Source of the DNA: Lachnospiraceae bacterium
GTDB lineage: Bacteria > Bacillota > Clostridia > Lachnospirales > Lachnospiraceae
DNA: 64,000 bases
NCBI GenBank assembly: GCA_910575255.1
Contig: CAJTEM010000005.1
Location: forward strand, 62,001-126,000
Direction of reading: 5' to 3'
This document shows positions 1 through 64,000 of this stretch, in pieces. The notes beneath the pieces were generated by a model, which saw nothing but the letters and a program-made list of their open reading frames with translations, was not told the DNA's origin and searched no databases. Position 1 is the first letter of the stretch. Each line of letters starts with the position of its first letter. The position numbers and the translations under genes are program-made.

Positions 1-840
1 TCTCTGAACAATTATGTGGCGCTGCATTACAAAAGCTGCCATATGAGCTGGCTTCATTGCATGTGGGGAGTGGGAACCTCTCTGGGACCGTATATCATGG
101 GATATACGCTGACTTCGGGACAAAGCTGGAACATGGGGTATCGGTACATCTCCGTGCTTCAGATGCTTCTGACAGCTGTTCTAGCGGCGACGCTGCCGTT
201 CTGGAAGCAGAAGGCAGGGGAGGTAAAGGCGATATCCGCCGGAACCGGGAAGGGCTCTCAGAAGGCACTGACCTTGGGTGAGGTGGCAGCGATTCCCGGA
301 GCAAAGGCTGCTATGGGAACATTTTTCTGTTATTGTGCTCTGGAGCAGACGGCAGGACTTTGGGGAAGCAGTTATCTGGCGCTTTACTGCAAGGTTCAGC
401 CTGAGGTGGCGGCAAAGTTTGCGGGACTTTTCTTTATCGGGATTACGGCCGGGAGGGCAATCAGCGGATTTCTGACGATTGCATTGAGTGACGCACAGAT
501 GGTCAGGCTTGGTCTGGTGGCGGCGGCGGCCGGGGTATCTGCGTTTGCCTGGCCAGGGGGAACCCTGGCGCCTGTGGGACTGGTTTTTCTGGGATTGGGC
601 TGTTCTCCGATTTATCCCTGCCTGATGCATGCGGCGCCGGATTATTTCGGTGCGGACAAGTCTCAGGCGATTATCGGAGTGCAGATGGCGAGCGCTTATA
701 TCGGGATCTGCCTGATGCCGCCGTTATTCGGGATCCTGGCGGAACATGTTGCCATGGCTTTGTTTCCTTTGTATCTGCTGGTACTGTTGGTTACGATGGC
801 TGCGATACATGAGTGCTTATTGAAGAAATGTGGGAGATGA
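1..840 (+). CDS. MFS transporter, C-terminal part (cut by window edge)
   Basis: The frame is open from base 1 (residues SLNNYVALHY) to TGA at 838-840, so the N-terminal part lies outside the window and position 16 is not a true start. About 280 residues remain, with six or seven hydrophobic helices separated by short charged loops (for example FWKQKAGEVK). The segment around HMSWLHCMWGVGTSLGPYIM resembles a conserved loop/helix stretch of major facilitator permeases of the sugar (FucP-like) branch. The protein ends in the basic tail LLKKCGR, which should be cytoplasmic. The substrate cannot be named. A short palindromic repeat begins 14 bp after the stop. The family call is fairly safe; the subfamily is from memory. 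Confidence 0.8.
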   Translation, partial: SLNNYVALHYKSCHMSWLHCMWGVGTSLGPYIMGYTLTSGQSWNMGYRYISVLQMLLTAVLAATLPFWKQKAGEVKAISAGTGKGSQKALTLGEVAAIPGAKAAMGTFFCYCALEQTAGLWGSSYLALYCKVQPEVAAKFAGLFFIGITAGRAISGFLTIALSDAQMVRLGLVAAAAGVSAFAWPGGTLAPVGLVFLGLGCSPIYPCLMHAAPDYFGADKSQAIIGVQMASAYIGICLMPPLFGILAEHVAMALFPLYLLVLLVTMAAIHECLLKKCGR

Positions 841-853
841 AGGAAACGGGCGG

Positions 854-912
854 TTAGTACTGTCTTGCGGAAATAGCGAGTGCGGAATCCACCGGAATTT
901 CTGCAATGCAGA
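854..912. repeat. Short palindromic repeat (class A derivative), imperfect copy
   Basis: A 59-bp segment with inverted ends TTAGTACTG and TTTCTGCAATGCAGA and the internal core CGAGTGCGGAATCCACCGG. It is nearly the same as the 64-bp palindrome at 26712-26775, and both match one arm of the longer element at 39540-39866. It sits between the MFS stop and the stop codon of the convergent cell-wall protein. Its right end is degraded. Confidence 0.7.
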
Positions 913-916
913 TGGG

Positions 917-2212
917 TTATCTTGCAGACAGCGCCCCGTTCCGGTCTGCGAAGCGCCCGTCAGGAGTCTGCCTGTTCGTCCAGAGAATGCCTGTCTGCTT
1001 ATCCAGATAATGCCATTTTCCGTTGATATATTCATAACCGGTTTTCATGGCGCCCCTTGTTCCGTCAGATACGGGATTCAGATAATACCACCCGTTATCC
1101 ACAAAGGTCCATCCGGTCTTCATGGCGCCTTTTGTTCCGTCAGACACCGGATTCAGGTAAAACCAGTGGTTATCCGCAAAGATCCACCCGGTTTTCATGG
1201 CGCCTTTTGTTCCGTCAGACACCGGATTCAGGTAAAACCAGTGGTTATCCGCAAAGATCCACCCGGTTTTCATGGCGCCTTTTGTTCCGTCAGATACCGG
1301 GTTTAAGTAAAACCATTGCTGATCTACAAAGATCCACCCGGTTCTCATGAGGCTGTCATTTCCGAAGTAGAACCATTGATTGTCCGTGAAAAGCCAGGAG
1401 TCCTGTGTGAGGCTGCCGTCTTCTTTCCGGTAGGTCCATCCGGATCGGGATTGGTTCCATCCTGGGGAGGGAGTGTTCCCTTGGTCTGAGTTTGGGACGG
1501 ATCCCTGATAGGCATCCTGAGAGGTGAGATAGAATTCCTCCGACTTATCAGTCCAGCTTCCTTTTGTTCCGTCAGAGCGGTTGATTCCCCGTACACGGAA
1601 GGCGTATTCACCGCCCCGGTTCATATGCGGATAAAAATTATAGCTGGTATTGGCAGTGGTTACGGCTGCTACCTGAGAGCTTCCCCGGTATAATCGTACC
1701 TCATACTGATCTGCTCCTTCTATTTCTGACCATCTGGCGCGTTTCCCGTCCCAGCAGAGATCCTCGGCTTCCTTTAGCGGCCCGCTTACCCTGGGAAGCC
1801 GGATATCGATTCGCAGCCCATCGCCGTTATCGAGAAGCTTTTTTGTTTTTACCTCACTGTGCTTCCCGGATACCGTGACCTTTGTGGAAGAAGCAAAACG
1901 ATGGTTCTCTTTGTCCTTTATGGTCAGTTCCACCCGGATTACCGGAACCTCGCCGCGGATCCAGACGGTATCATCGGTATCATAATATTGTGCAGGCTCG
2001 GGAATTTCGATCCTTTCATCAGAAGTGCTGACGGTTACGGTGCCTGGTGTTTTCCCGGCTACCGGTTTCTCCTCATAGCTGACGTTCAGTCTGACACTGC
2101 TGATCTTCTCACGGCTGTCGGCCGCATAGGCCGGCAGAAGTGTGGCTGAAAGAAGCATCAAAAACCAGGTTAAAACAACAGTCCTTGGGATAGTTTTCCA
2201 TGCAGATTTCAT
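917..2212 (-). CDS. Secreted cell-wall-binding repeat protein
   Basis: 431 residues. The start at 2212 is chosen because AGGAGG lies just upstream and the next residues form a signal peptide (MKSAWKTIPRTVVL, then a hydrophobic core, cleavage after AYA). A beta-rich N-terminal region is followed by a fibronectin-III-like domain at about residues 145-235 (WSEIEGADQYEVRLYRG, FRVRGINRSDG). From about residue 255 come choline-binding/cell-wall-binding type repeats with aromatic motifs such as GWIFADNHWFYLNPV. Four are 25-residue units, and the DNA period is exactly 75 bp (1046, 1121, 1196, 1271). Such repeats hold proteins non-covalently on the wall in Gram-positives. There is no recognisable catalytic domain. 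Expression appears to come from the MerR-type promoter at 2298-2328. The stop codon abuts the repeat at 854-912. Confidence 0.85.
   Translation of the reverse strand: MKSAWKTIPRTVVLTWFLMLLSATLLPAYAADSREKISSVRLNVSYEEKPVAGKTPGTVTVSTSDERIEIPEPAQYYDTDDTVWIRGEVPVIRVELTIKDKENHRFASSTKVTVSGKHSEVKTKKLLDNGDGLRIDIRLPRVSGPLKEAEDLCWDGKRARWSEIEGADQYEVRLYRGSSQVAAVTTANTSYNFYPHMNRGGEYAFRVRGINRSDGTKGSWTDKSEEFYLTSQDAYQGSVPNSDQGNTPSPGWNQSRSGWTYRKEDGSLTQDSWLFTDNQWFYFGNDSLMRTGWIFVDQQWFYLNPVSDGTKGAMKTGWIFADNHWFYLNPVSDGTKGAMKTGWIFADNHWFYLNPVSDGTKGAMKTGWTFVDNGWYYLNPVSDGTRGAMKTGYEYINGKWHYLDKQTGILWTNRQTPDGRFADRNGALSAR
1046..1345 (-). repeat. Four tandem 75-bp coding repeats in the cell-wall protein
   Basis: CATGGCGCC recurs at 1046, 1121, 1196 and 1271, an exact 75-bp period encoding 25-residue wall-binding units. 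The two middle units are almost identical at the DNA level, which suggests recent duplication and makes copy-number change by recombination likely. Confidence 0.9.
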
Positions 2213-2297
2213 GATACATCCTCCTTTATATAATAGGTAATGGCATGCGCCGGACAGTTCTGTCTGGAGACAGTGGCAGTATTGTACTATGATTGAT

Positions 2298-2328
2298 AGT
2301 GTAAACCCTGGAAGTGTTCCAGGGTCAA
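2298..2328 (-). promoter_or_regulatory. MerR-type promoter/operator with 19-bp spacer
   Basis: Read on the minus strand: -35 TTGACC (2323-2328), a 19-bp spacer, -10 TACACT (2298-2303). Most of the spacer is the perfect inverted repeat ACCCTGGAA-n3-TTCCAGGGT (2305-2325). An over-long 19-bp spacer filled by a dyad is the hallmark of promoters activated by MerR-family proteins through DNA untwisting. It would drive the cell-wall protein with a leader of about 80 nt. No MerR gene is present in the window. Confidence 0.75.
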
Positions 2329-2428
2329 TGCGGATAGGGATATTGTAAGAAAATGTAGGATGTCTGTAAGCTTTGGACAGGGATTGCAGCTTGCCCTTTT
2401 CCAGGCCATGCATTTCAAGAAATCACAT

Positions 2429-2529
2429 ACCCCGCTGCAAGCAACATGGCACTCGATCTGCAACGCAGAAAGCTGCGGGGTATTTGGTCTGCGCTTCGTT
2501 CCGGTCGGTGCTGGTCATGCGCCACTGGC
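2429..2529. repeat. Dispersed intergenic repeat, family C, copy 1
   Basis: About 100 bp that recur in inverted orientation at 42046-42142. Shared blocks include ACCCCGCTGCAAGCAAC at one end and CGGTCGGTGCTGGTCATGCG at the other. It fills most of the 2213-2578 gap, which otherwise holds only the MerR-type promoter. There are no long terminal inverted repeats, so it differs from the palindromic families. Confidence 0.75.
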
Positions 2530-2578
2530 TCGTTGCTCGCGGAAATAAAAGAAAGGGAAAGGGGACAGGATAATAACA

Positions 2579-4423
2579 ATGAATCAATATGAGATATTAA
2601 AGAAATATTTCGGATATGACAACTTTCGCGATGCGCAGGAAACGCTGATTGAAAGTATTTTATCGGGAAGGGATACTGTGGGAATCATGCCGACCGGAGC
2701 AGGGAAATCGCTTTGCTTTCAGATTCCTGCTCTGATGATGGAAGGGATTACGCTGGTGATCTCTCCGTTGATATCTTTGATGAAAGACCAGGTGGGAAGC
2801 CTGAACCAGGCCGGAATTCACGCGGCGTATCTCAACAGCTCTCTGACGATGAATCAGTATTATAAAGCGCTGGAATTTGCCAGGCAGGGCCGTTATCCGA
2901 TCATTTATGTGGCGCCTGAGCGGCTGGTGACAGAGGAATTTCTGGATTTTGCCATTCATACAAGGATAGCCATGGTGGCAGTCGATGAGGCTCATTGTGT
3001 ATCGCAGTGGGGGCAGGATTTTCGTCCCAGTTACTTAAAGATTGTAGAGTTTATCGAGCTTTTGCCTCAGCGTCCGGTAGTCAGCGCCTTTACGGCTACG
3101 GCCACGAAGGAGGTGCGGGATGATATTCTGGATATTCTGCAGTTAAGAGATCCGCTGGTGATGACTACCGGTTTTGACAGAAGTAATCTGTATTTTGGAG
3201 TGATGTCGCCAAAGGATCGCTATGCATCTGTGAAGAATTATCTGGAGAGGCATCCGGGGGAGAGCGGTATCATTTACTGTCTGACCCGGAAGGTGGTGGA
3301 GGAGGTCTGTGAAAAGCTGCGGCAGGAGGGCTTTGGAGTTACGCGGTATCATGCCGGACTCAGCGATCAGGAGAGGAGACAGAACCAGGATGATTTTATC
3401 TATGACCGGCTGCCGGTTATGGTGGCGACCAATGCTTTCGGGATGGGGATTGACAAGTCGAATGTGCGGTTTGTCCTGCATTATGGAATGCCAAAGAACA
3501 TGGAATCCTATTATCAGGAGGCAGGACGCGCAGGCCGGGATGGGGAAGCAGCGGAGTGTATTCTTTTTTATGCCGGTCAGGATGTGATTACCAACCAGTT
3601 TTTTATTGACAACAATCAGGATAACCAGGAGCTGGATGCCCTGACCCGTGCTCTGGTACAGGAGCGGGATCGGGAAAGGCTGCGCAAGATGACCTTTTAT
3701 TGTTTCACGAATGAGTGTCTGAGAGACTATATTCTGCGGTACTTTGGGGAATATGGTTCCAACTATTGCGGCAACTGCCAGAACTGCCTGACACAGTTTG
3801 AAGATGTGGATGTGACAGAGATTGCCCGGGGAATCGTGGGGTGTGTGAAAGCTTGTCGTCAGAGATATGGGGTCAATGTGATTCTGGATACCGTGCACGG
3901 GGCGAATACAGCGAAGATTCGTCAGTATCGGATGAATGAGAATCCTCATTACGGAGAGCTGGCAAAGGTGCCGACCTACCGCCTGCGCCAGGTGATGAAC
4001 TATTTGCAGCTTCGGCAGCTTTTGACTGTGACCAATGACGAGTACGCGATTGTGAAGCTGACAGCAGATTCCCGGCAGGTTCTGGAAGGCGCGGAAAGGA
4101 TTGTGATGCGTATGGCAAAGGAGCAGGAGCGGGCAGCACGGGAGAAGGAAGAGAAAAAAAAGAAGAGTGCGGTTTCCGGCGTGGAGCTTACGGAAGCGGA
4201 GCAAAAGCTGTTTGAGCGGCTTCGCGTGCTGCGGACGGAGATTGCCAGGGAGGAGAAGGTTCCGCCTTATATTGTATTTTCTGATAAGACACTGATATCA
4301 ATGAGTAAGATAAGGCCCTGCGATAAGGCTGGGATGCTCAAGGTATCCGGAGTGGGGGAATTCAAATATGAGAAATACGGAGAGCGTTTTCTGGCTTGTG
4401 TGGGGGAGGAAATCAGTCCATGA
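2579..4423 (+). CDS. recQ: ATP-dependent DNA helicase RecQ
   Basis: 614 residues, normal length for RecQ. It unwinds DNA 3'-to-5' during recombinational repair and fork rescue. Walker A MPTGAGKS is at about residues 37-44 and the DEAH box (VDEAHCVSQWGQDFRP) near 135. The second RecA domain has GIIYCLTRK and QEAGRAGRDG. The RecQ zinc-binding cysteines lie at about 375-403 (CFTNEC ... YCGNCQNC), then a winged helix. An HRDC domain ends the protein (about 535-605), after a lysine/glutamate linker with a KKKK run. The ribosome site is weak (AGGGGACAGG). It is followed at once by a strong terminator, so it is monocistronic. Confidence 0.96.
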   Translation: MNQYEILKKYFGYDNFRDAQETLIESILSGRDTVGIMPTGAGKSLCFQIPALMMEGITLVISPLISLMKDQVGSLNQAGIHAAYLNSSLTMNQYYKALEFARQGRYPIIYVAPERLVTEEFLDFAIHTRIAMVAVDEAHCVSQWGQDFRPSYLKIVEFIELLPQRPVVSAFTATATKEVRDDILDILQLRDPLVMTTGFDRSNLYFGVMSPKDRYASVKNYLERHPGESGIIYCLTRKVVEEVCEKLRQEGFGVTRYHAGLSDQERRQNQDDFIYDRLPVMVATNAFGMGIDKSNVRFVLHYGMPKNMESYYQEAGRAGRDGEAAECILFYAGQDVITNQFFIDNNQDNQELDALTRALVQERDRERLRKMTFYCFTNECLRDYILRYFGEYGSNYCGNCQNCLTQFEDVDVTEIARGIVGCVKACRQRYGVNVILDTVHGANTAKIRQYRMNENPHYGELAKVPTYRLRQVMNYLQLRQLLTVTNDEYAIVKLTADSRQVLEGAERIVMRMAKEQERAAREKEEKKKKSAVSGVELTEAEQKLFERLRVLRTEIAREEKVPPYIVFSDKTLISMSKIRPCDKAGMLKVSGVGEFKYEKYGERFLACVGEEISP

Positions 4424-4513
4424 AAAGCTAAAGCGGAAAGCAAAAGGAATCCTGAGCAAGGAAGGCTCCGACAGGTATGGGAACCGGAAAAACCACAGGG
4501 GCTGAAAATAAAG

Positions 4514-4562
4514 AAAACAGAGGTCAGATATCTTTTTTGATGATATCTGACCTCTGTTTTTT
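4514..4562 (+). terminator. Rho-independent terminator after recQ
   Basis: A perfect 19-bp stem (AAAACAGAGGTCAGATATC and its complement) closes a short T-rich loop and ends in a T run. The 77-residue frame at 4477-4710 runs straight through it and is not a gene. Confidence 0.92.
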
Positions 4563-4909
4563 ACGGATTATGCTTTTTCTGCAACTATTTTCTATAATAT
4601 GGCGTATCAAATTTTGCGAAGCAAATTTTGATAAAAGGCGTGTCCTTTGCGCTGTAAATCTGATGATAGGAGTTGATCTTACTTCCTATAATAAGAATTA
4701 TACCAAGTGAAAATTTCCTGATTTTATAGAAATCGGGCTTCTGTTATGATAATACACCATTCGGTTTCAAAAATCAAGGTATTTCTGGAAAAAATCGGAA
4801 TAAATATCTCTTGTTTTTTCAGATAAACTCCTGTTTTTAAAGATATCTCTTTGTTTGCTTCTTATATTTCTTATTATAAAACGCTGCGAGGCAGTGAGGG
4901 GGTGGTTAT
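4563..4909. other. AT-rich intergenic region with a small hairpin
   Basis: No gene is seen. The only structure is TATCAAATTTTGC-GAA-GCAAATTTTGATA at 4605-4633, a 13-bp stem with one mismatch and no T run. The last 100 bases are AT-rich and probably hold the promoter of the next gene, but no clear -35/-10 pair can be assigned. Confidence 0.5.
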
Positions 4910-5461
4910 ATGCCTGTAGTAAAAAAGGAACAGCCGAAAAGGGGGCTTACAAAAGAAGCGGCCCAGGTATTTTATAACCAGATGATGATTGTTCTGTCAG
5001 GGGTGGAGGCGGGAGAGCCATACGGTGAGATTGTACACTGGTATCTGGAGACCCCGGTTCCTTATCATGGCCTGGCAGAACTGATTTTCCGTCTGGAGGG
5101 GATTGCCCGGCTGCTGCAGGTTCCGGGGGAGGATTCGGATTTTCGGTCTTTACACGGAAGATCAGAGACAAAAGGCCAGATCTTGCCGGAGGAATATTGC
5201 AGAACGGTTTCTTCATTGGGACGGACAACGGATAATTTTGGGAGGAATCTTTACAGGAGAGGGAAACGTGACATGGTCTGTGTGGAGCTGATTGGCAGAA
5301 AGCATATGAGCCTTCAGGGGAAAATCCGGATCAGACAGAAGGCAGGGGAGGTCTGTTTTCGCAGTGCCCTGGAATTGATGGTTCTGCTATCCGAACACTG
5401 GTCGTTTAGGAAAACACACGTTCCGGGAAAGGGAATGTTCAATATAGATGAAAAAGAATAA
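4910..5461 (+). CDS. Conserved-looking small protein of unknown function, upstream of the LPXTG protein
   Basis: 183 residues, not recognised. The start ATG follows GAGGGGGTGG. There is no signal peptide or membrane segment, so it should be cytoplasmic. The N-terminal 75 residues look helical (EAAQVFYNQMMIVLSGVEAG, GLAELIFRLEGIARLL). The C-terminal half is basic (GRNLYRRGKRDMV, RIRQKAGEV). It ends 11 bp before the LPXTG gene, which points to an operon. A role in expression or export of that surface protein is only a guess from position. Codon use and base composition match the neighbours, so the frame is likely real. Confidence 0.6.
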   Translation: MPVVKKEQPKRGLTKEAAQVFYNQMMIVLSGVEAGEPYGEIVHWYLETPVPYHGLAELIFRLEGIARLLQVPGEDSDFRSLHGRSETKGQILPEEYCRTVSSLGRTTDNFGRNLYRRGKRDMVCVELIGRKHMSLQGKIRIRQKAGEVCFRSALELMVLLSEHWSFRKTHVPGKGMFNIDEKE

Positions 5462-5472
5462 AAAAGGAGAGA

Positions 5473-8400
5473 ATGGGTATGTGGAAAGGAGTTTGCAGGA
5501 ATTACAGACGCCTGGTGGCATTTCTGCTGATTGCCGTTATGGTAGGGCTCAATGTTGGCGGAAATCTGGGTACTGCATTTGCAGCAGGCGAGAATGAGAA
5601 TGCACTTTTCCTGATGGACGGCAGAGAGCTTCATGAGGCAGTCAGGGAAGCAGTAGAACAGGGAGAGAAATTTGACTTTGCATCTCTGGGCCTGGAAGCG
5701 GGGAAGAAAAGCATTAAAAATCAATATGAAAAGCTGCTGGGTATGAAAAAGGGCGATGTGTATCAGTTGGATGTGGATATTGACACTGGTTATGCCCCGG
5801 AAGGGACAGCCGTGCAGGTGTTCTATCACGCCGGGACAAAAGAAGTAGTGTTCTTATTTCTCAATGAGAGCAATCTGGTAGTGGATTACCGTGTGAATAT
5901 CAGCGGATATGAGGCGGGAAGCGTAACCGTAAGGCCGAATACCGCTAATATGGAAGCAGAAGACGAGGAAGAACTGTCCCGTGGCGAGAATTATGAAGCT
6001 GCTGATATGATCGATGACACGAAGAAAAAGGTGTCTGCGGAGGTGGTAACACCGGAAGCTGACGAGGAAGATAAAGAGCTGTCATTGCCGGAAGAAGGCG
6101 CTGCCGCGGATGAGACTGTTTATACAGAAGAGAATACTCAGGAGACCGAAGAGACAGAAAGCAGAGAAGAAATATCAGAGGAAGCCGATACTTCTGACAG
6201 CAGCGAAGCCGTAGAGGAAGCCGGGCAAGGGACGGAGCCGGAACAGGAGGCTGAGACAGAGCCGGAAACAGAGAAAAAGCAGGAAGAGAATGCCAAATCC
6301 GAAGAGATTTTAGGCATATCGGATCATCTGACAGTAATGGTAGGGATTTCTGCAGGGATCTCTGAGGATGGAGGGTCAGAAGCAGGTGAGGCGGAAGTGG
6401 CTGCAGGGACAGAGACTGTTTCAAAAAAGGAAAATTCTAATGAGGACGATTCAAAAGACGACTCAGATATCCTTGTGATATTAGGCGAGACTGAGTCAGA
6501 AATGACAGAAGCTGAGGCAGGACCGGGAAAGACAGAAAGCGAATCAGAACCTACAGAAAATGAATCTGATTTGGAGAATGAAGGCGAGCCAAAAGAGGAG
6601 GCGGATCCGGGCACAACAGAGAGTGAGGCAGGATCCGCAGGTGAGAACAAACCAGAGGAAACGGAAGCAGGGATCCCAGACAATGAAAATCCGTCGGAGG
6701 AATCGACTGCAGATGACGAAGAGACAGATAATCTGGAAAGTACAGAAGCATCAGGAGGAGTAGAAGGACCGGCAGAGGAAGGGCCTTCGGTTGGGGATGC
6801 TGTTGAGGAGGAAAATGTTACAGAAACTGCCACAGAGCAACCTTCTGCGGCAGAGAATACCGATACGGACAACAAGAAGACGGAAGAAAGTATAATCAAG
6901 AACGAAGATGAGCAGCTTCTGGAGGATGACTCCATAGAAAACCATGGCGGGCTGGATGGAGCAGCCCTGGATACGGTGACAATCTGGGGAAATGTAAATG
7001 CCAGGGCGTATCGGGTAAAGCTGGAGGATATTCCGGAGCCAGAGGAAGATGCTCTTGATAAGACAGGCAATGAGATTCCGCCGGAGGTTCAGGAGTTTTT
7101 GGATGCAGTGGCAGCTTTGCCGGAAATATCCGCTATCACTGCGGAAAATGCTGAGGAAATCGGTGAGCAGGTCAATGATGTTATCGACATGTGGGAAAAT
7201 CTGGATGAGGAGTTTTCCGAACGTGAGGATGTCATGGACGCTATGGACACTGTCTATGCTGTTTTTGAGGCAGTGCTGGATGCAGAGGGGATGGAAGCAG
7301 GACGGCCTCTTCTGGCAGGAATACCTGGATTTACGCCGGCAGACAGATTTTATGATGGAAATGGAAAAGAGGTTGCCCAGCTTTATACGGGAACATATCC
7401 GAACAATCCTGTTTATTCCTATACGAATCCTGCAACCAGTATTGAACTGATGGTTGGAGAAACAGGAAGTGATCAGAGGCTATATACAAAATCAGCAATC
7501 TGTCACTGCGGAAATGTGCTTGTAGAAGTGACTCCGGATTGGATTGCCGTTGATTCCAGGAGAAAGCTGACAACGAGTAACGAAGATATTATTGGGGTTG
7601 ACGATATTAAATGGAGTCTGGAAGGCTATGAGCCGGATGACATAAGCGATTTCTCATACGATGGATATCCTGCTCTACAGATGGATGTTGCCGGGAAAAA
7701 ACCTGGAACCAGCCAAATTAAATTTCAGACGTATCAGAATTACTATTATTACTATCGCTGGCAGCAATGTAAAAGATGTGGCCAGGTATATAGTGAAATA
7801 TCTTTTAAAGGAAAATGGATTGAAGATAAAGAAACTGTGAATGTTGCAGTTAACGCAAAATATATTTTGAAATATGAGAGTAACGGAGGCAGCAATGTGT
7901 CCCCGACCGTGGAGAAGGTGCCGAAAACATCAACAGAGATTTCAGTTACAAGCGCAGTACCAGAACGTAGCGGATATAAATTCTTAGGATGGGCCGAGGA
8001 GAAAGATGCCGATAAGGAACAATATAAGAGAGGTGACAGAGTTGCTCTGAACTGGGAGGAGGGAAAAGGAAGCGAAGAGAACCCTGTTGAGAAAACACTT
8101 TATGCTGTGTGGGAAAAAGAGGGAAATGGAGAGACAGAGACAACATACACGGTTATCCGCAAATATTATACGGATAAGGAAACCTTAATAGCCACAGTAA
8201 AACGTGAAAATCAAAAAGGCATTGTAGGTGAGAAAATAAAAGGAGAAAATCTTGCAGCGGATAATCCTGATTGGGTAAAGTATGTCCTTGACGGTGAGAC
8301 ATTGATTTTTGACTACAAAGAAAGCACTCCTGATACCTTGGTGTTGTCGGAAAATTCCAAAGAGAATATAATTACTTTGATATATGTGATGGAAGAGGAA

Positions 8401-9471
8401 GGAGACGATGACGCGGATGCCGACGCTGACGCTGACGCCGATGCGGATGCGGATGCCGACGCCGACGCTGACGCCGATGCGGATGCTGACGCCGATGCGG
8501 ACGCCGATGCGGATGCCGACGCTGATGCGGATGCTGACGCCGATGCGGATGCTGATGCCGATGCGGATGCTGACGCCGATGCGGATGCCGATGCTGACGC
8601 CGATGCGGATGCTGATGCCGATGCTGACGCCGATGCGGATGCTGACGCCGATGCGGACGCCGATGCTGACGCCGATGCGGATGCGGATGCCGACGCTGAC
8701 GCGGATGCGGATGCTGACGCCGACGCTGACGCGGATGCCGACGCTGACGCGGATGCCGACGCTGACGCCGATGCGGATGCCGACGCTGACGCCGATGCGG
8801 ATGCCGACGCTGACGCGGATGCTGACGCCGATGCGGACGCCGACGCTGACGCGGATGCGGATGCCGATGCGGATGCCGACGCTGACGCGGATGCGGATGC
8901 TGACGCCGATGCCGACGCCGATGCGGATGCTGACGCGGATGCCGATGCCGACGCCGATGCGGATGCTGACACCGATGCTGACGCTGACGCTGACGCGGAT
9001 GCGGATGCCGACGCAGATGCTGACGCCGATGCTGATTCGGATGCGGATGCTGACGCCGATGCTGATTCGGACGCGGATACCGACACTGACAGCGATTCGA
9101 CTCCGGACCCGACGGACCCGGCACCAGAACAGCCTACAGACCCGACTCCGGAGATTCCGACGATTCCAAATCGTCCCGGCGGCAGTGGCGGTGGCGGTGG
9201 CGGCGGAAGCAGCAGCCGGGATACAGGCAGTACCCCTTCCGGCGGCCCCGGAGCTACGACAACGATCGATATGCCGGAGGTACCTCTGGCAAGCTTTCCG
9301 GAACAGCATCAGGAGGAACTGGAAATAATCGAGGATACAGAGACACCTCTGGCAGCATTGCCAAAGACCGGTGACAGAAGACAGGCAGGAATGCTGTGGC
9401 TGTTGATTATGATAACCGGACAGGGAATGCTTCTCTCAGCAGAGGGACTGAGAAAACGCAAAGAAAGCTAA
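5473..9471 (+). CDS. Large LPXTG-anchored surface protein with acidic Asp-Ala repeat
   Basis: 1,332 residues. A signal peptide (about 1-36, ending GTAFA) is followed by a folded domain (about 40-155), a very Glu-rich low-complexity stretch (about 160-500), a helical region (about 530-610), and a domain with paired CHCG and CKRCG motifs near residues 677 and 766 that could bind a metal. An InlB B-repeat-like module comes next (about 797-870, KYESNGGSNVSP and GYKFLGWAEE). Residues 980-1209 are about 115 Asp-X dipeptides, X almost always Ala with rare Thr/Ser near the end, probably an extended stalk like the SD repeats of staphylococcal adhesins. A Pro- and Gly-rich stretch, the sortase motif LPKTG (1296-1300), a hydrophobic helix and an RKRKES tail finish it. 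The ATG at 5479 has better spacing from GGAG (9 nt against 3) and may be the true start. No sortase gene lies in the window. Confidence 0.9.
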   Translation: MGMWKGVCRNYRRLVAFLLIAVMVGLNVGGNLGTAFAAGENENALFLMDGRELHEAVREAVEQGEKFDFASLGLEAGKKSIKNQYEKLLGMKKGDVYQLDVDIDTGYAPEGTAVQVFYHAGTKEVVFLFLNESNLVVDYRVNISGYEAGSVTVRPNTANMEAEDEEELSRGENYEAADMIDDTKKKVSAEVVTPEADEEDKELSLPEEGAAADETVYTEENTQETEETESREEISEEADTSDSSEAVEEAGQGTEPEQEAETEPETEKKQEENAKSEEILGISDHLTVMVGISAGISEDGGSEAGEAEVAAGTETVSKKENSNEDDSKDDSDILVILGETESEMTEAEAGPGKTESESEPTENESDLENEGEPKEEADPGTTESEAGSAGENKPEETEAGIPDNENPSEESTADDEETDNLESTEASGGVEGPAEEGPSVGDAVEEENVTETATEQPSAAENTDTDNKKTEESIIKNEDEQLLEDDSIENHGGLDGAALDTVTIWGNVNARAYRVKLEDIPEPEEDALDKTGNEIPPEVQEFLDAVAALPEISAITAENAEEIGEQVNDVIDMWENLDEEFSEREDVMDAMDTVYAVFEAVLDAEGMEAGRPLLAGIPGFTPADRFYDGNGKEVAQLYTGTYPNNPVYSYTNPATSIELMVGETGSDQRLYTKSAICHCGNVLVEVTPDWIAVDSRRKLTTSNEDIIGVDDIKWSLEGYEPDDISDFSYDGYPALQMDVAGKKPGTSQIKFQTYQNYYYYYRWQQCKRCGQVYSEISFKGKWIEDKETVNVAVNAKYILKYESNGGSNVSPTVEKVPKTSTEISVTSAVPERSGYKFLGWAEEKDADKEQYKRGDRVALNWEEGKGSEENPVEKTLYAVWEKEGNGETETTYTVIRKYYTDKETLIATVKRENQKGIVGEKIKGENLAADNPDWVKYVLDGETLIFDYKESTPDTLVLSENSKENIITLIYVMEEEGDDDADADADADADADADADADADADADADADADADADADADADADADADADADADADADADADADADADADADADADADADADADADADADADADADADADADADADADADADADADADADADADADADADADADADADADADADADADADADADADADADADADADADADADADADADADADADADADTDADADADADADADADADADADSDADADADADSDADTDTDSDSTPDPTDPAPEQPTDPTPEIPTIPNRPGGSGGGGGGGSSSRDTGSTPSGGPGATTTIDMPEVPLASFPEQHQEELEIIEDTETPLAALPKTGDRRQAGMLWLLIMITGQGMLLSAEGLRKRKES
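8410..9099 (+). repeat. Asp-X codon repeat (about 115 units)
   Basis: Alternating GAY and GCN codons for 690 bp, with a few ACC/ACT/TCG/AGC codons near the 3' end. Third-position bases vary irregularly (GAC/GAT; GCG/GCC/GCT), with recurring 12-24 bp blocks such as GCGGATGCTGACGCCGAT, so it looks like repeated unequal exchange of short blocks plus drift. Any GAY-GCN array reads as Ala-Ser on the opposite strand, which explains the long antisense open frame there. Confidence 0.95.
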
Positions 9472-9545
9472 TGCAGGGATTGCCAGATCAACCGCATAAG
9501 CGTGAGAGGGAATGCAGAGAAGTAGAAAAATATGAAAACAAAGAA

Positions 9546-9571
9546 GTGCGGTCCGGTCAGCCGGGCCGCAC
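9546..9571 (+). terminator. Hairpin after the LPXTG gene, probable terminator
   Basis: GTGCGGTCCGG-TCAG-CCGGGCCGCAC gives an 11-bp stem with one G-T pair, followed by ATTTTAAAT. The T run is short, so termination may be partial and the next gene could be co-transcribed. Confidence 0.6.
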
Positions 9572-9605
9572 ATTTTAAATGATTCCGAAAAGAGAGGGGA
9601 AGCTC

Positions 9606-11408
9606 ATGAGTAGACAGCAGAGAAAGAAAAAAACGGCCAAAAGCCAACTGCTTCGCCAGCATAAGGAACGGATGTTCATCTGTTGTGCCGCAATACTCCT
9701 GGTTATGGCGGTTTGTCTGTTTGTCAGATTTTTTGGGTGGATATCGCCTAATACGGCTGTGTTCCGGAAAAAACTGGCCCTTCTGGAAAGGCAGATTATG
9801 ACAGAAGAGACGGCAGAGGCGTTAGGTAAGAGTCCTGCAGGCGGTCAGGCAGGACATGCTGTATTTATCTCGGTATGCAATACCGCAGAACGGGCCAGCG
9901 TTTTTTGCGGAACCGGGAAGGATCTGCGTGCTGCCTGGAAAGATGCCGAAGCACAGACGGAAAAGTTTTTGAAGAAAGGAAATTATGATCCGGTATGGGT
10001 AAAAGTTGATGTGGCGGAGTCGTCAGATACGCTTCAGACCGAGGAGCTTGTACGGGAGGTGAAGAGAGCACGGCACGAATTCTGTCGCTATGGGATAGCA
10101 TTTGACCGGAGTTTTCAGACAGCGCTGCTGGAAGCAGAACTCAACGGCGCAAAAATTTATGAATATGAGAACGGTGGTATTGACAAGAAAGCCTTGAACA
10201 GCTATCTGAAAAAGTCAGGAAGGAATGCGCTCGAAGAGCTGCCGGAAATTTATACCATATTCCAATGCAGGGGATGGATTTGCGATGAGAATAACCAGGT
10301 CTTTCCGCTGAGCACAGATGCGCTGGATTACGGGCGCCGGACAGAAACGGTTGATGCTGAATATGCAAAAGAACTGATTATGAATGCCTCTGCGTTTCTG
10401 GTGGATCAGATTCAGGAGGATGGTTCCTTCCTCTATGGGATTTATCCTCGCTTTGACAATAATATTGACAATTATAATATCGTGCGTCATGCCAGCACTC
10501 TCTGGTCTCTGATTTGCCGCTATCGTCTGGAGCCGGATGAGCATTTAGCGGAAAAGATTGAGAGGAGCATTGGATTCATGCTTGATTATGTGATTTATGA
10601 TTCAGATGGCCGGGCCTGGCTCTATGAAGAAAAGGATGAGGAGATTAAGCTGGGGGGCTGTGGTGTGGCGGTAGTGGCACTGACAGAATATATGGAAGTA
10701 TTTCAAAACGATAAGTATAAGGAAATCTGCTGCGCTCTGGGACGAGGGATTCTTCAGATGATGGATCCAATATCCGGAAAATATTATCATGTTTTCCATG
10801 GAGACTTTACCAGGAAGGAAGAGTTTCGCACGGTCTATTACGACGGAGAGGCAACATTTGCCCTTTGCCGGCTGTATAGCCTTACCGGCGAGGAGATCTG
10901 GCTGGATGCGGCCCAAAGTGCTGTGGAACATTTCATAAAAGAGGATTATTCCAGGTATAAAGATCACTGGGTAGCTTACAGCATGAACGAAATAACCAAA
11001 CATATCACGGATAACAAAGCTTATTATGATTTTGCACTTAAAAACGCACAGGTAAATCTTCAGCAGATCCGTGAACGTGACACTACTTATCATACCTATC
11101 TGGAGCTGCTGATGGCTACCTTTGAGGTATATGACCGGATGATTGAAAAAGGTATGGACGCGGGAGATTTTGACCGGCAAAGCTTCCTGGATACCATAGC
11201 TGTCCGGGTTAACCGTCAGTTGAATGGATACTTTTATCCCGAATATGCCATGTATATGAAAAATCCTCAGAGAATACGGAATACCTTCATGGTACGGCAT
11301 GACGGCTATCGGGTTCGTATTGATGATGTACAGCATAACATCGGAGGATATTACCTGTATTATAAAAATTACGATAAATTGGTATCATACGGTCTGTCAA
11401 AGAATTAG
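9606..11408 (+). CDS. Membrane-anchored helical-barrel protein, possibly glycan-processing
   Basis: 600 residues from the ATG at 9606, chosen over the one at 9579 because GAGAGGGGAAGCTC precedes it at good spacing. A basic N-terminus (RQQRKKKTAKSQLLRQHKER) leads into one membrane helix (ICCAAILLVMAVCLFVRFFG), so the bulk should be outside the cell. Residues about 60-235 form an unrecognised alpha/beta domain. Residues about 250-595 are repeated amphipathic helices with motifs seen in alpha/alpha-toroid enzymes and lyases (EDGSFLYGIYPRFD, HASTLWSLICRY, GEATFALCRLYSLTG, HNIGGYYLYYKNYDK). This fold is common in glycoside hydrolases and epimerases but no family is certain. Position suggests a link to the LPXTG surface protein. 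Function is not established. Confidence 0.65.
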   Translation: MSRQQRKKKTAKSQLLRQHKERMFICCAAILLVMAVCLFVRFFGWISPNTAVFRKKLALLERQIMTEETAEALGKSPAGGQAGHAVFISVCNTAERASVFCGTGKDLRAAWKDAEAQTEKFLKKGNYDPVWVKVDVAESSDTLQTEELVREVKRARHEFCRYGIAFDRSFQTALLEAELNGAKIYEYENGGIDKKALNSYLKKSGRNALEELPEIYTIFQCRGWICDENNQVFPLSTDALDYGRRTETVDAEYAKELIMNASAFLVDQIQEDGSFLYGIYPRFDNNIDNYNIVRHASTLWSLICRYRLEPDEHLAEKIERSIGFMLDYVIYDSDGRAWLYEEKDEEIKLGGCGVAVVALTEYMEVFQNDKYKEICCALGRGILQMMDPISGKYYHVFHGDFTRKEEFRTVYYDGEATFALCRLYSLTGEEIWLDAAQSAVEHFIKEDYSRYKDHWVAYSMNEITKHITDNKAYYDFALKNAQVNLQQIRERDTTYHTYLELLMATFEVYDRMIEKGMDAGDFDRQSFLDTIAVRVNRQLNGYFYPEYAMYMKNPQRIRNTFMVRHDGYRVRIDDVQHNIGGYYLYYKNYDKLVSYGLSKN

Positions 11409-11439
11409 CAGGAGAGAAAAGGATATCCATACTCAACAC

Positions 11440-11481
11440 AGGACCGCCCCATCCGGAGTTTTCTCCGAATGGGGCGGTCCT
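11440..11481. terminator. Hairpin between convergent genes
   Basis: AGGACCGCCCCAT...ATGGGGCGGTCCT forms a long GC-rich stem shared by the helical-barrel gene and the convergent hydrogenase operon. Neither side has a good T run, so its terminator role rests on position and stem strength. Confidence 0.6.
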
Positions 11482-11500
11482 ATATCAGATTCTGAGAACA

Positions 11501-13255
11501 TCAGATCTCATTGATCTTTCTTTTCACATAAGTCGTATGCAGCAGATGATGTGCCTTGGAACTTCCCGGTTTGCCCAGATAGGTCTCATACAGTTCCTTG
11601 ATTGCCGGGTTCTCATGGGACTTACGGATCGGGTTATCCTTGTCGGAATCATACAGCACCTTTGCACGCAGAGCGCGGATATCTACGGTATTGCGCACAT
11701 GGCCCGGCTGCTGAGGCTGGCCGCCGCCGTTGACGCATCCGCCCGGGCAGCCCATGATCTCGATGAAGTGGTAGTTGGCTTCCCCGGATTTTACCATGTT
11801 GAGAAGCTTCCTGGCATTGCCAAGACCAGAGGCTACGGCAACTTTGACATCCATGCCTGCCACATGGTAGGTGGCTTCCTTGATGCCTTTTGTGCCACGG
11901 ACCTCCGTAAAGTCCACACTGGCCAGTTCTTCGCCGGTCAGGGTCTCTACTGCGGTACGCAGGGCGGCTTCCATAACACCGCCGGTAGCGCCGAAGATTA
12001 CGGCTGCGCCGGTTCCCAGGCCCAGAGGAGCGTCAAAGCCCTCGTCAGGCAGCTCAGTGAAGCGCAGGCCGACCTTGCGGATCATGCGGGCCAGCTCACG
12101 GGTTGTCAGGGAAATGTCCACATCCGGTACACCGTTGGCTGCCTGGTTCGGGCGCTGCACCTCGAACTTCTTGGCAGTACAGGGCATGATGGAGACGGAA
12201 ACAATATCCTTCGGATCCAGTCCCATCTTCTCCGCATAGTAAGATTTGGCAATAGCGCCGAACATCTGCTGCGGAGACTTGCAGCTGGACAGATTCTCCG
12301 TCATATCCGGGAAATAATGCTCACAGTACTTGATCCATCCCGGGGAGCAGGAGGTGATCAGCGGAAGTACGCCGCCGTTCTGTACCCGGTCAAGGAATTC
12401 GTGAGCCTCCTCCATGATGGTGAGGTCAGCGCTGAAGTCTGTATCAAATACCTTATCAAAACCGATCCTTCTTAAGGCAGCAGCCATCTTTCCTTCCACA
12501 TTGGTGCCGATGGGATAGCCGAATTCCTCACCCAGTCCGGCACGGACAGCAGGAGCTGTCTGTACGATAACATGCTTTTTCGGATCCGCGATGGCGGCCA
12601 GAACTTCATCCACCTGGGATTTCTCCTGCAGGGCGCCGGTGGGGCAGACAGCGATACACTGGCCGCAGGATACGCAGCTGGTCTCGCCCAGTCCCATGTT
12701 GAACGGGGAACCGATGAAGGTGGCAAAACCACGCTCGTTGGGGCCGATAACGCCGATGCCCTGAACTTTCTCGCAGACTGCCGAACAACGGCGGCAGAGG
12801 ATACATTTGCTGTTGTCCCGGATCATATGGGCGGCGCTGTCGTCAATGCAGGACGGGGTGCGCTCGCCGTCGTATTTGCCTTCATCCGTCACGCCCAGCT
12901 CTTTACACAGCTGCTGCAGTTCACAGTTGCCGCTGCGGACGCAGGATAAGCATTTGCGGTCATGGTTGGATAACAAAAGCTGAAGAGTCTTTCTGCGGGA
13001 TTCCAGCACCTTAGGGGTGTTGGTCCACACTTCCATATTCTCATTGATCGGATAGACACAGGAAGTGACCAGGCTTCTGGCGCCTTTGACTTCCACCACG
13101 CAGATCCGGCAGGCAGCGATCTCATTGATCTCCTTCAGATAACAGAGAGTCGGGATCTCGATATGGGCCAGCCGGGCTGCTTCCAGAATGGTGGAGCCTT
13201 TTGGAGCACTTACTTCTATGCCGTTAATTTTAATTGTAATATTCTCCATATCCAT
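11501..13255 (-). CDS. hndD: [FeFe]-hydrogenase catalytic subunit, NADH-linked (HndD/HydA type)
   Basis: 584 residues, usual for the catalytic subunit of multimeric NAD(P)H-linked hydrogenases; cytoplasmic. An N-terminal [2Fe-2S] domain (CYLKEINEIAACRIC) is followed by the His-ligated cluster motif (HDRKCLSCVRSGNCELQ), two ferredoxin-type [4Fe-4S] motifs (CILCRRC, CVSCGQCIAVC) and the H-cluster domain. Its signatures are L1 TSCSPGW, L2 MPCTAKKFE and L3 EIMGCPGGCVNGGGQP. L1 differs from the textbook TSCCPxW by a Ser. With hndA and hndC it should form a complex that evolves hydrogen from NADH and reduced ferredoxin (electron bifurcation, by family knowledge). The ATG at 13249 is 9 nt from GGAGG and may be the true start. 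Confidence 0.95.
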   Translation of the reverse strand: MDMENITIKINGIEVSAPKGSTILEAARLAHIEIPTLCYLKEINEIAACRICVVEVKGARSLVTSCVYPINENMEVWTNTPKVLESRRKTLQLLLSNHDRKCLSCVRSGNCELQQLCKELGVTDEGKYDGERTPSCIDDSAAHMIRDNSKCILCRRCSAVCEKVQGIGVIGPNERGFATFIGSPFNMGLGETSCVSCGQCIAVCPTGALQEKSQVDEVLAAIADPKKHVIVQTAPAVRAGLGEEFGYPIGTNVEGKMAAALRRIGFDKVFDTDFSADLTIMEEAHEFLDRVQNGGVLPLITSCSPGWIKYCEHYFPDMTENLSSCKSPQQMFGAIAKSYYAEKMGLDPKDIVSVSIMPCTAKKFEVQRPNQAANGVPDVDISLTTRELARMIRKVGLRFTELPDEGFDAPLGLGTGAAVIFGATGGVMEAALRTAVETLTGEELASVDFTEVRGTKGIKEATYHVAGMDVKVAVASGLGNARKLLNMVKSGEANYHFIEIMGCPGGCVNGGGQPQQPGHVRNTVDIRALRAKVLYDSDKDNPIRKSHENPAIKELYETYLGKPGSSKAHHLLHTTYVKRKINEI

Positions 13256-13264
13256 TCTCCTCCA

Positions 13265-15052
13265 TTACTGTTTGTAGATAGCGCCGAATTTACATTTCTC
13301 CATACAGGCGCCGCACTTGATACACTTCTCCTGGTCGATGGTATGCGGATTGCGGACAGAGCCGTTGATTGCATTGTTGGGGCAGTTCCGTGCACACAAG
13401 GTACAGCCGCGGCACTTGTCAGGATTAATATGGTAGGAGAGAAGAGCCTTACATACACCGGCCGGACATCTCTTCTCTATCACATGAGCCTCGTATTCTT
13501 TGCGGAAATAGCGGAGGGTGGACAATACCGGGTTGGGGGCAGTCTGGCCCAGACCACAGGCAGAGTTCTCCTTAACGTAGTAGCAGAGTTCCTCCAGCTT
13601 GTCTAAATCTTCCAGGGTAGCCTGGCCCTTGGTGATCTTGGTGAGGATCTCCAGCATACGCTTGGTTCCCACCCGGCAGGGAGTACATTTGCCGCAGGAC
13701 TCTTCCACCGTGAACTCCAGGAAGAACTTGGCGATATCTACCATGCAGTCGTCCTCGTCCATGACGATCAGACCGCCGGAACCCATCATGGAACCGATGG
13801 AAATGAGGTTATCATAGTCAATCGGAATATCAAAATGCTCGAAGGGGATGCATCCGCCGGAAGGTCCGCCGGTCTGCGCCGCTTTGAACTTCTTGCCATT
13901 AGGAATGCCGCCGCCGATCTCCTCGATGACTTCTCTTAAGGTAGTACCCATGGGAATCTCCACCAGGCCGGTATTATGGATCTTGCCGCCCAGAGCAAAG
14001 ACCTTGGTTCCCTTGGATTTCTCGGTACCCATGGAGGCGAACCATTCGGGACCATTGAGAATGATCTGGGGGATGTTGGCATAGGTTTCCACGTTATTGA
14101 GGATGGTGGGCTTGTCAAACAGGCCCTTCTGAGCCGGGAACGGCGGTCTCGGCTTGGGTTCGCCGCGGTTGCCCTCGATGGAGTGCATCAGCGCGGTCTC
14201 CTCACCGCAGACGAATGCGCCGGCGCCCAGACGCAGGTCAATGTCAAAGTCAAATCCGGTGCCGAAGATATCCTTGCCAAGAAGTTCCATCTCCCTTGCC
14301 TGGCTGATAGCGATCTTTAAACGCTCCACGGCAATGGGATATTCCGCACGCACATAGATGTAACCCTGGTTGGCTCCGATGGCATAGCCGGCGATGGCCA
14401 TAGCCTCCAGAACGGCATGCGGATCGCCTTCCAGAACGGAACGGTCCATGAATGCGCCGGGGTCGCCTTCGTCCGCGTTACAGCAGACGTATTTCTGATC
14501 CGCGTCATTCTGCTTGGCCAGCTTCCACTTAAGGCCGGTGGGGAAGCCGCCGCCGCCTCTGCCGCGCAGGCCGGAATCCATCAGGCACTGGATGACATCA
14601 TCGGGAGTCATCTCTGTGAGAACCTTGCCCAGGGCGGCATAGCCGCCGGTTCCGATGTACTCTTCAATCACTTCAGGGTTGATCACGCCGCAGTTGCGCA
14701 GGGCGATCCGGTGCTGCTTCTTGTAGAAGTCCGTATCTGCCAGCGCCTTGACTCCGGACTGGGTCACGGTCTCCTGGTAAAGAAGGCGGGTTACCACCCG
14801 GCCTTTTAACAGATGCTCAGATACAATCTCCGGAATGTCTTCCACCTTAACCATGGAGTAGAAGCTGGCATCCGGATAGATAATCATAATCGGTCCCAAA
14901 GCACAGAGGCCATGGCACCCGGTCTGGACGACGGAAACCTCGTCCTGCAGGCCGGCTTTCTCAATCTCCGCCTTCAGTGCTTCCATTATCTGATGGCTGC
15001 CGGAGGAAGTACATCCTGTTCCGCCGCAGACCAATACATGTGAACGATACAT
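13265..15052 (-). CDS. hndC: Hydrogenase NADH/FMN-binding subunit (NuoF/HndC-like)
   Basis: 595 residues. Order of domains: a thioredoxin-like [2Fe-2S] domain (CGGTGCTSSGS ... GCHGLCALGP, residues about 9-55), the NuoF core with its glycine-rich NADH/FMN loop (GLRGRGGGGFPTGLKW), the NuoF [4Fe-4S] motif (ESCGKCTPCRVG), and two C-terminal ferredoxin clusters (CRGCTLCARNC, CIKCGACMEKC). This subunit takes NADH electrons and is the proposed bifurcation site in HydABC-type enzymes. The start has a perfect AGGAGG. Its stop lies 9 bp before the hndD frame, so the two are translated from one message. Confidence 0.95.
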   Translation of the reverse strand: MYRSHVLVCGGTGCTSSGSHQIMEALKAEIEKAGLQDEVSVVQTGCHGLCALGPIMIIYPDASFYSMVKVEDIPEIVSEHLLKGRVVTRLLYQETVTQSGVKALADTDFYKKQHRIALRNCGVINPEVIEEYIGTGGYAALGKVLTEMTPDDVIQCLMDSGLRGRGGGGFPTGLKWKLAKQNDADQKYVCCNADEGDPGAFMDRSVLEGDPHAVLEAMAIAGYAIGANQGYIYVRAEYPIAVERLKIAISQAREMELLGKDIFGTGFDFDIDLRLGAGAFVCGEETALMHSIEGNRGEPKPRPPFPAQKGLFDKPTILNNVETYANIPQIILNGPEWFASMGTEKSKGTKVFALGGKIHNTGLVEIPMGTTLREVIEEIGGGIPNGKKFKAAQTGGPSGGCIPFEHFDIPIDYDNLISIGSMMGSGGLIVMDEDDCMVDIAKFFLEFTVEESCGKCTPCRVGTKRMLEILTKITKGQATLEDLDKLEELCYYVKENSACGLGQTAPNPVLSTLRYFRKEYEAHVIEKRCPAGVCKALLSYHINPDKCRGCTLCARNCPNNAINGSVRNPHTIDQEKCIKCGACMEKCKFGAIYKQ

Positions 15053-15074
15053 TTTTGTCCTCCTTTGAACAATG

Positions 15075-15452
15075 CTATTTGATGTCTGCTGAATTCAGGG
15101 TGTATTCTTCCACCACATGTCCCCCGATCAGATGGCGCTCCACGATCTCAGCAGCTTTGTCGGGATTCATCTTGATATAGGTGATCTTGGATTTGCCGGG
15201 TTCCATCACTTCCACGATGGGCTCATACTGGCACAGGCCGATGCAGCCGGTCTGTGTCACGGCTACCTTGCCGGTGAGACCCTTCTCCTGAACCAGCCCG
15301 GACAGGGCATTCAGTACCGGGCGGGCGCCGCTGGCGATCCCGCAGGTGGCCATACCCACTACCACGCGGGTCTGGCTGCTGTCTTCCGCCCGCAGGCCTA
15401 CCTGGCCCTGCATTTTGTTGCGGATGGCTTTTAACTCTTCAAGGCTTTTCAT
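15075..15452 (-). CDS. hndB: Thioredoxin-like [2Fe-2S] hydrogenase accessory subunit (HndB-like)
   Basis: 125 residues. It has the thioredoxin-like ferredoxin fold signature: Cys in MATCGIASGARPVLNAL and GCIGLC followed by YEPIVEVMEPG. This single-domain protein is the HndB type found between hndA and hndC in many clostridial operons. It probably carries one [2Fe-2S] cluster, although only three of the usual four cysteines are obvious (in MATCGIAS and GCIGLC), so cluster binding should be treated with caution. GGAGG lies 13 nt before the ATG, longer than normal. It sits 22 bp upstream of hndC. Confidence 0.85.
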   Translation of the reverse strand: MKSLEELKAIRNKMQGQVGLRAEDSSQTRVVVGMATCGIASGARPVLNALSGLVQEKGLTGKVAVTQTGCIGLCQYEPIVEVMEPGKSKITYIKMNPDKAAEIVERHLIGGHVVEEYTLNSADIK

Positions 15453-15500
15453 AGTATGTAATATCCTCCAAATTATGACAATGTAATCTGGCGCACGTCT

Positions 15501-16058
15501 TTAATACACGGCGCCGCCGTCAGTTTCCAGTTTATTCTCAGTCAGATAGTCCAGAATATATGCGGAAATCTCCGGGGTGTCAAAGGGAACGCCCTCCAGC
15601 ACTTCCTTAAATTCCCTTGTGTCCAGGGTAAAAGACCGGCCGTTATAGTGATATTGATAGAGAAAATCCGTCTCCGGGTGATAGACCACCAGGGTATGTA
15701 TGGTGCTTGTGATATCCCCCAGGGGCATCCGGTCAATGTGGGACAGGACAAATACTGCCGTCACCGTGGTTCCGATACCAGGCTCTGATTCGATGGAAAA
15801 GGAACCGCCTGCTGCTTCTGCCGCATACTTAAAAAAAGGAACCCCCAGCCCTACCTTGCGGGTGGTTCGGCTGGTGAAGAAGGGATCCGTCACCTGGGCC
15901 ACCTGCTCCGGGGTCATGCCGCAGCCATTGTCAGCGATGGTAATGCTCAGCCGGTCTGCCGCAGTGTCCGCTGCCACTGTAATCCGGACTAAGGATGCAC
16001 CTGCCCGGGTGGAATTCTCTGCCACATCCAGGACGTTTAAGGAAATCTCAGTCATCAT
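15501..16058 (-). CDS. GHKL ATP-binding protein inside the hydrogenase operon
   Basis: 185 residues. An N-terminal histidine-kinase-type ATPase domain shows the N box (LDVAENSTRAGAS), G1 (DNGCGM) and G2 (VGLGVPFFKYAAEAAGGSF) with GIGTTVTAVF at its end. There is no dimerisation/phospho-acceptor domain and no membrane helix, so it is not a full sensor kinase. The C-terminal 80 residues (TIHTLVVYHPETDFLYQYHY) are unassigned. Proteins like this accompany hndA in clostridial operons. Their role is unknown, perhaps as a switch or anti-sigma-type kinase. It lies 6 bp after hndA with no clear ribosome site, implying translational coupling. Confidence 0.8.
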   Translation of the reverse strand: MMTEISLNVLDVAENSTRAGASLVRITVAADTAADRLSITIADNGCGMTPEQVAQVTDPFFTSRTTRKVGLGVPFFKYAAEAAGGSFSIESEPGIGTTVTAVFVLSHIDRMPLGDITSTIHTLVVYHPETDFLYQYHYNGRSFTLDTREFKEVLEGVPFDTPEISAYILDYLTENKLETDGGAVY

Positions 16059-16064
16059 AGGCGT

Positions 16065-16559
16065 TTACTGATATTTGGCCAGGATGCCCGGGATGTCGTC
16101 CGGCACCAGCCGTCCGTACACTTCGTCATTGATCATCATGACAGGGGCAAGGCCGCAGGCACCGACACAGCGGCAGGAATCCAGGGAAAACTTTCCGTCC
16201 GGGGTACACTGCCCGTTGGTAATGCCAAGAAGCTCCTCCAGTTTACTGAAAATAGCTGCGGAACCTTTTACATAACATGCCGTCCCGAGACATACGGAAA
16301 TCTGGTACTTGCCCTTAGGCTGCAGGGCAAATTGGGTATAAAAGGTTGCAATGCCATAAATCTTCTCCAGCGGGATACCCGTCTCGTCGGAGATCATGGT
16401 CTGAACTTCGATGGGGAGATAGCCGTAAATCTCCTGTGCCTGCTGCATGATAGGCATCAAGGCGCCCTTGGTGTCTTTCAGTTCAGCGATGACCTTTTTC
16501 AAAGCGGCTTCCTGCTCCGGGGTTCCGCTGAAAGGAACTCCTTCTTTTTTGCAAGCCAT
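16065..16559 (-). CDS. hndA: Hydrogenase [2Fe-2S] subunit (NuoE/HndA-like)
   Basis: 164 residues, first gene of the operon. It is the NuoE-family thioredoxin-like ferredoxin with the four ligands split as usual: CLGTAC and, about 35 residues on, CRCVGAC followed by GLAPVMMINDEVYG. The helical N-terminus (LMPIMQQAQEIYGYLP, GIPLEKIYGIATFYTQF) is also typical. It passes electrons between the NuoF-like subunit and the hydrogenase. An AGGAGG stands 8 nt before the ATG. The operon order is hndA, ATPase, hndB, hndC, hndD. Confidence 0.95.
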   Translation of the reverse strand: MACKKEGVPFSGTPEQEAALKKVIAELKDTKGALMPIMQQAQEIYGYLPIEVQTMISDETGIPLEKIYGIATFYTQFALQPKGKYQISVCLGTACYVKGSAAIFSKLEELLGITNGQCTPDGKFSLDSCRCVGACGLAPVMMINDEVYGRLVPDDIPGILAKYQ

Positions 16560-16590
16560 GTCTCATCCTCCTTCTGGTAATGATACTATT

Positions 16591-16612
16591 TGTTAAATGT
16601 ATCAACATTCTA
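16591..16612 (-). promoter_or_regulatory. Possible Rex-like site and -10 box of the hydrogenase operon
   Basis: On the minus strand TAGAAT (16607-16612) could be the -10 of hndA. It is followed at once by TGTTGATACATTTAACA (16591-16607), which resembles half-sites of the NADH-sensing repressor Rex (TTGTTAA...TTAACAA) but departs at several positions. The rest of 16560-16883 is AT-rich and holds no gene. Confidence 0.3.
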
Positions 16613-16883
16613 CCATGAAAATGATAAAAAATCCATAGTAAATAAATAGTTATCATTCACGTTAAAAACATATCGATAAAAAACATTGATAATTCATGTT
16701 TTCGATGGTATTCTTATATATAGCAAAATGACGGTTCGGCTGGAAGCGAGGGCTGTTTTTGGAAACGGGCCGGGAATTTCCGGTTAAAAAACAGGCAACT
16801 GCCAGCATGGGGAAGAGGGCAGGATAAACTCCGGAGACAAACGGGGCGGCTGTGAAAGGGAAATCAAATAAGGAGGGCTGGAT

Positions 16884-17231
16884 ATGACAGTAAAAGATGT
16901 AAAGGAGATACTGGGAGCGCGGGTTCTGACAGGAGAGGAGTTCCTTGACCGGGAGGTGAGGAGCGCCTGCGGTTCCGATATGATGAGCGATGTGCTGGCA
17001 TTTTCCAAAGATCATTCGGTGCTTCTCACCGGCCTGTGCAACCCCCAGGTGATCCGCACGGCAGAGATGCTGGACATTGTGTGCCTGGTGTTTGTGCGGG
17101 GGAAGAAGCCGGATGAGACCATCATTGATATGGCAAGGGAGCGGGAGATCATCGTGCTGGAGACAGGGCATCGGATGTTCTCTTCCTGTGGGATGTTATA
17201 TAAGGCCGGCCTGGGAGGAGGTGCGATCTGA
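16884..17231 (+). CDS. DRTGG-type domain protein, hydrogen-sensing cluster
   Basis: 115 residues, AAGGAGGGC ribosome site. A single DRTGG-like alpha/beta domain (VLAFSKDHSVLLTGLCNPQV, LDIVCLVFVRGKKPD, REIIVLETGHRMFSSCG). The family is found beside CBS domains and sensory [FeFe]-hydrogenases and may bind a nucleotide or other small ligand; no reaction is known. It is divergent from hndA and starts the plus-strand cluster. It overlaps the next start by one base (TGATG), so the two are coupled. A second DRTGG gene lies at 19381. Confidence 0.75.
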   Translation: MTVKDVKEILGARVLTGEEFLDREVRSACGSDMMSDVLAFSKDHSVLLTGLCNPQVIRTAEMLDIVCLVFVRGKKPDETIIDMAREREIIVLETGHRMFSSCGMLYKAGLGGGAI

Positions 17232-17653
17232 TGGACGAAGCGATTGTTCTGAAATATGAGATTTCTCCGGACGATTTCACCAGGGCAGGGGAGGCCAGCA
17301 GTGATGTGAAGGGCAAGCTAAAGCAGCTGGGGGTCAGCCCGGAGGCGATCCGCAAGGTGGCGATTGCCATGTATGAGGGGGAGATCAATATGGTGATTCA
17401 TGCCAACGGAGGTGAGATCACGGTGGAGATTACTCCGGTGGAGATTAAGATGATCCTGGCGGATGTGGGTCCCGGGATACCGGATGTGGAGCAGGCGATG
17501 AAGGCGGGGTATTCCACGGCGCCGGATGAGGTGCGGAGCCTTGGCTTCGGCGCAGGCATGGGTCTGCCGAACATGAAAAAATATACGGACGACATGACGA
17601 TTGAGACGAAGATGGGGGCAGGGACGACAATTACAATGATTGTCAGGATATAA
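17231..17653 (+). CDS. RsbW-like ATP-binding regulator
   Basis: 140 residues, a stand-alone GHKL ATPase of the anti-sigma factor/serine kinase type. N box IAMYEGEINMVIHANGG, G1 DVGPGIPD, G2 SLGFGAGMGLPNMKKY, and GAGTTITMIVRI at the end. In RsbW/SpoIIAB this domain phosphorylates an antagonist protein and holds a sigma factor. No STAS partner or sigma factor is encoded nearby, so the target is unknown. Its position between a DRTGG gene and a sensory hydrogenase suggests it relays the redox or hydrogen signal. Confidence 0.8.
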   Translation: MDEAIVLKYEISPDDFTRAGEASSDVKGKLKQLGVSPEAIRKVAIAMYEGEINMVIHANGGEITVEITPVEIKMILADVGPGIPDVEQAMKAGYSTAPDEVRSLGFGAGMGLPNMKKYTDDMTIETKMGAGTTITMIVRI

Positions 17654-17700
17654 AGCGTTGGCCGGATTTGTTCAGGGTTCGGGGCAGTGTTCTCCGCGCC

Positions 17701-17865
17701 CCAGTACTCCATCCGGACAGAAATCAGAGTTTTGAACCGACTGATTTGTGACATTGCGTCGTTAAAATTTCTAGACGATGCCACCGCATCGCCGTCGGAA
17801 TTTGCCTGGCACTGGTACAAATCATACAGCTCACAACTCTAATTTCTGTCTGGATGGAGTACTGG
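17701..17865. mobile_element. 165-bp palindromic element, copy 1
   Basis: The 31-bp ends CCAGTACTCCATCC... and ...GGATGGAGTACTGG match with two mismatches. The centre carries, on the minus strand, ACGGCGATGCGGTGGCATCG, the hairpin motif shared by the other long copies. It lies between the RsbW-like gene and the sensory hydrogenase without breaking either. No open frame of its own, so it would need a transposase in trans. Confidence 0.8.
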
Positions 17866-17900
17866 CAGCATTTTGGAAAAAGGACAGGAGGTAGCAGGAT

Positions 17901-19307
17901 ATGGATAAATTTTACCATTCGGTGCGTTTGGATCCGGAACTGTGCAAGGGATGCATCAACTGCATCAAGCGCTGCCCGACCCAGGCGATCCGGGTCAGGA
18001 ACGGAAAGGCACAGATTAATGCCAAATTCTGTATTGACTGCGGGGAGTGCATCCGGGTATGCCCCCACCATGCCAAGCATGCCACCTTTGACAAGATGGA
18101 TGTAATGAAGCAGTACCGCTATACGGTGGCGCTGCCGGCGCCGGCCCTGTATAGCCAGTTCAACAATCTGGACGATGTGAATATCGTATTGAACGCATTG
18201 CTTCTGATGGGCTTTAACGATGTGTTTGAGGTCAGTGCGGCGGCGGAACTGGTGTCGGAGGCCACCCGGGAGTATCTCAACCATCACGAGGACAATCTGC
18301 CGATTATCAGCACGGCCTGCCCCTCTGTGGTGCGCCTGATACGGGTGCGATTCCCGAACCTGATTTCCCATCTGCTGCCTCTCAACCCGCCGGTGGAGGT
18401 GGCGGCTTCCCTGGCGGCCCAGCGCGCCATGCAGAAGACGGGCCTGGAGCGGAAGGAGATCGGCATCTGCTTTATTTCCCCTTGTCCCTCGAAGGTGACT
18501 TATTCCAAGGCTCCCCTGGGGACGGAGAGGAGCCAGGTGGATCATGTGCTGGCGATCAAGGACGTCTATCCCCAGCTGATCTCCCATATGAAGGCTGTGG
18601 GGGAGGAGGCCTGGGATCTGGTGACCTCCGGCAAGATCGGCATCAGCTGGGGGCGGAGCGGCGGGGAGGCCAGCGGTTTGTTTACGGAGAGTTATCTGGC
18701 GGCAGACGGCATCGAGAATGTGATTCGGGTGTTGGAGGATTTGGAGGATCAGAAATTTACGAACCTGAAATTCGTGGAACTGAATGCCTGCAACGGCGGC
18801 TGTGTGGGAGGGGTCCTGAATGTGGAGAACCCTTATGTGGCTGAGGTGAAGTTAAAGCGCCTGCGCAAATATATGCCGGTGGCCCGGAGCCATATGGATA
18901 TGGAAGATCACGCAGAGGAGGTGATTCCCTGGACAACCGGCGTGCAGTATGAGCCGGTGTTCAGCCTTGGGGGCAACATGATGGAAAGCTTTGCCCGCCT
19001 AAACCAGGTGGAGCGGCTGTGCAAGAAGCTGCCGGGCCTGGACTGCGGCTCCTGCGGGGCGCCCACTTGCAAGGCGCTGGCAGAGGATATCGTGCGGGGG
19101 CAGGCCAGCGAGAATGACTGTGTTTATTATCTGCGGGAGAACCTGCACAAGCTGTCCGAGGAGGTTTCCGTGCTGGCGGATGACCTCCATGAGCGGGACA
19201 AGGGCGGCCAGGAGACGTTGCGGATTCTGAAGGAGTATATACAGAGAATTTCGGATGAGATGTCCCTTTTAGATAACCGGGAGGCGGAGGACGAGGGCGG
19301 GAAGTAG
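17901..19307 (+). CDS. Sensory-type [FeFe]-hydrogenase with C-terminal Fe-S domain
   Basis: 468 residues. Two ferredoxin [4Fe-4S] motifs (CKGCINCIKRC, CIDCGECIRVC) precede an H-cluster domain with altered signatures. L1 reads STACP, with Ala where catalytic enzymes have the proton-relay Cys. L2 reads SPCPSK instead of MPCxxK, and L3 reads ELNACNGGCVGG. A C-terminal Fe-S domain follows with CX2CX4CX16C (CGSCGAPTC ... C, about 384-409), then a coiled helix; no PAS domain is seen. These changes match the group C/D hydrogenases thought to sense hydrogen rather than turn it over (family knowledge). Neighbours (DRTGG, ATPase, PHP) are the usual signalling partners. Confidence 0.88.
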   Translation: MDKFYHSVRLDPELCKGCINCIKRCPTQAIRVRNGKAQINAKFCIDCGECIRVCPHHAKHATFDKMDVMKQYRYTVALPAPALYSQFNNLDDVNIVLNALLLMGFNDVFEVSAAAELVSEATREYLNHHEDNLPIISTACPSVVRLIRVRFPNLISHLLPLNPPVEVAASLAAQRAMQKTGLERKEIGICFISPCPSKVTYSKAPLGTERSQVDHVLAIKDVYPQLISHMKAVGEEAWDLVTSGKIGISWGRSGGEASGLFTESYLAADGIENVIRVLEDLEDQKFTNLKFVELNACNGGCVGGVLNVENPYVAEVKLKRLRKYMPVARSHMDMEDHAEEVIPWTTGVQYEPVFSLGGNMMESFARLNQVERLCKKLPGLDCGSCGAPTCKALAEDIVRGQASENDCVYYLRENLHKLSEEVSVLADDLHERDKGGQETLRILKEYIQRISDEMSLLDNREAEDEGGK

Positions 19308-19367
19308 CTTGCCGGCGGGTGGTTTGCAGCCGGGAAGGGACGAAGCTTGCCGGCGGATGGTTTGCAG
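19306..19367. repeat. Tandem 24-bp repeat, period 38
   Basis: AGCTTGCCGGCGG(G/A)TGGTTTGCAG occurs at 19306-19329 and 19344-19367. It overlaps the stop codon of the sensory hydrogenase gene and fills the gap before the next ribosome site. Confidence 0.8.
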
Positions 19368-19380
19368 GAGGGAGAGGAAT

Positions 19381-19716
19381 ATGACAGTACAGGAGTTATT
19401 GGACAGTGGTATGTTTGCCATAGTGAATGTGGGAGAGAATCCTGATCGGGAGATTACGGTGCCGTTTTGCTGTGATTTGCTGAGTATTGCTATGGGGCGG
19501 GCGCCGGCAGGCTGTGCCTGGGTGACAGTGATGGGGAATATGAACACTCTGGCAGTGGCTACCCTGACGGATGCGGCGTGTATCATTATGGCAGAGGGCG
19601 CCGTGCTGGATGAGGTTGCCATGAAGAAGGCAAAGGATCAGGAGATCACGGTGATGGGGACCGAGCTGCCGATTTTTGACGCGGCGCTTAAAATATACCA
19701 GGCCATGCAGGGATAG
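19381..19716 (+). CDS. DRTGG-type domain protein (second copy)
   Basis: 111 residues from the ATG at 19381, which follows GGAGGGAGAGG; an upstream in-frame start would read through the tandem repeat and is unlikely. Core segments: VPFCCDLLSIAMGRAPAGCA, WVTVMGNMNTLAVATLTDAA, IMAEGAVLDEVAMKKAKD, ITVMGTELPIFDAALKIY. It is related to the 16884 protein in fold but distant in sequence. It probably binds a ligand and works with the hydrogenase and the PHP protein, which starts 4 bp after its stop. Confidence 0.75.
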   Translation: MTVQELLDSGMFAIVNVGENPDREITVPFCCDLLSIAMGRAPAGCAWVTVMGNMNTLAVATLTDAACIIMAEGAVLDEVAMKKAKDQEITVMGTELPIFDAALKIYQAMQG

Positions 19717-19720
19717 GGAT

Positions 19721-20437
19721 ATGATCAGCCTTACTTATGACCTGCATATCCATTCCTGCCTTTCCCCATGCGGGGATGATGATATGACACCTGGCAATAT
19801 TGTGGGCATGGCGGCCGTCAAGGGTCTGGATGTGATTGCAGTCACCGATCATAATACCTGTCGGAACTGTCCGGCGGTGATGAAGCTGGCGGAGCAGTTC
19901 GGCCTGCTGGCGATTCCCGGGATGGAGATCAATACCTCGGAGGAGGTTCATGCGGTATGCCTGTTTCCGGCTCTGGAACAGGCCCTTGCTTTTGATGCCT
20001 ATGTGTATGGCCGCCTGATGAAGTTTCCCAACAAGGAAGCAGTCTTTGGGAAGCAGCAGATCTGCAACGAGGAGGATGAGGTGGTGGGGACGGAGCCGAA
20101 CCTGCTGATCAACAGCGCGGACATCTCCTTTGACCAGCTTTGGGAACTGGTGCGTTCCTATGACGGAGTGATGTTCCCGGCACATATCGAGAAGAGCGCC
20201 AACAGCCTTATTGCCAACCTGGGCTTTGTGCCTCCGGACAGCAGGTTTAAGACAGCGGAACTGAAGGATCTGAAAAAGCTGCATGAGGTGAAGCGGGGCA
20301 ACCCCTATCTGGATGGCTGCCGGATTATCAGCAATTCGGATGCCCACTACCTGGAACATATCCATGAGCCGGATCTGACGATACCGGTGAGGGAGAGAAG
20401 TATTCAGGGGGTGGTCGATGCACTGCTTGGCAAGTAG
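19721..20437 (+). CDS. PHP-domain phosphoesterase, hydrogen-sensing cluster
   Basis: 238 residues from the ATG at 19721. Metal-binding PHP motifs are visible: HIHSCLSP (about 8-15), TDHNTCRN (about 45-52), an internal AHIEKSANS, and NSDAHYLEH near the C-terminus. The family hydrolyses phosphoesters with two or three metal ions. Members next to sensory hydrogenases have no proven substrate; a signalling nucleotide is one possibility. It follows the DRTGG gene by 4 bp with a weak ribosome site (GGGATAGGG), consistent with coupling. Confidence 0.85.
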   Translation: MISLTYDLHIHSCLSPCGDDDMTPGNIVGMAAVKGLDVIAVTDHNTCRNCPAVMKLAEQFGLLAIPGMEINTSEEVHAVCLFPALEQALAFDAYVYGRLMKFPNKEAVFGKQQICNEEDEVVGTEPNLLINSADISFDQLWELVRSYDGVMFPAHIEKSANSLIANLGFVPPDSRFKTAELKDLKKLHEVKRGNPYLDGCRIISNSDAHYLEHIHEPDLTIPVRERSIQGVVDALLGK

Positions 20438-20464
20438 GAGGAGAATATTGGGAGGAAAAGGACG

Positions 20465-21268
20465 ATGCTTTATACACCAGGAGAGATTGCAGAGAATTAT
20501 ATCGGCATCGGAAAGAAGAAAGCGGCAATGCGGGCAGATAAGATGTTTCTGCTTGCAGTTATGGCCGGTATCTATATTGCCGTGGCGGGATGCGGCGCTT
20601 CCACGGCGGCCTGTACGGTGGGTGGTTCGGCAGGGAAGCTGGTGAGCGCCTGTGTTTTTCCGGCAGGACTTACGCTGGTGCTTCTGGCCGGCAGTGAGTT
20701 GTTTACCGGCAATTGCCTGCTGGTAATTCCGCTGCTTAGCAGGGAGATCACCCTGCGGGGGATGCTGCGCAACTGGCTGATCGTGTATCTGGGGAATTTT
20801 GCGGGGAGCGTCCTGGTGGCCTGGATGGTGGCTTACAGCCATCAGCTGAGCCTGTTTGAAGGGCAGCTGGCTGCTGCTGCGGTCAGTACTGCAGTGGCAA
20901 AGGTATCGATGCCTTTTTTGGATGCCTTCCTCAAAGGGGTTCTCTGCAACCTTTTAGTCTGCCTGGCGGTGTGGGTAAGCTTTGCGGCAAAGGATGCCGC
21001 CGGGAAGGTAATTGCCCTGTTCTACCCTATCCTGGTGTTTGTGGTCTGCGGCTTCGAGCACAGCGTGGCAAATATGTTTTACTGCCCGGCTGGTTTGTTT
21101 GCTGCGGGCCTCCCGGAATATGCAAAGGCCATAACAACAGATACGAGTGTTCTGACATGGGGGAACTTTTTGTTCAGGAATCTTCTGCCGGTTACCTTGG
21201 GGAATATCGTGGGAGGCTCTGTGTTTGTGGGGGGTGTTTATTGGTGGGTGTATCTGCACAGAGAGTAG
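20465..21268 (+). CDS. Formate/nitrite transporter (FNT) family channel
   Basis: 267 residues, six transmembrane helices as in FocA/NirC. Characteristic segments are the start TPGEIAENYIGIGKKKA, the half-helix loop AGSELFTGNCLLV, GNFAGSVLVAW, LCNLLVCLAVW and CGFEHSVANMF. These proteins form pentamers that move formate, nitrite or hydrosulfide as the acid. Beside a hydrogen-sensing cluster, formate is the most sensible guess, but the pore residues do not prove it. It starts 27 bp after the PHP gene, so it may be the last gene of that operon. Confidence 0.92.
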   Translation: MLYTPGEIAENYIGIGKKKAAMRADKMFLLAVMAGIYIAVAGCGASTAACTVGGSAGKLVSACVFPAGLTLVLLAGSELFTGNCLLVIPLLSREITLRGMLRNWLIVYLGNFAGSVLVAWMVAYSHQLSLFEGQLAAAAVSTAVAKVSMPFLDAFLKGVLCNLLVCLAVWVSFAAKDAAGKVIALFYPILVFVVCGFEHSVANMFYCPAGLFAAGLPEYAKAITTDTSVLTWGNFLFRNLLPVTLGNIVGGSVFVGGVYWWVYLHRE

Positions 21269-21296
21269 GCCGGCGTGCCATTCAATACAGCCGGGC

Positions 21297-21629
21297 CTAT
21301 TCTTCTGAATCTTCAAGTAATCGCATTCCTGCCGTATCCGTGACCGGAAGGGAGAAGACAATGGCGCCTGCCCGGCTGTCGAGACCTGCCTGGTTCATAA
21401 TAGCCCGCATGATATCATTCTTGCCTTCCCGGCGTGTTACCATAAATATCATTTCTTTTTCGGCGGCAATGGATACGCCGAGGAATCTTTCTGCTTTTTC
21501 GGTGCCAGTTCCCTTGGCGTGGATGACTGTACCGCCGACGGCGCTGGCCTCCCGGGCAGCATCCATGATCATTTCTGTATATCTCTGATTGGCAATTACT
21601 ACCAGAAGTTCATACCTGGTGTCCTTCAA
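21297..21629 (-). pseudogene. PII-like protein, C-terminal half cut off by an element
   Basis: 110 residues with a TTG start after GGAGGAAAGCGTC. It is a PII-type domain (ELLVVIANQRYTEMIMDAAR, GGTVIHAKGTGTEKAERFLG, AEKEMIFMVTRREGKNDIM, GAIVFSLPVTDTAGM). The apparent ribosome site itself reads in frame as KKKEESVLKDT, continuing from the open frame beyond the element at 21654-21816. It is therefore best seen as the second domain of a two-domain PII-like protein. This half may still be translated from the purine-rich codons that act as a Shine-Dalgarno. Confidence 0.75.
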
Positions 21630-21653
21630 GACGCTTTCCTCCTTTTTTTTAAA

Positions 21654-21816
21654 ATGTACTCTCGGAATCTCTCTTGCACCTGCCTTTGTGGATGATTTTC
21701 CGTCATATGCACATAAATTTAATCAACGTACGTTCCACGTACGCCTCATAAATTTATGCACATCTGACAAAAAATCATCTCACAAAATCAGGCACAAAGA
21801 GACTCCGAGAGTACAT
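21654..21816. mobile_element. 163-bp palindromic element inserted in a PII-like gene
   Basis: Near-perfect inverted arms of about 67 bp (ATGTACTCTCGG... and ...CCGAGAGTACAT). The centre reads GAGGCGTACGTGGAACGTAC on the minus strand, the family's hairpin. It is flanked by direct repeats TAAA at 21650-21653 and 21817-21820. Deleting it with one TAAA joins the two PII halves in frame (DF-KKKEES). This is the clearest evidence that the family moves. Confidence 0.88.
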
Positions 21817-22623
21817 TAAAGTCACGGCCCTCTGTGAGAAACTGAAGCTGTTTTTTACCGCCTACACTGCTGACGGGAATGATAAAAGCAATGCCGCTGC
21901 CAAGCACGTCGATTTTCATCTGTCTCTGCAGGCCAGTCTTGATCCGTTTCCATTCACTGTCAGTTACAAAGGCAAAGATAACAACCTTTTGGGCAGCTTC
22001 CAGGCCAAAGCTGTCATCTGCTGCATGCCGGTCACTTCGGATGGCAGAGACGCCAGCACCCAGAGCCATAATAAAAGGAACCGTCATAGGGCCAGTGGTG
22101 ACTCCGCCGGAGTCAAAAGCAATATTCAAAAAATCCTTTGGCACAAAAGCGGATAAAGCGAATATCAGAACGTAAAAAGCAATCAGAAGAGGCGGCAGCG
22201 GAACAGAAAACAACATGCGCAAAAGGGCAATCACCAGAAACACGCCAACGCCGCAGGCCACGGACAAAATCAGGATGATAGAAGGGACCGCCGGTACCTG
22301 CCCGGCTAATACCTGCAGATCGGGTTCAGAGATCGTGATGATCAAACCCAGCAAAAAGAAAGGATCATGATCAGAAACAGGTGCCGGCTTTGGGTGAGAC
22401 TGGAACCCACGCGTTCTCCCATGGGAGTCATGGAGATCTCCGCCCCCAGCGTAAAAAACATCATTCCGGCCAGAATCAGCACAGCGCCCATCAGAAAGCA
22501 CAACAGAATGCTGGGTGAGACCGGAGCAATGGAAAAGCACAGTGTCAACACAATGCAGATAATCGGCAGAACGGCCTGCAGGGCCTCCTGCCATTTTTCC
22601 TTCAGCTTTTTTTGAATTCCCAA
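21788..22623 (-). pseudogene. Broken DUF1538 gene fused to the front PII-like domain
   Basis: The frame starts at a TTG (22623) as a DUF1538 membrane protein (LPIICIVLTLCFSIAPVSPS, GAEISMTPMGERVGSS). It is broken near 22350, where the protein must shift frame to continue LSF-LLGLIITISEPDL; adding one base to the A5 run there (six A) repairs it. It then runs through FDSGGVTTGPMTVPF to DDSFGL and changes abruptly to PII-like sequence (AAQKVVIFAFVTDSEWKRI, GIAFIIPVSSVGGKKQL). This suggests a deletion joined the two genes. The last residues (NVLSESLCA) are read from the inserted element. DUF1538-PII pairs are a normal clostridial arrangement (from memory). Confidence 0.8.
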
Positions 22624-22755
22624 ATTTTTCTCAAAGTCCTTTCCTGGATTTACCTCACAAAAACATGCAGATATAAAAATATCCTACCACAGAAACAAAA
22701 GATTTCCAAGTAAAGAACCCGTGTATATTTCCAGACCTGTTCAAGGGATCCGGGA

Positions 22756-22988
22756 GGTACGCCTTGGGACATGGGGAGAGCAGCCGCCGGATATGGTCTG
22801 CAGATGTTTCCGGTTTCGAGATTAAGAATTCCTAAAATTCCTGATGATCTCTTTTTGAAAACAGCGTTGTTTTACAATATGGTTTCTTCGAGACCGGAAG
22901 ATATCAGCTCTGGAAAAGGGTTTCCCAGATTGCGTTTGCAGGATGCCTAGAAACTCGCAATCCGGGAAACCCTTTTCCAGAGCGTACC
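22756..22988. repeat. GGTACGC hairpin repeat, copy 1
   Basis: It starts GGTACGC and ends GCGTACC, like the copy at 46226-46478. It includes the family stretch TTTCCGGTTTCGAGATTAAG then AATTCCTAAAATTCCTGA. The right half is replaced by a separate hairpin at 22907-22983 (stem GCTCTGGAAAAGGGTTTCCC..., 28 bp, one mismatch). No open frame. Confidence 0.75.
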
Positions 22989-23082
22989 TTTTGGAACTCC
23001 ACCCTCATGGAAAGTATGTGTGCCCGGAAGATGTCTGGAGAGTGGTCTGTCACAGATGACGGGGAGCGGCGTTTTATTAAAG

Positions 23083-23138
23083 TGTCGAAACTTGGCGATG
23101 GAATCTCGTTGCATGCAGACAAAGGTTGCGTCTATAAT
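23083..23138 (+). promoter_or_regulatory. spo0A promoter with upstream 0A box
   Basis: TGTCGAA at 23083-23089 matches the Spo0A binding core. It lies just before a likely vegetative promoter: TTGCAT (23109-23114), 18-bp spacer, TATAAT (23133-23138). This fits autoregulation of spo0A. Confidence 0.65.
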
Positions 23139-23174
23139 ACAATTTACAACAAGAGAAACAGGAGGGAAGGAAGA

Positions 23175-23978
23175 ATGACGGAGATTAGTGTTGCTATCGC
23201 AGAGGATAATCCGCAAATGCTCAATTTGTTAAACAATATGCTGGAAGAGGAAAACGGCATCCATGTAGTGGGGAGGGCGGATAATGGTTCGGATGCCTAT
23301 GATATGATTATGGAGACAGAGCCGGATCTGGTTCTGATGGATGTGATTATGCCGAAGCTGGACGGGATTTCGGTGATGGAAAAGGTCAGAAAGGAACGAA
23401 TGGGACGGAAAATGCCGTCGTTCATCATGGTAACGGCAGCAGGCAGCGAGCAGGTGACCCGGGATGCGTTCCGTCTGGGAGCCAGCTATTTTATTATGAA
23501 GCCCTTTGAGAAAGATTTGCTGATGGAAAAGATTCGCAGGGTCTGTGTGGGCACAGAGGATCTGCCGGGACAGCCGGGCAGTAGCAATCCCAATCCTTAT
23601 ATGGACCGAAGCGAGTATATCCGCCAGAATCTGGAAAATGATGTGACCCGTCTGCTTCATGAGATCGGAATCCCTGCACATATCAAAGGATATCAGTATC
23701 TGAGGGATGCTATCGCCATCTCTGTGGATGAAGAAGAGATTCTGATCAGTGTTACCAAGGTGCTCTATCCCACGATTGCCAAGCGTCATAATACAACATC
23801 CAGCCGTGTGGAACGGGCCATCCGTCACGCGATCGAGGTGGCATGGACCCGCGGGAGGCTGGACACGATCCATGAGCTGTTCGGTTACACCATCAATAAC
23901 GGGAAGGGAAAGCCAACCAACTCTGAATTCATTGCCCTGATTTCGGATAAAATCAGGCTGGATTACAAGAGAATGTAA
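23175..23978 (+). CDS. spo0A: Sporulation master regulator Spo0A
   Basis: 267 residues from the ATG at 23175 (GGAGGGAAGG upstream). A receiver domain (about 1-125) holds the acidic pocket AIAEDN, the phosphorylated Asp in [13 protein letters not shown] (near 56), the switch Thr in MVTAAGS and the Lys in IMKPFEK. A linker rich in Pro/Asn precedes the Spo0A DNA-binding domain, with the recognition helix region in [20 protein letters not shown] and the end [19 protein letters not shown]. Phosphorylated Spo0A switches the cell to sporulation. The neighbouring spoIVB of many clostridia is absent; repeats and a decayed locus lie upstream instead. Confidence 0.98.
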
Positions 23979-24101
23979 GAAATACAGAAAGATGACGGCA
24001 GTTTTTATAAGATTTTACTTCCTAAATCCGCTCAAATATTGTATACTGATAATAATTAGGGTCTGCTTTGGGGGCGGACTACAGATTAGGAGGTTTTTTC
24101 G

Positions 24102-25547
24102 ATGAAGAAAATTTTATTTGTTGCTTCAGAGGCTGTTCCGTTTATCAAGACCGGGGGCCTGGCAGATGTGGCAGGCTCGCTGCCCAAGTGCTTTGACAAG
24201 GAGTATTTTGATGTAAGAGTGATGGTTCCCAAATATCTCTGCATCAAGGAGAAGTGGCGCAATGAGATGACCTATATTGACCATTTTTATATGGATTATC
24301 TGGGGCAGAGCCGTTATGTGGGCATTATGCAGTATGTTCTGGACGGAATTACTTTTTATTTCATCGATAATGAGTCGTATTTCGGCGGGGACAAGCCTTA
24401 TGGAGACTGGTTCTATGATCTGGAGAAATTCTCCTTCTTCTGCCAGGCGGCGCTGTCGTCTTTGCCGGTGATCGGGTTCCGTCCGGATGTGGTGCACTGC
24501 CATGACTGGCAGACAGGACTGATTCCGGTTTACTTAAAGGATCGGTTCCGCGGCGGAGAATTTTTCCGGGATATGAAGTCCGTGATTACGATCCACAACC
24601 TGAAGTTTCAGGGGGTCTGGGATGTGAAGACGATTCAGAGATTCTCCGGCCTGCCGGATTATTATTTTACAGCGGATAAGCTGGAGGCTTATAAGGACGG
24701 GAATATGCTGAAGGGCGGTATTGTCTTTGCGGATGCGATTACCACCGTGAGCCAGACTTATGCCGACGAGATCAAGATGCCGTTCTACGGGGAGGGTCTG
24801 GACGGACTGATGAGGGCCCGTTCCAACAGCCTGCGGGGGATTGTCAACGGAATCGACTATGAGGATTTCAATCCCGAGACGGATAAGCATATCGCTCACC
24901 CGTATAACGCGAAGAATTTCCGTAAGGAGAAGGCTAAGAATAAGGCGGATCTGCAGGCACAGGTAGGGCTGCCTGTGGACGAGAAGAAGTTTATGGTGGG
25001 AATCGTGTCCCGTCTGACGGACCAGAAGGGACTGGATTTGATTCAGGGGGTGATGGACGAACTCTGCTCAGAGGATATGCAGCTGATTGTGCTGGGAACC
25101 GGTGATGAGCGGTATGAGAATATGTTCCGACATTACGATTGGAAATACCATGACCGGGTATCGGCTCAGATCTACTATTCCGAGGAATTGTCCCATAAGA
25201 TCTATGCGGGCTGCGACGCTTTTCTGATGCCGTCTCTGTTTGAGCCGTGCGGGCTGAGTCAGCTGATGGCTCTGCGTTATGGTACAATTCCGATTGTGCG
25301 AGAGACCGGAGGATTAAAGGATACTGTTCAGCCCTATAACGAATATGAAAGCACGGGAACCGGATTTTCCTTTGCGAATTATAATGCACATGAGATGCTG
25401 GATTCTGTCCGCTATGCAAAGCATGTTTATTATGAAAAGAAGCGGGAGTGGAACAAGCTTATTGACCGGGCGATGGCGCAGGATTTCTCCTGGCAGGCCT
25501 CTGCCGCCAAGTATCAGGAGCTGTACGATTGGCTGATCGGTTATTAA
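24102..25547 (+). CDS. glgA: Glycogen synthase (ADP-glucose type)
   Basis: 481 residues, a GT5 glycosyltransferase of normal length that extends alpha-1,4-glucan from ADP-glucose. The N-terminal ADP-glucose loop is KTGGLADVAGSLPK (about 17-30). HCHDWQTGLIPVYLK and TIHNLKFQG are typical, and the C-terminal catalytic region has MPSLFEPCGLSQLMALRYG and PIVRETGGLKDTV. The ribosome site is AGGAGG 9 nt from the ATG. It stands alone without glgBCDP genes in view and is followed 19 bp later by a small membrane protein gene. Confidence 0.97.
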   Translation: MKKILFVASEAVPFIKTGGLADVAGSLPKCFDKEYFDVRVMVPKYLCIKEKWRNEMTYIDHFYMDYLGQSRYVGIMQYVLDGITFYFIDNESYFGGDKPYGDWFYDLEKFSFFCQAALSSLPVIGFRPDVVHCHDWQTGLIPVYLKDRFRGGEFFRDMKSVITIHNLKFQGVWDVKTIQRFSGLPDYYFTADKLEAYKDGNMLKGGIVFADAITTVSQTYADEIKMPFYGEGLDGLMRARSNSLRGIVNGIDYEDFNPETDKHIAHPYNAKNFRKEKAKNKADLQAQVGLPVDEKKFMVGIVSRLTDQKGLDLIQGVMDELCSEDMQLIVLGTGDERYENMFRHYDWKYHDRVSAQIYYSEELSHKIYAGCDAFLMPSLFEPCGLSQLMALRYGTIPIVRETGGLKDTVQPYNEYESTGTGFSFANYNAHEMLDSVRYAKHVYYEKKREWNKLIDRAMAQDFSWQASAAKYQELYDWLIGY

Positions 25548-25566
25548 GGGACAGGTAAGGATTGCT

Positions 25567-26028
25567 ATGTCATTTTGGGAACGGATATGCAGCAATGAGG
25601 TTCTGATCAGTGCGGTAGCCGGATGGCTGGTGGCACAGATTCTCAAAACCCTGATCGATTTTGCGCTGAACGAGTCTTTTTCCGCGGAGCGGCTGGTGGG
25701 ATCCGGGGGGATGCCCAGCTCTCACTCGGCTACTGTGTGTGCCTTGACGACCGGCGCCGGCATTCGGTATGGCGTGGAATCCTTTGAGTTTGCCATCTGT
25801 TTTATTCTGGCTTCTGTGGTCATGTACGACGCGATCGGTGTGCGTCAGGAGACCGGGAAGCAGGCAAAGCTATTGAATCTGATCATGGAACAGGATTTTT
25901 TTCATCTGGACAACGAACAGTTCCAGAAGCGTCTGAAAGAATTCGTGGGACACACTCCGCTGCAGGTGCTGGCGGGAGCCATACTGGGGATTCTGATTGC
26001 GTTTCTGGTGCATATGAAGTATTTTTAA
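25567..26028 (+). CDS. Divergent PAP2 (DUF212/YuiD-like) membrane protein
   Basis: 153 residues with four likely membrane helices. The signature VGSGGMPSSHSATVCALTTG and DAIGVRQETGKQAKLLN identify the divergent PAP2 family, relatives of acid phosphatases with the conserved His in SSHS. HTPLQVLAGAILGILIAFLV ends the protein. The substrate is unknown; lipid phosphates are the usual suggestion. It starts 19 bp after glgA and is probably co-transcribed. Confidence 0.9.
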   Translation: MSFWERICSNEVLISAVAGWLVAQILKTLIDFALNESFSAERLVGSGGMPSSHSATVCALTTGAGIRYGVESFEFAICFILASVVMYDAIGVRQETGKQAKLLNLIMEQDFFHLDNEQFQKRLKEFVGHTPLQVLAGAILGILIAFLVHMKYF

Positions 26029-26116
26029 GGCTCTGGTCATAAACTTTTTTTCGGCGCGTTAAATATTATGTGTCAGTGAATGCAGGCATAATAATAGTTT
26101 AGAGGTTAGGGAGAAT

Positions 26117-26566
26117 ATGCGTCAGAAGAGAGATAAGAACTATGTATGGGTATTTAAGGGTGAGAGGATTATATTGCGGGGACAGGATATCTGTTATGTG
26201 CATATGGATCAGCGAAAGACCTTTGTCCATACATGCCGGAGGGAATATCGTGTCAGCGGTAACCTGAAGGCAGCAGAGGAGATGCTGAAGGAACTGCCGA
26301 TCGTGAAGACCCACAATGCTTTTCTTGTACACATGGATTTTCTGGAATCGGTCAGCGTTCGGGGAGCGATCCTGAAGGACGGGACCTTGATTCCGGTCAG
26401 TCAGAATCGCTGGAAGCAGGTGCGGGAGATTGTGGAAGAATACTATCATGAATGCCTCAGAAACAGAGACGAAATACAAAAACAGAACATAAAACTGCAA
26501 AACAATGCATATATTGCGCAAGAGGGCTTGTGCATGCACAGGAATTGTGGTAATTTGGGTGCATAA
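26117..26566 (+). CDS. LytTR DNA-binding domain protein
   Basis: 149 residues. The first about 105 are a LytTR beta-domain (DICYVHMDQRKTFVHT, LKELPIVKTHNAFLVHMDFL, DGTLIPVSQNRWKQVREIVE). There is no receiver domain, so it is a stand-alone regulator whose input is unknown. The C-terminal 40 residues (QKQNIKLQNNAYIAQ and a Cys/His tail) are unassigned. The ribosome site is AGGGAGA. It is a single gene, followed by an unrelated intergenic palindrome and the rpsO promoter. Confidence 0.82.
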   Translation: MRQKRDKNYVWVFKGERIILRGQDICYVHMDQRKTFVHTCRREYRVSGNLKAAEEMLKELPIVKTHNAFLVHMDFLESVSVRGAILKDGTLIPVSQNRWKQVREIVEEYYHECLRNRDEIQKQNIKLQNNAYIAQEGLCMHRNCGNLGA

Positions 26567-26711
26567 CATGTTCGGCAGTGTTCTTGCTGCCAGCCATCCA
26601 AGTCCACAGAGAATCTTACCTTGATGGCGGTGGGATTCTTAATGTCTGTAATATAACAGTATGTCAGTGTGATGACATATTCATCTTTGAATTGTTAATA
26701 GTGTCCGTGCG

Positions 26712-26775
26712 CTAGTACTGCATTGCGGAAATAACGAGTGCCGAATTCACCGGAATTTCCGCAATGCAGTACTAG
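26712..26775. repeat. 64-bp perfect-ended palindrome (class A short derivative)
   Basis: Ends CTAGTACTGCATTGCGGAAA and its complement; the core is CGAGTGCCGAATTCACCGG. It equals one arm of the long element at 39540-39866 with the centre deleted and the ends rejoined. It sits 15 bp before the rpsO -35 box. Confidence 0.85.
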
Positions 26776-26790
26776 TCAAAAAGAAACCGA

Positions 26791-26819
26791 TTGACAGCCC
26801 TGAACGGTTGTGGTAAGAT
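26791..26819 (+). promoter_or_regulatory. rpsO promoter
   Basis: TTGACA (26791-26796), 17-bp spacer, TAAGAT (26814-26819). It gives a leader of about 83 nt before rpsO. Confidence 0.8.
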
Positions 26820-26852
26820 AAATCGGTATGAATGACGCCGGGGCTCAGTTCC

Positions 26853-26879
26853 TTGGATGCTCCAACCAGGAGCCTGGTT
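26853..26879 (+). ncRNA. Possible S15 autoregulatory leader
   Basis: Two overlapping hairpins, TTGGA-TGC-TCCAA and AACCAGG-AG-CCTGGTT, share the bases AA at 26864-26865 and so exclude each other. S15 often represses its own mRNA through such leaders. The match is by position and foldability, not a recognised motif. Confidence 0.4.
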
Positions 26880-26909
26880 TTCGGTAAGCAAAAAAAAGGA
26901 GGGAATCTC

Positions 26910-27176
26910 ATGATTTCAAAGGAAAAGAAAGCAGCGATTATTGAACAGTATGGCAGAAAGGCCGGAGATACCGGTTCACCAGAGGTGCAGATTGCGATTC
27001 TGACGGCCAGAATTGCGGAGCTGACAGAGCATCTGCAGCAGAACCAGAAGGACCATCATTCCAGAAGGGGTCTTCTGAAGATGGTAGGACGCAGACGTGG
27101 TCTTCTGGATTATTTGAAGAAGACAGATCTGGAAGGTTATCGTGCCTTGATTGAAAAGCTGGGAATCAGAAAGTAA
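26910..27176 (+). CDS. rpsO: 30S ribosomal protein S15
   Basis: 88 residues, exactly the family length, from the ATG at 26910 after AAAGGAGGG. Conserved S15 segments: [67 protein letters not shown]. It binds the 16S rRNA central domain early in small-subunit assembly. The gene precedes pnp, a widely conserved order. Confidence 0.98.
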
Positions 27177-27539
27177 GGAGCTGTCCGGGGGATGTTGCGT
27201 TCGGGAAACCGGAGCAGAGACCTGATTTTGGGCAGATCCTGGGATGGATGCGGGGTGGAGAGTTTTCTCCACCCTGTCGTTATTTGCGGGAGGTCCAGAG
27301 AACGGACTGCAGATTCTCATCTGTCAGGCGTGTCAGGCGCATGGAGAGGAGAGAGGATATTATTCAGAGGACAAGCCCGAGACGACTGCTGTGTACAAAA
27401 GGCAACGGGCTTTTTGCGCAGAGCAGTAGTTTCGGAGTCTTCTGAATTATATAAGATCCGATATTTTGCATTTCTGTTTTTGGACAGGAGTATTGCAAAT
27501 GCGGATGACAATTAATAGGGAAGAAAAGGAGACGATGTC
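27177..27539 (+). other. rpsO-pnp intergenic region with two hairpins
   Basis: No gene is supported. A GC hairpin GGGTGGAGA-GTTT-TCTCCACCC lies at 27253-27275. A terminator-like structure follows (AAGCCCG at 27373-27379 pairing with CGGGCTT at 27406-27412, then TTT). These could end most rpsO transcripts or be processing sites for PNPase autocontrol. Short open frames here overlap in all frames and look random. Confidence 0.5.
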
Positions 27540-29630
27540 ATGTACAAAAGTTTTAGTATGGAGCTGGCAGGGAGGACCCTGACCGTGGATGTGGGAAGAG
27601 TGGCAAAGCAGGCGAACGGCGCTGTTTTTATGCATTACGGAGATACGGTAGTGCTTTCTACGGCTACTGCGTCAGATAAGCCCCGGGAGGGGATTGATTT
27701 CTTCCCGTTAAGTGTGGAGTTTGAAGAAAAGCTGTATTCAGTGGGCAAGATTCCGGGAGGCTTTAACCGCAGGGAAGGAAAAGCATCCGAGAATGCGGTG
27801 CTGACGGCCCGAGTCATTGACCGTCCCATGCGTCCGCTGTTCCCGAAGGATTACCGCAACGATGTGACACTGAACAATCTGGTTATGTCTGTGGATCCGG
27901 ACTGCAGCCCGGAGTATACGGCGATGTTAGGTTCTGCCATTGCGACCTGCATTTCGGACATTCCGTTCGACGGTCCCTGTGCCACGACGCAGATCGGCAT
28001 GATCAACGGAGAGTTTATTGTGAATCCGACCAATGAGCAGAAGCAGGATTCGGATATGGCTCTGACAGTGGCGTCCACCAGAGAAAAGGTAATTATGATC
28101 GAAGCCGGGGCAAAGGAAGTTCCGGAACAGGTAATGATTGAGGCGATCTTCAAGGCTCATGAGGTGAATCAGGAGATCATTAAGTTTATTGATACGATTG
28201 TGGCAGAGTGCGGCAAGCCGAAGCACTCCTACGAAAGTTGTGCAGTTCCCGAGGAGCTGTTTGCGGCGATTCGTGAGATCGTATCGCCCACAGAGATGGA
28301 AGAAGCGGTATTTACCGATGACAAGCAGACCAGAGAGGAGAACATCCGTCGGATCACCGAGAAGCTGGAGGAGGCTTTTGCGGAGAACGAGGAGTGGCTT
28401 TCCGTTCTGGGCGAGGCTGTGTATCAGTATCAGAAAAAGACCGTACGTAAGATGATTTTAAAGGATCATAAGCGCCCGGACGGCCGGGCGATTACAGAGA
28501 TTCGTCCTCTGGCTGCAGAGATTGATCTGTTGCCAAGAGTACACGGATCCGGAATGTTTACCCGTGGACAGACTCAGATTCTTAATGTCTGTACCTTAGC
28601 GCCCTTATCTGAGGCTCAGAGACTGGACGGGCTTGATGAGAATGAAACTTCCAAGCGCTATATGCATCACTATAACTTCCCCTCCTACTCGGTGGGTGAG
28701 ACCAAACCATCGAGAGGACCGGGACGCCGGGAGATCGGGCATGGTGCTCTGGCTGAACGTGCCCTGGTTCCAGTGCTTCCTGATGAAGCAGAGTTTCCCT
28801 ATGCGATCCGTACCGTATCAGAGACCATGGAATCCAACGGTTCGACCTCTCAGGCCAGTATTTGCGCTTCTACGCTGTCTCTGATGGCAGCCGGTGTGCC
28901 GATTAAGGCCATGGTAGCAGGAATCTCCTGCGGTCTGGTAACCGGGGAGAGCGATGAGGATTATATTGTACTGACGGATATTCAGGGATTGGAAGACTTC
29001 TTTGGAGATATGGACTTTAAGGTGGGAGGCACCCACAAGGGAATCACAGCAATCCAGATGGATATCAAGATTCATGGACTGACCCGCCCGATCATTGAGG
29101 AGGCGATAGCCAGAACCCGTGAGGCGAGACTGTATATCCTGGATGAGGTGATGAAGCCGGTGATCGCAAAACCGAGGAAAGAGGTTGGCAAATATGCGCC
29201 TAAGATTGATCAGATTACCATTGATCCCCAGAAGATCGGTGATGTGGTGGGCAAACAGGGAAGCACGATTAATAAGATTATTGAGGAGACCGGCGTGAAG
29301 ATCGATATCTCCGAGGAAGGGCGTGTGGATATCTGCGGCACAGACAGAGATATGATTGAAAAAGCCAAAGAGATCATTATCAGTATTGTGACAGATATTG
29401 AGCCGGGGCAGGTGATCACTGGCAAGGTGGTGCGGATCATGCCCTTCGGTGCATTCGTTGAGCTGAAACCGAAGAAGGACGGCATGGTGCATATCTCCAG
29501 ACTCTCTGACAAGCGGGTAGAGAAGGTAGAGGATGTGGTAAACATTGGCGACACTGTGACAGTAAAGGTGCTGGATGTAGACAAGATGGGCAAGATCAGT
29601 CTGAGCATGAAGCCAGGGGATCTGAAATAA
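27540..29630 (+). CDS. pnp: Polynucleotide phosphorylase
   Basis: 696 residues, normal size. It degrades RNA 3'-to-5' by phosphorolysis. Two RNase PH cores are present (KSFSMELAGRTLTVDVGRVA at the start; TRGQTQILNVCTLAP and GPGRREIGHGALAERAL in the second), with the catalytic-site stretch IQMDIKIHGL. An alpha-helical spacer lies between them. A KH domain (KIGDVVGKQGSTINKIIEET) and an S1 domain (ITGKVVRIMPFGAFVEL) close the protein. The ribosome site is AAGGAGACG. The M14 peptidase gene starts 14 bp later. Confidence 0.98.
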   Translation: MYKSFSMELAGRTLTVDVGRVAKQANGAVFMHYGDTVVLSTATASDKPREGIDFFPLSVEFEEKLYSVGKIPGGFNRREGKASENAVLTARVIDRPMRPLFPKDYRNDVTLNNLVMSVDPDCSPEYTAMLGSAIATCISDIPFDGPCATTQIGMINGEFIVNPTNEQKQDSDMALTVASTREKVIMIEAGAKEVPEQVMIEAIFKAHEVNQEIIKFIDTIVAECGKPKHSYESCAVPEELFAAIREIVSPTEMEEAVFTDDKQTREENIRRITEKLEEAFAENEEWLSVLGEAVYQYQKKTVRKMILKDHKRPDGRAITEIRPLAAEIDLLPRVHGSGMFTRGQTQILNVCTLAPLSEAQRLDGLDENETSKRYMHHYNFPSYSVGETKPSRGPGRREIGHGALAERALVPVLPDEAEFPYAIRTVSETMESNGSTSQASICASTLSLMAAGVPIKAMVAGISCGLVTGESDEDYIVLTDIQGLEDFFGDMDFKVGGTHKGITAIQMDIKIHGLTRPIIEEAIARTREARLYILDEVMKPVIAKPRKEVGKYAPKIDQITIDPQKIGDVVGKQGSTINKIIEETGVKIDISEEGRVDICGTDRDMIEKAKEIIISIVTDIEPGQVITGKVVRIMPFGAFVELKPKKDGMVHISRLSDKRVEKVEDVVNIGDTVTVKVLDVDKMGKISLSMKPGDLK

Positions 29631-29644
29631 GGGCAGAAGAAAGA

Positions 29645-31099
29645 ATGAGAAAGAAGAAAAATTATCTGTTGGCAGGTGTGATGACAGCAGTGCTGACGGC
29701 AGCGAATTCAATCACTGTTATGGCTGCAGCCGAGGTGCCGGCATTTGAGATACCGCCTTCCTCTGCGGAGTCCGGACAAGCAGCAGGTATTGCCGGGGCA
29801 GTGGAAGCAGGAAGCAACCCGTCAGCCGAAGACAGTTCTTCAGAAAGCGGCGCGGCGGAAGGCAGCTCATCGGTAGCGGGAGCGGGAAGCGGCGCGGCGG
29901 CGGAAAGCAGTTCACCGGTGGTGGGGGCGGGAAGCGGCGCAATGGCGGAAAGCAGCTCACCGGTGGTGGGAGCGGGAAGCGGCACACCGGCCGGAGGCAG
30001 CTCGCCGGTGATCGGGGCAGGGATGGCGGCCAATGCCAGCGGTGGTATTGGCCCTGGAATCGCCGGGAGTCAGAAAGTCCCCGGAGGACAGGAACTCACG
30101 GGCCTGGAGAATGTGGTTCCGGGTCGGATTGATTATTTTTCCGAGCCGGTGAATAATCCCACGGTGGCAGTGGCGGAAAAATATTCCTACGAGAGTATGG
30201 TTTCTGATCTGGAGAAGCTGAAGTCACGTTATGGCAGCAGATTACAGGTCAATGTAATAGGAACATCCCTGGACGGCAGGAATCTGTATGAGGCTGTTTT
30301 GGGAAACCCGAACGCAGGGAAGCACATTCTGATCCATGCCGGAATCCATGCACGGGAATACATGACTCCGCTTTTGGTCATGAAGCAGCTGGAATATGGT
30401 CTGGAATTTTATGACCGCGGGAGCTTTGACGGCCAGCCGCTGTCAACGATTCTTCAGCAGGTGGCGGTACATTTTGTGCCGATGGTGAATCCGGACGGAA
30501 TTGCATTGAGCCAGTTCGGATTGGAGGCGATTCGTTCGGAGGAGCTGCGGCAGGGAATTTTGCAGTGTTATGCGAGTGACACTGCGCTAGGCCGGACATC
30601 TGCAGCGTTGGACCGTTATCTGATCTACTGGAAGGCGAATGGAAGAGGCGTGGATCTGAATCAGAATTTTCCGGCCAATTGGGAACGGCTCTCTTCGGAG
30701 TTGGGGCCTTCCTATGCCAACTGCAGAGGGACGGAGCCATTGTCAGAGCCTGAGACGCAGGCACTGGCGAATCTCGTAAATTCCAGAAAATGGTCAGCGA
30801 CAGTCAGCTACCACAGCATGGGCAATATCATTTACTGGGATTATGAAGGAAACAAGGTCCGGCAGGCATCGGGAGAGCTGACAGCTTTGATCGAGGCGTC
30901 CACCGGATATCGGGCATCGGGAAGCAGTGGCCATGGAGGTTTCAAGGACTGGACGCAGATAAAAGAGGATCCGATTCCGGGAGTGACGATAGAGACAGGC
31001 AGCGTGGCATGTCCGCTGCCAATATCAGAATTCATAGATATCTGGAACCGAAATAAGATGGTATGGGCTCTGGTTGCGCGGTATGCAATGGAGCACTGA
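29645..31099 (+). CDS. Secreted M14 zinc carboxypeptidase-like protein
   Basis: 484 residues. A signal peptide (MRKKKNYLLAGVMTAVLTAA..., cleavage near VMAAA) is followed by a low-complexity linker of about 110 residues with three 15-residue repeats (GAGSGAAAESSSPVV and variants). The catalytic domain has the zinc motif HARE at about 235-238, the substrate Arg/Asn region GRGVDLNQNFPANW, the third zinc ligand His near 390 (VSYHSMGN) and the catalytic Glu in TIETGSVACP. Bacterial M14 enzymes of this kind usually cleave gamma-D-Glu bonds in peptidoglycan peptides. No LysM or wall-repeat domain is seen. It follows pnp closely, although a functional link is unlikely. Confidence 0.9.
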   Translation: MRKKKNYLLAGVMTAVLTAANSITVMAAAEVPAFEIPPSSAESGQAAGIAGAVEAGSNPSAEDSSSESGAAEGSSSVAGAGSGAAAESSSPVVGAGSGAMAESSSPVVGAGSGTPAGGSSPVIGAGMAANASGGIGPGIAGSQKVPGGQELTGLENVVPGRIDYFSEPVNNPTVAVAEKYSYESMVSDLEKLKSRYGSRLQVNVIGTSLDGRNLYEAVLGNPNAGKHILIHAGIHAREYMTPLLVMKQLEYGLEFYDRGSFDGQPLSTILQQVAVHFVPMVNPDGIALSQFGLEAIRSEELRQGILQCYASDTALGRTSAALDRYLIYWKANGRGVDLNQNFPANWERLSSELGPSYANCRGTEPLSEPETQALANLVNSRKWSATVSYHSMGNIIYWDYEGNKVRQASGELTALIEASTGYRASGSSGHGGFKDWTQIKEDPIPGVTIETGSVACPLPISEFIDIWNRNKMVWALVARYAMEH

Positions 31100-31111
31100 T
31101 AAGAGATGGTA

Positions 31112-31144
31112 AACAGCCGCCGGTATATACGGCGGCTGTTTTGA
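31112..31144. terminator. Bidirectional terminator
   Basis: AACAGCCGCCG-TATATAC-CGGCGGCTGTTTT, a strong stem between the convergent M14 peptidase and histidinol-phosphatase genes, with T runs on both strands. Confidence 0.85.
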
Positions 31145-31156
31145 TACATAAGGAAG

Positions 31157-31957
31157 TTATAAGGGAATAAAACAGGGGTTTCGCTGATGATAGACGGTAA
31201 GATGACGGAAACCGCAGCAGATCAGAATGCTCCTTGCCTTTTCAAAGACGTAGCCGATGTGTTCCGGGGTATGGGCATCCGAACCGAGAGTAACGTATTC
31301 CCCGCCCAGCTGTCGGTAACGTCTGAGGATATCTTCCGTAGGATTGGGATGCCCTAGGCCATATTTGAATCCGGCAGTATTACATTCCAGCGCTTTGCCT
31401 TTTTCGATCAGCGCCCTGAGAATCGGATCAATATAATCCTGATAGTTTTGATAGGAATAATTCTGATTTGTGGTGGGACCATAGCGGACCACATAGTCCA
31501 GGTGTCCGAAGGAGTCAAAGCAATCCAGATCTTGGATCCGCCTGAGAGCCACTTCAAAATACCGTTCATAGGCGCTGCGCTCGGATCTTCCTTCAAAAAA
31601 GGAGGGATAATAGGGATCCATCCGGTCAATAAAATGGCAGGAACCGATGATATAATCCACATCGAGGGAGTGGGTAAGCGTATCCAGATAATCCCGGATA
31701 TGGCTTTGCAGCCCCAGCTCTACGCCAATGGAGATCCGGATGCGGCCTTTATATTCCTCGCGCAGGCTGTGAAGCCGGGACAGATAAGCAGGAAAGTCCA
31801 GAAGGAAAATTTCCTCTTTCATGCCGGTATCGTAATCATGGTGATCCGTGATGCAGACTTCCTGCATACCCATGGAGATACAGCGCTCGATCTGTATCGC
31901 TGCAGGGGTGGAGCAGTCTCCGGAAAATGCAGTATGTATATGAGTATCGGGGAGCAT
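31157..31957 (-). CDS. hisJ: Histidinol-phosphatase, PHP (HisJ) family
   Basis: 266 residues. The ATG at 31957 is chosen over the in-frame TTG at 31966 because AGGAGGT sits 10 nt before it and only 1 nt before the TTG. PHP metal motifs: DTHIHTAFSGD (start), CITDHHDYD (about 38-46), IIGSCHFIDR, and SDAHTPEHIGYVFE near the end. HisJ-type enzymes dephosphorylate L-histidinol phosphate in histidine synthesis. No other his genes are nearby, so another phosphoester is possible. Confidence 0.88.
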   Translation of the reverse strand: MLPDTHIHTAFSGDCSTPAAIQIERCISMGMQEVCITDHHDYDTGMKEEIFLLDFPAYLSRLHSLREEYKGRIRISIGVELGLQSHIRDYLDTLTHSLDVDYIIGSCHFIDRMDPYYPSFFEGRSERSAYERYFEVALRRIQDLDCFDSFGHLDYVVRYGPTTNQNYSYQNYQDYIDPILRALIEKGKALECNTAGFKYGLGHPNPTEDILRRYRQLGGEYVTLGSDAHTPEHIGYVFEKARSILICCGFRHLTVYHQRNPCFIPL

Positions 31958-32184
31958 AAGATGCAAGACCTCCTTAATAGAATGATAACAATTGAATTAT
32001 AAGGGATTTTGGCCGGGTATGCAATCGAAAGCGTTTTTTTAAAACAGGTTGAAATGAAAGCAGGTTCTATGGTATCATTTACTTGATTTTCGTTACTGGG
32101 CAGGTGGGACTCTGATGTCGGAGAAGGACAGGACCCGGCGCCTGCAGGCAGCATGGGGACAGAAGAGCAGATAGGGAGAGAAGG

Positions 32185-33855
32185 ATGACAGTAAGTGATA
32201 TTTCGAATATGTTTGGCTTTTTGGGCGGACTGGGGATGTTTTTGTACGGTATGAGTATCATGGCGGACGGCATGCAGAAGACGGCAGGAAGCCGGATGAG
32301 CAGCTTTCTGGGGATGCTTACCAATAACCGTTTCCTGGCAGTGGCTCTGGGAGCACTGATTACGGCGATTATTCAGAGCAGCGGAGCCACCACAGTGATG
32401 GTAGTAGGCTTTGTCAGTGCTGGGGTGCTGAACCTTTCGCAGGCAGTGGGCGTGATTATGGGAGCCAACATCGGTACGACGATTACAGCCTGGATTGTGT
32501 CCATGAGTCAGCTGGGAGACGCTTTTGAGATTATGAAGCCCAGTTTTTATGCTCCACTGATTATCGGTGTGGGGGCGCTTCTTCTGGTGTTTGCCAAGGG
32601 ACAGAAAAAGAAGACAATCGGTGAGATTATGATCGGACTGGGGCTTTTGTTTACAGGGCTGGATTTTATGTCCGGTTCCATCAGTCCTTATACGGACGCA
32701 CCGATTTTTGCACAGGCATTTGCTCTCTTGGGTGGCAACCCGCTTCTGGGAATGGTGATTGGTGCATTGGTGACAGCGCTTTTACAGAGTTCCTCTGCGT
32801 CTGTAGGTATTCTGCAGACCCTGGCCTTGAATGGGATCGTGACAACCAATGCGGCGGTGTACATTACGCTTGGACAGAATATCGGCTCCTGCGTCACGGC
32901 GATGCTGTCAAGCGCCGGCGGTTCCCGGACAGCGAAGCGGGCGGCAGTGATGCATCTGACTTTTAATGTGATCGGTGCGATTCTTTTCGGATTCTTGGGA
33001 TTTGCAGTATTTTCCCTGATGCCGTCTTTTGCTTCGGCCGATATCAGTGCGGTGCAGATTTCTATCTTTCATACGGTATTTAATCTTACCATGACGACAC
33101 TGCTTTTCCCTTTTGGAGATCAGCTGGTGAAGCTGTCCGGAATCGTGGTTAAGGAGAAGGAGGAGCAGGAGCCGGCAGTGGATAAGGAGACAGCGGCAAC
33201 ATTGAAGCATCTCGATGAGCGTATTTTCGAATCCCCGGCATTTGCGGTGGAGACAGCAGCTCTGGAGGTGGTTCATATGGGACAGATTACCATGAAGAAT
33301 GTAAAACGTGCTCTGGACGCTGTCTTTACCGGGAATCTCGACGAAGTGAAGGATGTGTATAAAACAGAAGAAACTATAGATAATATGGAGAAGATGCTGA
33401 CGGAATATCTGATTAAGGTGGATAATCTCTCCCTGACAGAACGACAGAAGCGGGTGGTGAACAACCTGTTTTACAGTGTCAGCGATATTGAGAGGATCGG
33501 AGATCACGCAGAGAATCTGGCAGAGCAGGCGGAATACCTGGTAGAACATAAGCTGGATTTTACAGATACCGGAATGCAGGATCTGCAAAATATCAGCGGC
33601 AGTGTGCTTTTGTCTTTCCAGAATGCCATTGATGCCCGTCAGAACGGCAATATGGATTCAGTCCGCAGGGTAAGCCAGTACGAGGATGATGTGGATAATC
33701 AGGAGGAGGAGCTGAGGGAGAAGCATATCGAACGTCTTTCCGCAGGAGAATGCGAACCGTCTGCCGGTGTGGTCTTTCTGGATATTCTCAGTAATCTGGA
33801 ACGTATCTCGGATCATGCCTACAACCTTGCCGGGTATGTTAAGGATGAACGGTAG
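32185..33855 (+). CDS. Na/Pi cotransporter family protein with PhoU-like domain
   Basis: 556 residues. The first about 320 form the NptA/PNaS-type membrane domain, with two inverted repeats each bearing the QSS signature (TAIIQSSGATTVMVVGFV and TALLQSSSASVGILQTL) and the glycine-rich start GFLGGLGMFLYGMSIMADGM. The C-terminal about 210 residues are helical PhoU-like (MGQITMKNVKRALDAV, SDIERIGDHAENLAEQAEYL, NLERISDHAYNLAGY). It should import phosphate with sodium, with the PhoU part as regulator. It stands alone, with no pst or pho genes nearby. Confidence 0.94.
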   Translation: MTVSDISNMFGFLGGLGMFLYGMSIMADGMQKTAGSRMSSFLGMLTNNRFLAVALGALITAIIQSSGATTVMVVGFVSAGVLNLSQAVGVIMGANIGTTITAWIVSMSQLGDAFEIMKPSFYAPLIIGVGALLLVFAKGQKKKTIGEIMIGLGLLFTGLDFMSGSISPYTDAPIFAQAFALLGGNPLLGMVIGALVTALLQSSSASVGILQTLALNGIVTTNAAVYITLGQNIGSCVTAMLSSAGGSRTAKRAAVMHLTFNVIGAILFGFLGFAVFSLMPSFASADISAVQISIFHTVFNLTMTTLLFPFGDQLVKLSGIVVKEKEEQEPAVDKETAATLKHLDERIFESPAFAVETAALEVVHMGQITMKNVKRALDAVFTGNLDEVKDVYKTEETIDNMEKMLTEYLIKVDNLSLTERQKRVVNNLFYSVSDIERIGDHAENLAEQAEYLVEHKLDFTDTGMQDLQNISGSVLLSFQNAIDARQNGNMDSVRRVSQYEDDVDNQEEELREKHIERLSAGECEPSAGVVFLDILSNLERISDHAYNLAGYVKDER

Positions 33856-33878
33856 CATTTAGTTGAGTCTTACCAAAA

Positions 33879-34126
33879 GGTACGCCATGGAAAAAGGAGC
33901 GGCAAGAGACCGGAACTGGTCTGATGATTTTTCCGGTTTCGGGATCAAGAATTCCTAAAATTCCTGATTTTTGCTAAAAGCGAAACGAAAATCCCCAAAC
34001 TCGCTTCGCTCAGACAGTGAGGATTTTCGTTTCAACGCCAAACTCAGGAATTTAAGGACTTCTAAATCCCTGCAAAGTCAAAATCATCAGACCAGTTCCG
34101 GTCTCTTGCCGCTCCTTTTTCCATGG
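33879..34126. repeat. GGTACGC hairpin repeat, copy 2, with 47-bp perfect arms
   Basis: The arms CCATGGAAAAAGGAGCGGCA... (33885-33931) and the exact complement ending CCATGG at 34126 match over 47 bp. Inside, TCCTAAAATTCCTGA pairs with TCAGGAATTTAAGGA, and GAAACGAAAATCC pairs with GGATTTTCGTTTC around a loop containing CTCGCTTCGCTCAGACAG. It could form one long branched hairpin. Confidence 0.9.
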
Positions 34127-34162
34127 CTGAGTATTCTCTGTGATAAACGGCAGCAAAGAGCC

Positions 34163-34255
34163 GTAACAGTTCAGATAATAATGTCAGTAAGTTAAGAAAA
34201 CGAGAAACACAGCTAAACTAAATGGCATTGGTTCAGATAACCCTTGAGTTGTTAC
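34163..34255. repeat. GTAACAGTTCA repeat, longer copy
   Basis: It starts GTAACAGTTCAGATAA and ends GTTCAGATAACCCTTGAG then TTGTTAC. The 31-bp copy at 43404-43434 looks like the same element without the middle. It lies before the gap promoter. Confidence 0.7.
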
Positions 34256-34295
34256 AAAAAGATTCATAAATACAGGTGATTTGGCAAAAAAACTC

Positions 34296-34324
34296 TTGCT
34301 ATTTTGTCCATAATTGGGTAAAAT
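34296..34324 (+). promoter_or_regulatory. gap promoter
   Basis: TTGCTA (34296-34301), 17-bp spacer, TAAAAT (34319-34324). It would transcribe gap and possibly the following pgk and tpiA. Confidence 0.65.
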
Positions 34325-34388
34325 AGGAGGCAAGGTTGATTATATTTTAACAATCAATAATTTTTTAACAATCTAGGAGGAATTGAAC

Positions 34389-35417
34389 ATGGCAGTAAAA
34401 GTAGCAATCAATGGTTTTGGACGTATCGGCCGTCTGGCATTCAGACAGATGTTCGGAGCGGAGGGGTATGAGGTTGTGGCGATCAACGATCTGACCGATC
34501 CGAAGATGCTGGCTCATCTGCTTAAGTATGATACTGCTCAGGGCGGATATGCAGGTCATATCGGTGAAGGCAAGCATACCGTTGAGGCTGGTGAAGACTC
34601 CATCACCGTAGATGGAAAGACCATCCGGATCTACGCAGAGAAGGATGCCGCGAATCTTCCGTGGGGAGAGATCGGTGTAGACGTAGTTCTGGAGTGTACT
34701 GGTTTCTATACCTCCAAGGCGAAATCTCAGGCTCATATCGATGCCGGCGCCAAGAAGGTTGTTATCTCTGCACCGGCTGGCAATGATCTGCCGACCGTCG
34801 TATTCAGCGTAAATGAGAAGACCCTGACCAAGGATGACACCATCATTTCCGCAGCTTCCTGCACCACCAACTGTCTGGCTCCCATGGCTAAGGCTCTCAA
34901 CGACTATGCACCGATCCAGTCCGGTATCATGAGCACCATCCATGCATACACCGGTGATCAGATGATTCTGGACGGCCCGCACAGAAAAGGCGATTTAAGA
35001 AGAGCAAGAGCCGGCGCTGCCAATATCGTTCCCAACTCCACTGGCGCTGCCAAGGCAATCGGCCTGGTGATTCCGGAGCTGAACGGCAAGCTGATCGGTT
35101 CCGCACAGCGTGTTCCGGTTCCGACCGGTTCCACCACCATCCTGACCGCAGTGGTCAAGGGCGCAGACGTAACGAAGGAAGGCATCAATGCTGCGATGAA
35201 GGCTGCTGCTTCCGAGTCTTACGGCTACAACGAGGATCCGATCGTTTCTTCCGATGTTATCGGTATGAAGTATGGCTCCCTGTTTGATGCTACCCAGACC
35301 ATGGTTGCTAAGATTGCGGATGATCTGTATGAGGTTCAGGTAGTTTCCTGGTACGACAATGAGAACTCCTACACCAGCCAGATGGTAAGAACCATTAAGT
35401 ACTTCGCTGAACTGTAA
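34389..35417 (+). CDS. gap: Glyceraldehyde-3-phosphate dehydrogenase
   Basis: 342 residues from the ATG at 34389, 8 nt after AGGAGG. Rossmann motif [12 protein letters not shown], Asp in INDLTDP that favours NAD, active-site [15 protein letters not shown] (Cys near 156), and the phosphate/substrate segment [35 protein letters not shown] ends the catalytic domain. It converts glyceraldehyde-3-phosphate to 1,3-bisphosphoglycerate in glycolysis. Codon use is strongly biased, as expected for a highly expressed gene. It leads the gap-pgk-tpiA cluster. Confidence 0.98.
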
Positions 35418-35441
35418 TCAGAGAGCGGAAGAAAGCTCAAG

Positions 35442-35480
35442 CGGGGTCCGGTCTTGACAAGGACCGGGCCCCGTTGCTTT
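35442..35480 (+). terminator. Hairpin after gap
   Basis: CGGGGTCCGGTC pairs with GACCGGGCCCCG (one G-T), followed by TTGCTTT. It would lower transcription into pgk relative to gap. Confidence 0.7.
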
Positions 35481-35532
35481 AAAAGATACAACCGGGGTTT
35501 GTATAAATGATCAAGAAAGGGGTATTACAGAT

Positions 35533-36759
35533 ATGCTGAACAAAAAGACCGTAGATGATTTAAAGAATTTGAAGGGAAAGAAAGTGCTGGTTCGCTGCGA
35601 TTTTAACGTGCCGTTAAAGAATGGGGAGATTTCTGATGAGACTCGTATCGTAGCAGCTCTGCCCACGATTCAGAAGCTGGTCGGAGAGGGAGCAAAGGTG
35701 ATTTTATGCTCTCATCTGGGCAAGGTAAAGAACGGCCCGAACGAAGGAGAATCCCTGGCTCCGGTCGCAGTACGTCTGACAGAGAAGCTCGGCAAGGAGG
35801 TTGTATTTGTAGCAGATTACAATGTGACCGGCGAGGCTGCAACCAAGGCGGTTGAGGCTATGAAAGACGGCGATGTGGTGCTGCTGCAGAATACTCGTTT
35901 CCGTGGCAAGGAAGAGACCAAGAACGGCGAGGAGTTCAGCAAGGAGCTGGCGGATCTGGCTGAGGATTATGTATGTGATGCTTTTGGATCCTCCCATCGC
36001 GCACATGCATCGGTAGAAGGCGTGACGAAGTTCATCTCCGCGAAGGGCGGTGTGAATGCCGTGGGCTACCTGATGCAGAAGGAGATTGATTTCCTGGGCA
36101 ATGCAGTAGAGAATCCGGTGAGACCGTTTGTGGCTATTCTGGGTGGAGCAAAGGTGGCGGACAAGCTGAACGTGATTTCCAACTTGCTGGAGAAATGCGA
36201 TACTCTGATCATCGGCGGTGGAATGGCTTTTACCTTCTTAAAGGCACAGGGCAAGGGCGTGGGCAACTCTCTGGTGGATGACAGCAAGATCGATTACTGT
36301 AAAGAGATGATGGAGAAGGCAGAGAAGCTGGGTAAGAAGCTTTTGCTCCCGGTGGATACCACCATTGCGGCTGCTTTCCCGAATCCCATCGACGGACCGG
36401 TTGAGGTTCAGGTTGTTTCCTCTGACGAGATTCCGGCAGACATGGAAGGACTGGATATCGGACCGAAGACTGCGGAGCTCTATGCAGAGGCAGTGAAGAC
36501 CGCCAGGACTGTTGTCTGGAACGGGCCTATGGGCGTATTTGAGAACCCGACTCTGGCAGCCGGAACCATTGCAGTGGCAAAGGCACTTGCCGAGACGGAA
36601 GCTACCACCATTATCGGCGGCGGTGATTCTGCGGCGGCGATGAATCAGCTGGGCTTTGCGGACAAGGTGAGCCATATTTCTACCGGCGGCGGCGCGTCTC
36701 TGGAATTCTTAGAGGGTAAGGTACTTCCAGGTGTAGCGGCGGCTGATGACAAAGAATGA
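35533..36759 (+). CDS. pgk: Phosphoglycerate kinase
   Basis: 408 residues. Typical start [20 protein letters not shown] then [15 protein letters not shown]; the PGK signature and substrate Args include SHLGKVK and the helix [11 protein letters not shown]. The C-terminal nucleotide domain has [27 protein letters not shown] and the glycine-rich ends [15 protein letters not shown] and [16 protein letters not shown]. It makes ATP from 1,3-bisphosphoglycerate. The ribosome site is AAAGGGG. tpiA follows after 37 bp. Confidence 0.98.
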
Positions 36760-36796
36760 AGCGCGGAGAAAAATCATATAAAGGGAGGACAGAAGA

Positions 36797-37549
36797 ATGT
36801 CCAGAAAGAAGATTATTGCAGGCAACTGGAAGATGAATATGACTCCTTCAGAGGCAGTTGACCTGGTGAATACATTAAAGCCGCTGGTTGCCAATGATGA
36901 TGTGGATGTTGTGTTCTGCGTACCGGCGATTGACATCATCCCTGCGATGAAGGCGGCAGAGGGCACCAATATCCATATCGGTGCTGAGAATATGTATTAT
37001 GAGGAGAAGGGCGCTTATACGGGTGAGATTTCTCCGGCTATGCTGGTGGATGCCGGCGTAAAATATGTCATCATCGGCCATTCCGAGAGAAGAGAGTATT
37101 TTGCTGAGACAGATGAGACCGTGAATAAGAAGGTACTGAAGGCATTTGAACATGATATCACTCCGATTATCTGCTGCGGTGAGTCTCTGACACAGAGAGA
37201 GCAGGGCATCACCATTGACTGGATCCGTCAGCAGATCAAGATTGCATTTTTGAATGTGACGGCAGATCAGGCGAAGAAGGCAGTGATTGCCTATGAACCG
37301 ATCTGGGCGATCGGCACCGGAAAAGTGGCAACCACGGATCAGGCTCAGGAAGTATGTGCGGCGATTCGTGTCTGCATCGGAGAGATCTATGATGAAGCTA
37401 CAGCAGCGGCGATTCGCATTCAGTATGGCGGTTCTGTGTCCGGGGCCAGTGCTCCGGAGCTGTTTGCCCAGCCGGATATCGATGGCGGTCTGGTAGGAGG
37501 CGCATCTCTGAAACCGGATTTTGGGAAGATCGTCAACTATAATAAGTAA
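36797..37549 (+). CDS. tpiA: Triosephosphate isomerase
   Basis: 250 residues, normal size. GNWKMNMTP (Asn/Lys of the active site), the electrophile His in [11 protein letters not shown], the catalytic Glu in [13 protein letters not shown] with its mobile loop, and the phosphate-binding YGGSVSG and [12 protein letters not shown]. It interconverts dihydroxyacetone phosphate and glyceraldehyde-3-phosphate. AAGGGAGG precedes the ATG. A hairpin after the gene ends the glycolytic cluster; gpmI and eno are not here. Confidence 0.98.
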
Positions 37550-37561
37550 GAGATAATCTTC

Positions 37562-37588
37562 GGGGCGGAGGCGACAGCGTTTCCGCCC
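37562..37588 (+). terminator. Hairpin after tpiA
   Basis: GGGCGGA...TCCGCCC with a loop of 13 nt, followed by TGATTTTGTCT. Moderate terminator. Confidence 0.6.
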
Positions 37589-37697
37589 TGATTTTGTCTC
37601 ATAAAAACATTTGTGGCAGGAAACATAACGCTCTGGTACGAAGTCTTTTGCGAAAAAATACCACAGGAAAGGGCGACAGGGATGAAAGAATAACGGG

Positions 37698-38834
37698 ATG
37701 GAAAAAAGGAAACAGAGCATGAAGGAAAAGGAACCCATGAGCAAAAAGGCTCTTTTGGTCAATATTCTTGTCACGGTCAGTATTTTTGTCATTGCAACTT
37801 TACTGGCAATTGCGTTTTTTCACTATAGCGTCAATTCCACCAGTGTGGCGATTATCTACATTCTGGCTGTGATGCTGGTAGCCAGATATACCAACGGTTA
37901 CGTGCCGGGGATCGTAGCTTCCTTTTTGGGAGTCATCTGTGTCAATTATGTATTTACCTATCCTTTTATGCATTTGAACTTCAGCATTGACGGCTATCCG
38001 GTGACTTTTGTTGCTATGGCAGTGATATCAGGGCTGACGAGTATGCTGACTACGCAGTTTAAAAGACAGAATGAGATTCTCAATGAACAGGAAAAGTACC
38101 TGATGGAAGCCGAAAAGGAGACGATGCGTGCGAATCTTCTGCGTGCCGTGTCTCATGATTTGCGGACGCCGCTGACCGGGATCATCGGAATGGCAGATAC
38201 GTATCTGGCAGACAGTGGATGGTTGGCAGAGGAAGAAAAAACGTATATGGTAAAGAGTATCAGTGAGGATGCGAACTGGCTTCTGAATATGGTGGAGAAT
38301 CTTCTGTCCGTAACCAGAATCCGGGTGGGAGAAACCCGGGTCAATACCAGTCCGGAACCGCTTGAGGAAGTGGTCTCAGAGGCAGTGCAGCGTCTCAGGA
38401 AGCGTCTTGTGCAGGCTAAGGTACGTGTTCAGGTGCCGGAAGAATTCCTGATGGTTCCCATGGATGCGGTATTGATCGAGCAGGTGATTATCAATCTGCT
38501 GGAGAATGCGGTTTATCACTCAGGATCCGAGCAGATTGATCTGTATGTGACCAGGGAGGAGGAGGCAGTGGCCTTCCATATCCGGGACTATGGAAAAGGG
38601 ATTGCCCCGGAACGGCTGGAGACGATCTTTGACGGCGGAGGCACGGGAGGAAATCAGAGTGGAGATTCTCATCGGGGAATGGGGATCGGACTGAGCATCT
38701 GTAAAACGATTGTCAATGCCCATGAAGGAACCATATGGGTAAGAAACTGGAAGCAGGGTGCGGAATTTATTTTCACATTACCATTGAGAGAGGATAAAGG
38801 CAATGGCAAACAAACAGACCATTTTGGTCATTGA
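37698..38834 (+). CDS. Sensor histidine kinase, KdpD C-terminal type (DUF4118)
   Basis: 378 residues. Four membrane helices at about 15-115 match the DUF4118 bundle of KdpD (IYILAVMLVARYTNGYVPGI, YVFTYPFMHLNFSIDGYP). A HisKA helix has the phospho-acceptor in AVSHDLRTPLTGIIG, followed by HATPase motifs (LLENAVYHSG, DYGKGIAPERLETIFDGG, GMGIGLSICKTIVNAHEG). The long N-terminal KdpD and USP domains of classic KdpD are missing, and no kdpFABC genes are in view, so potassium sensing is not assured. The start is uncertain: ATGs at 37698, 37719 and 37737 are all possible. It overlaps the next gene by 32 bp. Confidence 0.92.
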   Translation: MEKRKQSMKEKEPMSKKALLVNILVTVSIFVIATLLAIAFFHYSVNSTSVAIIYILAVMLVARYTNGYVPGIVASFLGVICVNYVFTYPFMHLNFSIDGYPVTFVAMAVISGLTSMLTTQFKRQNEILNEQEKYLMEAEKETMRANLLRAVSHDLRTPLTGIIGMADTYLADSGWLAEEEKTYMVKSISEDANWLLNMVENLLSVTRIRVGETRVNTSPEPLEEVVSEAVQRLRKRLVQAKVRVQVPEEFLMVPMDAVLIEQVIINLLENAVYHSGSEQIDLYVTREEEAVAFHIRDYGKGIAPERLETIFDGGGTGGNQSGDSHRGMGIGLSICKTIVNAHEGTIWVRNWKQGAEFIFTLPLREDKGNGKQTDHFGH

Positions 38835-39498
38835 GGATGAAAAAAATATCGGCAATTATATCGAGACGATTTTGCTGTCGAATGAATATAAGGTATTGCG
38901 TTCCATGAATGGTGTGACAGGACTGTCTTTGTGCACTTCACATCGTCCGGAAGTGGTGCTTCTGGATCTGGGTCTTCCGGACATAGACGGAATGGAGGTT
39001 CTTAAGCGAATTCGGGAATTTTCTAATCTGCCGGTTATCGTGATCTCAGCCCGTACTCAGGAGCGGGAGAAGGTGGAAGCGCTTGACGGAGGAGCGGATG
39101 ATTATATCACAAAGCCTTTTGGAGCGGAGGAGCTGCTGGCGCGGATCCGGACAGCCCTGCGTCATCGCCTGCATGCAGGACGGATTCAGAGTCAGGAACC
39201 GCTGTATTCGAGGGATGGGTTGGTGATTGATTTTGAGCGGCGTCTGGTAACGCTGCAGGGAAATGCGATTCATCTGACACAGATCGAATACAAGCTGGTC
39301 TCTCTTCTGGCGCGGAATGCCGGTAAGGTGCTGACGTATGATTTCATTTTAAAGGAAATCTGGGGGCCTTATGCCGATACGGATAATCAGATTTTGCGGG
39401 TGAATATGGCGAATATCCGCAGAAAGCTGGAGTCTAATCCTGCAGAGCCGCATTTTATTTTCACGGAGATCGGAGTAGGTTATCGGATGTTGGAGTGA
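38803..39498 (+). CDS. Response regulator, OmpR/KdpE type
   Basis: 231 residues. Receiver domain: VIEDEKN, phospho-Asp in EVVLLDLGLPDIDGMEVLKR (near 53), Thr/Ser ISARTQE, Lys TKPFGAEEL. A winged-helix OmpR domain follows (HLTQIEYKLVSLLARNAGK, YDFILKEIWGPYADTDN, LRVNMANIRRKLE). It pairs with the kinase that its start overlaps. KdpE-like by its partner and sequence; target genes are unknown, and the operon ends here before a repeat-filled gap. Confidence 0.93.
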   Translation: MANKQTILVIEDEKNIGNYIETILLSNEYKVLRSMNGVTGLSLCTSHRPEVVLLDLGLPDIDGMEVLKRIREFSNLPVIVISARTQEREKVEALDGGADDYITKPFGAEELLARIRTALRHRLHAGRIQSQEPLYSRDGLVIDFERRLVTLQGNAIHLTQIEYKLVSLLARNAGKVLTYDFILKEIWGPYADTDNQILRVNMANIRRKLESNPAEPHFIFTEIGVGYRMLE

Positions 39499-39539
39499 GG
39501 ATAGCTATCTTATCAGAGATAAAAGCAAAAGCAGCGGCC

Positions 39540-39866
39540 CTGGTACAGCATTGCTTAAATTCCGGTGAATTCGGCACTCGCTATTTCCGCCCTCTGCACG
39601 CCTGCAAAGCTAGTATGACCCACGCCAATTAACCATATGTTTCGCTTGTCTAAATTTCCCCCTGCTTCGTTGTCGTCGGTCAACGATGCCACCGCATCGC
39701 CTCCCTCCTCCGCCTTGCAGGATGAAAATTTATCCTGCGCGAAACATAATGGTAATTGGTGTGGGTCATACTAGACGTAGGCACCGCTGCGCCGTCGCTT
39801 TGCAGACGCACAGATGACGAAAATATCAAGCACTGGATTCACCGTTATTTTCGCAATGCAGTACTA
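39540..39866. mobile_element. Long palindromic element (about 162 bp) interrupted by a second copy
   Basis: Left arm 39540-39609 (CTGGTACAGCATTGC...CTGCAAAG) and right arm ending GCAATGCAGTACTAA match over about 70 bp with scattered changes. Taking out the inner element at 39610-39774 leaves 162 bp, the family length. The centre on the minus strand reads GACGGCGCAGCGGTGCCTAC. The right end supplies the stop codon of the lipoprotein gene. Confidence 0.8.
39610..39774. mobile_element. 165-bp palindromic element nested in another copy
   Basis: Ends CTAGTATGACCCACGCCAAT and ATTGGTGTGGGTCATACTAG; arms of about 36 bp, ending in TTTCGC/GCGAAA. The centre on the minus strand has GAGGCGATGCGGTGGCATCG followed by TTGA. 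It is inserted at the arm-centre junction of the outer element. Confidence 0.85.
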
Positions 39867-40472
39867 ATGACCGCTGTTAATTACCTTCCAGCTGTCTGAT
39901 TTGGAACGGCGGGCAATGCTGAGGGAACGCGCAGGATTACCCGCAGCCTGATCTTTGCCGGTAAGGACCATATAGATGATGATATTACCTGGATCGTATT
40001 CCGCTTCGATACCAGTGTTCCGGTAAAGATAGCAATTGTCCTCAGCCGGATAGATCTCTTCTACACCGTCAAAACCGACGGAGGCCTCTGTAAAATAGTA
40101 GCGAGCCAGCTCTTCTGTCTCCAGAAGCTCCTCTTCGGTCAAAGCAGCCAGGTAGGAAGGAGAGAAATCCGTATCTGTCTCGCTAGTGGCGGCGCCGGAG
40201 CTTATGAACTCACCGGGGATAAAAGAGAGTGCGTCCCGGGAATCCTCGGGAAGGGTCTGATACCATTCCAGCCACTTCAGGGTATCTTCGGAAAGCTCGC
40301 TTTTTCTTTTACTGATGCCATTGAATTCTATCAGCTCATCACCGGGGGCCTCCTTCCCGGCTTCACCGGAGGTGCGGATATCAGATGCCGGGGAGGAGGG
40401 AGAAAGTACAGAAATGCTGCAGCCAGTAAGAAAAAAGGCGGCAACAGTAATCAGTAAAGTCTTTGGTCGCAT
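39864..40472 (-). CDS. Small lipoprotein of unknown function
   Basis: 202 residues with a lipoprotein signal (MRPKTLLITVAAFFLTGCS, lipobox LTGC, Cys 18), so it should sit on the outer face of the membrane. The mature part is Ser/Pro/Glu-rich at first, then a compact region (ELSEDTLKWLEWYQTLPEDS, LLETEELARYYFTEASVG, NIIIYMVLTGKD). No family is recognised. AAGGAGG lies 9 nt before the ATG. Its TAG stop at 39864-39866 is made by the end of the palindromic element, so the original C-terminus may have been different. Confidence 0.75.
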   Translation of the reverse strand: MRPKTLLITVAAFFLTGCSISVLSPSSPASDIRTSGEAGKEAPGDELIEFNGISKRKSELSEDTLKWLEWYQTLPEDSRDALSFIPGEFISSGAATSETDTDFSPSYLAALTEEELLETEELARYYFTEASVGFDGVEEIYPAEDNCYLYRNTGIEAEYDPGNIIIYMVLTGKDQAAGNPARSLSIARRSKSDSWKVINSGH

Positions 40473-40560
40473 AGGGTAACGCCTCCTTGCGTCTATTATA
40501 GCAATGATAGAGGCAAAAGAAATGAAGGTTATCTTAAATTTTGGAGAATTAATTGAGAAA

Positions 40561-40589
40561 TTGACATTTGGTAAACAATTGGTTATAGT
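40561..40589 (+). promoter_or_regulatory. Strong sigma-A promoter before MATE gene
   Basis: TTGACA (40561-40566), 17-bp spacer, TATAGT (40584-40589), giving a leader of about 45 nt. Confidence 0.85.
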
Positions 40590-40639
40590 ATACTTCGAGA
40601 TAAGAGGCTGGACTGCAGCCGGGAGAGGTAGGAAGAGAC

Positions 40640-41992
40640 ATGCAGAAGGATCTTACAACAGGGAACATATTCCGGATATTGGTACGCTTTTCGCTGCCGT
40701 ATCTGCTCTCCTGTTTTTTACAGACGTTCTACGGAATGGCGGATCTGTTTGTGACCGGACAGTTTAACGGGGCAGATACCATCTCAGCGGTATCGATCGG
40801 AAGCCAGCTGATGCATATGCTGACAGTGGTGATCGTAGGTCTGGCCATGGGATCGACGGTAGCACTTGGCAAAGCAGTAGGAGGAAAGAAGGCGAGTCAG
40901 GTGGCCCGGGTGACCGGGAATACGGTGTCCCTGTTTCTGATAGCGGCGCTGGGGCTTACGGGGATTCTGATGACAGCAGTGAACGGAATTATAGCTGTGA
41001 TTTCCACACCGGCAGAGGCAGTGGAACAGACGCGCCATTACCTTCTGATCTGTTTTGCCGGAATTCCTTTTATCACAGCCTACAATATCATCAGTTGTGT
41101 GTTCCGCGGGATGGGAGATTCCAAAAGTCCTATGTACTTTGTAGGAGTGGCCGGTGTCCTGAATGTGATTCTCGACTATGTATTGATCGGACCCTTGGGT
41201 ATGGGAGCAGCGGGGGCGGCTGCAGCAACCGTGCTGTCTCAGACCTTTAGTGTATTTACTGCCCTGTATGTGCTGCGAAGGCGTGATTTCGGGCTTTCAG
41301 TCCGCCGGGAGGATTTCCGTTTCTGCCAGCCGGTGATGAAAGAGATTCTTCAGGTGGGATTGCCGATTGCCTGTCAGGATGGACTGATTCAGGTATCCTT
41401 TTTGGTGATCACGGCGATAGCCAATCAGCGGGGGGTGGTAGTGGCCGCCAGTGTAGGGATTGTGGAGAAGATCATTACATTCCTGTTTCTGGTGCCTTCA
41501 GCCATGCTGTCTTCGATTTCCGCGATTGCAGCCCAGAATATCGGTGCTGGAAAATATCAGAGAGCGGACAGAACATTGGGCTATGGGGTTGCGATCGCTT
41601 TTTCCTTCGGACTGGCAGTGTCATTGATCTGCCAGTTTACTGCGGAGCCGATTCTTCGTCTGTTTACGGACAGCCCGGAGGTAGTTCGAATGGGGAGTGA
41701 ATACCTGCGGTCCTATGTTTTTGATTGTGCTGCGGCGGGGATTCATTTCTGTTTCAGCGGATATTTCTGTGCACATGGACGGTCAGGCATTTCCTTTATC
41801 CATAACCTGGCCTCAATCCTGCTGATCCGGATACCAGGAGCTTACCTGGCTTCCGTTTATTTCCCGGATACTTTATATCCTATGGGAATGGCGCCGCCGT
41901 TGGGATCGATGCTGTCAGCGATGATCTGCATCGTGGTATTTTGCTGGTATCGGAGCCATAAACGATTGCTGCCGGCCGGAGCGGGAGGCTGA
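40640..41992 (+). CDS. MATE family efflux transporter
   Basis: 450 residues, twelve membrane helices in two halves. Typical segments: FSLPYLLSCFLQTFYGMADL (first helix), the GMGDSKSPMYF loop with FRGMGDS, the mid repeat EILQVGLPIACQDGLIQVSF, and GAGKYQRADRTLGYG. Such proteins export cationic compounds using a sodium or proton gradient. The drug or metabolite is unknown. AGAGGTAGG is a poor ribosome site, but the promoter is near consensus. A second MATE gene at 57499 is only distantly similar. Confidence 0.95.
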   Translation: MQKDLTTGNIFRILVRFSLPYLLSCFLQTFYGMADLFVTGQFNGADTISAVSIGSQLMHMLTVVIVGLAMGSTVALGKAVGGKKASQVARVTGNTVSLFLIAALGLTGILMTAVNGIIAVISTPAEAVEQTRHYLLICFAGIPFITAYNIISCVFRGMGDSKSPMYFVGVAGVLNVILDYVLIGPLGMGAAGAAAATVLSQTFSVFTALYVLRRRDFGLSVRREDFRFCQPVMKEILQVGLPIACQDGLIQVSFLVITAIANQRGVVVAASVGIVEKIITFLFLVPSAMLSSISAIAAQNIGAGKYQRADRTLGYGVAIAFSFGLAVSLICQFTAEPILRLFTDSPEVVRMGSEYLRSYVFDCAAAGIHFCFSGYFCAHGRSGISFIHNLASILLIRIPGAYLASVYFPDTLYPMGMAPPLGSMLSAMICIVVFCWYRSHKRLLPAGAGG

Positions 41993-42045
41993 CAGAACTG
42001 CCAAAGGATTCTCCGTTTGGCTGATTCCCGCGAGGGGTGCTATGC

Positions 42046-42142
42046 GCCAGTGGCGCATGACCAGCACCGACCGAAGCGGGGCGCAGATCACATACTGCTC
42101 TGCAGCGCAGCAAGCTTGATGCCTCGTTGCTTGCAGCGGGGT
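42046..42142. repeat. Dispersed intergenic repeat, family C, copy 2 (inverted)
   Basis: Reverse complement of the repeat at 2429-2529: GCGCATGACCAGCACCGACC at one end and GTTGCTTGCAGCGGGGT at the other. It abuts the long element at 42154, so two unrelated repeats sit side by side. Confidence 0.75.
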
Positions 42143-42153
42143 GTTGACTGTGG

Positions 42154-42319
42154 CTAGTATAACCCGTTTTAAATACCTTTCTGTTTCGGCAAGGATACTT
42201 TTCCGAGAGTGCAGAGGGAAAAGCGGAGGCGTAGTGGGGCTACGTTGAGCATTTTCCCTCTGTGCTATCGGGAAAGCAGACTGGCGAAACGGAAGGTTAT
42301 TTAAAACGGGTTATACTAG
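42154..42319. mobile_element. 166-bp palindromic element, copy before the DegV gene
   Basis: Ends CTAGTATAACCCGTTTTAAA and TTTAAAACGGGTTATACTAG; a second inner pair is GCAGAGGGAAAA/ TTTTCCCTCTG. The centre reads GGAGGCGTAGTGGGGCTACG then TTGAG, the plus-strand form of the shared hairpin. It ends 27 bp before the DegV start codon. Confidence 0.88.
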
Positions 42320-42345
42320 AATGAAAGGAAGAGGATGTTGAAGAT

Positions 42346-43233
42346 ATGAAAGCGATTGGAATTATTACAGACAGCCATAGCAGTATCCCACAAGAGGAAG
42401 CCAGCCGGCTGGGAATCCGAGTGCTCCCGATGCCATTTTATATAGACGGGAAATGCTGTTACGAGGGGGTGTCTCTGACGCGGCTGGAATTTCTTGAACT
42501 ATTGCGTTCCGGAGCAGAGCTTACGACCTCCCAGCCTTCGCCTGCGGAGGTAATGCAGCTGTGGAACCAGGCTTTGGAGGAATATGAGAAGATACTGTAT
42601 ATCCCGATCAGCAGCGGACTCAGCGGTTCCTATGCCACAGCGTTGATGCTGGCACAGGAGGAGCCTTATGAGGGAAGGGTCCTGGTGGTGGACAGCGGCA
42701 GGGTATCGGCCCTTTTGCACCGAATGATACTGGATGCGCTGGAGCTGATTGAGGAAGGGTATCCGGCAGCGGAGATCCGCAGAATTCTGGAGAAGGATCG
42801 GGATAAGATGGTGATCTATATCGGAGTTCAGACGCTGGAGAATCTGAGGCGGGGAGGAAGGATCACACCGGCCACCGCAGCGTTGGGGACGATTTTGAAT
42901 ATCAAGCCTGTGCTGCAGTTTGATGTGGGGACTCTGGATATGTTCAAGAAATGCCGGGGGTTCACCAGGACAAAGAAGACGATGCTGGAGGCCATGCGCC
43001 ATGATCTGGAGACTCGTTTTCAGGAGTGGTATGAGCGGGGCGAGATCTATCTGCTGGCAGCTTCCAGTGCGCCGCCACAGGAGACAGAGGAGTGGATACA
43101 GGAGATTCGGGAGGCATTCCCAGAGCTGGAGGTCATGTGTGATGATCTGTCGATGGGGGTATCCTGCCATATCGGTTATGGAGGGCTGGGAATCGGGTGC
43201 TCCTGCAGGCCGAAAAGGCCCCGTAAACAGTAA
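42346..43233 (+). CDS. DegV family fatty-acid-binding protein
   Basis: 295 residues. DegV signatures: ITDSHSSIPQEEASRLGI at the start, TSQPSPAEV, YIPISSGLSGSYATALML, VDSGRVSALLH, and LENLRRGGRITPATAALGTI then LNIKPVLQFD. Members bind a fatty acid and, as FakB, hand it to the kinase FakA for phospholipid synthesis. No fakA is nearby, so this is one of probably several paralogues. The C-terminus has a Cys-containing tail (GIGCSCRPKRPRKQ). AGGAAGAGG is the ribosome site. Confidence 0.93.
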   Translation: MKAIGIITDSHSSIPQEEASRLGIRVLPMPFYIDGKCCYEGVSLTRLEFLELLRSGAELTTSQPSPAEVMQLWNQALEEYEKILYIPISSGLSGSYATALMLAQEEPYEGRVLVVDSGRVSALLHRMILDALELIEEGYPAAEIRRILEKDRDKMVIYIGVQTLENLRRGGRITPATAALGTILNIKPVLQFDVGTLDMFKKCRGFTRTKKTMLEAMRHDLETRFQEWYERGEIYLLAASSAPPQETEEWIQEIREAFPELEVMCDDLSMGVSCHIGYGGLGIGCSCRPKRPRKQ

Positions 43234-43403
43234 CACGAACAGGAGAACAAAAAAGGAAATTAAAAAAACAGTGACAAAAATGTGTATTTTGTATCTGCCA
43301 TATCTGCATATTCCCCAGGATACAATTTTGCATATCCAGGAGATTCATCTATTGCCAAAGCATTTAAGGTACATTCAGAGCAGAGAGTTGTTTTCAACCC
43401 TTC

Positions 43404-43434
43404 GTAACAGTTCAGATAACCCTTGAACTGTTAC
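43404..43434. repeat. GTAACAGTTCA repeat, 31-bp palindrome
   Basis: GTAACAGTTCA-n9-TGAACTGTTAC with perfect 11-bp arms; the loop GATAACCCT is shared with 34240-34248. It lies 40 bp before the ArsR promoter. No T run, so not a clear terminator. Confidence 0.75.
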
Positions 43435-43473
43435 AGCCTTTCTTGAAAATTTTATAAATTTCAGAAAAAAGCA

Positions 43474-43536
43474 TTGACAAAAAAAGAAAAAGTGCTACCC
43501 TATTCATATGAACAAATATTCATATGAATAGGGTAG
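43474..43536 (+). promoter_or_regulatory. ArsR/SmtB-type promoter and 42-bp operator
   Basis: TTGACA (43474-43479), 16-bp spacer, TACCCT (43496-43501). A perfect inverted repeat of two 18-bp arms (CTACCCTATTCATATGAA and its complement, 6-bp loop) at 43495-43536 covers the -10 and start site. ATATGAAC...TTCATAT is the usual metal-sensor operator core. Metal binding should release the repressor encoded next. Confidence 0.9.
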
Positions 43537-43582
43537 CATGTAATGGAAGCAGTATTGTGTTAAAAGAAGGAAGGGGGAGGTT

Positions 43583-43969
43583 ATGACAGCCGAGGAAAAA
43601 GCAAGGATTCAGCAGGAGGTTGATGAGGGAAGCTGTGAATTTATGCATATCCATGAGGAGATCGTGGATAAGGTTGAAAAGGTGATGCCGGATGAGCAGC
43701 AGCTTTTGGATCTGTCAGAGTTTTTTAAGGTATTTGGCGATTCCACGAGGATTAAGATTCTGTATGTGCTGAGTCAGTCTGAGATGTGTGTATGCGATAT
43801 TGCGACCTTGCTGCAGATGGGACAGTCCGCGATCTCCCATCAGCTGCGGGTGCTTAAGCAGATGCGCCTGGTTACATTCCGCAGGGATGGAAAGACGGTT
43901 TTTTACAAGCTGGCGGATTCCCATATTCAGACGATTCTGGCGCAGGGGATGGAGCATATCAGCGAATAG
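43583..43969 (+). CDS. ArsR/SmtB family metal-sensing repressor (CadC/CmtR-like)
   Basis: 128 residues. The winged helix has LSEFFKVFGDSTRIKILYVL and the recognition helix MGQSAISHQLRVLKQMRLVT. The alpha-3 metal site CVCD (Cys 74/76 region) with the N-terminal Cys/His cluster SCEFMHIHEE resembles the cadmium/lead/zinc site of CadC. DSHIQTILAQGMEH near the end looks like the alpha-5 zinc site. It should repress its own operon (HMA protein and P-type ATPase) from the operator at 43495-43536. Confidence 0.92.
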   Translation: MTAEEKARIQQEVDEGSCEFMHIHEEIVDKVEKVMPDEQQLLDLSEFFKVFGDSTRIKILYVLSQSEMCVCDIATLLQMGQSAISHQLRVLKQMRLVTFRRDGKTVFYKLADSHIQTILAQGMEHISE

Positions 43970-44048
43970 GCTGCCTGCATCAATGATACAAGGGAATCTG
44001 TTCAGGAGTCATTTCAATTGTGACAGAAGTCAATGGGAGGAGAAGAAC

Positions 44049-44273
44049 ATGAAGAAGATTATCAAGCTGGAAGGGCTGTGCTGTGCCAATTGTGCCGCTA
44101 AGATTGAGGAAGGGGTGAAAAAGCTTTCGGGGGTGAAGGAAGCTTCTTTAAGCTTTATGACTCAGCGGCTGACGATAGAGGTTGAGGATGGCAGGGAGGA
44201 TTCCGTGGTTGAGGAGGCCAGGAAGGTGGCAGCCAGGGTGGAGCCGGAGGCAGGCTTTCGGGTGTTGCGGTAG
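44049..44273 (+). CDS. Heavy-metal-associated (HMA) domain protein
   Basis: 74 residues from the ATG at 44049, after GGGAGGAG. A single ferredoxin-like HMA domain with the metal motif LCCANCAAK (usual GMTCxxC; here CCANC), then GVKKLSGVKEASLSFMTQRL. It is probably a small metal chaperone or a detached N-terminal domain for the P-type ATPase that follows, which lacks one of its own. Its TAG stop sits at the edge of a 27-bp element scar. Confidence 0.88.
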   Translation: MKKIIKLEGLCCANCAAKIEEGVKKLSGVKEASLSFMTQRLTIEVEDGREDSVVEEARKVAARVEPEAGFRVLR

Positions 44274-44274
44274 A

Positions 44275-44301
44275 ATGTACTCCGAGAGTACGAGAGTACA
44301 T
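44275..44301. repeat. Possible excision scar of a palindromic element
   Basis: ATGTACTC-CGAGAGTA-CGAGAGTACAT joins the same ends as the 163-bp element at 21654-21816 (ATGTACTC and GAGTACAT) with the body missing and eight bases of the right end repeated. The flanks TAGA and TAGG could be a worn 4-bp target duplication. Confidence 0.55.
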
Positions 44302-44321
44302 TAGGATAACAGGAGGCAGCT

Positions 44322-46187
44322 ATGACAAAGAAGCAGAGAATTATGGGAATCCGGCTGGCTGTAAGTGCCATACTTTTTCTTGCGGCGGTGGTGACGGAGT
44401 CTAAAAGTGCCTGGTCATTGTTATTTTATCTTTTCGCTTATCTGTCTGCCGGATATGATATTCCTTTAAAGGCGCTGAGGAACATCCGGTACGGGCAGGT
44501 GTTTGACGAGAATTTTCTGATGACAGTGGCTACCTTTGGGGCGATTGCGGTCAGCGCTTTGGAAGAGGCAGTGGCAGTGATGCTGTTTTATCAGGTAGGA
44601 GAGCTGTTCAATGACTATGCCGTGAACCAATCGCGAAAATCCATTCAGGATTTGATGGATATCAATCCAGAATATGCGAATCTGCTGCGGGATGGTGTGG
44701 AAGAGCAGGTAGATCCGTATGAGGTGGAGGTAGGAGATACCATCGTTATCCGGCCGGGAGAAAAGGTGCCGTTAGACGGAGTAGTCTTAAGAGGCAGCTC
44801 CAGCCTGGATACCAAGGCTCTGACCGGAGAGTCGATGCCTGTAGAAGTGGAAGTTGGCAGCAACGTGATCAGCGGTTCTATCAATTTGAATGGTGTGTTG
44901 GAGGTTCAGACTACCCGGCTGTTTGATGATTCCACAGTAGCAAAGATTCTGGAGCTGGTGGAAAATGCCAGTTCCCGGAAAGCAAAGGCTGAGACATTTA
45001 TCACAAAATTTGCGAGAGTTTATACCCCGATCGTGGTGACACTGGCTCTGGTTCTGGCGATTCTGCCGCCGCTGATACTGGGGGGTGGCTGGGGAACCTG
45101 GATTTACCGTGCCTGCAGTTTTCTGGTAGTTTCTTGTCCCTGTGCTTTGGTGATTTCTGTTCCTTTAAGCTTTTTCGGTGGTCTTGGTGCTGCCTCCAAA
45201 AACGGGATTTTGTTAAAGGGCAGCAATTATATGGAGGCAATGGCAAGCCTGGATACCGTTGTCTTTGACAAGACGGGAACCCTGACCAACGGACGGTTTG
45301 AGGTTAGCGATGTGGCTCCGGTTCATGGCGCCAGAGAGGCACTGCTGGAGCTGGCGGCTCTGGGAGAGTATCATTCCAATCATCCCATTGCCCTCTCCGT
45401 AAAGAAAGCCTATGGAAAGGAGGTGGATCCGTCCCGGATTGACCAGGCAGAGGAGATTCCCGGATACGGTATTCATGCCAGAATTGAGAAAGATCATGTC
45501 TGGCATGAGCTGTATATCGGCAACCGGAAGCTGATGAAGCAGCAGGGGATCACGCCAGATACTCCCTCAGCGATTATGGGAACCACCCTGTATCTGGCGG
45601 ATGAGACCGGATATCTGGGAGCGATTGTCATATCGGACAGTATCCGTGAGGATGTCCCGTCAGCACTGGCAGGCCTAAGGCAGCAGGGTGTGCGCAGTCT
45701 GGTGATGCTGACCGGTGACCGGGAAGAGGTCGGCAGGGCAGTGGCGGATAAGTTGGGCCTGGATCAGGTGTTCGGTAATCTCCTTCCCGGGGATAAGGTC
45801 TCAAAGGTGGAGGCACTGCTTGGGCAGAAGTCCTTTGGCAGGACACTGGCTTTTGTGGGAGACGGGATCAATGATGCTCCGGTGCTGGCCCGTGCCGATA
45901 TCGGAATCGCCATGGGCGGAATCGGATCCGATGCGGCAGTCGAGGCAGCCGATGTGGTCATCATGGATGACGAACCGTCCAAAATTGTGGATACGATACA
46001 GATTGCCAGAAAGACCATGAGGATTGTGCAGCAAAATATTGTCTTTGCCATCGGCGTAAAGATTCTGGTCCTGGTTCTGGTCGCCTTAGGATATGCTTCC
46101 ATGTGGGCTGCCGTATTCGGAGATGTGGGGGTATCCGTGCTGGCAATTTTGAATGCGATCCGTACGCTTTCATACCGAAGGGTGTGA
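44322..46187 (+). CDS. cadA: Cadmium/zinc-exporting P1B-type ATPase
   Basis: 621 residues. Metal-binding helix motif SCPCALVISVPLSF (CPC near 271), phosphorylation site DKTGTLTNG (near 316), TGES (LTGESMPVEVEVGSNV), the HP pair in YHSNHPIALSV, and hinge GDGINDAPVLARADIGIAMG (near 513). CPC with the ArsR-type regulator points to divalent Zn/Cd/Pb rather than copper export. The usual N-terminal HMA domain is absent and is supplied as the separate 74-residue gene upstream. AGGAGGC is the ribosome site. The gene is followed at once by an 18-G tract. Confidence 0.95.
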   Translation: MTKKQRIMGIRLAVSAILFLAAVVTESKSAWSLLFYLFAYLSAGYDIPLKALRNIRYGQVFDENFLMTVATFGAIAVSALEEAVAVMLFYQVGELFNDYAVNQSRKSIQDLMDINPEYANLLRDGVEEQVDPYEVEVGDTIVIRPGEKVPLDGVVLRGSSSLDTKALTGESMPVEVEVGSNVISGSINLNGVLEVQTTRLFDDSTVAKILELVENASSRKAKAETFITKFARVYTPIVVTLALVLAILPPLILGGGWGTWIYRACSFLVVSCPCALVISVPLSFFGGLGAASKNGILLKGSNYMEAMASLDTVVFDKTGTLTNGRFEVSDVAPVHGAREALLELAALGEYHSNHPIALSVKKAYGKEVDPSRIDQAEEIPGYGIHARIEKDHVWHELYIGNRKLMKQQGITPDTPSAIMGTTLYLADETGYLGAIVISDSIREDVPSALAGLRQQGVRSLVMLTGDREEVGRAVADKLGLDQVFGNLLPGDKVSKVEALLGQKSFGRTLAFVGDGINDAPVLARADIGIAMGGIGSDAAVEAADVVIMDDEPSKIVDTIQIARKTMRIVQQNIVFAIGVKILVLVLVALGYASMWAAVFGDVGVSVLAILNAIRTLSYRRV

Positions 46188-46199
46188 GTTCCTGTTCGC

Positions 46200-46217
46200 G
46201 GGGGGGGGGGGGGGGGG
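46200..46217 (+). repeat. Homopolymer of 18 G
   Basis: An unbroken run of 18 G starts 13 bp after the P-type ATPase stop and just before the GGTACGC hairpin repeat. It is outside any coding region. The length may vary between cells or be a sequencing estimate. Confidence 0.85.
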
Positions 46218-46225
46218 ATCCGAGA

Positions 46226-46478
46226 GGTACGCTCTGGAAAAAGAGAGGGGAGGCGCTCCGAAATGGTCTGCTGTTTTTTCCGGTTTCGGGATAAAGAATT
46301 CCTAAAATCCCTGATTTTTGCTAAGAACGAAACGAAAATCCCCGAACTCGCTTCGCTCAGACAGCGGGGATTTTCGTTTCAACGCAAAACTCAGCGATTT
46401 AAGGACTTCTAAATCCCTGCAAAGTCAAAAACAGCAGACCATTTCGAGCCGCCTCGCTTCCCGGTTCCATGGCGTACC
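46226..46478. repeat. GGTACGC hairpin repeat, copy 3
   Basis: Begins GGTACGC and ends GCGTACC. The inner stem GAAACGAAAATCCCC/GGGGATTTTCGTTTC (46329-46343, 46366-46380) is perfect and encloses CTCGCTTCGCTCAGACAG, identical to copy 2. The outer arms are imperfect but share AAATGGTCTGCTGTTTTT. Confidence 0.88.
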
Positions 46479-46546
46479 TTCCGGAACTCCGCGCCCCATG
46501 AAAGCAACCCGCGAACAGGCATGGAGAAAAATGGGGAAATCCCCCA

Positions 46547-46575
46547 TTGACAAAATCTTTTCAAACTGCTATTAT
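46547..46575 (+). promoter_or_regulatory. glnA promoter
   Basis: TTGACA (46547-46552), 17-bp spacer, TATTAT (46570-46575); near consensus. The leader is about 125 nt and contains a terminator. Confidence 0.88.
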
Positions 46576-46586
46576 CAGAAGCATGG

Positions 46587-46641
46587 AACGAGGATGTTGC
46601 ATAGAGGTCACGCAGATGACCTTTTGTCATCCTCGTTTTTT
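46587..46641 (+). promoter_or_regulatory. Leader terminator/attenuator of glnA
   Basis: AACGAGGATG (46587) pairs with CATCCTCGTT (46628-46637), followed by TTTTTT, a terminator between promoter and gene. Inside it is AGGTCA-CGCAGA-TGACCT, a hairpin with a six-base loop. ANTAR proteins prevent termination by binding paired hexaloop hairpins, and one is encoded downstream. The loop does not show the A1/G4 pattern I remember, so the link is tentative. Confidence 0.7.
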
Positions 46642-46706
46642 CTGTCACAGGAATAGGCATTGTCTTTGTTAATAGAATTTTTAAAGGAAAAGAGAAGGAG
46701 AACGAG

Positions 46707-48044
46707 ATGAGTAAGTATAACAAGGAAGATATCGTCCGCCTGGTGGAAGAGGAGGACGTGGAATTTATCCGTCTGCAGTTTACGGATATTTTCGGAATGC
46801 TGAAAAATGTCGCCATCACCGCCAGCCAGCTGGAACGGGCGCTGGAGAACTGCTGCATGTTTGACGGCTCTGCGATTGAAGGTTTTGTGCGGATTGAAGA
46901 GTCAGATATGTATCTGCATCCGGATCTGGATACCTTTGAGATCTTCCCGTGGCGTCCTCAGCAGGGGAAGGTGGCACGTCTGGTCTGTGATGTATACCGG
47001 CCGGGCGGGGAACCGTTTGAGGGAGATCCTCGTTTTGTGTTGAAAAGGGTATTGAAAGAAGCTGCTGATATGGGTTATACTTTTCTGGTGGGGCCAGAGT
47101 GTGAATTTTTCCTGTTTCAGACAGATGAGGAAGGGAAAGCGACTACCGAGACGCACGAGATGGCGGGATATTTTGATGTGAGTCCGATCGATATGGCAGA
47201 AAATGTGCGCCGGGATATCGTGCTGAATCTGGAAGAGATGGGATTTGAGATCGAGGCCTCTCATCATGAGATTGCTCCGGCTCAGCATGAGATCGATCTG
47301 CAGTATGCAGATGCACTGACCACAGCAGATAATATCATGACCTTCAAGATGGCGGTCAAGACGATCGCCAGACGCCATGGTCTTCATGCTACGTTTATGC
47401 CGAAGCCGAAAGCAGGGATCAATGGTTCCGGAATGCATATCAATATGTCTCTGGCAGACTCAGGCGGCAACAATCTGTTCGTTGATTCGTCGGACCGGCT
47501 GGGACTGAGCCGCGAGGCATATCAGTTCATGGCAGGAATTTTAAAATATATTAAGGAGATTACCGTGCTCACCAATCCGCTGGTGAACTCCTATAAGCGT
47601 CTGGTTCCGGGCTATGATGCCCCGGTTTATATCGCCTGGTCAGCAGCGTCGAACCGAAGTCCGCTGATTCGGATTCCCTCTTCCCGGGGGAGCAGTACAC
47701 GGATAGAGCTGCGCTGTCCGGATTCGGCAGTGAACCCGTATCTGGCACTGGCGGCCTGCCTGGCGGCCGGCCTGGAGGGGATCCGTCAGCAGCTAGAGCC
47801 GCCGGCCAGTGTGGATGGCAATATCTATGCCATGACAGATGAGGAGCTGCGGCAGCGAAAGATCGAATGCCTGCCGGAAACACTGGGAGAGGCACTGGAA
47901 CTCTATGCAGGCAGTACATTTGCAAGAAAGCTTTTGGGAGACCACATTTTCACAAAATATCTGGAGGCTAAGGATGCGGAGTGGAAAAAGTACCGTGCAG
48001 AGGTTACAGACTGGGAGGTAGCAGAATACCTGTATAAATTCTGA
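46707..48044 (+). CDS. glnA: Glutamine synthetase, type I
   Basis: 445 residues, the GSI-alpha length of Gram-positives. It makes glutamine from glutamate, ammonia and ATP. N-terminal beta-grasp ([29 protein letters not shown]), catalytic motifs [28 protein letters not shown], the His/Gly loop [11 protein letters not shown], and [20 protein letters not shown] then VNPYLALAA. Expression should be set by the leader terminator at 46587-46641 and the ANTAR protein encoded after it. Confidence 0.97.
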
Positions 48045-48096
48045 GAAAACATCGCTTGGGGAGACAGTGAACAAGCATCTGCCGGGAGGTGAGGAA

Positions 48097-48639
48097 TTGG
48101 CGAATGTGATTGTGGCGTTTTCAAAACCGGAAGATGCCCGGAATATCAAAAATATACTGATAAGGAATGGCTTTAACGTGCTTGCGGTCTGTAATTCCGG
48201 AGCACAGGTACTGGCACAGGCAGGGAATCTAAACAGCGGCCTGGTAGTATGCGGTTATCGCCTTACGGATATGCTGTATGCAGATCTCCATGACAATCTG
48301 CCGGCAGAGTTTGCCATGCTGATGATTTCTTCACCAAGCAAATGGAATTCCCGGGTGCCGGAGGATGTGGTATGTCTTCCGATGCCGTTAAAGGTGCATG
48401 ATCTGGTTTCGACGTTGGAGATGATGGCGCAGACACAGGCACGGCGCCGCAGGAAGCAGAGGCAGCAGCCAAAGCAGCGGAGCTCAGAGGAGAAGGGCCT
48501 GATTGATCAGGCCAAGCGGCTTTTGATGGAGAGAAACGGGATGACAGAGGAGGAGGCTCATCGATACATACAGAAGTGCAGTATGGACAGCGGGACGAAT
48601 CTGATTGAGACAGCGCAGATGGTCATCAGTTTGCTTTGA
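48097..48639 (+). CDS. ANTAR-domain RNA-binding antiterminator
   Basis: 180 residues. The TTG at 48097 is preferred over the GTG at 48067 because GGGAGGTGAGG stands in front of it and the protein then begins MANVIVAFSKPEDARNIKNI, like relatives. A receiver-like domain (about 1-120) lacks the usual phospho-Asp context, so it is a pseudo-receiver. A basic linker (RRRRKQRQQPKQR) leads to the ANTAR domain (IDQAKRLLMERNGMTEEEAH then RYIQKCSMDSGTNL). These proteins stop premature termination in nitrogen genes; the glnA leader terminator is the natural target. Confidence 0.9.
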   Translation: MANVIVAFSKPEDARNIKNILIRNGFNVLAVCNSGAQVLAQAGNLNSGLVVCGYRLTDMLYADLHDNLPAEFAMLMISSPSKWNSRVPEDVVCLPMPLKVHDLVSTLEMMAQTQARRRRKQRQQPKQRSSEEKGLIDQAKRLLMERNGMTEEEAHRYIQKCSMDSGTNLIETAQMVISLL

Positions 48640-48677
48640 TAAGAGAAGGGACAATGGAGGGAAAACAGGAGGAAGGA

Positions 48678-49481
48678 ATGAAATTTACCAAAATGCAGGG
48701 GATCGGAAATGATTATGTCTATGTGAATTGCTTTGAAGAGAGTGTGGACGATCCCCAACGGGTGGCACGTCTGGTCAGTGACCGTCATTTTGGGATCGGC
48801 TCTGACGGATTGATTTTGATTGGTCCGTCTAAGGAGGCGGATTGCCGGATGCGGATGTTTAATGAGGACGGAAGCGAAGGGATGATGTGCGGCAATGGTA
48901 TCCGGTGTGTAGGCAAATACGTCTATGATCACGGTATTGCAGACCATCTGCAGATTACCGTGGAGACACGGGGAGGAATCAAGACCCTTAAGATGGAGGA
49001 AAGGGACGGCAAGGTTGTGTCCGTGCAGGTCGATATGGGAGTGCCGGTGCTGACGAGCGAACTTCCCGAGAGGATTGTGGCAGGGGGGATGGAGCAGGAG
49101 TTTGTGGGAATCGATGTGGGAAATCCTCATGCCGTATATTTCTGCCCGGAGATTGACCAGTTGGACTTAGAGAGAATCGGTCCCGGGTATGAATGTCATC
49201 CCCGATTTCCGGATCGGGTGAATACGGAATTTGTGCGCATCATTGACAGAAAGCATCTTCAGATGCGGGTGTGGGAGCGGGGAAGTGGTGAGACCTGGGC
49301 CTGCGGTACCGGAGCCACAGCCTGCGCAGTAGCCGCGATGATGCTGGGACTTACCGAGGATGCCGTGGAGGTGCAGCTAAAAGGAGGATGCTTGCAGATT
49401 CGCTGGGATCGGAAGAGCGGCCATGCATTTATGACTGGGCCTGCGGTGGAAGTGTTTTGTGGCGAGATTGAGGTCGGGTAG
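48678..49481 (+). CDS. dapF: Diaminopimelate epimerase
   Basis: 267 residues from the ATG at 48678 (AGGAGGAAGG). It interconverts LL- and meso-diaminopimelate for lysine and peptidoglycan. The two active-site Cys are in MMCGNGIRCVGKY (near 75) and WACGTGATACAVA (near 217). Also typical are MKFTKMQGIGNDYVYV at the start, FNEDGSEG, and GNPHAVYF. It follows the ANTAR gene by 38 bp; no other dap genes are here. Confidence 0.97.
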   Translation: MKFTKMQGIGNDYVYVNCFEESVDDPQRVARLVSDRHFGIGSDGLILIGPSKEADCRMRMFNEDGSEGMMCGNGIRCVGKYVYDHGIADHLQITVETRGGIKTLKMEERDGKVVSVQVDMGVPVLTSELPERIVAGGMEQEFVGIDVGNPHAVYFCPEIDQLDLERIGPGYECHPRFPDRVNTEFVRIIDRKHLQMRVWERGSGETWACGTGATACAVAAMMLGLTEDAVEVQLKGGCLQIRWDRKSGHAFMTGPAVEVFCGEIEVG

Positions 49482-49575
49482 ACAGCGCAGGAACCGGCTG
49501 CCAGGCGGAAAGAATATGCCGGGCAGGAATGGAATTGCGGCTGTAGAGGAAGTTATGTGCCGAACGGAGGAATTT

Positions 49576-50013
49576 ATGGATGACATTGACAGAAAAATAT
49601 TGAAATTATTACAGGGAAATGCCAGAATATCCTTAAAGATGATTGCTGAGAGTACATTTCTTTCTTCTCCTGCAGTGTCGGCCCGGATAGAGAAGATGGA
49701 AAAGGAGAAGGTGATTACCGGCTATCATGCGCAGGTAGATCCGATGAAGCTGGGCTATCACATTATCGCTTTTATCAATCTCAATGTACTACCAGAGGAC
49801 AAGCCGATATTCTATGATTATGCACGGCAGATTCCGAATGTGCTGGAATGCTGCTGCGTGACCGGAGAGTATTCCATGCTGTTGAAGGTGGCGTTTCAGA
49901 GTACCATGGAGCTGGATACGTTCATCGGCCAGCTGCAGAAGTTCGGCAAGACCAATACTCAGATCGTGTTTTCTACCCATGTGGGTCCGAGAGGAATTGC
50001 AGTGGAAGAGTGA
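49576..50013 (+). CDS. Lrp/AsnC family transcription regulator
   Basis: 145 residues from the ATG at 49576 with ACGGAGGAATTT ahead of it; longer in-frame starts would overlap dapF and lack a ribosome site. The helix-turn-helix lies in DDIDRKILKLLQGNARISLK then MIAESTFLSSPAVSARIEKM. The RAM ligand-binding domain follows (YHIIAFINLNVLPEDKPIFY, VLECCCVTGEYSMLLKVAF). It would respond to an amino acid and form octamers. Next to glnA and dapF it may control amino acid genes. Confidence 0.93.
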   Translation: MDDIDRKILKLLQGNARISLKMIAESTFLSSPAVSARIEKMEKEKVITGYHAQVDPMKLGYHIIAFINLNVLPEDKPIFYDYARQIPNVLECCCVTGEYSMLLKVAFQSTMELDTFIGQLQKFGKTNTQIVFSTHVGPRGIAVEE

Positions 50014-50030
50014 GAACAGGCAACGGACAG

Positions 50031-50079
50031 ACTCCTTTCACATACTGTACTAACAGAGCAGTATGTGGAAGGAGTTTTT
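50031..50079 (+). terminator. Terminator hairpin that contains the amidase Shine-Dalgarno
   Basis: ACTCCTTTCACATACTG (50031-50047) pairs with CAGTATGTGGAAGGAGT (50059-50075), one G-T pair, followed by five T. The 3' arm holds GGAAGGAG, the ribosome site of the amidase starting at 50083. It can end the lrp transcript and also mask translation of read-through RNA. Confidence 0.8.
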
Positions 50080-50082
50080 ATT

Positions 50083-50862
50083 GTGGCGGAAACCAGAAGT
50101 ATTATAATTGATGCCGGGCATGGAGGAGCAGAGCCAGGCGCTTTGTTCCAGGGACGCCGGGAAAAGGATGATAATCTGCGGCTGGCGCTGGCGGTCGGAG
50201 AGATTCTGGGCAGAAACGGATTAGATGTGATGTATACACGGGTGACAGATATCTACCAGACACCTTTGGAAAAAGCACAGATTGCCAATCGCTCGGGTGC
50301 CGATTACTTTTTATCGATTCACCGGAATGCCATGCCGGTGCCGGGAACCGCTTCCGGAGTGCAGAGCCTGGTCTATGAAAACGAGGGCGTTGCAGGGTTG
50401 ATGGCAGAGAACATTAACCGGGAACTGGTTCAAACAGGATTTGCAGATCTGGGAGTGATCGAGAGGCCGGGGATCCTTGTGCTGCGCAGGACCAGAATGC
50501 CGGCAGTGCTTGCGGAAGCCGGTTTTCTGGATAATCCTGTGGACAATCAGCTGTTTGAGCAGAATTTCGATGCGATTGCGCAGGCGATTGCAGACGGGAT
50601 TTTAGAGACCGTACGGGAAGAGGAAAAGGGACCGGAATATTATCAGATCCAGGTGGGAGCCTTCCCGGATCAGGCAGCAGCCAGACGTCTGGAGCAGCAG
50701 CTTCGGGAGCAGGGATTTCCGGCCTTTGTCGTCAGGGACGATGGAATGTATAAGGTACGTTCCGGAGCCTTTTTGAATCTGGACAATGCAGCACGTCTGG
50801 AACAGACTTTGCGCAGCTATGGATACGTGACCTATATGATCCGTGAGGCGGCAAGAGAATAG
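50083..50862 (+). CDS. N-acetylmuramoyl-L-alanine amidase with SPOR domain
   Basis: 259 residues from the GTG at 50083, 8 nt after AAGGAG. An Amidase_3 domain (1-175) shows the zinc ligands: His in IIDAGHGG, Glu in GRREKDDN, His in FLSIHRNAM, and the catalytic Glu in VLAEAGFLDNP. The C-terminal SPOR domain (about 187-257, YQIQVGAFPDQAAARRLEQQ) binds peptidoglycan stripped of stem peptides. There is no signal peptide, as in CwlC/CwlD-type enzymes that act on the mother-cell wall in sporulation; such a role is an inference. See the hairpin covering its ribosome site. Confidence 0.93.
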   Translation: MAETRSIIIDAGHGGAEPGALFQGRREKDDNLRLALAVGEILGRNGLDVMYTRVTDIYQTPLEKAQIANRSGADYFLSIHRNAMPVPGTASGVQSLVYENEGVAGLMAENINRELVQTGFADLGVIERPGILVLRRTRMPAVLAEAGFLDNPVDNQLFEQNFDAIAQAIADGILETVREEEKGPEYYQIQVGAFPDQAAARRLEQQLREQGFPAFVVRDDGMYKVRSGAFLNLDNAARLEQTLRSYGYVTYMIREAARE

Positions 50863-50932
50863 GAAAACGGGTTTTCCCCATATGCGGCAGTTCTTATGGA
50901 ATTATCAGAACGTTAGCATTAGGAATATTCAG

Positions 50933-51010
50933 CCATGGGAAAAGGGCAAGAGACAGTCAGAAGTGGCCTGATGATTTTGGCTGTCTCTGCCCCTTTTCCC
51001 ATGGAGTACC
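50933..51010. repeat. GGTACGC-family hairpin, copy 4 (internally deleted)
   Basis: Arms CCATGGGAAAAGGGC...AGAGACAG and the complement ending CCCATGG (51004), 26 bp with three mismatches, then GGAGTACC. The segment GGCAAGAGAC...TGATGATTTT matches the left arm of copy 2, but the inner stems are gone. Confidence 0.78.
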
Positions 51011-51051
51011 CTTTGGGGGAGGAACTAATTGCCATTGGCTCAGACTGCGGA

Positions 51052-51393
51052 TTAACTTTTCTCCCGCATTTTGCTGATTGTGGCAGTGGCAATAATGGCA
51101 AACTGATTTCTTTTAATCGTATTGTCAGTGGCTGTTGTTTCCAGGTAGCCTCTTTCGTCGTAGCTGAAGAACATATCCGTGATGATCATGCGCCAGATTC
51201 TTTCATTGGAAGTATGGATTTCTTTGGCAAGATCAAAAAAGTCCTCACAGAAGGAATCAAATATTTCTTCCTTGATTTTTACGCTATAGGTCTGGAATAT
51301 TTTGGTAAACATTTTTTGGACATGTTCTCTGGTAAAATCATGAATGGTAAAGTTGCTCTGGTTGATTTCTTTGCTGTAGGAATAGCTGCTCAT
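51052..51393 (-). CDS. Small protein of unknown function
   Basis: 113 residues, not recognised. AAAAGGAG lies 10 nt before the ATG, which supports it. No signal peptide or membrane helix. It is helical, with the segments FTREHVQKMFTKIFQTYSVK, EEIFDSFCEDFFDLAKEIHT and RIWRMIITDMFFSYDERGYL; the last part, TIKRNQFAIIATATISKMRE, is likely another helix. Codon use is more AT-rich than in its neighbours. It lies downstream of, and in line with, the deacetylase gene, but 116 bp apart. Confidence 0.65.
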   Translation of the reverse strand: MSSYSYSKEINQSNFTIHDFTREHVQKMFTKIFQTYSVKIKEEIFDSFCEDFFDLAKEIHTSNERIWRMIITDMFFSYDERGYLETTATDNTIKRNQFAIIATATISKMREKS

Positions 51394-51508
51394 GTCAGAT
51401 TCACTCCTTTTCTTATGCTGTATTGTGTTTTTGTATTTCGGGTTTGACTCTGATTACCCGCAGAGGATATGCGTGCATTTTCTTGTTCTCTGAGGGGAAT
51501 ATTGCCTT

Positions 51509-52954
51509 TTACATCTCCGGTACCGGTGTCGGCCGGTCGGGATCAAAGATATCCTCGGCGCGGAACAGATCCGCCAGCTTGCGCTCCCGGCCTTCGCTTT
51601 CTGCGGTGATGTCCTTCCACATCCGGTAGCCGTCAAGATTGCGGCGGCCCTGCCGCAGATAATTGTCACCGATCTGAATCCAGTGCGGGTTGGAATCCAC
51701 ATTACAGAAATAGCGGAAGCCTGCCTGGTACAGATAGGAAAACCGCTCATTCTCAAAGGTGTAGGGATGCCAGTCATTGATATCATTGCCAAAGGGATAG
51801 AGAATGATATCGACAGGGCCGATCAGACTGTCCACCTGATTCTCCCAGTTATCCGTATCCGTGCGGAAACGATCCATGTCGATCTCACCCATCATCAGAT
51901 GGCCCCAGCTGTGGGAAGCGAGCTCCCAGCCATTATCCTTGAGACATTGGGCAACACGGGCGGCCTCCTTCCGGTCCTGCTCATAGGTCTCGGATCCGGC
52001 ATATTTGTCGGCAGTCCGGTAGCCGAGGATGCCTTCATAGCCGGTGAAGGCAATCACGGCTCGTGCCCCCTTGTAGGAAAAGTCCGGATGCTGCTGAATG
52101 AAATCCTCCAACAGCGGAACCAAGTCATAGGAGCCGACCAGGGTTGTCTCTTCATCGATCTTCATCTCACAGGTGGGCTTGCCGTCCTCACCGACGATCA
52201 TGCGGGTGGCAAAGCCGTCGCCTGACATGTAAGGATAGTAACATACATCATCCTGAGACATGACAAAGGGAATCTTGCCTTCCGGCAGCAGGATCGTGCC
52301 AGGTTTCATCACGGTATTGCCGTTCTCATCCGTAGTCTCGTAGGCCAAATCGTGCATACGGACCAGCACATATCCCTTCTCATACATTGCCTGGAGAATC
52401 TTTTCAAATTCACCGGCAGTCGTCATCACCTGATTATAGCCGTCTGAGTCATCCTCACCATCAAAGGCTTTGCTGTTGTCCATGACGAGGGAATGGAAGA
52501 ATACATGGGTGATCTCTCCGATCTTGGCTTTTACCAGAGAGGAACGGGTGGATTCATAAGCAGAGATGGCCTCGGCTATTGACGGCTCTGAGGCATACTC
52601 GCTGTTCTTCAGAAGATCAATGGCACGGTCGTAATCATATCCGGCCGCAATGGTATCAGCTTCCGATAGCAGCCGGCCGACCGGGGAATCGACGATGATT
52701 ACAGAACCGGAGTCTTTGGGAACCGGATTCTCTGTACCGGGATTGTTCGGGGAGGGCGCTTCGATCACAATCGGGGGCTGAGAGGATCGGACTGGCCTGG
52801 CAGGATCCTGATTTTTCTGAAAAAGGAAGGCACCGGCTGTGCAGGCACCTGCCAACAGAAAACATCCGGCCGCAAGCAGCAGCCGCTGTCGTTTCTGACG
52901 CCGTCGGCGGCGCTGAATCCAGAGGTGGTGCGAGTCATATTCGTATCTGTCCAT
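51509..52954 (-). CDS. Membrane-anchored polysaccharide deacetylase
   Basis: 481 residues. The ATG at 52954 is preferred because GGAG lies 7 nt ahead. A basic start (WIQRRRRRQKRQR) precedes one membrane helix (LLLAAGCFLLAGACTAGAFL), so the rest is extracellular. A Pro/Ser linker and helical region (about 60-150) lead to a NodB-type deacetylase domain. Motifs: VMSQDDVCYYP (catalytic and metal Asp), ELASHSWGHL (metal His pair) and ILYPFGND. It probably removes acetyl groups from peptidoglycan or a wall glycan. It is divergent from dacF, another wall gene. Confidence 0.88.
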   Translation of the reverse strand: MDRYEYDSHHLWIQRRRRRQKRQRLLLAAGCFLLAGACTAGAFLFQKNQDPARPVRSSQPPIVIEAPSPNNPGTENPVPKDSGSVIIVDSPVGRLLSEADTIAAGYDYDRAIDLLKNSEYASEPSIAEAISAYESTRSSLVKAKIGEITHVFFHSLVMDNSKAFDGEDDSDGYNQVMTTAGEFEKILQAMYEKGYVLVRMHDLAYETTDENGNTVMKPGTILLPEGKIPFVMSQDDVCYYPYMSGDGFATRMIVGEDGKPTCEMKIDEETTLVGSYDLVPLLEDFIQQHPDFSYKGARAVIAFTGYEGILGYRTADKYAGSETYEQDRKEAARVAQCLKDNGWELASHSWGHLMMGEIDMDRFRTDTDNWENQVDSLIGPVDIILYPFGNDINDWHPYTFENERFSYLYQAGFRYFCNVDSNPHWIQIGDNYLRQGRRNLDGYRMWKDITAESEGRERKLADLFRAEDIFDPDRPTPVPEM

Positions 52955-53074
52955 ATTGAACTCCATTTATTATAATATAAGGGGGGAGTCAAACATAAAC
53001 TCCAGATATAATATAACATAGAATTGTAAAAATAGCCATACATTAATATATAGCAGAATGAACTGAGGGACGAT

Positions 53075-54517
53075 ATGAAAAGGATAGTGATTGCATTATG
53101 TACCGGGAGTTTATTGCTGACGCCGCCGGAGCTGACCGGGACAGAGCAAGGGATTCTGGGTAATTACGGCGAGGCCGGAGTGGAAGTGTCGGCTGAGGGG
53201 ACCACGGCTTTAAGCCAGCCGGGAAGTGCGGAAAACGGGCAGGAGGTTCAGCCGGGGAGCGCGGGAAATGCGGGAAACGGACAGGAGGTTCAGCCGGGGA
53301 GCGCGGGAAATGCGGGTAGCGGCCAGGACAATCCGTCGGGAAATGCGGAAAACAGGCAGGGGAACGCACCGGGGAATTCCGGCAGCTCGTCTGCGGATTC
53401 AGAGAGCTTGCCCGCCGGCCCGGAGATCACGGCCCCCAGCGCAGTGCTTATGGAAGCAACCACCGGCAAGGTGATTTATCAGAAGGATGCAGACAGACAG
53501 CGCCGTCCGGCCAGCATTACCAAGATTATGACACTGATTCTGATTTTTGATGCCATTGATTCCGGGAAGATTAAGATGACGGATGAAGTGGTAACCAGCG
53601 CCTATGCCAAGTCGATGGGAGGATCCCAGGTGTTTTTGGAAGAGGGAGAGGTGCAGACGGTTGAGACTATGATCAAGTGTATTGTAGTGGCTTCCGGCAA
53701 CGATGCTTCGGTGGCCATGGCAGAGTACATAGCCGGGACCGAGGGGGAGTTCGTGAAGCAGATGAATGAGCGGGCCGCCGGTCTTGGTATGACAGGGACA
53801 CATTTTGAGGACTGCTGCGGCCTGACGGATTCGGCGGCCCATGTGACAACAGCGCGGGATATTGCCATTATGTCACGGGAACTGATCACTCGATATCCGC
53901 AGATCCATAATTACTCCACGATCTGGATGGAGAATATTACTCATGTGACCAAACAGGGGACCAAGGAATTCGGTCTGTCCAACACGAATAAGCTGTTGAA
54001 AATGGCTACGAATTTCCGGGTGACCGGATTGAAGACTGGGTCTACCTCACTGGCAAAGTATTGTCTGTCGGCCACGGCGGAAAAGGATGGGGTACGGCTG
54101 ATTGCTTCGATTATGGCGGCGCCGGATTACAAGGCACGCTTTGCCGATGCTCAGACTCTGCTGAACTACGGATATGCCAACTGTAAACTGTATGAGGATT
54201 CGGAAATGCCTGCGCTGCCTCAGCTTCCGGTGCTAAATGGTGTCGAAGAAAGCGTTCCACTAAAATACAGGGGAGGATTTTCCTATCTGGGTGTCAATGG
54301 AGAGGATTTTCAGGCCATAGAGAAAAAGCTCATGCTTCCCGAATATCTGGAGGCGCCGGTGGAGCCGGGGGATACCATAGGAGTGCTGCGATATGAGCTG
54401 GGAGGAAAAGCGCTCGGAGAGGTAGAAATTTTTGCCGACGGACGGGTGAAAAAAGCAGGATATCGGGATTATTTCATAAAGACCATTGGAGCGTGGCTTG
54501 CGGCAGCGATATCTTGA
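53075..54517 (+). CDS. dacF: D-alanyl-D-alanine carboxypeptidase (DacF-like, S11)
   Basis: 480 residues. A short signal segment (MKRIVIALCTGSLLLTPPEL) is followed by about 95 residues of Gly/Asn/Gln repeats, including two 14-residue units NGQEVQPGSAGNAG (42-bp DNA period). The penicillin-binding fold has SxxK in PASITKIMT (near 145), SGN in VVASGNDASVAMAEY, and KTG in VTGLKTGSTS, then the PBP5-type C-terminal beta domain (EPGDTIGVLRYELGGKALGE) and an amphipathic helix (FIKTIGAWLAAAIS). It trims the terminal D-Ala of stem peptides. The low-complexity N-terminus is unusual for the family. Confidence 0.94.
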   Translation: MKRIVIALCTGSLLLTPPELTGTEQGILGNYGEAGVEVSAEGTTALSQPGSAENGQEVQPGSAGNAGNGQEVQPGSAGNAGSGQDNPSGNAENRQGNAPGNSGSSSADSESLPAGPEITAPSAVLMEATTGKVIYQKDADRQRRPASITKIMTLILIFDAIDSGKIKMTDEVVTSAYAKSMGGSQVFLEEGEVQTVETMIKCIVVASGNDASVAMAEYIAGTEGEFVKQMNERAAGLGMTGTHFEDCCGLTDSAAHVTTARDIAIMSRELITRYPQIHNYSTIWMENITHVTKQGTKEFGLSNTNKLLKMATNFRVTGLKTGSTSLAKYCLSATAEKDGVRLIASIMAAPDYKARFADAQTLLNYGYANCKLYEDSEMPALPQLPVLNGVEESVPLKYRGGFSYLGVNGEDFQAIEKKLMLPEYLEAPVEPGDTIGVLRYELGGKALGEVEIFADGRVKKAGYRDYFIKTIGAWLAAAIS

Positions 54518-54589
54518 TTTTTGCAAACCATGAGCTGAGCCAGAAGAGAATAATGCCATTCCCTGTGCGGCACGGAAAAACAGACATCA

Positions 54590-54756
54590 CTAGTGCCTTG
54601 TTTGAAAATTGCTTTCCGTTAGATGTGCGTCACAATTTGTGGGAGATTTGAGCCAAATGAAGGACGCATAGCGGGCTATGTAACCTGAATTTGGCTCAAA
54701 TATACCGCGAAGTAGGGTGCGCAGATGGCGGGAATGAATTATCAAACACACTTTAG
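54590..54756. mobile_element. 167-bp palindromic element, divergent copy
   Basis: Outer arms (CTAGTGCCTTGTTTGAAAAT and TTATCAAACACACTTTAG) pair imperfectly. The inner arms GATTTGAGCCAAAT... and ...AATTTGGCTCAAAT pair well. The centre AGGACGCATAGCGGGCTATG has the shared hairpin form with a different stem sequence. It fills most of the 54518-54836 gap. Confidence 0.75.
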
Positions 54757-54836
54757 AGACAGAAGGTCTGACGTTTTAGCATTGCCCGGCAGCAGGGAAA
54801 CGACCTGTTAGTTAATCGGATAGCAGCCGATAGTTT

Positions 54837-55895
54837 TCATCCGTCCATCTTTTTGAAAAATGCATCAATTCTGCTCTTGATATCCGCATGCTTCAGATTC
54901 TTCAGCAAATATCCGGCAGGATTTAAATGCAATACGTTCTTTACTGTCTCGGCATCGTCTCTTCCTGTGAGGAATATGACAGGGATATCTGCGAAATCCG
55001 CCTGAGAGCGGATCATCTCCAGAGTCTGTTTGCCGTTACAAACCGGCATATCATAATCCAGCAGGATGAGATCCGGCCGGTTGAGGATGATCGCACGGAT
55101 TGCCACCACTCCGGATTCTGCCTGAGAGATCTCATAATCATTGCCCAGCAGCTTCTCCATTCCCATCCGGATCATGATGGAATCATCCACCAGAAGGATC
55201 TTGTGCTTCGGGCCTGCCTTTTTCTGCGCTTCCCTTGCGGTAAGATATTTTTCTACCTCAGCCGTGGCATTATCTGCGTGAATGGAGTTCTCAGAGCTCT
55301 TCACAGGCAGATGGGGCTCTACGACGCAATAAGCGAAGTATCCATCTCCGGCATTGAACAGGAGGCTGGCCAACAGCTTGTCATGATCCAATACTTTCCG
55401 GAAATCCTCATAGGCCAGGAAGTTCTCTTCCTCCAGGTTTTGGCATTCTTCTCCCGGGATATATTCCATAATTCGTTTGACGAATCTCTGCATGGCATGT
55501 CTGGCAGCATGGAGCAGGCTGTTGCTTAGTCTGCCCGGACTGGAACCCATCTTTCTTCCTACCGTGCTAATCAGCAGACTCTCTTCAAAAACCAGATAAA
55601 TCTCCTTTTTCTTCTCTGTCTTTTCAGACCCGAAAAGCATACGGTAATAGATACCCCTTCCAAACCGTTCTCCGCGATAGGAATCGCTGACCATCTGAGG
55701 CCGTAAAAGGAACATGTCATACATCAGCTGGGTAACAATCTTCCTTATGGTTGTCTGATCCTCGCCAGGAAGAAGGTACTTCCATTTTCCGGCGTTTTTG
55801 CCTGTAATGGAGAGGTCGTCCATTGTGGTATGCCCGATCAGCCATCCGGCGCAGACCCCCAGAAAATGTTCCACTGCTTCCGCAGAATAATCGGT
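54837..55895 (-). pseudogene. Hemerythrin end plus response-regulator part of a split gene
   Basis: The frame is the direct continuation of the hemerythrin frame after TAG at 55896-55898. Its first residues, TDYSAEAVEHFLGVCAGWL then IGHTT, are the fourth helix of the hemerythrin fold. A middle region of about 180 residues (LLISTVGRKMGSSPGRLSNS) is unassigned, perhaps CheX-like. The C-terminal receiver has ILLVDDSIMIR, phospho-Asp in LILLDYDMPVCNG, VIFLTGRDD and the Lys in YLLKNLKHADI. A GTG at 55872-55874 could start a 345-residue protein, but no Shine-Dalgarno is seen. Confidence 0.75.
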
Positions 55896-56204
55896 CTACT
55901 TCAACTCCTGCTCAAGCGCCGGAAGCGTATTCTTGAGAAATCCCTCATGAATGCGTTGATGCTGCTCTAAGTCTTTATAGCCGATGGAGGTCATATAGGC
56001 TTCCTCATCTGCAAAATGCTCTATGGCATGCTTCTCGAAAAAGTCGATCCCTCTCCGGCACGACTGCCGGCTGCTGTTCCATCCCCATTTTTTCTGTGTG
56101 AGTAAATAGAGCTTGTTGATAAACTGAAAAAGCTCCTGATGCTCTTTATCAATAAGATCCACACCGATATTATATTCTTCTTTCCATTCAAATTGAGTAC
56201 CCAT
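55896..56204 (-). pseudogene. Bacteriohemerythrin, cut short by an in-frame TAG
   Basis: 102 residues of a hemerythrin domain: FEWKEEYNIGVDLIDKEHQE, FFEKHAIEHFADEEAYMTSI and HQRIHEGFLKNTLPALEQEL, with the His/Glu/Asp di-iron ligands of the first three helices. It stops at TAG before the fourth helix, which carries the last ligands and is present in the same frame downstream. One C-to-T change (CAG to TAG) would explain it. No good ribosome site is seen before the ATG. As it stands the product should not hold a stable di-iron site. Confidence 0.75.
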
Positions 56205-56592
56205 AAGATATCATTTTGCTGGCCGGAATCATGGACAGACCTGTCCGGCAGTCGCTCCTTTCTCTTTTTTTCGTTGCTGACGCTTGTGGCATCATTTACA
56301 TCCCTCCTTCTTGGCAGTGTTTGTATCTTTTTAATCTGTCCCCGACTTTCTGTCAAAGAATCCATATGGCCGCGGACTTTACGCGTCTTACTAATATCTA
56401 TAATATGTCCATTACCTCCGGCAGGTTACGGGGAAAGAACGGCCGTTTTCAAGCCTTTATGGGAAATTATAGCATTTCAGGTTTAAAATTACAAGTGTTC
56501 TCTTTTCCGTTTCCGACTTATAAAATTGCTATTGAGAAGAAGTTTAAAGTGGAGTATAATTTTCTGTAAATCTGAAGATGGGAGAATAGAAG
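56205..56592. promoter_or_regulatory. Divergent intergenic region with HAD gene promoter
   Basis: No gene is seen. Plus-strand promoter TTGAGA (56532-56537), 17-bp spacer, TATAAT (56555-56560) serves the HAD gene. A small hairpin GGACAG-AC-CTGTCC lies at 56233-56246 near the hemerythrin start. Confidence 0.75.
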
Positions 56593-57387
56593 ATGAGAAG
56601 GAAAGCGCTGTTTTTTGATGTGGACGGAACTTTGCTGAGTGAGATTACCCATACGATTCCGGAAAGTGCGCTGAGAGCATTGGAGGCTTCCCGGAGGGCG
56701 GGGAATCTGGTGTTTGTCAATTCCGGGCGCACCTATGCGTTTTTACAGGATATTGAGGCGATGGTGGAGTGTGACGGTCTGCTATGTGGCTGCGGCACCT
56801 GTGTGGTTGAGAAGGGAAAAGTGATTTTTCAGCATCGGATCGCGGCGTCTCGGGGGATGGAAATCCGCAGGGCCATGCGGCAGTACGGCTTTGACGGGAT
56901 TTTGGAGAGCACGGAGCAGCTGGTTGTGCAAAAGGAGCGGTCCTGGATGGAAGCAATGAATGCTCTGCGCGATGGTGTGGCCGGCCAGGGTGTGCTGAGG
57001 GAGGACTGCTGGGAGGATGAAAACCTGGAATTTGACAAATTCTGTGTTTTTGCGGATGAAAACAGCGACAGGGAAGGATTTTTCCGGTTTCTGGCGCCGG
57101 ACATCGACGTGATTGACCGGGGAAATAACTTTTATGAATGCGTGCCTGCCGGGTTCACCAAAGCAACGGCCATTGCCTGGGTGCTGGATCATTATGAGAT
57201 TGCAAAAGAGGATGCCTGGGTATTCGGAGACAGCAGTAATGACCTGGCAATGTTTGAATATGCGGAGAATGCCGTGCTGATGGGATGTCATGACAAGGTT
57301 CTGGAACCGTATGCTACTTTTGTGACAAAGAATGTGGAGGATGACGGGATTGCCTGGGCAATGGAAAGGCTTGGACTTCTGGGGTAA
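56593..57387 (+). CDS. HAD superfamily (Cof-type) phosphatase
   Basis: 264 residues. Motif I FFDVDGTLL (nucleophile Asp 8 or so), motif II VNSGRTYAFL, motif III Lys in the ATAIAWVLDHY region, motif IV VFGDSSNDLAMFEYA. The C2 cap sits between motifs II and III (about 85-190). Cof-type enzymes act on sugar phosphates, nucleotides or vitamin intermediates; the substrate cannot be told. The promoter upstream is near consensus. Single gene. Confidence 0.92.
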   Translation: MRRKALFFDVDGTLLSEITHTIPESALRALEASRRAGNLVFVNSGRTYAFLQDIEAMVECDGLLCGCGTCVVEKGKVIFQHRIAASRGMEIRRAMRQYGFDGILESTEQLVVQKERSWMEAMNALRDGVAGQGVLREDCWEDENLEFDKFCVFADENSDREGFFRFLAPDIDVIDRGNNFYECVPAGFTKATAIAWVLDHYEIAKEDAWVFGDSSNDLAMFEYAENAVLMGCHDKVLEPYATFVTKNVEDDGIAWAMERLGLLG

Positions 57388-57434
57388 ACAGAAATGAACA
57401 GCCATGCGTGGTTTGTACATTTTGAAACAATTTC

Positions 57435-57463
57435 TTGTCATCCATAGGGGAACATGATAGAAT
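57435..57463 (+). promoter_or_regulatory. Promoter of the second MATE gene
   Basis: TTGTCA (57435-57440), 17-bp spacer, TAGAAT (57458-57463). Confidence 0.75.
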
Positions 57464-57498
57464 GATCTTTATATCTTTGGAGAGAAGGAGGTTCCCAT

Positions 57499-58872
57499 AT
57501 GGAGAATATGGCGCAGGAGCAGAATCAAAAGGCGGATTTATTTGAAAGTGTTCCCATTCCGCGGGCAGTGGCGCAGCTGGCGATTCCCACGATTTTGAGT
57601 TCGCTGGTGATGGTGATTTATAATATGGCAGATACTTATTTTGTGGGTATGATCAATGACCCCATACAGAATGCGGCAGTTGCTTTGGCGTCGCCGGTGC
57701 TGTTGGCCTTCAATGCAGTCAATAACCTGTTCGGTGTGGGCTGTTCGAGCATGATGAGCCGGGCGCTGGGAAGAAAGGATTATGACACGGTCCGTCAAAG
57801 CTCAGCCTTCGGCTTTTATTGTTCGCTTTTCAGCGGCATGATGTTCTCCCTTTTGTGTCTGGTGTTTCGTCAGCCTCTGCTGCTGGTTTTGGGGGCGGAT
57901 GCGGATACGCTGGCAGCGACAGGGGAATACCTGCATTGGACGGTGATTTGCGGTGCGGCCCCGGCGATTCTCAATGTGGTTCTGGCTTATATGGTGCGTT
58001 CAGAGGGAGCTTCCCTGCATGCCAGTGTGGGAACCATGAGCGGCTGTATTCTGAACATTATTCTGGATCCGGTCTTTATTCTTCCACAGGGACTGAATAT
58101 GGGCGCGGCGGGTGCGGGACTGGCGACATTTTTGTCTAACTGCGTGGCCTGCCTGTATTTTTTTGTCTTATTATATGCCAAAAGAAGAACCACCTTTGTC
58201 TGTGTGCTTCCGCATAAATTCGGACTGCAAAAGACGATTGTATTAGGAGTCTGCGCGGTGGGGATCCCGGCTGCGATACAGAATCTTTTAAATGTAACAG
58301 GAATGACGATTCTGAATAATTTCACATCATCTTATGGTGCGGATGCAGTGGCAGCGATGGGGATCACGCAAAAGATCAATATGGTTCCGATGCAGGTGGC
58401 GCTGGGATTTTCTCAGGGAATCATGCCGCTTATCAGCTATAATTATGCCAGCGGGAATATTAAACGGATGAAAGAAAGTTTGTTTTTCGTGGTTCGTCTG
58501 ATGATTCCGGCACTGGTGGCAGTAAGCCTGCTCTATTATTTCGGTGCAGGAACCCTGGTCGGGGCATTTATGAAGAATGAGGAGATCATTGCTTACGGGA
58601 CACGGTTTCTGCGGGGATTTTGTCTGGGAATTCCTTTCATTTGTGTGGATTTTCTTGCAGTCGGCGTATTCCAGGCGATTGGAATGGGAAAGGCAGCGCT
58701 GTCATTTGCCTTGCTGAGGAAGATTGCTCTGGAGATTCCGGCACTCTATATCCTGAATGCTTTGTTTCCGCTTTATGGATTGGCCTATGCGCAGTTTACA
58801 GCGGAGTTTGTGCTGGCAGTGGCAGCGGTGATTATGCTGGGGCGGATATTCGGGCGGCTGCAGAAGGGGTAG
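57499..58872 (+). CDS. MATE family efflux transporter
   Basis: 457 residues, twelve membrane helices. Segments typical of the NorM/DinF-like clostridial group: PRAVAQLAIPTILSSLVMVI then YNMADTYFVGM, GVGCSSMMSRALGRKDYD, LAYMVRSEGASLHASVGTMS, LGFSQGIMPLISYNYASGN and GIPFICVDFLAVGVFQAIGM. A 30-residue acidic N-terminal lead precedes the first helix. Export of a drug or metabolite is assumed; the substrate is unknown. AAGGAGG lies 8 nt before the ATG, with its own promoter. Confidence 0.95.
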   Translation: MENMAQEQNQKADLFESVPIPRAVAQLAIPTILSSLVMVIYNMADTYFVGMINDPIQNAAVALASPVLLAFNAVNNLFGVGCSSMMSRALGRKDYDTVRQSSAFGFYCSLFSGMMFSLLCLVFRQPLLLVLGADADTLAATGEYLHWTVICGAAPAILNVVLAYMVRSEGASLHASVGTMSGCILNIILDPVFILPQGLNMGAAGAGLATFLSNCVACLYFFVLLYAKRRTTFVCVLPHKFGLQKTIVLGVCAVGIPAAIQNLLNVTGMTILNNFTSSYGADAVAAMGITQKINMVPMQVALGFSQGIMPLISYNYASGNIKRMKESLFFVVRLMIPALVAVSLLYYFGAGTLVGAFMKNEEIIAYGTRFLRGFCLGIPFICVDFLAVGVFQAIGMGKAALSFALLRKIALEIPALYILNALFPLYGLAYAQFTAEFVLAVAAVIMLGRIFGRLQKG

Positions 58873-59305
58873 AAGAAAGCCGCGGTGGATTGACAATTCT
58901 TCTTATTTATAGTAGACTGAAAAAGGATTTTTACTGCTGACATGAAAGAATACAGGTTTCTGACATGGAAGAAGAGGACATAACAGAAAAGCAGGTTGTT
59001 TTTCAAAGACCGGCAGCCCAGGCAGGATATGGGCTGTGGGTTGTATATGCGCCTTTCGGGGCGCATTTTTGCAAAGACAACATATGCTTATGTAATCTTC
59101 TGAGGCATGGAAAGACAAAAGCCGTAATACCAAGGTAAAGGATGCGGCAAAGGGAACTAAACAATGACTGACAGGGAAGCCTGAAAGGAGAAAGCAGAGA
59201 GCTGTCCGAAAGCGGCTAACTGGTTTTTTGAACAGTTTTCGGCAGGGCATGGAGAGGCTGACCGGAAAGAGAAAGGAGTTTGCGAAAGGAATCGCAGAAC
59301 AAATT
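58873..59305 (+). other. Long leader before hydG with a terminator-like hairpin
   Basis: No gene is supported. TTGACA (58892) with a TAGACT 17 bp on could be a promoter. ATGCGCC-TTTC-GGGGCGCATTTTT at about 59048-59072 is a compact terminator. Either a short upstream transcript ends here or hydG has an attenuated leader of more than 350 nt. No known riboswitch was recognised. Confidence 0.5.
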
Positions 59306-60736
59306 ATGAGCCAGAGTGTGTATGACCCGTCATCAATGCGGGCGGAGGAGTTTATCAACCATCAGGAGATTTTGGAGACACTGGACTATGCATGGGAGAA
59401 TCGGAGAAACCGGGAACTGATTGAAGAGATTCTGGATAAGGCAAGAAAGCGGAAAGGCTTAAGCCACAGGGAGGCGTCCGTGCTGCTGGACTGTGAACTG
59501 GAAGACTTAAACCGCCAGATTGAGGAATTGGCACAGCAGCTGAAAAAGAATTTTTACGGGAACCGGATTGTCATGTTTGCCCCCTTGTATCTGTCCAATT
59601 ACTGTATCAACGGGTGTGTGTATTGCCCTTACCACAAGAAAAACCAGCACATTGCGCGAAAAAAGCTGACCCAGGAGGAGGTTCGCAAAGAGGTGATCGC
59701 CCTGCAGGATATGGGGCATAAGCGCCTGGCTCTGGAGGCGGGAGAGGATCCGGTCAATAACCCCATAGAGTACATTCTGGAGTGCATTGACACGATTTAC
59801 GGGATCCATCACAAGAACGGCGCTATCCGCCGGGTGAATGTGAATATCGCGGCTGCCACGGTGGAAAATTACCGGAAGCTTAAGGATGCAGGGATCGGGA
59901 CCTATATCCTGTTCCAGGAGACATACCACAAGGAAAGTTATGAGAAACTGCATCCCACGGGCCCTAAGCATGACTATGCTTACCACACAGAGGCCATGGA
60001 TCGGGCCATGGAGGGCGGCATTGACGACGTGGGGCTGGGAGTTTTGTTTGGGCTGGAATTGTACCGGTATGAATTTGCCGGGCTTTTGATGCATGCGGAG
60101 CATCTGGAGGCAGCCTTTGGCGTGGGTCCCCACACCATCAGTGTGCCCCGGATCAAACGGGCGGACGATATTGACCCCAATGTGTTTGACAATGGGATCA
60201 ATGATGATATTTTTGCCAAACTGGTGGCCTGTATCCGGATTGCAGTGCCCTATACCGGGATGATTATTTCCACGAGGGAGAGCAAGGTCTGCCGGGAAAG
60301 GATCCTGAAGCTGGGCATTTCCCAGATCAGCGGCGGTTCCCGGACCAGCGTGGGGGGCTATGCAGAACCGGAGCCGGAGGATGACTGTTCGGAGCAGTTT
60401 GATGTCAGTGACAAGCGGACATTGGATGAGGTGGTGCAGTGGCTGATGGGCCTTGGCTATATTCCCAGCTTCTGTACGGCATGTTACCGGGAAGGCAGAA
60501 CCGGGGATCGGTTTATGTCCCTGTGCAAGAGCGGCCAGATCGTCAATTGCTGCCATCCCAATGCCCTGATGACCCTGAAGGAATATCTGATGGATTATGG
60601 TTCGGAGGAAACAAGAAGGGTAGGAGAGGATCTGATCAGGAAGGAGCTGGTGCATATCACCAACGAAAAGGTGTTGCAGCTGACGAAGGAGCATCTTGAG
60701 AGGATCGGGGAAGGAAAAAGGGACTTTCGGTTTTAA
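59306..60736 (+). CDS. hydG: [FeFe]-hydrogenase maturase HydG (radical SAM)
   Basis: 476 residues from the ATG at 59306, which gives the family length; in-frame starts at 59249 and 59228 would add an odd basic extension. Radical SAM cluster motif CINGCVYCPYHKKN (CX3CX2C), the HydG/ThiH core (LALEAGEDPVNNPIEYILEC, TYHKESYEKLHPTGPKHDY), and the C-terminal auxiliary-cluster cysteines (FCTACYREGRTGDRFMSLCK and NCCHPNALMTL). It splits tyrosine to make the CO and CN ligands of the H-cluster. It serves the hydrogenases at 11.5-19.3 kb; HydE and HydF are not in the window. Confidence 0.96.
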   Translation: MSQSVYDPSSMRAEEFINHQEILETLDYAWENRRNRELIEEILDKARKRKGLSHREASVLLDCELEDLNRQIEELAQQLKKNFYGNRIVMFAPLYLSNYCINGCVYCPYHKKNQHIARKKLTQEEVRKEVIALQDMGHKRLALEAGEDPVNNPIEYILECIDTIYGIHHKNGAIRRVNVNIAAATVENYRKLKDAGIGTYILFQETYHKESYEKLHPTGPKHDYAYHTEAMDRAMEGGIDDVGLGVLFGLELYRYEFAGLLMHAEHLEAAFGVGPHTISVPRIKRADDIDPNVFDNGINDDIFAKLVACIRIAVPYTGMIISTRESKVCRERILKLGISQISGGSRTSVGGYAEPEPEDDCSEQFDVSDKRTLDEVVQWLMGLGYIPSFCTACYREGRTGDRFMSLCKSGQIVNCCHPNALMTLKEYLMDYGSEETRRVGEDLIRKELVHITNEKVLQLTKEHLERIGEGKRDFRF

Positions 60737-60781
60737 GAAACCTTTTAAATAAGGTACTTTTACGAAGAAAAGGGAATAACG

Positions 60782-61588
60782 ATGGACTATCAGATGATTG
60801 TGTTGGATCTGGACGGGACCTTGACTAACCGGGATAAGGAAGTGACCGAGCGAACCCGTCAGGTGCTGCTGGAGGCGCAGAGGCAGGGAAAGCGGATAGT
60901 GCTTGCCAGCGGCAGACCTACTTATGGGGTGCTGCCGCTGGCCGAGCTTTTGAAGCTGGATCAGTATGGAGGATATATCCTTTCATTTAACGGCGGCTTT
61001 ATTATGGACTGCAGCACCAGGGAGGTCATTTTTCAGAAATTTCTGCCAAGGGAGGTCAATCGGCAGGTGATTGAGCTGGCTATCAAAGAGCAGGTGGATC
61101 TGCTGACTTATCAGGATCAGTACCTGATTACCAATCATCCGGAATCTTCTTATGTGCAGCTGGAATCGAGAGTCAGTCATCTGATGGTCAGGAAGCCGGA
61201 GAATCTGGCGGATTATGTGGATTTTGCTGTTCCGAAGTTTTTGATGGCCGAGGACGGGCGTTATCTGGCACTGGTAGAGGGCAGAGTCAAAGCGGCTCTG
61301 GGGAAACAGTTCAGCATTTACCGATCCGACCCGTTTTTCCTGGAGATACTCCCCAGGGGGATTGATAAGGCGCAATGTCTTGAGTATCTTTTGGATTACA
61401 TAGGGATGAAGAGGGAGCAGATGATAGCCTGTGGAGACGGTTATAACGATCAGTCAATGATCCGTTTTGCGGGGCTGGGAGTAGCGATGGCCAATGCAGT
61501 ATTGCCGGTGAGAAAGGCAGCGGATTATGTGACCTTTTCCAATGATGAGGATGGAGTGGCGCATGTGGTGGAGAAATTCCTGTTATGA
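60782..61588 (+). CDS. HAD superfamily (Cof-type) phosphatase
   Basis: 268 residues. Motif I IVLDLDGTLTN, motif II VLASGRPTYGV, a C2 cap (about 85-185, SFNGGFIMDCSTREVIFQKF), Lys of motif III in PRGIDKAQCLEYLL, motif IV ACGDGYNDQSMIRFAG then VAMANAVLPVRKAADY. The sequence is of the YidA/Cof sugar-phosphatase group. The second HAD gene here; the two are only distantly alike. The ribosome site is AAAAGGG. The lyase gene follows after 12 bp. Confidence 0.93.
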   Translation: MDYQMIVLDLDGTLTNRDKEVTERTRQVLLEAQRQGKRIVLASGRPTYGVLPLAELLKLDQYGGYILSFNGGFIMDCSTREVIFQKFLPREVNRQVIELAIKEQVDLLTYQDQYLITNHPESSYVQLESRVSHLMVRKPENLADYVDFAVPKFLMAEDGRYLALVEGRVKAALGKQFSIYRSDPFFLEILPRGIDKAQCLEYLLDYIGMKREQMIACGDGYNDQSMIRFAGLGVAMANAVLPVRKAADYVTFSNDEDGVAHVVEKFLL

Positions 61589-61600
61589 ATGGAGACAACA

Positions 61601-62665
61601 ATGATGAGTACAACAGAAAAAAAGCTTCCGTTTTCCAGTGATTATATGGAAGGTGCACATCCCAATATCATACAGAGACTGGCGGAAACGAATCTGGTCA
61701 GTTCGGCAGGATATGGTACGGATGAATTCTCGGAAGCTGCCAGGGAGCGGATTCGGCTTGCCTGCCGCTGTCCGGATGCGGAGATTCACTTTCTGGTTGG
61801 GGGAACACAGGCGAATGCAACTGTGATAGATGCGCTTCTTCGGATCTATCAGGGAGTGATTGCTCCGGACACCGGGCATATCAGCCTCCATGAGGCAGGG
61901 GCGATCGAGGCCGGAGGACATAAAGTCCTGACCCTGCCGCATACCATGGGGAAGCTTTCTGCCGGGCAGATTGAGGCGATGCTAAAAGAGTATCAGGAAG
62001 ATGTAAACCATGAGCATATGGTAATGCCGGGGATGGTATATCTGTCACAGCCCACGGAGTACGGAACCTTGTATTCGCATAAGGAGCTGGGAGAGATCAG
62101 CCGGGTATGCCGTGAGAACGGGCTGCCTCTTTATATGGACGGAGCAAGACTTGCCTATGCATTGGCCTGTCCGGAAAATGATGTGTCATTAGCGGATATC
62201 GCAGACCTGTGCGATGTGTTTACGATTGGAGGGACGAAATGCGGCGCTTTGTTCGGGGAGGCTGTCGTGATTCCGCAGAAGGGCAGGATTCCCGGATTTT
62301 TTACGATCGTCAAGCAGCATGGCGCGCTGCTGGCTAAGGGGAGGCTTTTGGGGATTCAGTTTGACGAGCTGTTTCGCGACCATTTGTATGAGCACATCGG
62401 TGAGTCGGCAATCGCTTTTGCCGGACAGATTCGTGCGGCATGGAAGCAGTGCGGCTACCGTCTCTATTATGAAACTCCTACCAATCAGGTATTTTGCCTG
62501 ATAAAGAATTCGGAAATGCAGAGGCTGGCCGAGCGGGTGGAGTTTGGATTCTGGGAGAAGTATGATGAGGATTCAACCGTTATCCGGCTGGCAACGAGCT
62601 GGGCGACACGCGAGGAGAATGTGAGAGAGCTGATACAGGGATTCTCGGATTTGCATGAGGGGTAA
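61601..62665 (+). CDS. Threonine aldolase-like PLP-dependent lyase
   Basis: 354 residues. The ATG at 61601 is preferred over 61589 because GGAG stands 6 nt before it. Fold type I PLP enzyme of the beta-eliminating lyase family: start FSSDYMEGAHPNIIQRL, cofactor region FLVGGTQANATVIDALLR, YMDGARLAYAL (Asp/Ala/Arg), and the PLP lysine in FTIGGTKCGALFGEAVV. It probably cleaves L-threonine or L-allo-threonine to glycine and acetaldehyde. It follows the HAD gene closely, although no functional link is obvious. Confidence 0.92.
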   Translation: MMSTTEKKLPFSSDYMEGAHPNIIQRLAETNLVSSAGYGTDEFSEAARERIRLACRCPDAEIHFLVGGTQANATVIDALLRIYQGVIAPDTGHISLHEAGAIEAGGHKVLTLPHTMGKLSAGQIEAMLKEYQEDVNHEHMVMPGMVYLSQPTEYGTLYSHKELGEISRVCRENGLPLYMDGARLAYALACPENDVSLADIADLCDVFTIGGTKCGALFGEAVVIPQKGRIPGFFTIVKQHGALLAKGRLLGIQFDELFRDHLYEHIGESAIAFAGQIRAAWKQCGYRLYYETPTNQVFCLIKNSEMQRLAERVEFGFWEKYDEDSTVIRLATSWATREENVRELIQGFSDLHEG

Positions 62666-62683
62666 TTCCTGGGCAATCCGGAA

Positions 62684-62779
62684 GGTACGTTTGAAAGAAG
62701 GAAGGGAGCCGGGGCAGTCTGCCGGGGATTTTTCCCGTTTCGGGGTAAAGACGATCTAAAGTTTCTGAATTTTGTTAAA
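62684..62779. repeat. GGTACGC hairpin repeat, left half only (copy 5)
   Basis: GGTACGTTTGAAAGAAGG... then CAGTCTGCCGGGGATTTTT and CCCGTTTCGGGGTAAAGA follow the order of the left half of copies 1-3. The inner stem and right arm are missing. The remaining 62780-62998 is AT-rich with no gene. Confidence 0.65.
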
Positions 62780-62998
62780 ATAAGTGAAGATAACGAGAAA
62801 TACAGTCATAAGGAACAAATTTTCTTATGGCTGTTTCTTTATGTGCACATATACTGAGTGGTAAAAGATGGAAAAATATCAGATAAAAATATATAAAATA
62901 GTCCATGAAGAGAGGGGAATGTATATTTTGACTATAAAAAACAGATAAGTTAAAAAGATGTTAAAATTATAATAGATAAAATAACTAATAAAATTGAG

Positions 62999-63042
62999 TT
63001 GACAACACAATAAGTGTATGATATGCTATAGAAAACGATTTC
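62999..63042 (+). promoter_or_regulatory. LacI gene promoter with LacI-type operator
   Basis: TTGACA (62999-63004), 17-bp spacer, TATGCT (63022-63027), then GAAAACGATTTC (63031-63042). A CG-centred GAAA/TTTC palindrome is typical of LacI-family and CcpA sites. Placed over the start site it suggests autorepression. Confidence 0.75.
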
Positions 63043-63057
63043 TTAATGGAGACAGGT

Positions 63058-64000
63058 ATGGTGGAAAGGAAGAAAAAGAAGGCTACCATTAAAGATGTGG
63101 CGGGAATGGCGCACGTTTCGATTGCGACGGCGTCTCGTGTGCTCAGTGGTTCGGACTATCCGGTGAAGGAGGAACTTAAGAGCGCAATTTTGGCAGCGGC
63201 CCAAAAGCTGGATTATCAGCCGAATGTATTCGGACAGCTGCTCAGAGGAGCGACGAACAAGCAGATCGGTGTGGTAGTGCCGTCGATTTCCAATCCGTTT
63301 TACAGTCAGCTGTTTGCTGCCGTACAGAAGGTTTGTATGGATCAGGGATATGTACCGATTCTGTATTCCTCTCACAGCGATCGGAATATGGAACAGCATT
63401 ATATTGATATGATGATTCATTACCGGGTAGCAGGAACCCTGCTTTCGCTGATGGGATGGGAGCCGGGGATGTGCAGGAGGCTGGAGGAGGCAGGGATTCC
63501 CTGTGTGCTTTTTGATCAGCCTCATGAAGATCCGGAGGTATCTTCGATTGATTTTGATTTTTATTCCGGTGGGAAGCTGGCTGCGGAGTATCTGACTGGA
63601 GCAGGGCATAGGGAGATCGTTTTTGCTACGGGATCTGTTGACCGGCCTTCCCGCAAGAAGCTGCTGGCAGGCTTTCAGGCGGGGATGGAGCTTGGCGGCT
63701 GCAGTTTTGGAGAGGAGCATCTGGTGGTGAATCATACGGTTAAGGGGACCGGAGCCAGCGCCATGAAGGATTACCAATGTGGTCAGGGGCTGGGAGAGAT
63801 CATTCTGGAGAGACCATATTTGCCGGATGCGGTGTTTGCCGTCAATGACATGATGGCGATTGGGATTATCAAGAAGCTGGAGACCAGCGGAATCCATGTG
63901 CCAGTGGACATTTCGGTACTGGGCTTTGACAATGTGGAGTTTGGGGAGATGATCGTACCAGCTCTCACCACCATATCCCAGTCGGCCTACCGGACCGGGG
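63058..64000 (+). CDS. LacI family transcription regulator (cut by window edge)
   Basis: 314 complete codons are visible and the frame is still open at base 64000. The ATG at 63058 follows GGAG by 6 nt. N-terminal LacI helix-turn-helix: KKATIKDVAGMAHVSIATAS then RVLSG, hinge helix AAAQKLDYQPN. The periplasmic-binding-type sugar domain follows (IGVVVPSISNPFYSQLFAAV, MIHYRVAGTLLSL, FAVNDMMAIGIIKKLETSG, VLGFDNVEFGEMIVPALTTI). It lacks only a short C-terminal part. It likely represses a sugar-use operon beyond the window and itself through the GAAAACGATTTC site. Confidence 0.95.
   Translation, partial: MVERKKKKATIKDVAGMAHVSIATASRVLSGSDYPVKEELKSAILAAAQKLDYQPNVFGQLLRGATNKQIGVVVPSISNPFYSQLFAAVQKVCMDQGYVPILYSSHSDRNMEQHYIDMMIHYRVAGTLLSLMGWEPGMCRRLEEAGIPCVLFDQPHEDPEVSSIDFDFYSGGKLAAEYLTGAGHREIVFATGSVDRPSRKKLLAGFQAGMELGGCSFGEEHLVVNHTVKGTGASAMKDYQCGQGLGEIILERPYLPDAVFAVNDMMAIGIIKKLETSGIHVPVDISVLGFDNVEFGEMIVPALTTISQSAYRTG

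Follow-up and report, generated by a model that had tools for sequence, protein, structure and literature searches.

The 64-kb window, as we call the whole stretch of Lachnospiraceae DNA analyzed, contains several palindromes of similar length and dissimilar arms, raising the question of whether they form one family and whether their structure or only their ends are selected. Judged by sequence, the palindromic elements are one family, spread over the Lachnospiraceae and with relatives in Desulfobacterota. The unusual point, set against its many MITE-like features, is that the foldability of one strand has been kept.

Copies in the window and spread of the family

The six long copies described in the first-pass annotation are all present where it placed them and all fold as long hairpins (Table 1). 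The longest of these intervals is one element interrupted by another, as that annotation had seen, whereas the copy at 854, taken earlier for an element of about 165 bp, proved to be a decayed remnant. The palindromic copies in the window are intergenic.

Table 1. Palindromic elements and derivatives in the window
Feature	Position	Strand	Remarks
Decayed remnant resembling the 64-bp derivative	854..912	.	Right end lost; absent from genome-wide model matches
Type G full-length element	17701..17865	-	Ends CCAG/CTGG, arms TACTCCATCC; fold and model match; strand is that of the better-folding G strand
Type H full-length element	21654..21816	-	Arms ATGTACTCTCGG; fold and model match
64-bp internal-deletion derivative of type B	26712..26775	.	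Ends intact, centre gone; corresponds to model match C5:88712-88775, both strands
Type B full-length element	39540..39866	-	Split by insert 39610-39774; strand from centre sequence
Type C full-length element	39610..39774	-	Nested in CTAG of type B element; fold and model match
Type A full-length element	42154..42319	+	Commonest subfamily; fold and model match
Type I full-length element	54590..54756	+	Ends CTAG/TTAG; fold and model match

Several of these elements have relatives elsewhere. The type G element has a sister copy on contig C9 with 92% identity, and the type H element, whose model match extends over 21649-21819, has one at C7:103907-104077. Near-identical copies of the type C element occur on C47 and C7, and relatives of the type I element are found at C1:251087, C12:54686 and C23:1301, with 44 further copies in genome G125.

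A covariance model (R1) was built from 21 copies, five of them from the window (17701, 21654, 39610, 42154 and 54590); its recovery of those five is given by construction, the informative part being the rest of the genome. The search, proposed in the first-pass annotation, yielded, with 150 of 1,459 first-look candidates scored, 108 matches with E values of 0.01 or less, placing the same family at no fewer than 88 distinct sites, far beyond the window. Family matches are present in 84 of 397 sampled Lachnospiraceae genomes (at most seven candidates scored per genome) and in 10 of 24 genomes within the genus, the source genome being included in both counts; Blautia wexlerae is one of the carrier species. 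Distant relatives occur in 10 of 297 genomes of Desulfobacterota, the phylum of one Desulfobacteraceae genome, a count in which one genome supplied a model sequence and one match (L352, G446) looks false.

An Rfam search of the window returned no match at gathering score, and a single element searched at a loose threshold gave weak matches far below gathering scores. Phage and plasmid collections contained no match to the type A element, the sole query. Among viral contigs searched with three patterns, one has the core close to each of its ends, which may be an artefact of assembly. No published description of this repeat family was found by a literature search that reached little of the subscription literature and brought up papers on other subjects or on known MITEs. 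The family matters as a repeat this widespread among sampled Lachnospiraceae that has neither an Rfam match in the window nor a description that we found.

Subfamilies, target site and candidate transposase

The majority of copies are palindromic almost from end to end and measure about 165 bp, counting the terminal tetranucleotide. Among the 80 copies of at least 150 bp read in the source genome, 71 measure 163-167 bp and the remainder 156, 158, 159, 171 (two) and 216 (four) bp, bearing out the claim that length and centre are kept while arms vary between copies. The contrast with MITEs drawn earlier from unshared arms is not supported: arms are common within subfamilies and different between them, and subfamily A comprises 27 copies read in the source genome with shared arms, 18 of them identical. 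Inverted ends, short target, high copy number and nested insertion are further MITE features, and the elements are, like MITEs, small, multi-copy and paired in their arms, with a short target duplication. The differing arms are those of different subfamilies of one mobile family. Mosaic copies are present in the source genome; such elements seed recombination between copies and place long hairpins beside many genes.

CTAG, or another YTAR sequence, is the site of most copies, and the CTAG of one copy also serves as target for another. Two CTAG flank the nested insert at 39610, compared with one in the uninterrupted form of the host element, which is found in 12 other elements of the source genome; likewise, 13 neighbouring copy pairs have exactly 4 bp, one CTAG, in common. 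The 44 type I copies of G125 bear the end pairs CTAG/CTAG (32), CTAG/CTAA (7), TTAG/CTAG (2), TTAG/CTAA (1) and CTAG/CTAC (1), with one out of register, a distribution that fits duplication of TA within YTAR. The argument for this duplication draws mainly on G125 because ends in the source genome are less clean, with CTAG at both ends in 52 of 80 copies and CCAG and CTGG common. A TA duplication with CTAG preference, the pattern of IS630/Tc1-mariner elements, is matched by type I in G125 and by those 52 copies; a preference of IS630 for the TA of CTAG has been reported (Tenzen and Ohtsubo 1991, as cited in PMC2170065).

The first-pass annotation had also suggested looking for a transposase with matching ends. 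None with clearly matching ends emerged, the nearest being an insertion sequence (IS) with a CTAG target whose end agrees in its first bases only. Searches for Y1, DDE_Tnp_1 and DDE_5, together with a scan for paired ends across 2.46 Mb of partly overlapping DNA (51 pairs listed and part followed up; L391, L404 and L189 left out), found no autonomous element with identical arms. One candidate, at L235 4679-7326, was discarded, its two genes reading as parA and parB with no transposase.

The sole candidate partner from these searches is a CTAG-flanked DDE_5 element. The DDE_5 IS on contig C23 of the source genome and in G236, which we take to be IS701-like, shares the CTAG target of the palindromic elements, with a terminal inverted repeat starting TAC after CTAG, and the C23 copy abuts a palindromic element. 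Beyond the first bases, its end (TACTACAGCGAAC) differs from the elements, with no close match to any subfamily. A DDE_5 match is present in 17 of 36 element-bearing genomes, and CTAG-flanked ends, of weak similarity, occur at 2 of the 31 transposase loci scanned. Two further DDE_5 matches in the source genome both lie at contig ends. In G201 (L300), an end like that of the DDE_5 IS adjoins a DDE_5 match.

Fold of one strand

Covariation in the 21-copy alignment is extensive, with two-sided changes in 46 of 51 pairs against a shuffled mean of 34.0, and none of 500 shuffles attains any of the five observed values. These changes are present in inner helices as well as at the ends. The tip of the G strand, GGCGTAGYGG..GCTACGTC, is conserved.

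Mismatches in the arms are distributed asymmetrically between strands. On the G strand, 18 cluster representatives from the source genome carry 140 G.T against 56 A.C mismatches and 148 purine-purine against 14 pyrimidine-pyrimidine, A.C exceeding G.T in two clusters and equalling it in one. The same asymmetry recurs in 29 elements from 29 other genomes (G.T 180 versus A.C 61; purine-purine 211 versus pyrimidine-pyrimidine 19), with G.T ahead in 24 elements and behind in three, and purine-purine ahead in all 29. The G strand has the lower predicted folding energy in 66 of 67 cases with RNA parameters and in 67 of 67 with DNA parameters. Strands were assigned with the covariance model, which accepts G.U pairs; reading the conserved centre by eye gives the same strand, but the choice is not fully independent.

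Recent one-sided changes display no such bias, 14 leading to G.T and 19 to A.C, and do not support a mutation bias toward G.T. Recent and diverged mismatch counts differ (Fisher p 0.002 and 0.0003 for two diverged sets), the recent counts being small and the elements related by common ancestry rather than independent. Homogenization of the arms by hairpin-templated conversion is likewise unsupported, recent two-sided changes being few (one in G125 type I, two in the source genome). The ability of one strand to form a long hairpin seems to have been preserved in evolution, a sign that this strand, when folded, plays some part in the spread of the elements. Selection on structure, proposed in the first-pass annotation, is supported by covariation and mismatch asymmetry, and specifically on one strand. 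Treating recent and old mismatches separately makes it possible to examine whether selection acts on the one-strand fold of a mobile element.

Explanations for the retained fold

The reading we favour, and consider probable rather than secure, is that the elements constitute a non-autonomous, MITE-like mobile family in which the fold of one strand is kept and the folded strand is active in propagation or survival. A DDE transposase acting in trans would cut at the element ends, insertion would duplicate the TA of YTAR, and the arms would drift jointly via G.T intermediates. Whether as RNA or as single-stranded DNA, the G strand in its folded state may contribute to propagation or survival; we propose this role since it is the differences between element lineages, and not the recent changes, that carry the bias. 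This mechanism is incomplete, as a MITE moved by a DDE transposase would have no need of a fold along its whole length. A bolder version, which we put forward as speculative, would make the family a class of hairpin transposons that spans phyla and spreads via a single strand in folded form (RNA or single-stranded DNA), with the whole 160-nt fold as the recognized unit and, in some hosts, the strand setting orientation relative to the replication fork.

That the elements instead encode a structured RNA is unlikely. A putative G-strand transcript, whether due to readthrough or to a promoter of its own, would form a hairpin and tip with a regulatory or protective function for host or element, and retention of a conserved tip and of one-strand G.U and purine-purine mismatches would be expected of an RNA. 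The gene contexts argue against this: of 60 copies with long flanking frames (79 examined, with rough frame calls), 17 are sense to both neighbours, 24 antisense to both, 11 convergent and 8 divergent, revealing no clear orientation preference and no support for selection as part of host mRNAs. The Rfam results described above also weigh against it, as do T tracts, which follow one end in only 2 of 80 copies and the other in 3 of 80.

Ordinary MITEs, in which the terminal repeats alone matter and the palindrome and strand asymmetry are by-products of few founders, would account for the near-identical copies, short target, nested insertion and common CTAG. Correia/NEMIS, ERIC and RUP are MITEs of the Tc1/mariner-IS630 type, resembling our elements in small size, many copies, inverted ends and TA insertion. 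Known MITEs are also described as yielding stable stem-loop transcripts (PMC10969869), and mismatches in elements of common descent do not count as independent. Our elements differ from such MITEs in being palindromic nearly throughout and in keeping the fold on one strand; the two-sided changes reach inner helices, and the one-strand G.T excess is missing from recent changes, leaving this account with a low probability.

Equally doubtful is transposition of single-stranded DNA by an HUH/Y1 or REP-like route, with the folded strand as nuclease substrate and CTAG as the cleavage tetranucleotide. REP/REPIN elements, mobilized by RAYT (HUH) transposases, are palindromic, fold strand-specifically and carry a tetranucleotide at the foot of much shorter hairpins; our elements share palindrome, strand-specific fold (the lower DNA energy of the G strand) and tetranucleotide, here at both ends, with no RAYT-like partner shown adjoining them. 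The G strand lies on the lagging strand in 45 of 56 copies in G125 and 13 of 13 in G341, both complete genomes, independently of genes (18 of 22 with mixed neighbours; 4 of 4 with both flanking genes lagging). This bias is weak or absent elsewhere (52/86, 25/49 and 70/118 by local skew; 1/6 for type I of the source genome), ruling out a universal fork orientation. Against such a route, moreover, the source genome has three Y1 matches whose loci gave one site in a CTAG listing, and type I ends in G125 resemble inverted repeats with a duplicated TA. The fork orientation seen in G125 and G341 opens a single-strand step to direct testing.

Orientation might alternatively reflect survival rather than insertion, with copies that expose the better-folding strand as lagging-strand template being lost. 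Hairpins on exposed lagging-strand template can be cut, and it is mostly the C strand, the weaker folder, that forms the exposed template in G125 and G341. This explanation too seems improbable, leaving retention of the G-strand fold unexplained and facing the same weak or absent bias in other sets. Unrelated transcription terminators, suggested by intergenic, hairpin-forming window copies, are practically dismissed by the scarcity of T tracts and by a genome search that finds homologous copies of common centre and length; neither outcome that the first-pass annotation had named as fatal to its family, a lack of further copies or unrelated terminators, occurred.

The favoured reading, a MITE-like family with one strand kept foldable, finds partial parallels elsewhere. 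YPAL/RU-2 of Yersinia is described as likewise about 168 bp, palindromic, intergenic and mobile (PMC2229807, PMC2267715), but with termini lacking a TA motif and target duplications of 3 to 26 bp in the description compared (PMC2229807). Geobacter is a genus related to the Desulfobacterota hosts. Chunjie of Geobacter uraniireducens, also compared by its description, is a size-variable MITE of 178-235 bp (PMC10969869).

Copies in this genome and their spread

Each of the six ~165-bp palindromic elements described in the first-pass annotation folds into a long hairpin, bearing out the description, and the family extends beyond the window. R1, a covariance model composed of 21 copies from this genome and an RNAalifold structure, yielded 108 matches in this genome (E 0.01 or better), which collapse to 88 distinct places, strong copies being matched on both strands. 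Scoring covered 150 of the 1459 first-look candidates, so further elements may exist beyond these places. Of the 88, 86 were read (the remaining two lie outside the stretches covered), with 80 of the 86 elements measuring ≥150 bp; 61 unique elements form 18 clusters at 85% identity.

Each element is bounded by a terminal tetranucleotide, most commonly CTAG, inside which come the outer arm, the middle stem, the internal loop, and finally the tip stem. In many copies, the internal loop close to the tip is GNA opposite GA, and the tip stem is GGCGTAG..CTACGTC; the strand with this reading is termed the G strand. Subfamilies (types A to I in this genome) are distinguished by their outer arms, and four copies (C34:34492, C12:126648, C11:70656, and C44:28588) are mosaics by eye, combining left and right arms from different subfamilies. 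Four 216-bp type D copies (G000:C9:138692, C5:143276, C10:572, and C22:74777; loci L119, L121, L100, and L120) carry a similar additional ~50 nt next to the centre; this size variant has seemingly multiplied. In another sampled genome, G019, several copies measure 217-218 bp.

Counting this genome, the genus search with R1 (E 0.0001) revealed the element in 10 of 24 genomes, and the Lachnospiraceae search (E 0.000001, at most seven candidates scored per genome) in 84 of 397 genomes and 76 of 334 genera; E-values of R1 and of the core model, R2, are rough. The exact core pattern is present in at least 119 stretches of named contigs, including one Desulfobacteraceae MAG. Among the 119 matches listed, 92 are titled Lachnospiraceae bacterium, with Blautia, Coprococcus catus, [Ruminococcus] faecis, [Eubacterium] cellulosolvens, Fusicatenibacter, Dorea, and other or unclassified bacteria also represented. 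A 5.9-kb viral contig, IMGVR_UViG_3300012677_000087 (L324), bears the core pattern near both ends (26-52 and 5888-5914) and may represent a fragment closed by the repeat.

Fold signal on one strand

In the 21-copy alignment, both-sided changes occur in 46 of 51 pairs against a shuffled mean of 34.0, and 89.1% of cells are paired against 31.5-43.7% with slid structures; alone, these are expected of any retained palindrome. Were both strands equally important, G.T and A.C mismatches would be equally frequent on the G strand, as would purine-purine and pyrimidine-pyrimidine mismatches. The 18 cluster representatives display 140 G.T versus 56 A.C (G.T above in 15, equal in one, and below in two) and 148 purine-purine versus 14 pyrimidine-pyrimidine mismatches. 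Twenty-nine elements from 29 other genomes, none used in R1, display 180 G.T versus 61 A.C (above in 24, below in three, and equal in two) and 211 versus 19, with the purine-purine excess in all 29. With RNA parameters, the G strand is the lower-energy one in 66 of 67 elements; with DNA parameters, it is so in 67 of 67. Throughout, the strand was assigned via R1, which allows G.U pairs, and the centre sequence concurs by eye; the assignment is not fully model-independent.

As mutation bias might mimic this excess, recent changes, defined as those present in at most two copies per subfamily at consensus Watson-Crick pairs, were inspected. In the sampled genome G125, the 44 type I copies contribute eight changes to G.T and nine to A.C; this genome contributes six and ten, from 26 copies of type A, 7 of B, and 4 of E. 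The pooled 14 versus 19 differs from the two diverged sets (p 0.002 and 0.0003). Because the bias is present in the diverged sets and absent from recent changes, it is apparently between element lineages that selection operates, copies that lose the G-strand fold presumably leaving fewer descendants. The evidence, from small counts and elements with common ancestry, is suggestive to strong and not final. Type I pair 26-141 (C-G in 9, T.G in 31, and T-A in 4 copies) is an old series that fits G.T intermediates.

Mobility, target and orientation

The family behaves like a MITE and has most MITE features; the partner is missing. Its full-length one-strand signal and its occurrence in a second phylum set it apart. 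A variant of the MITE kind is the likelier reading, and a new, fold-dependent mode of moving has a smaller chance. Consistent with MITE-like behaviour, 18 of 27 full subfamily A copies read are identical, and 13 adjacent element pairs overlap by exactly 4 bp, having one tetranucleotide in common. The 39610 element interrupts the 39540 element at its CTAG; the empty form of this site, an uninterrupted stretch with a single CTAG, is present in 12 other elements of this genome.

End pairs of the 44 type I copies in G125 (12 elements of other types excluded) are CTAG/CTAG in 32, CTAG/CTAA in 7, TTAG/CTAG in 2, and TTAG/CTAA and CTAG/CTAC in one each, with one copy out of register. That copy aside, variation is confined to the outermost base, which makes TA within a YTAR target the best reading of the repeated part. 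Ends in this genome are less clean, with CTAG/CTAG in 52 of 80 and CCAG and CTGG frequent. IS630, too, is reported to prefer the TA in CTAG (Tenzen and Ohtsubo 1991, cited in PMC2170065).

This genome holds three Y1, six DDE_Tnp_1, and three DDE_5 matches. The DDE_5 element on contig C23, which has CTAG on both flanks, begins TACTACAGCGAAC, and adjoins an element copy, is at most a candidate mobilising partner. Its relative in genome G236 has similar ends and target and a frame with stops; among 36 element-bearing genomes, 17 hold a DDE_5 match, and other targets flank some of these. At ~676-2330 of L065 (G000:C23), a type I copy, a type B copy, and the CTAG-flanked DDE_5 IS stand in a row, neighbours sharing CTAG.

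G125 and G341 are nearly complete genomes, and sampled GC skew locates the origin of both close to position 1, with the terminus near 1.75 Mb in G125 and near 1.5 Mb in G341. Of the 56 G125 elements, 45 have the G strand on the lagging strand, and one of the exceptions falls within the terminus zone; all 13 G341 elements share this placement. The assignment covers these two genomes and leaves aside G069, G413, and G343, with 5, 1, and 2 places. By rough frame calls, the G125 lagging fraction is 23/30 where both flanking genes are leading, 18/22 where mixed, and 4/4 where both are lagging, so the orientation does not track the genes. Local skew, a proxy correct in 52 of 56 G125 cases, gives lagging placement for 52/86 elements in this genome, 25/49 in genus and family loci, and 70/118 in named contigs; the fork orientation bias is not general. 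By type, this genome has A 21/30, B 12/17, C 4/6, D 3/10, E 1/4, G 2/2, H 2/3, I 1/6, and other 6/8. Insertion preference or loss of the opposite orientation could produce such a bias.

Desulfobacterota relatives and further features of the window

R2, which includes the one sequence from the Desulfobacteraceae MAG, matched seven places in the source genome, all folding into hairpins of ~140-150 nt with the G strand the more stable. The frames flanking the L233 hairpin we take to be the electron-transfer flavoprotein genes etfB and etfA. Across the phylum, R2 (E 0.0001) matched 10 of 297 genomes, the source genome among them; the G446 match looks false. The G strand is more stable in 17 of 20 further stretches folded.

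To assess likeness beyond the centre, 22 of these Desulfobacterota elements (L327, L352, L354, L358, L365, and L366 excluded) were compared with the Lachnospiraceae elements L179, L160, and L132, which outscored all 400 randomised sequences against 17, 21, and 4 of them, respectively; centre likeness is expected from selection by R2. Several of the hits, e.g., L356, L360, L362, and L363, nevertheless matched at R2 positions 15-57 alone, and the best alignment, L179/L363, also takes in CTGCAAGG and AACGCAGCAGATG, on either side.

Coordinates of further features in the window and of the Desulfobacteraceae hairpin in L233
Feature	Sequence	Position	Size or setting
Second palindromic repeat family	Window	33884-34127, 46245-46460, 50933-51004, 22907-22983	72 to 244 nt
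RecQ-type helicase frame	Window	2579-4423	
List_Bact repeat domain frame	Window	5473-9471	1332 aa
[FeFe]-hydrogenase-type frames	Window	11501-13255 and 17901-19307	
Complex1_51K frame	Window	13265-15052	
Desulfobacteraceae hairpin	L233	2130-2306	Gap between frames; G strand antisense to both

The second palindromic repeat family has no copy among the R1 matches. Its ends resemble (GGTACGC)-(CCATGG or TCTGG)-AAAAGG, and the 33884 and 46245 repeats have a long inner part in common, with CTCGCTTCGCTCAGACAG. Similar ends are also present in loci L025 and L026/L124.
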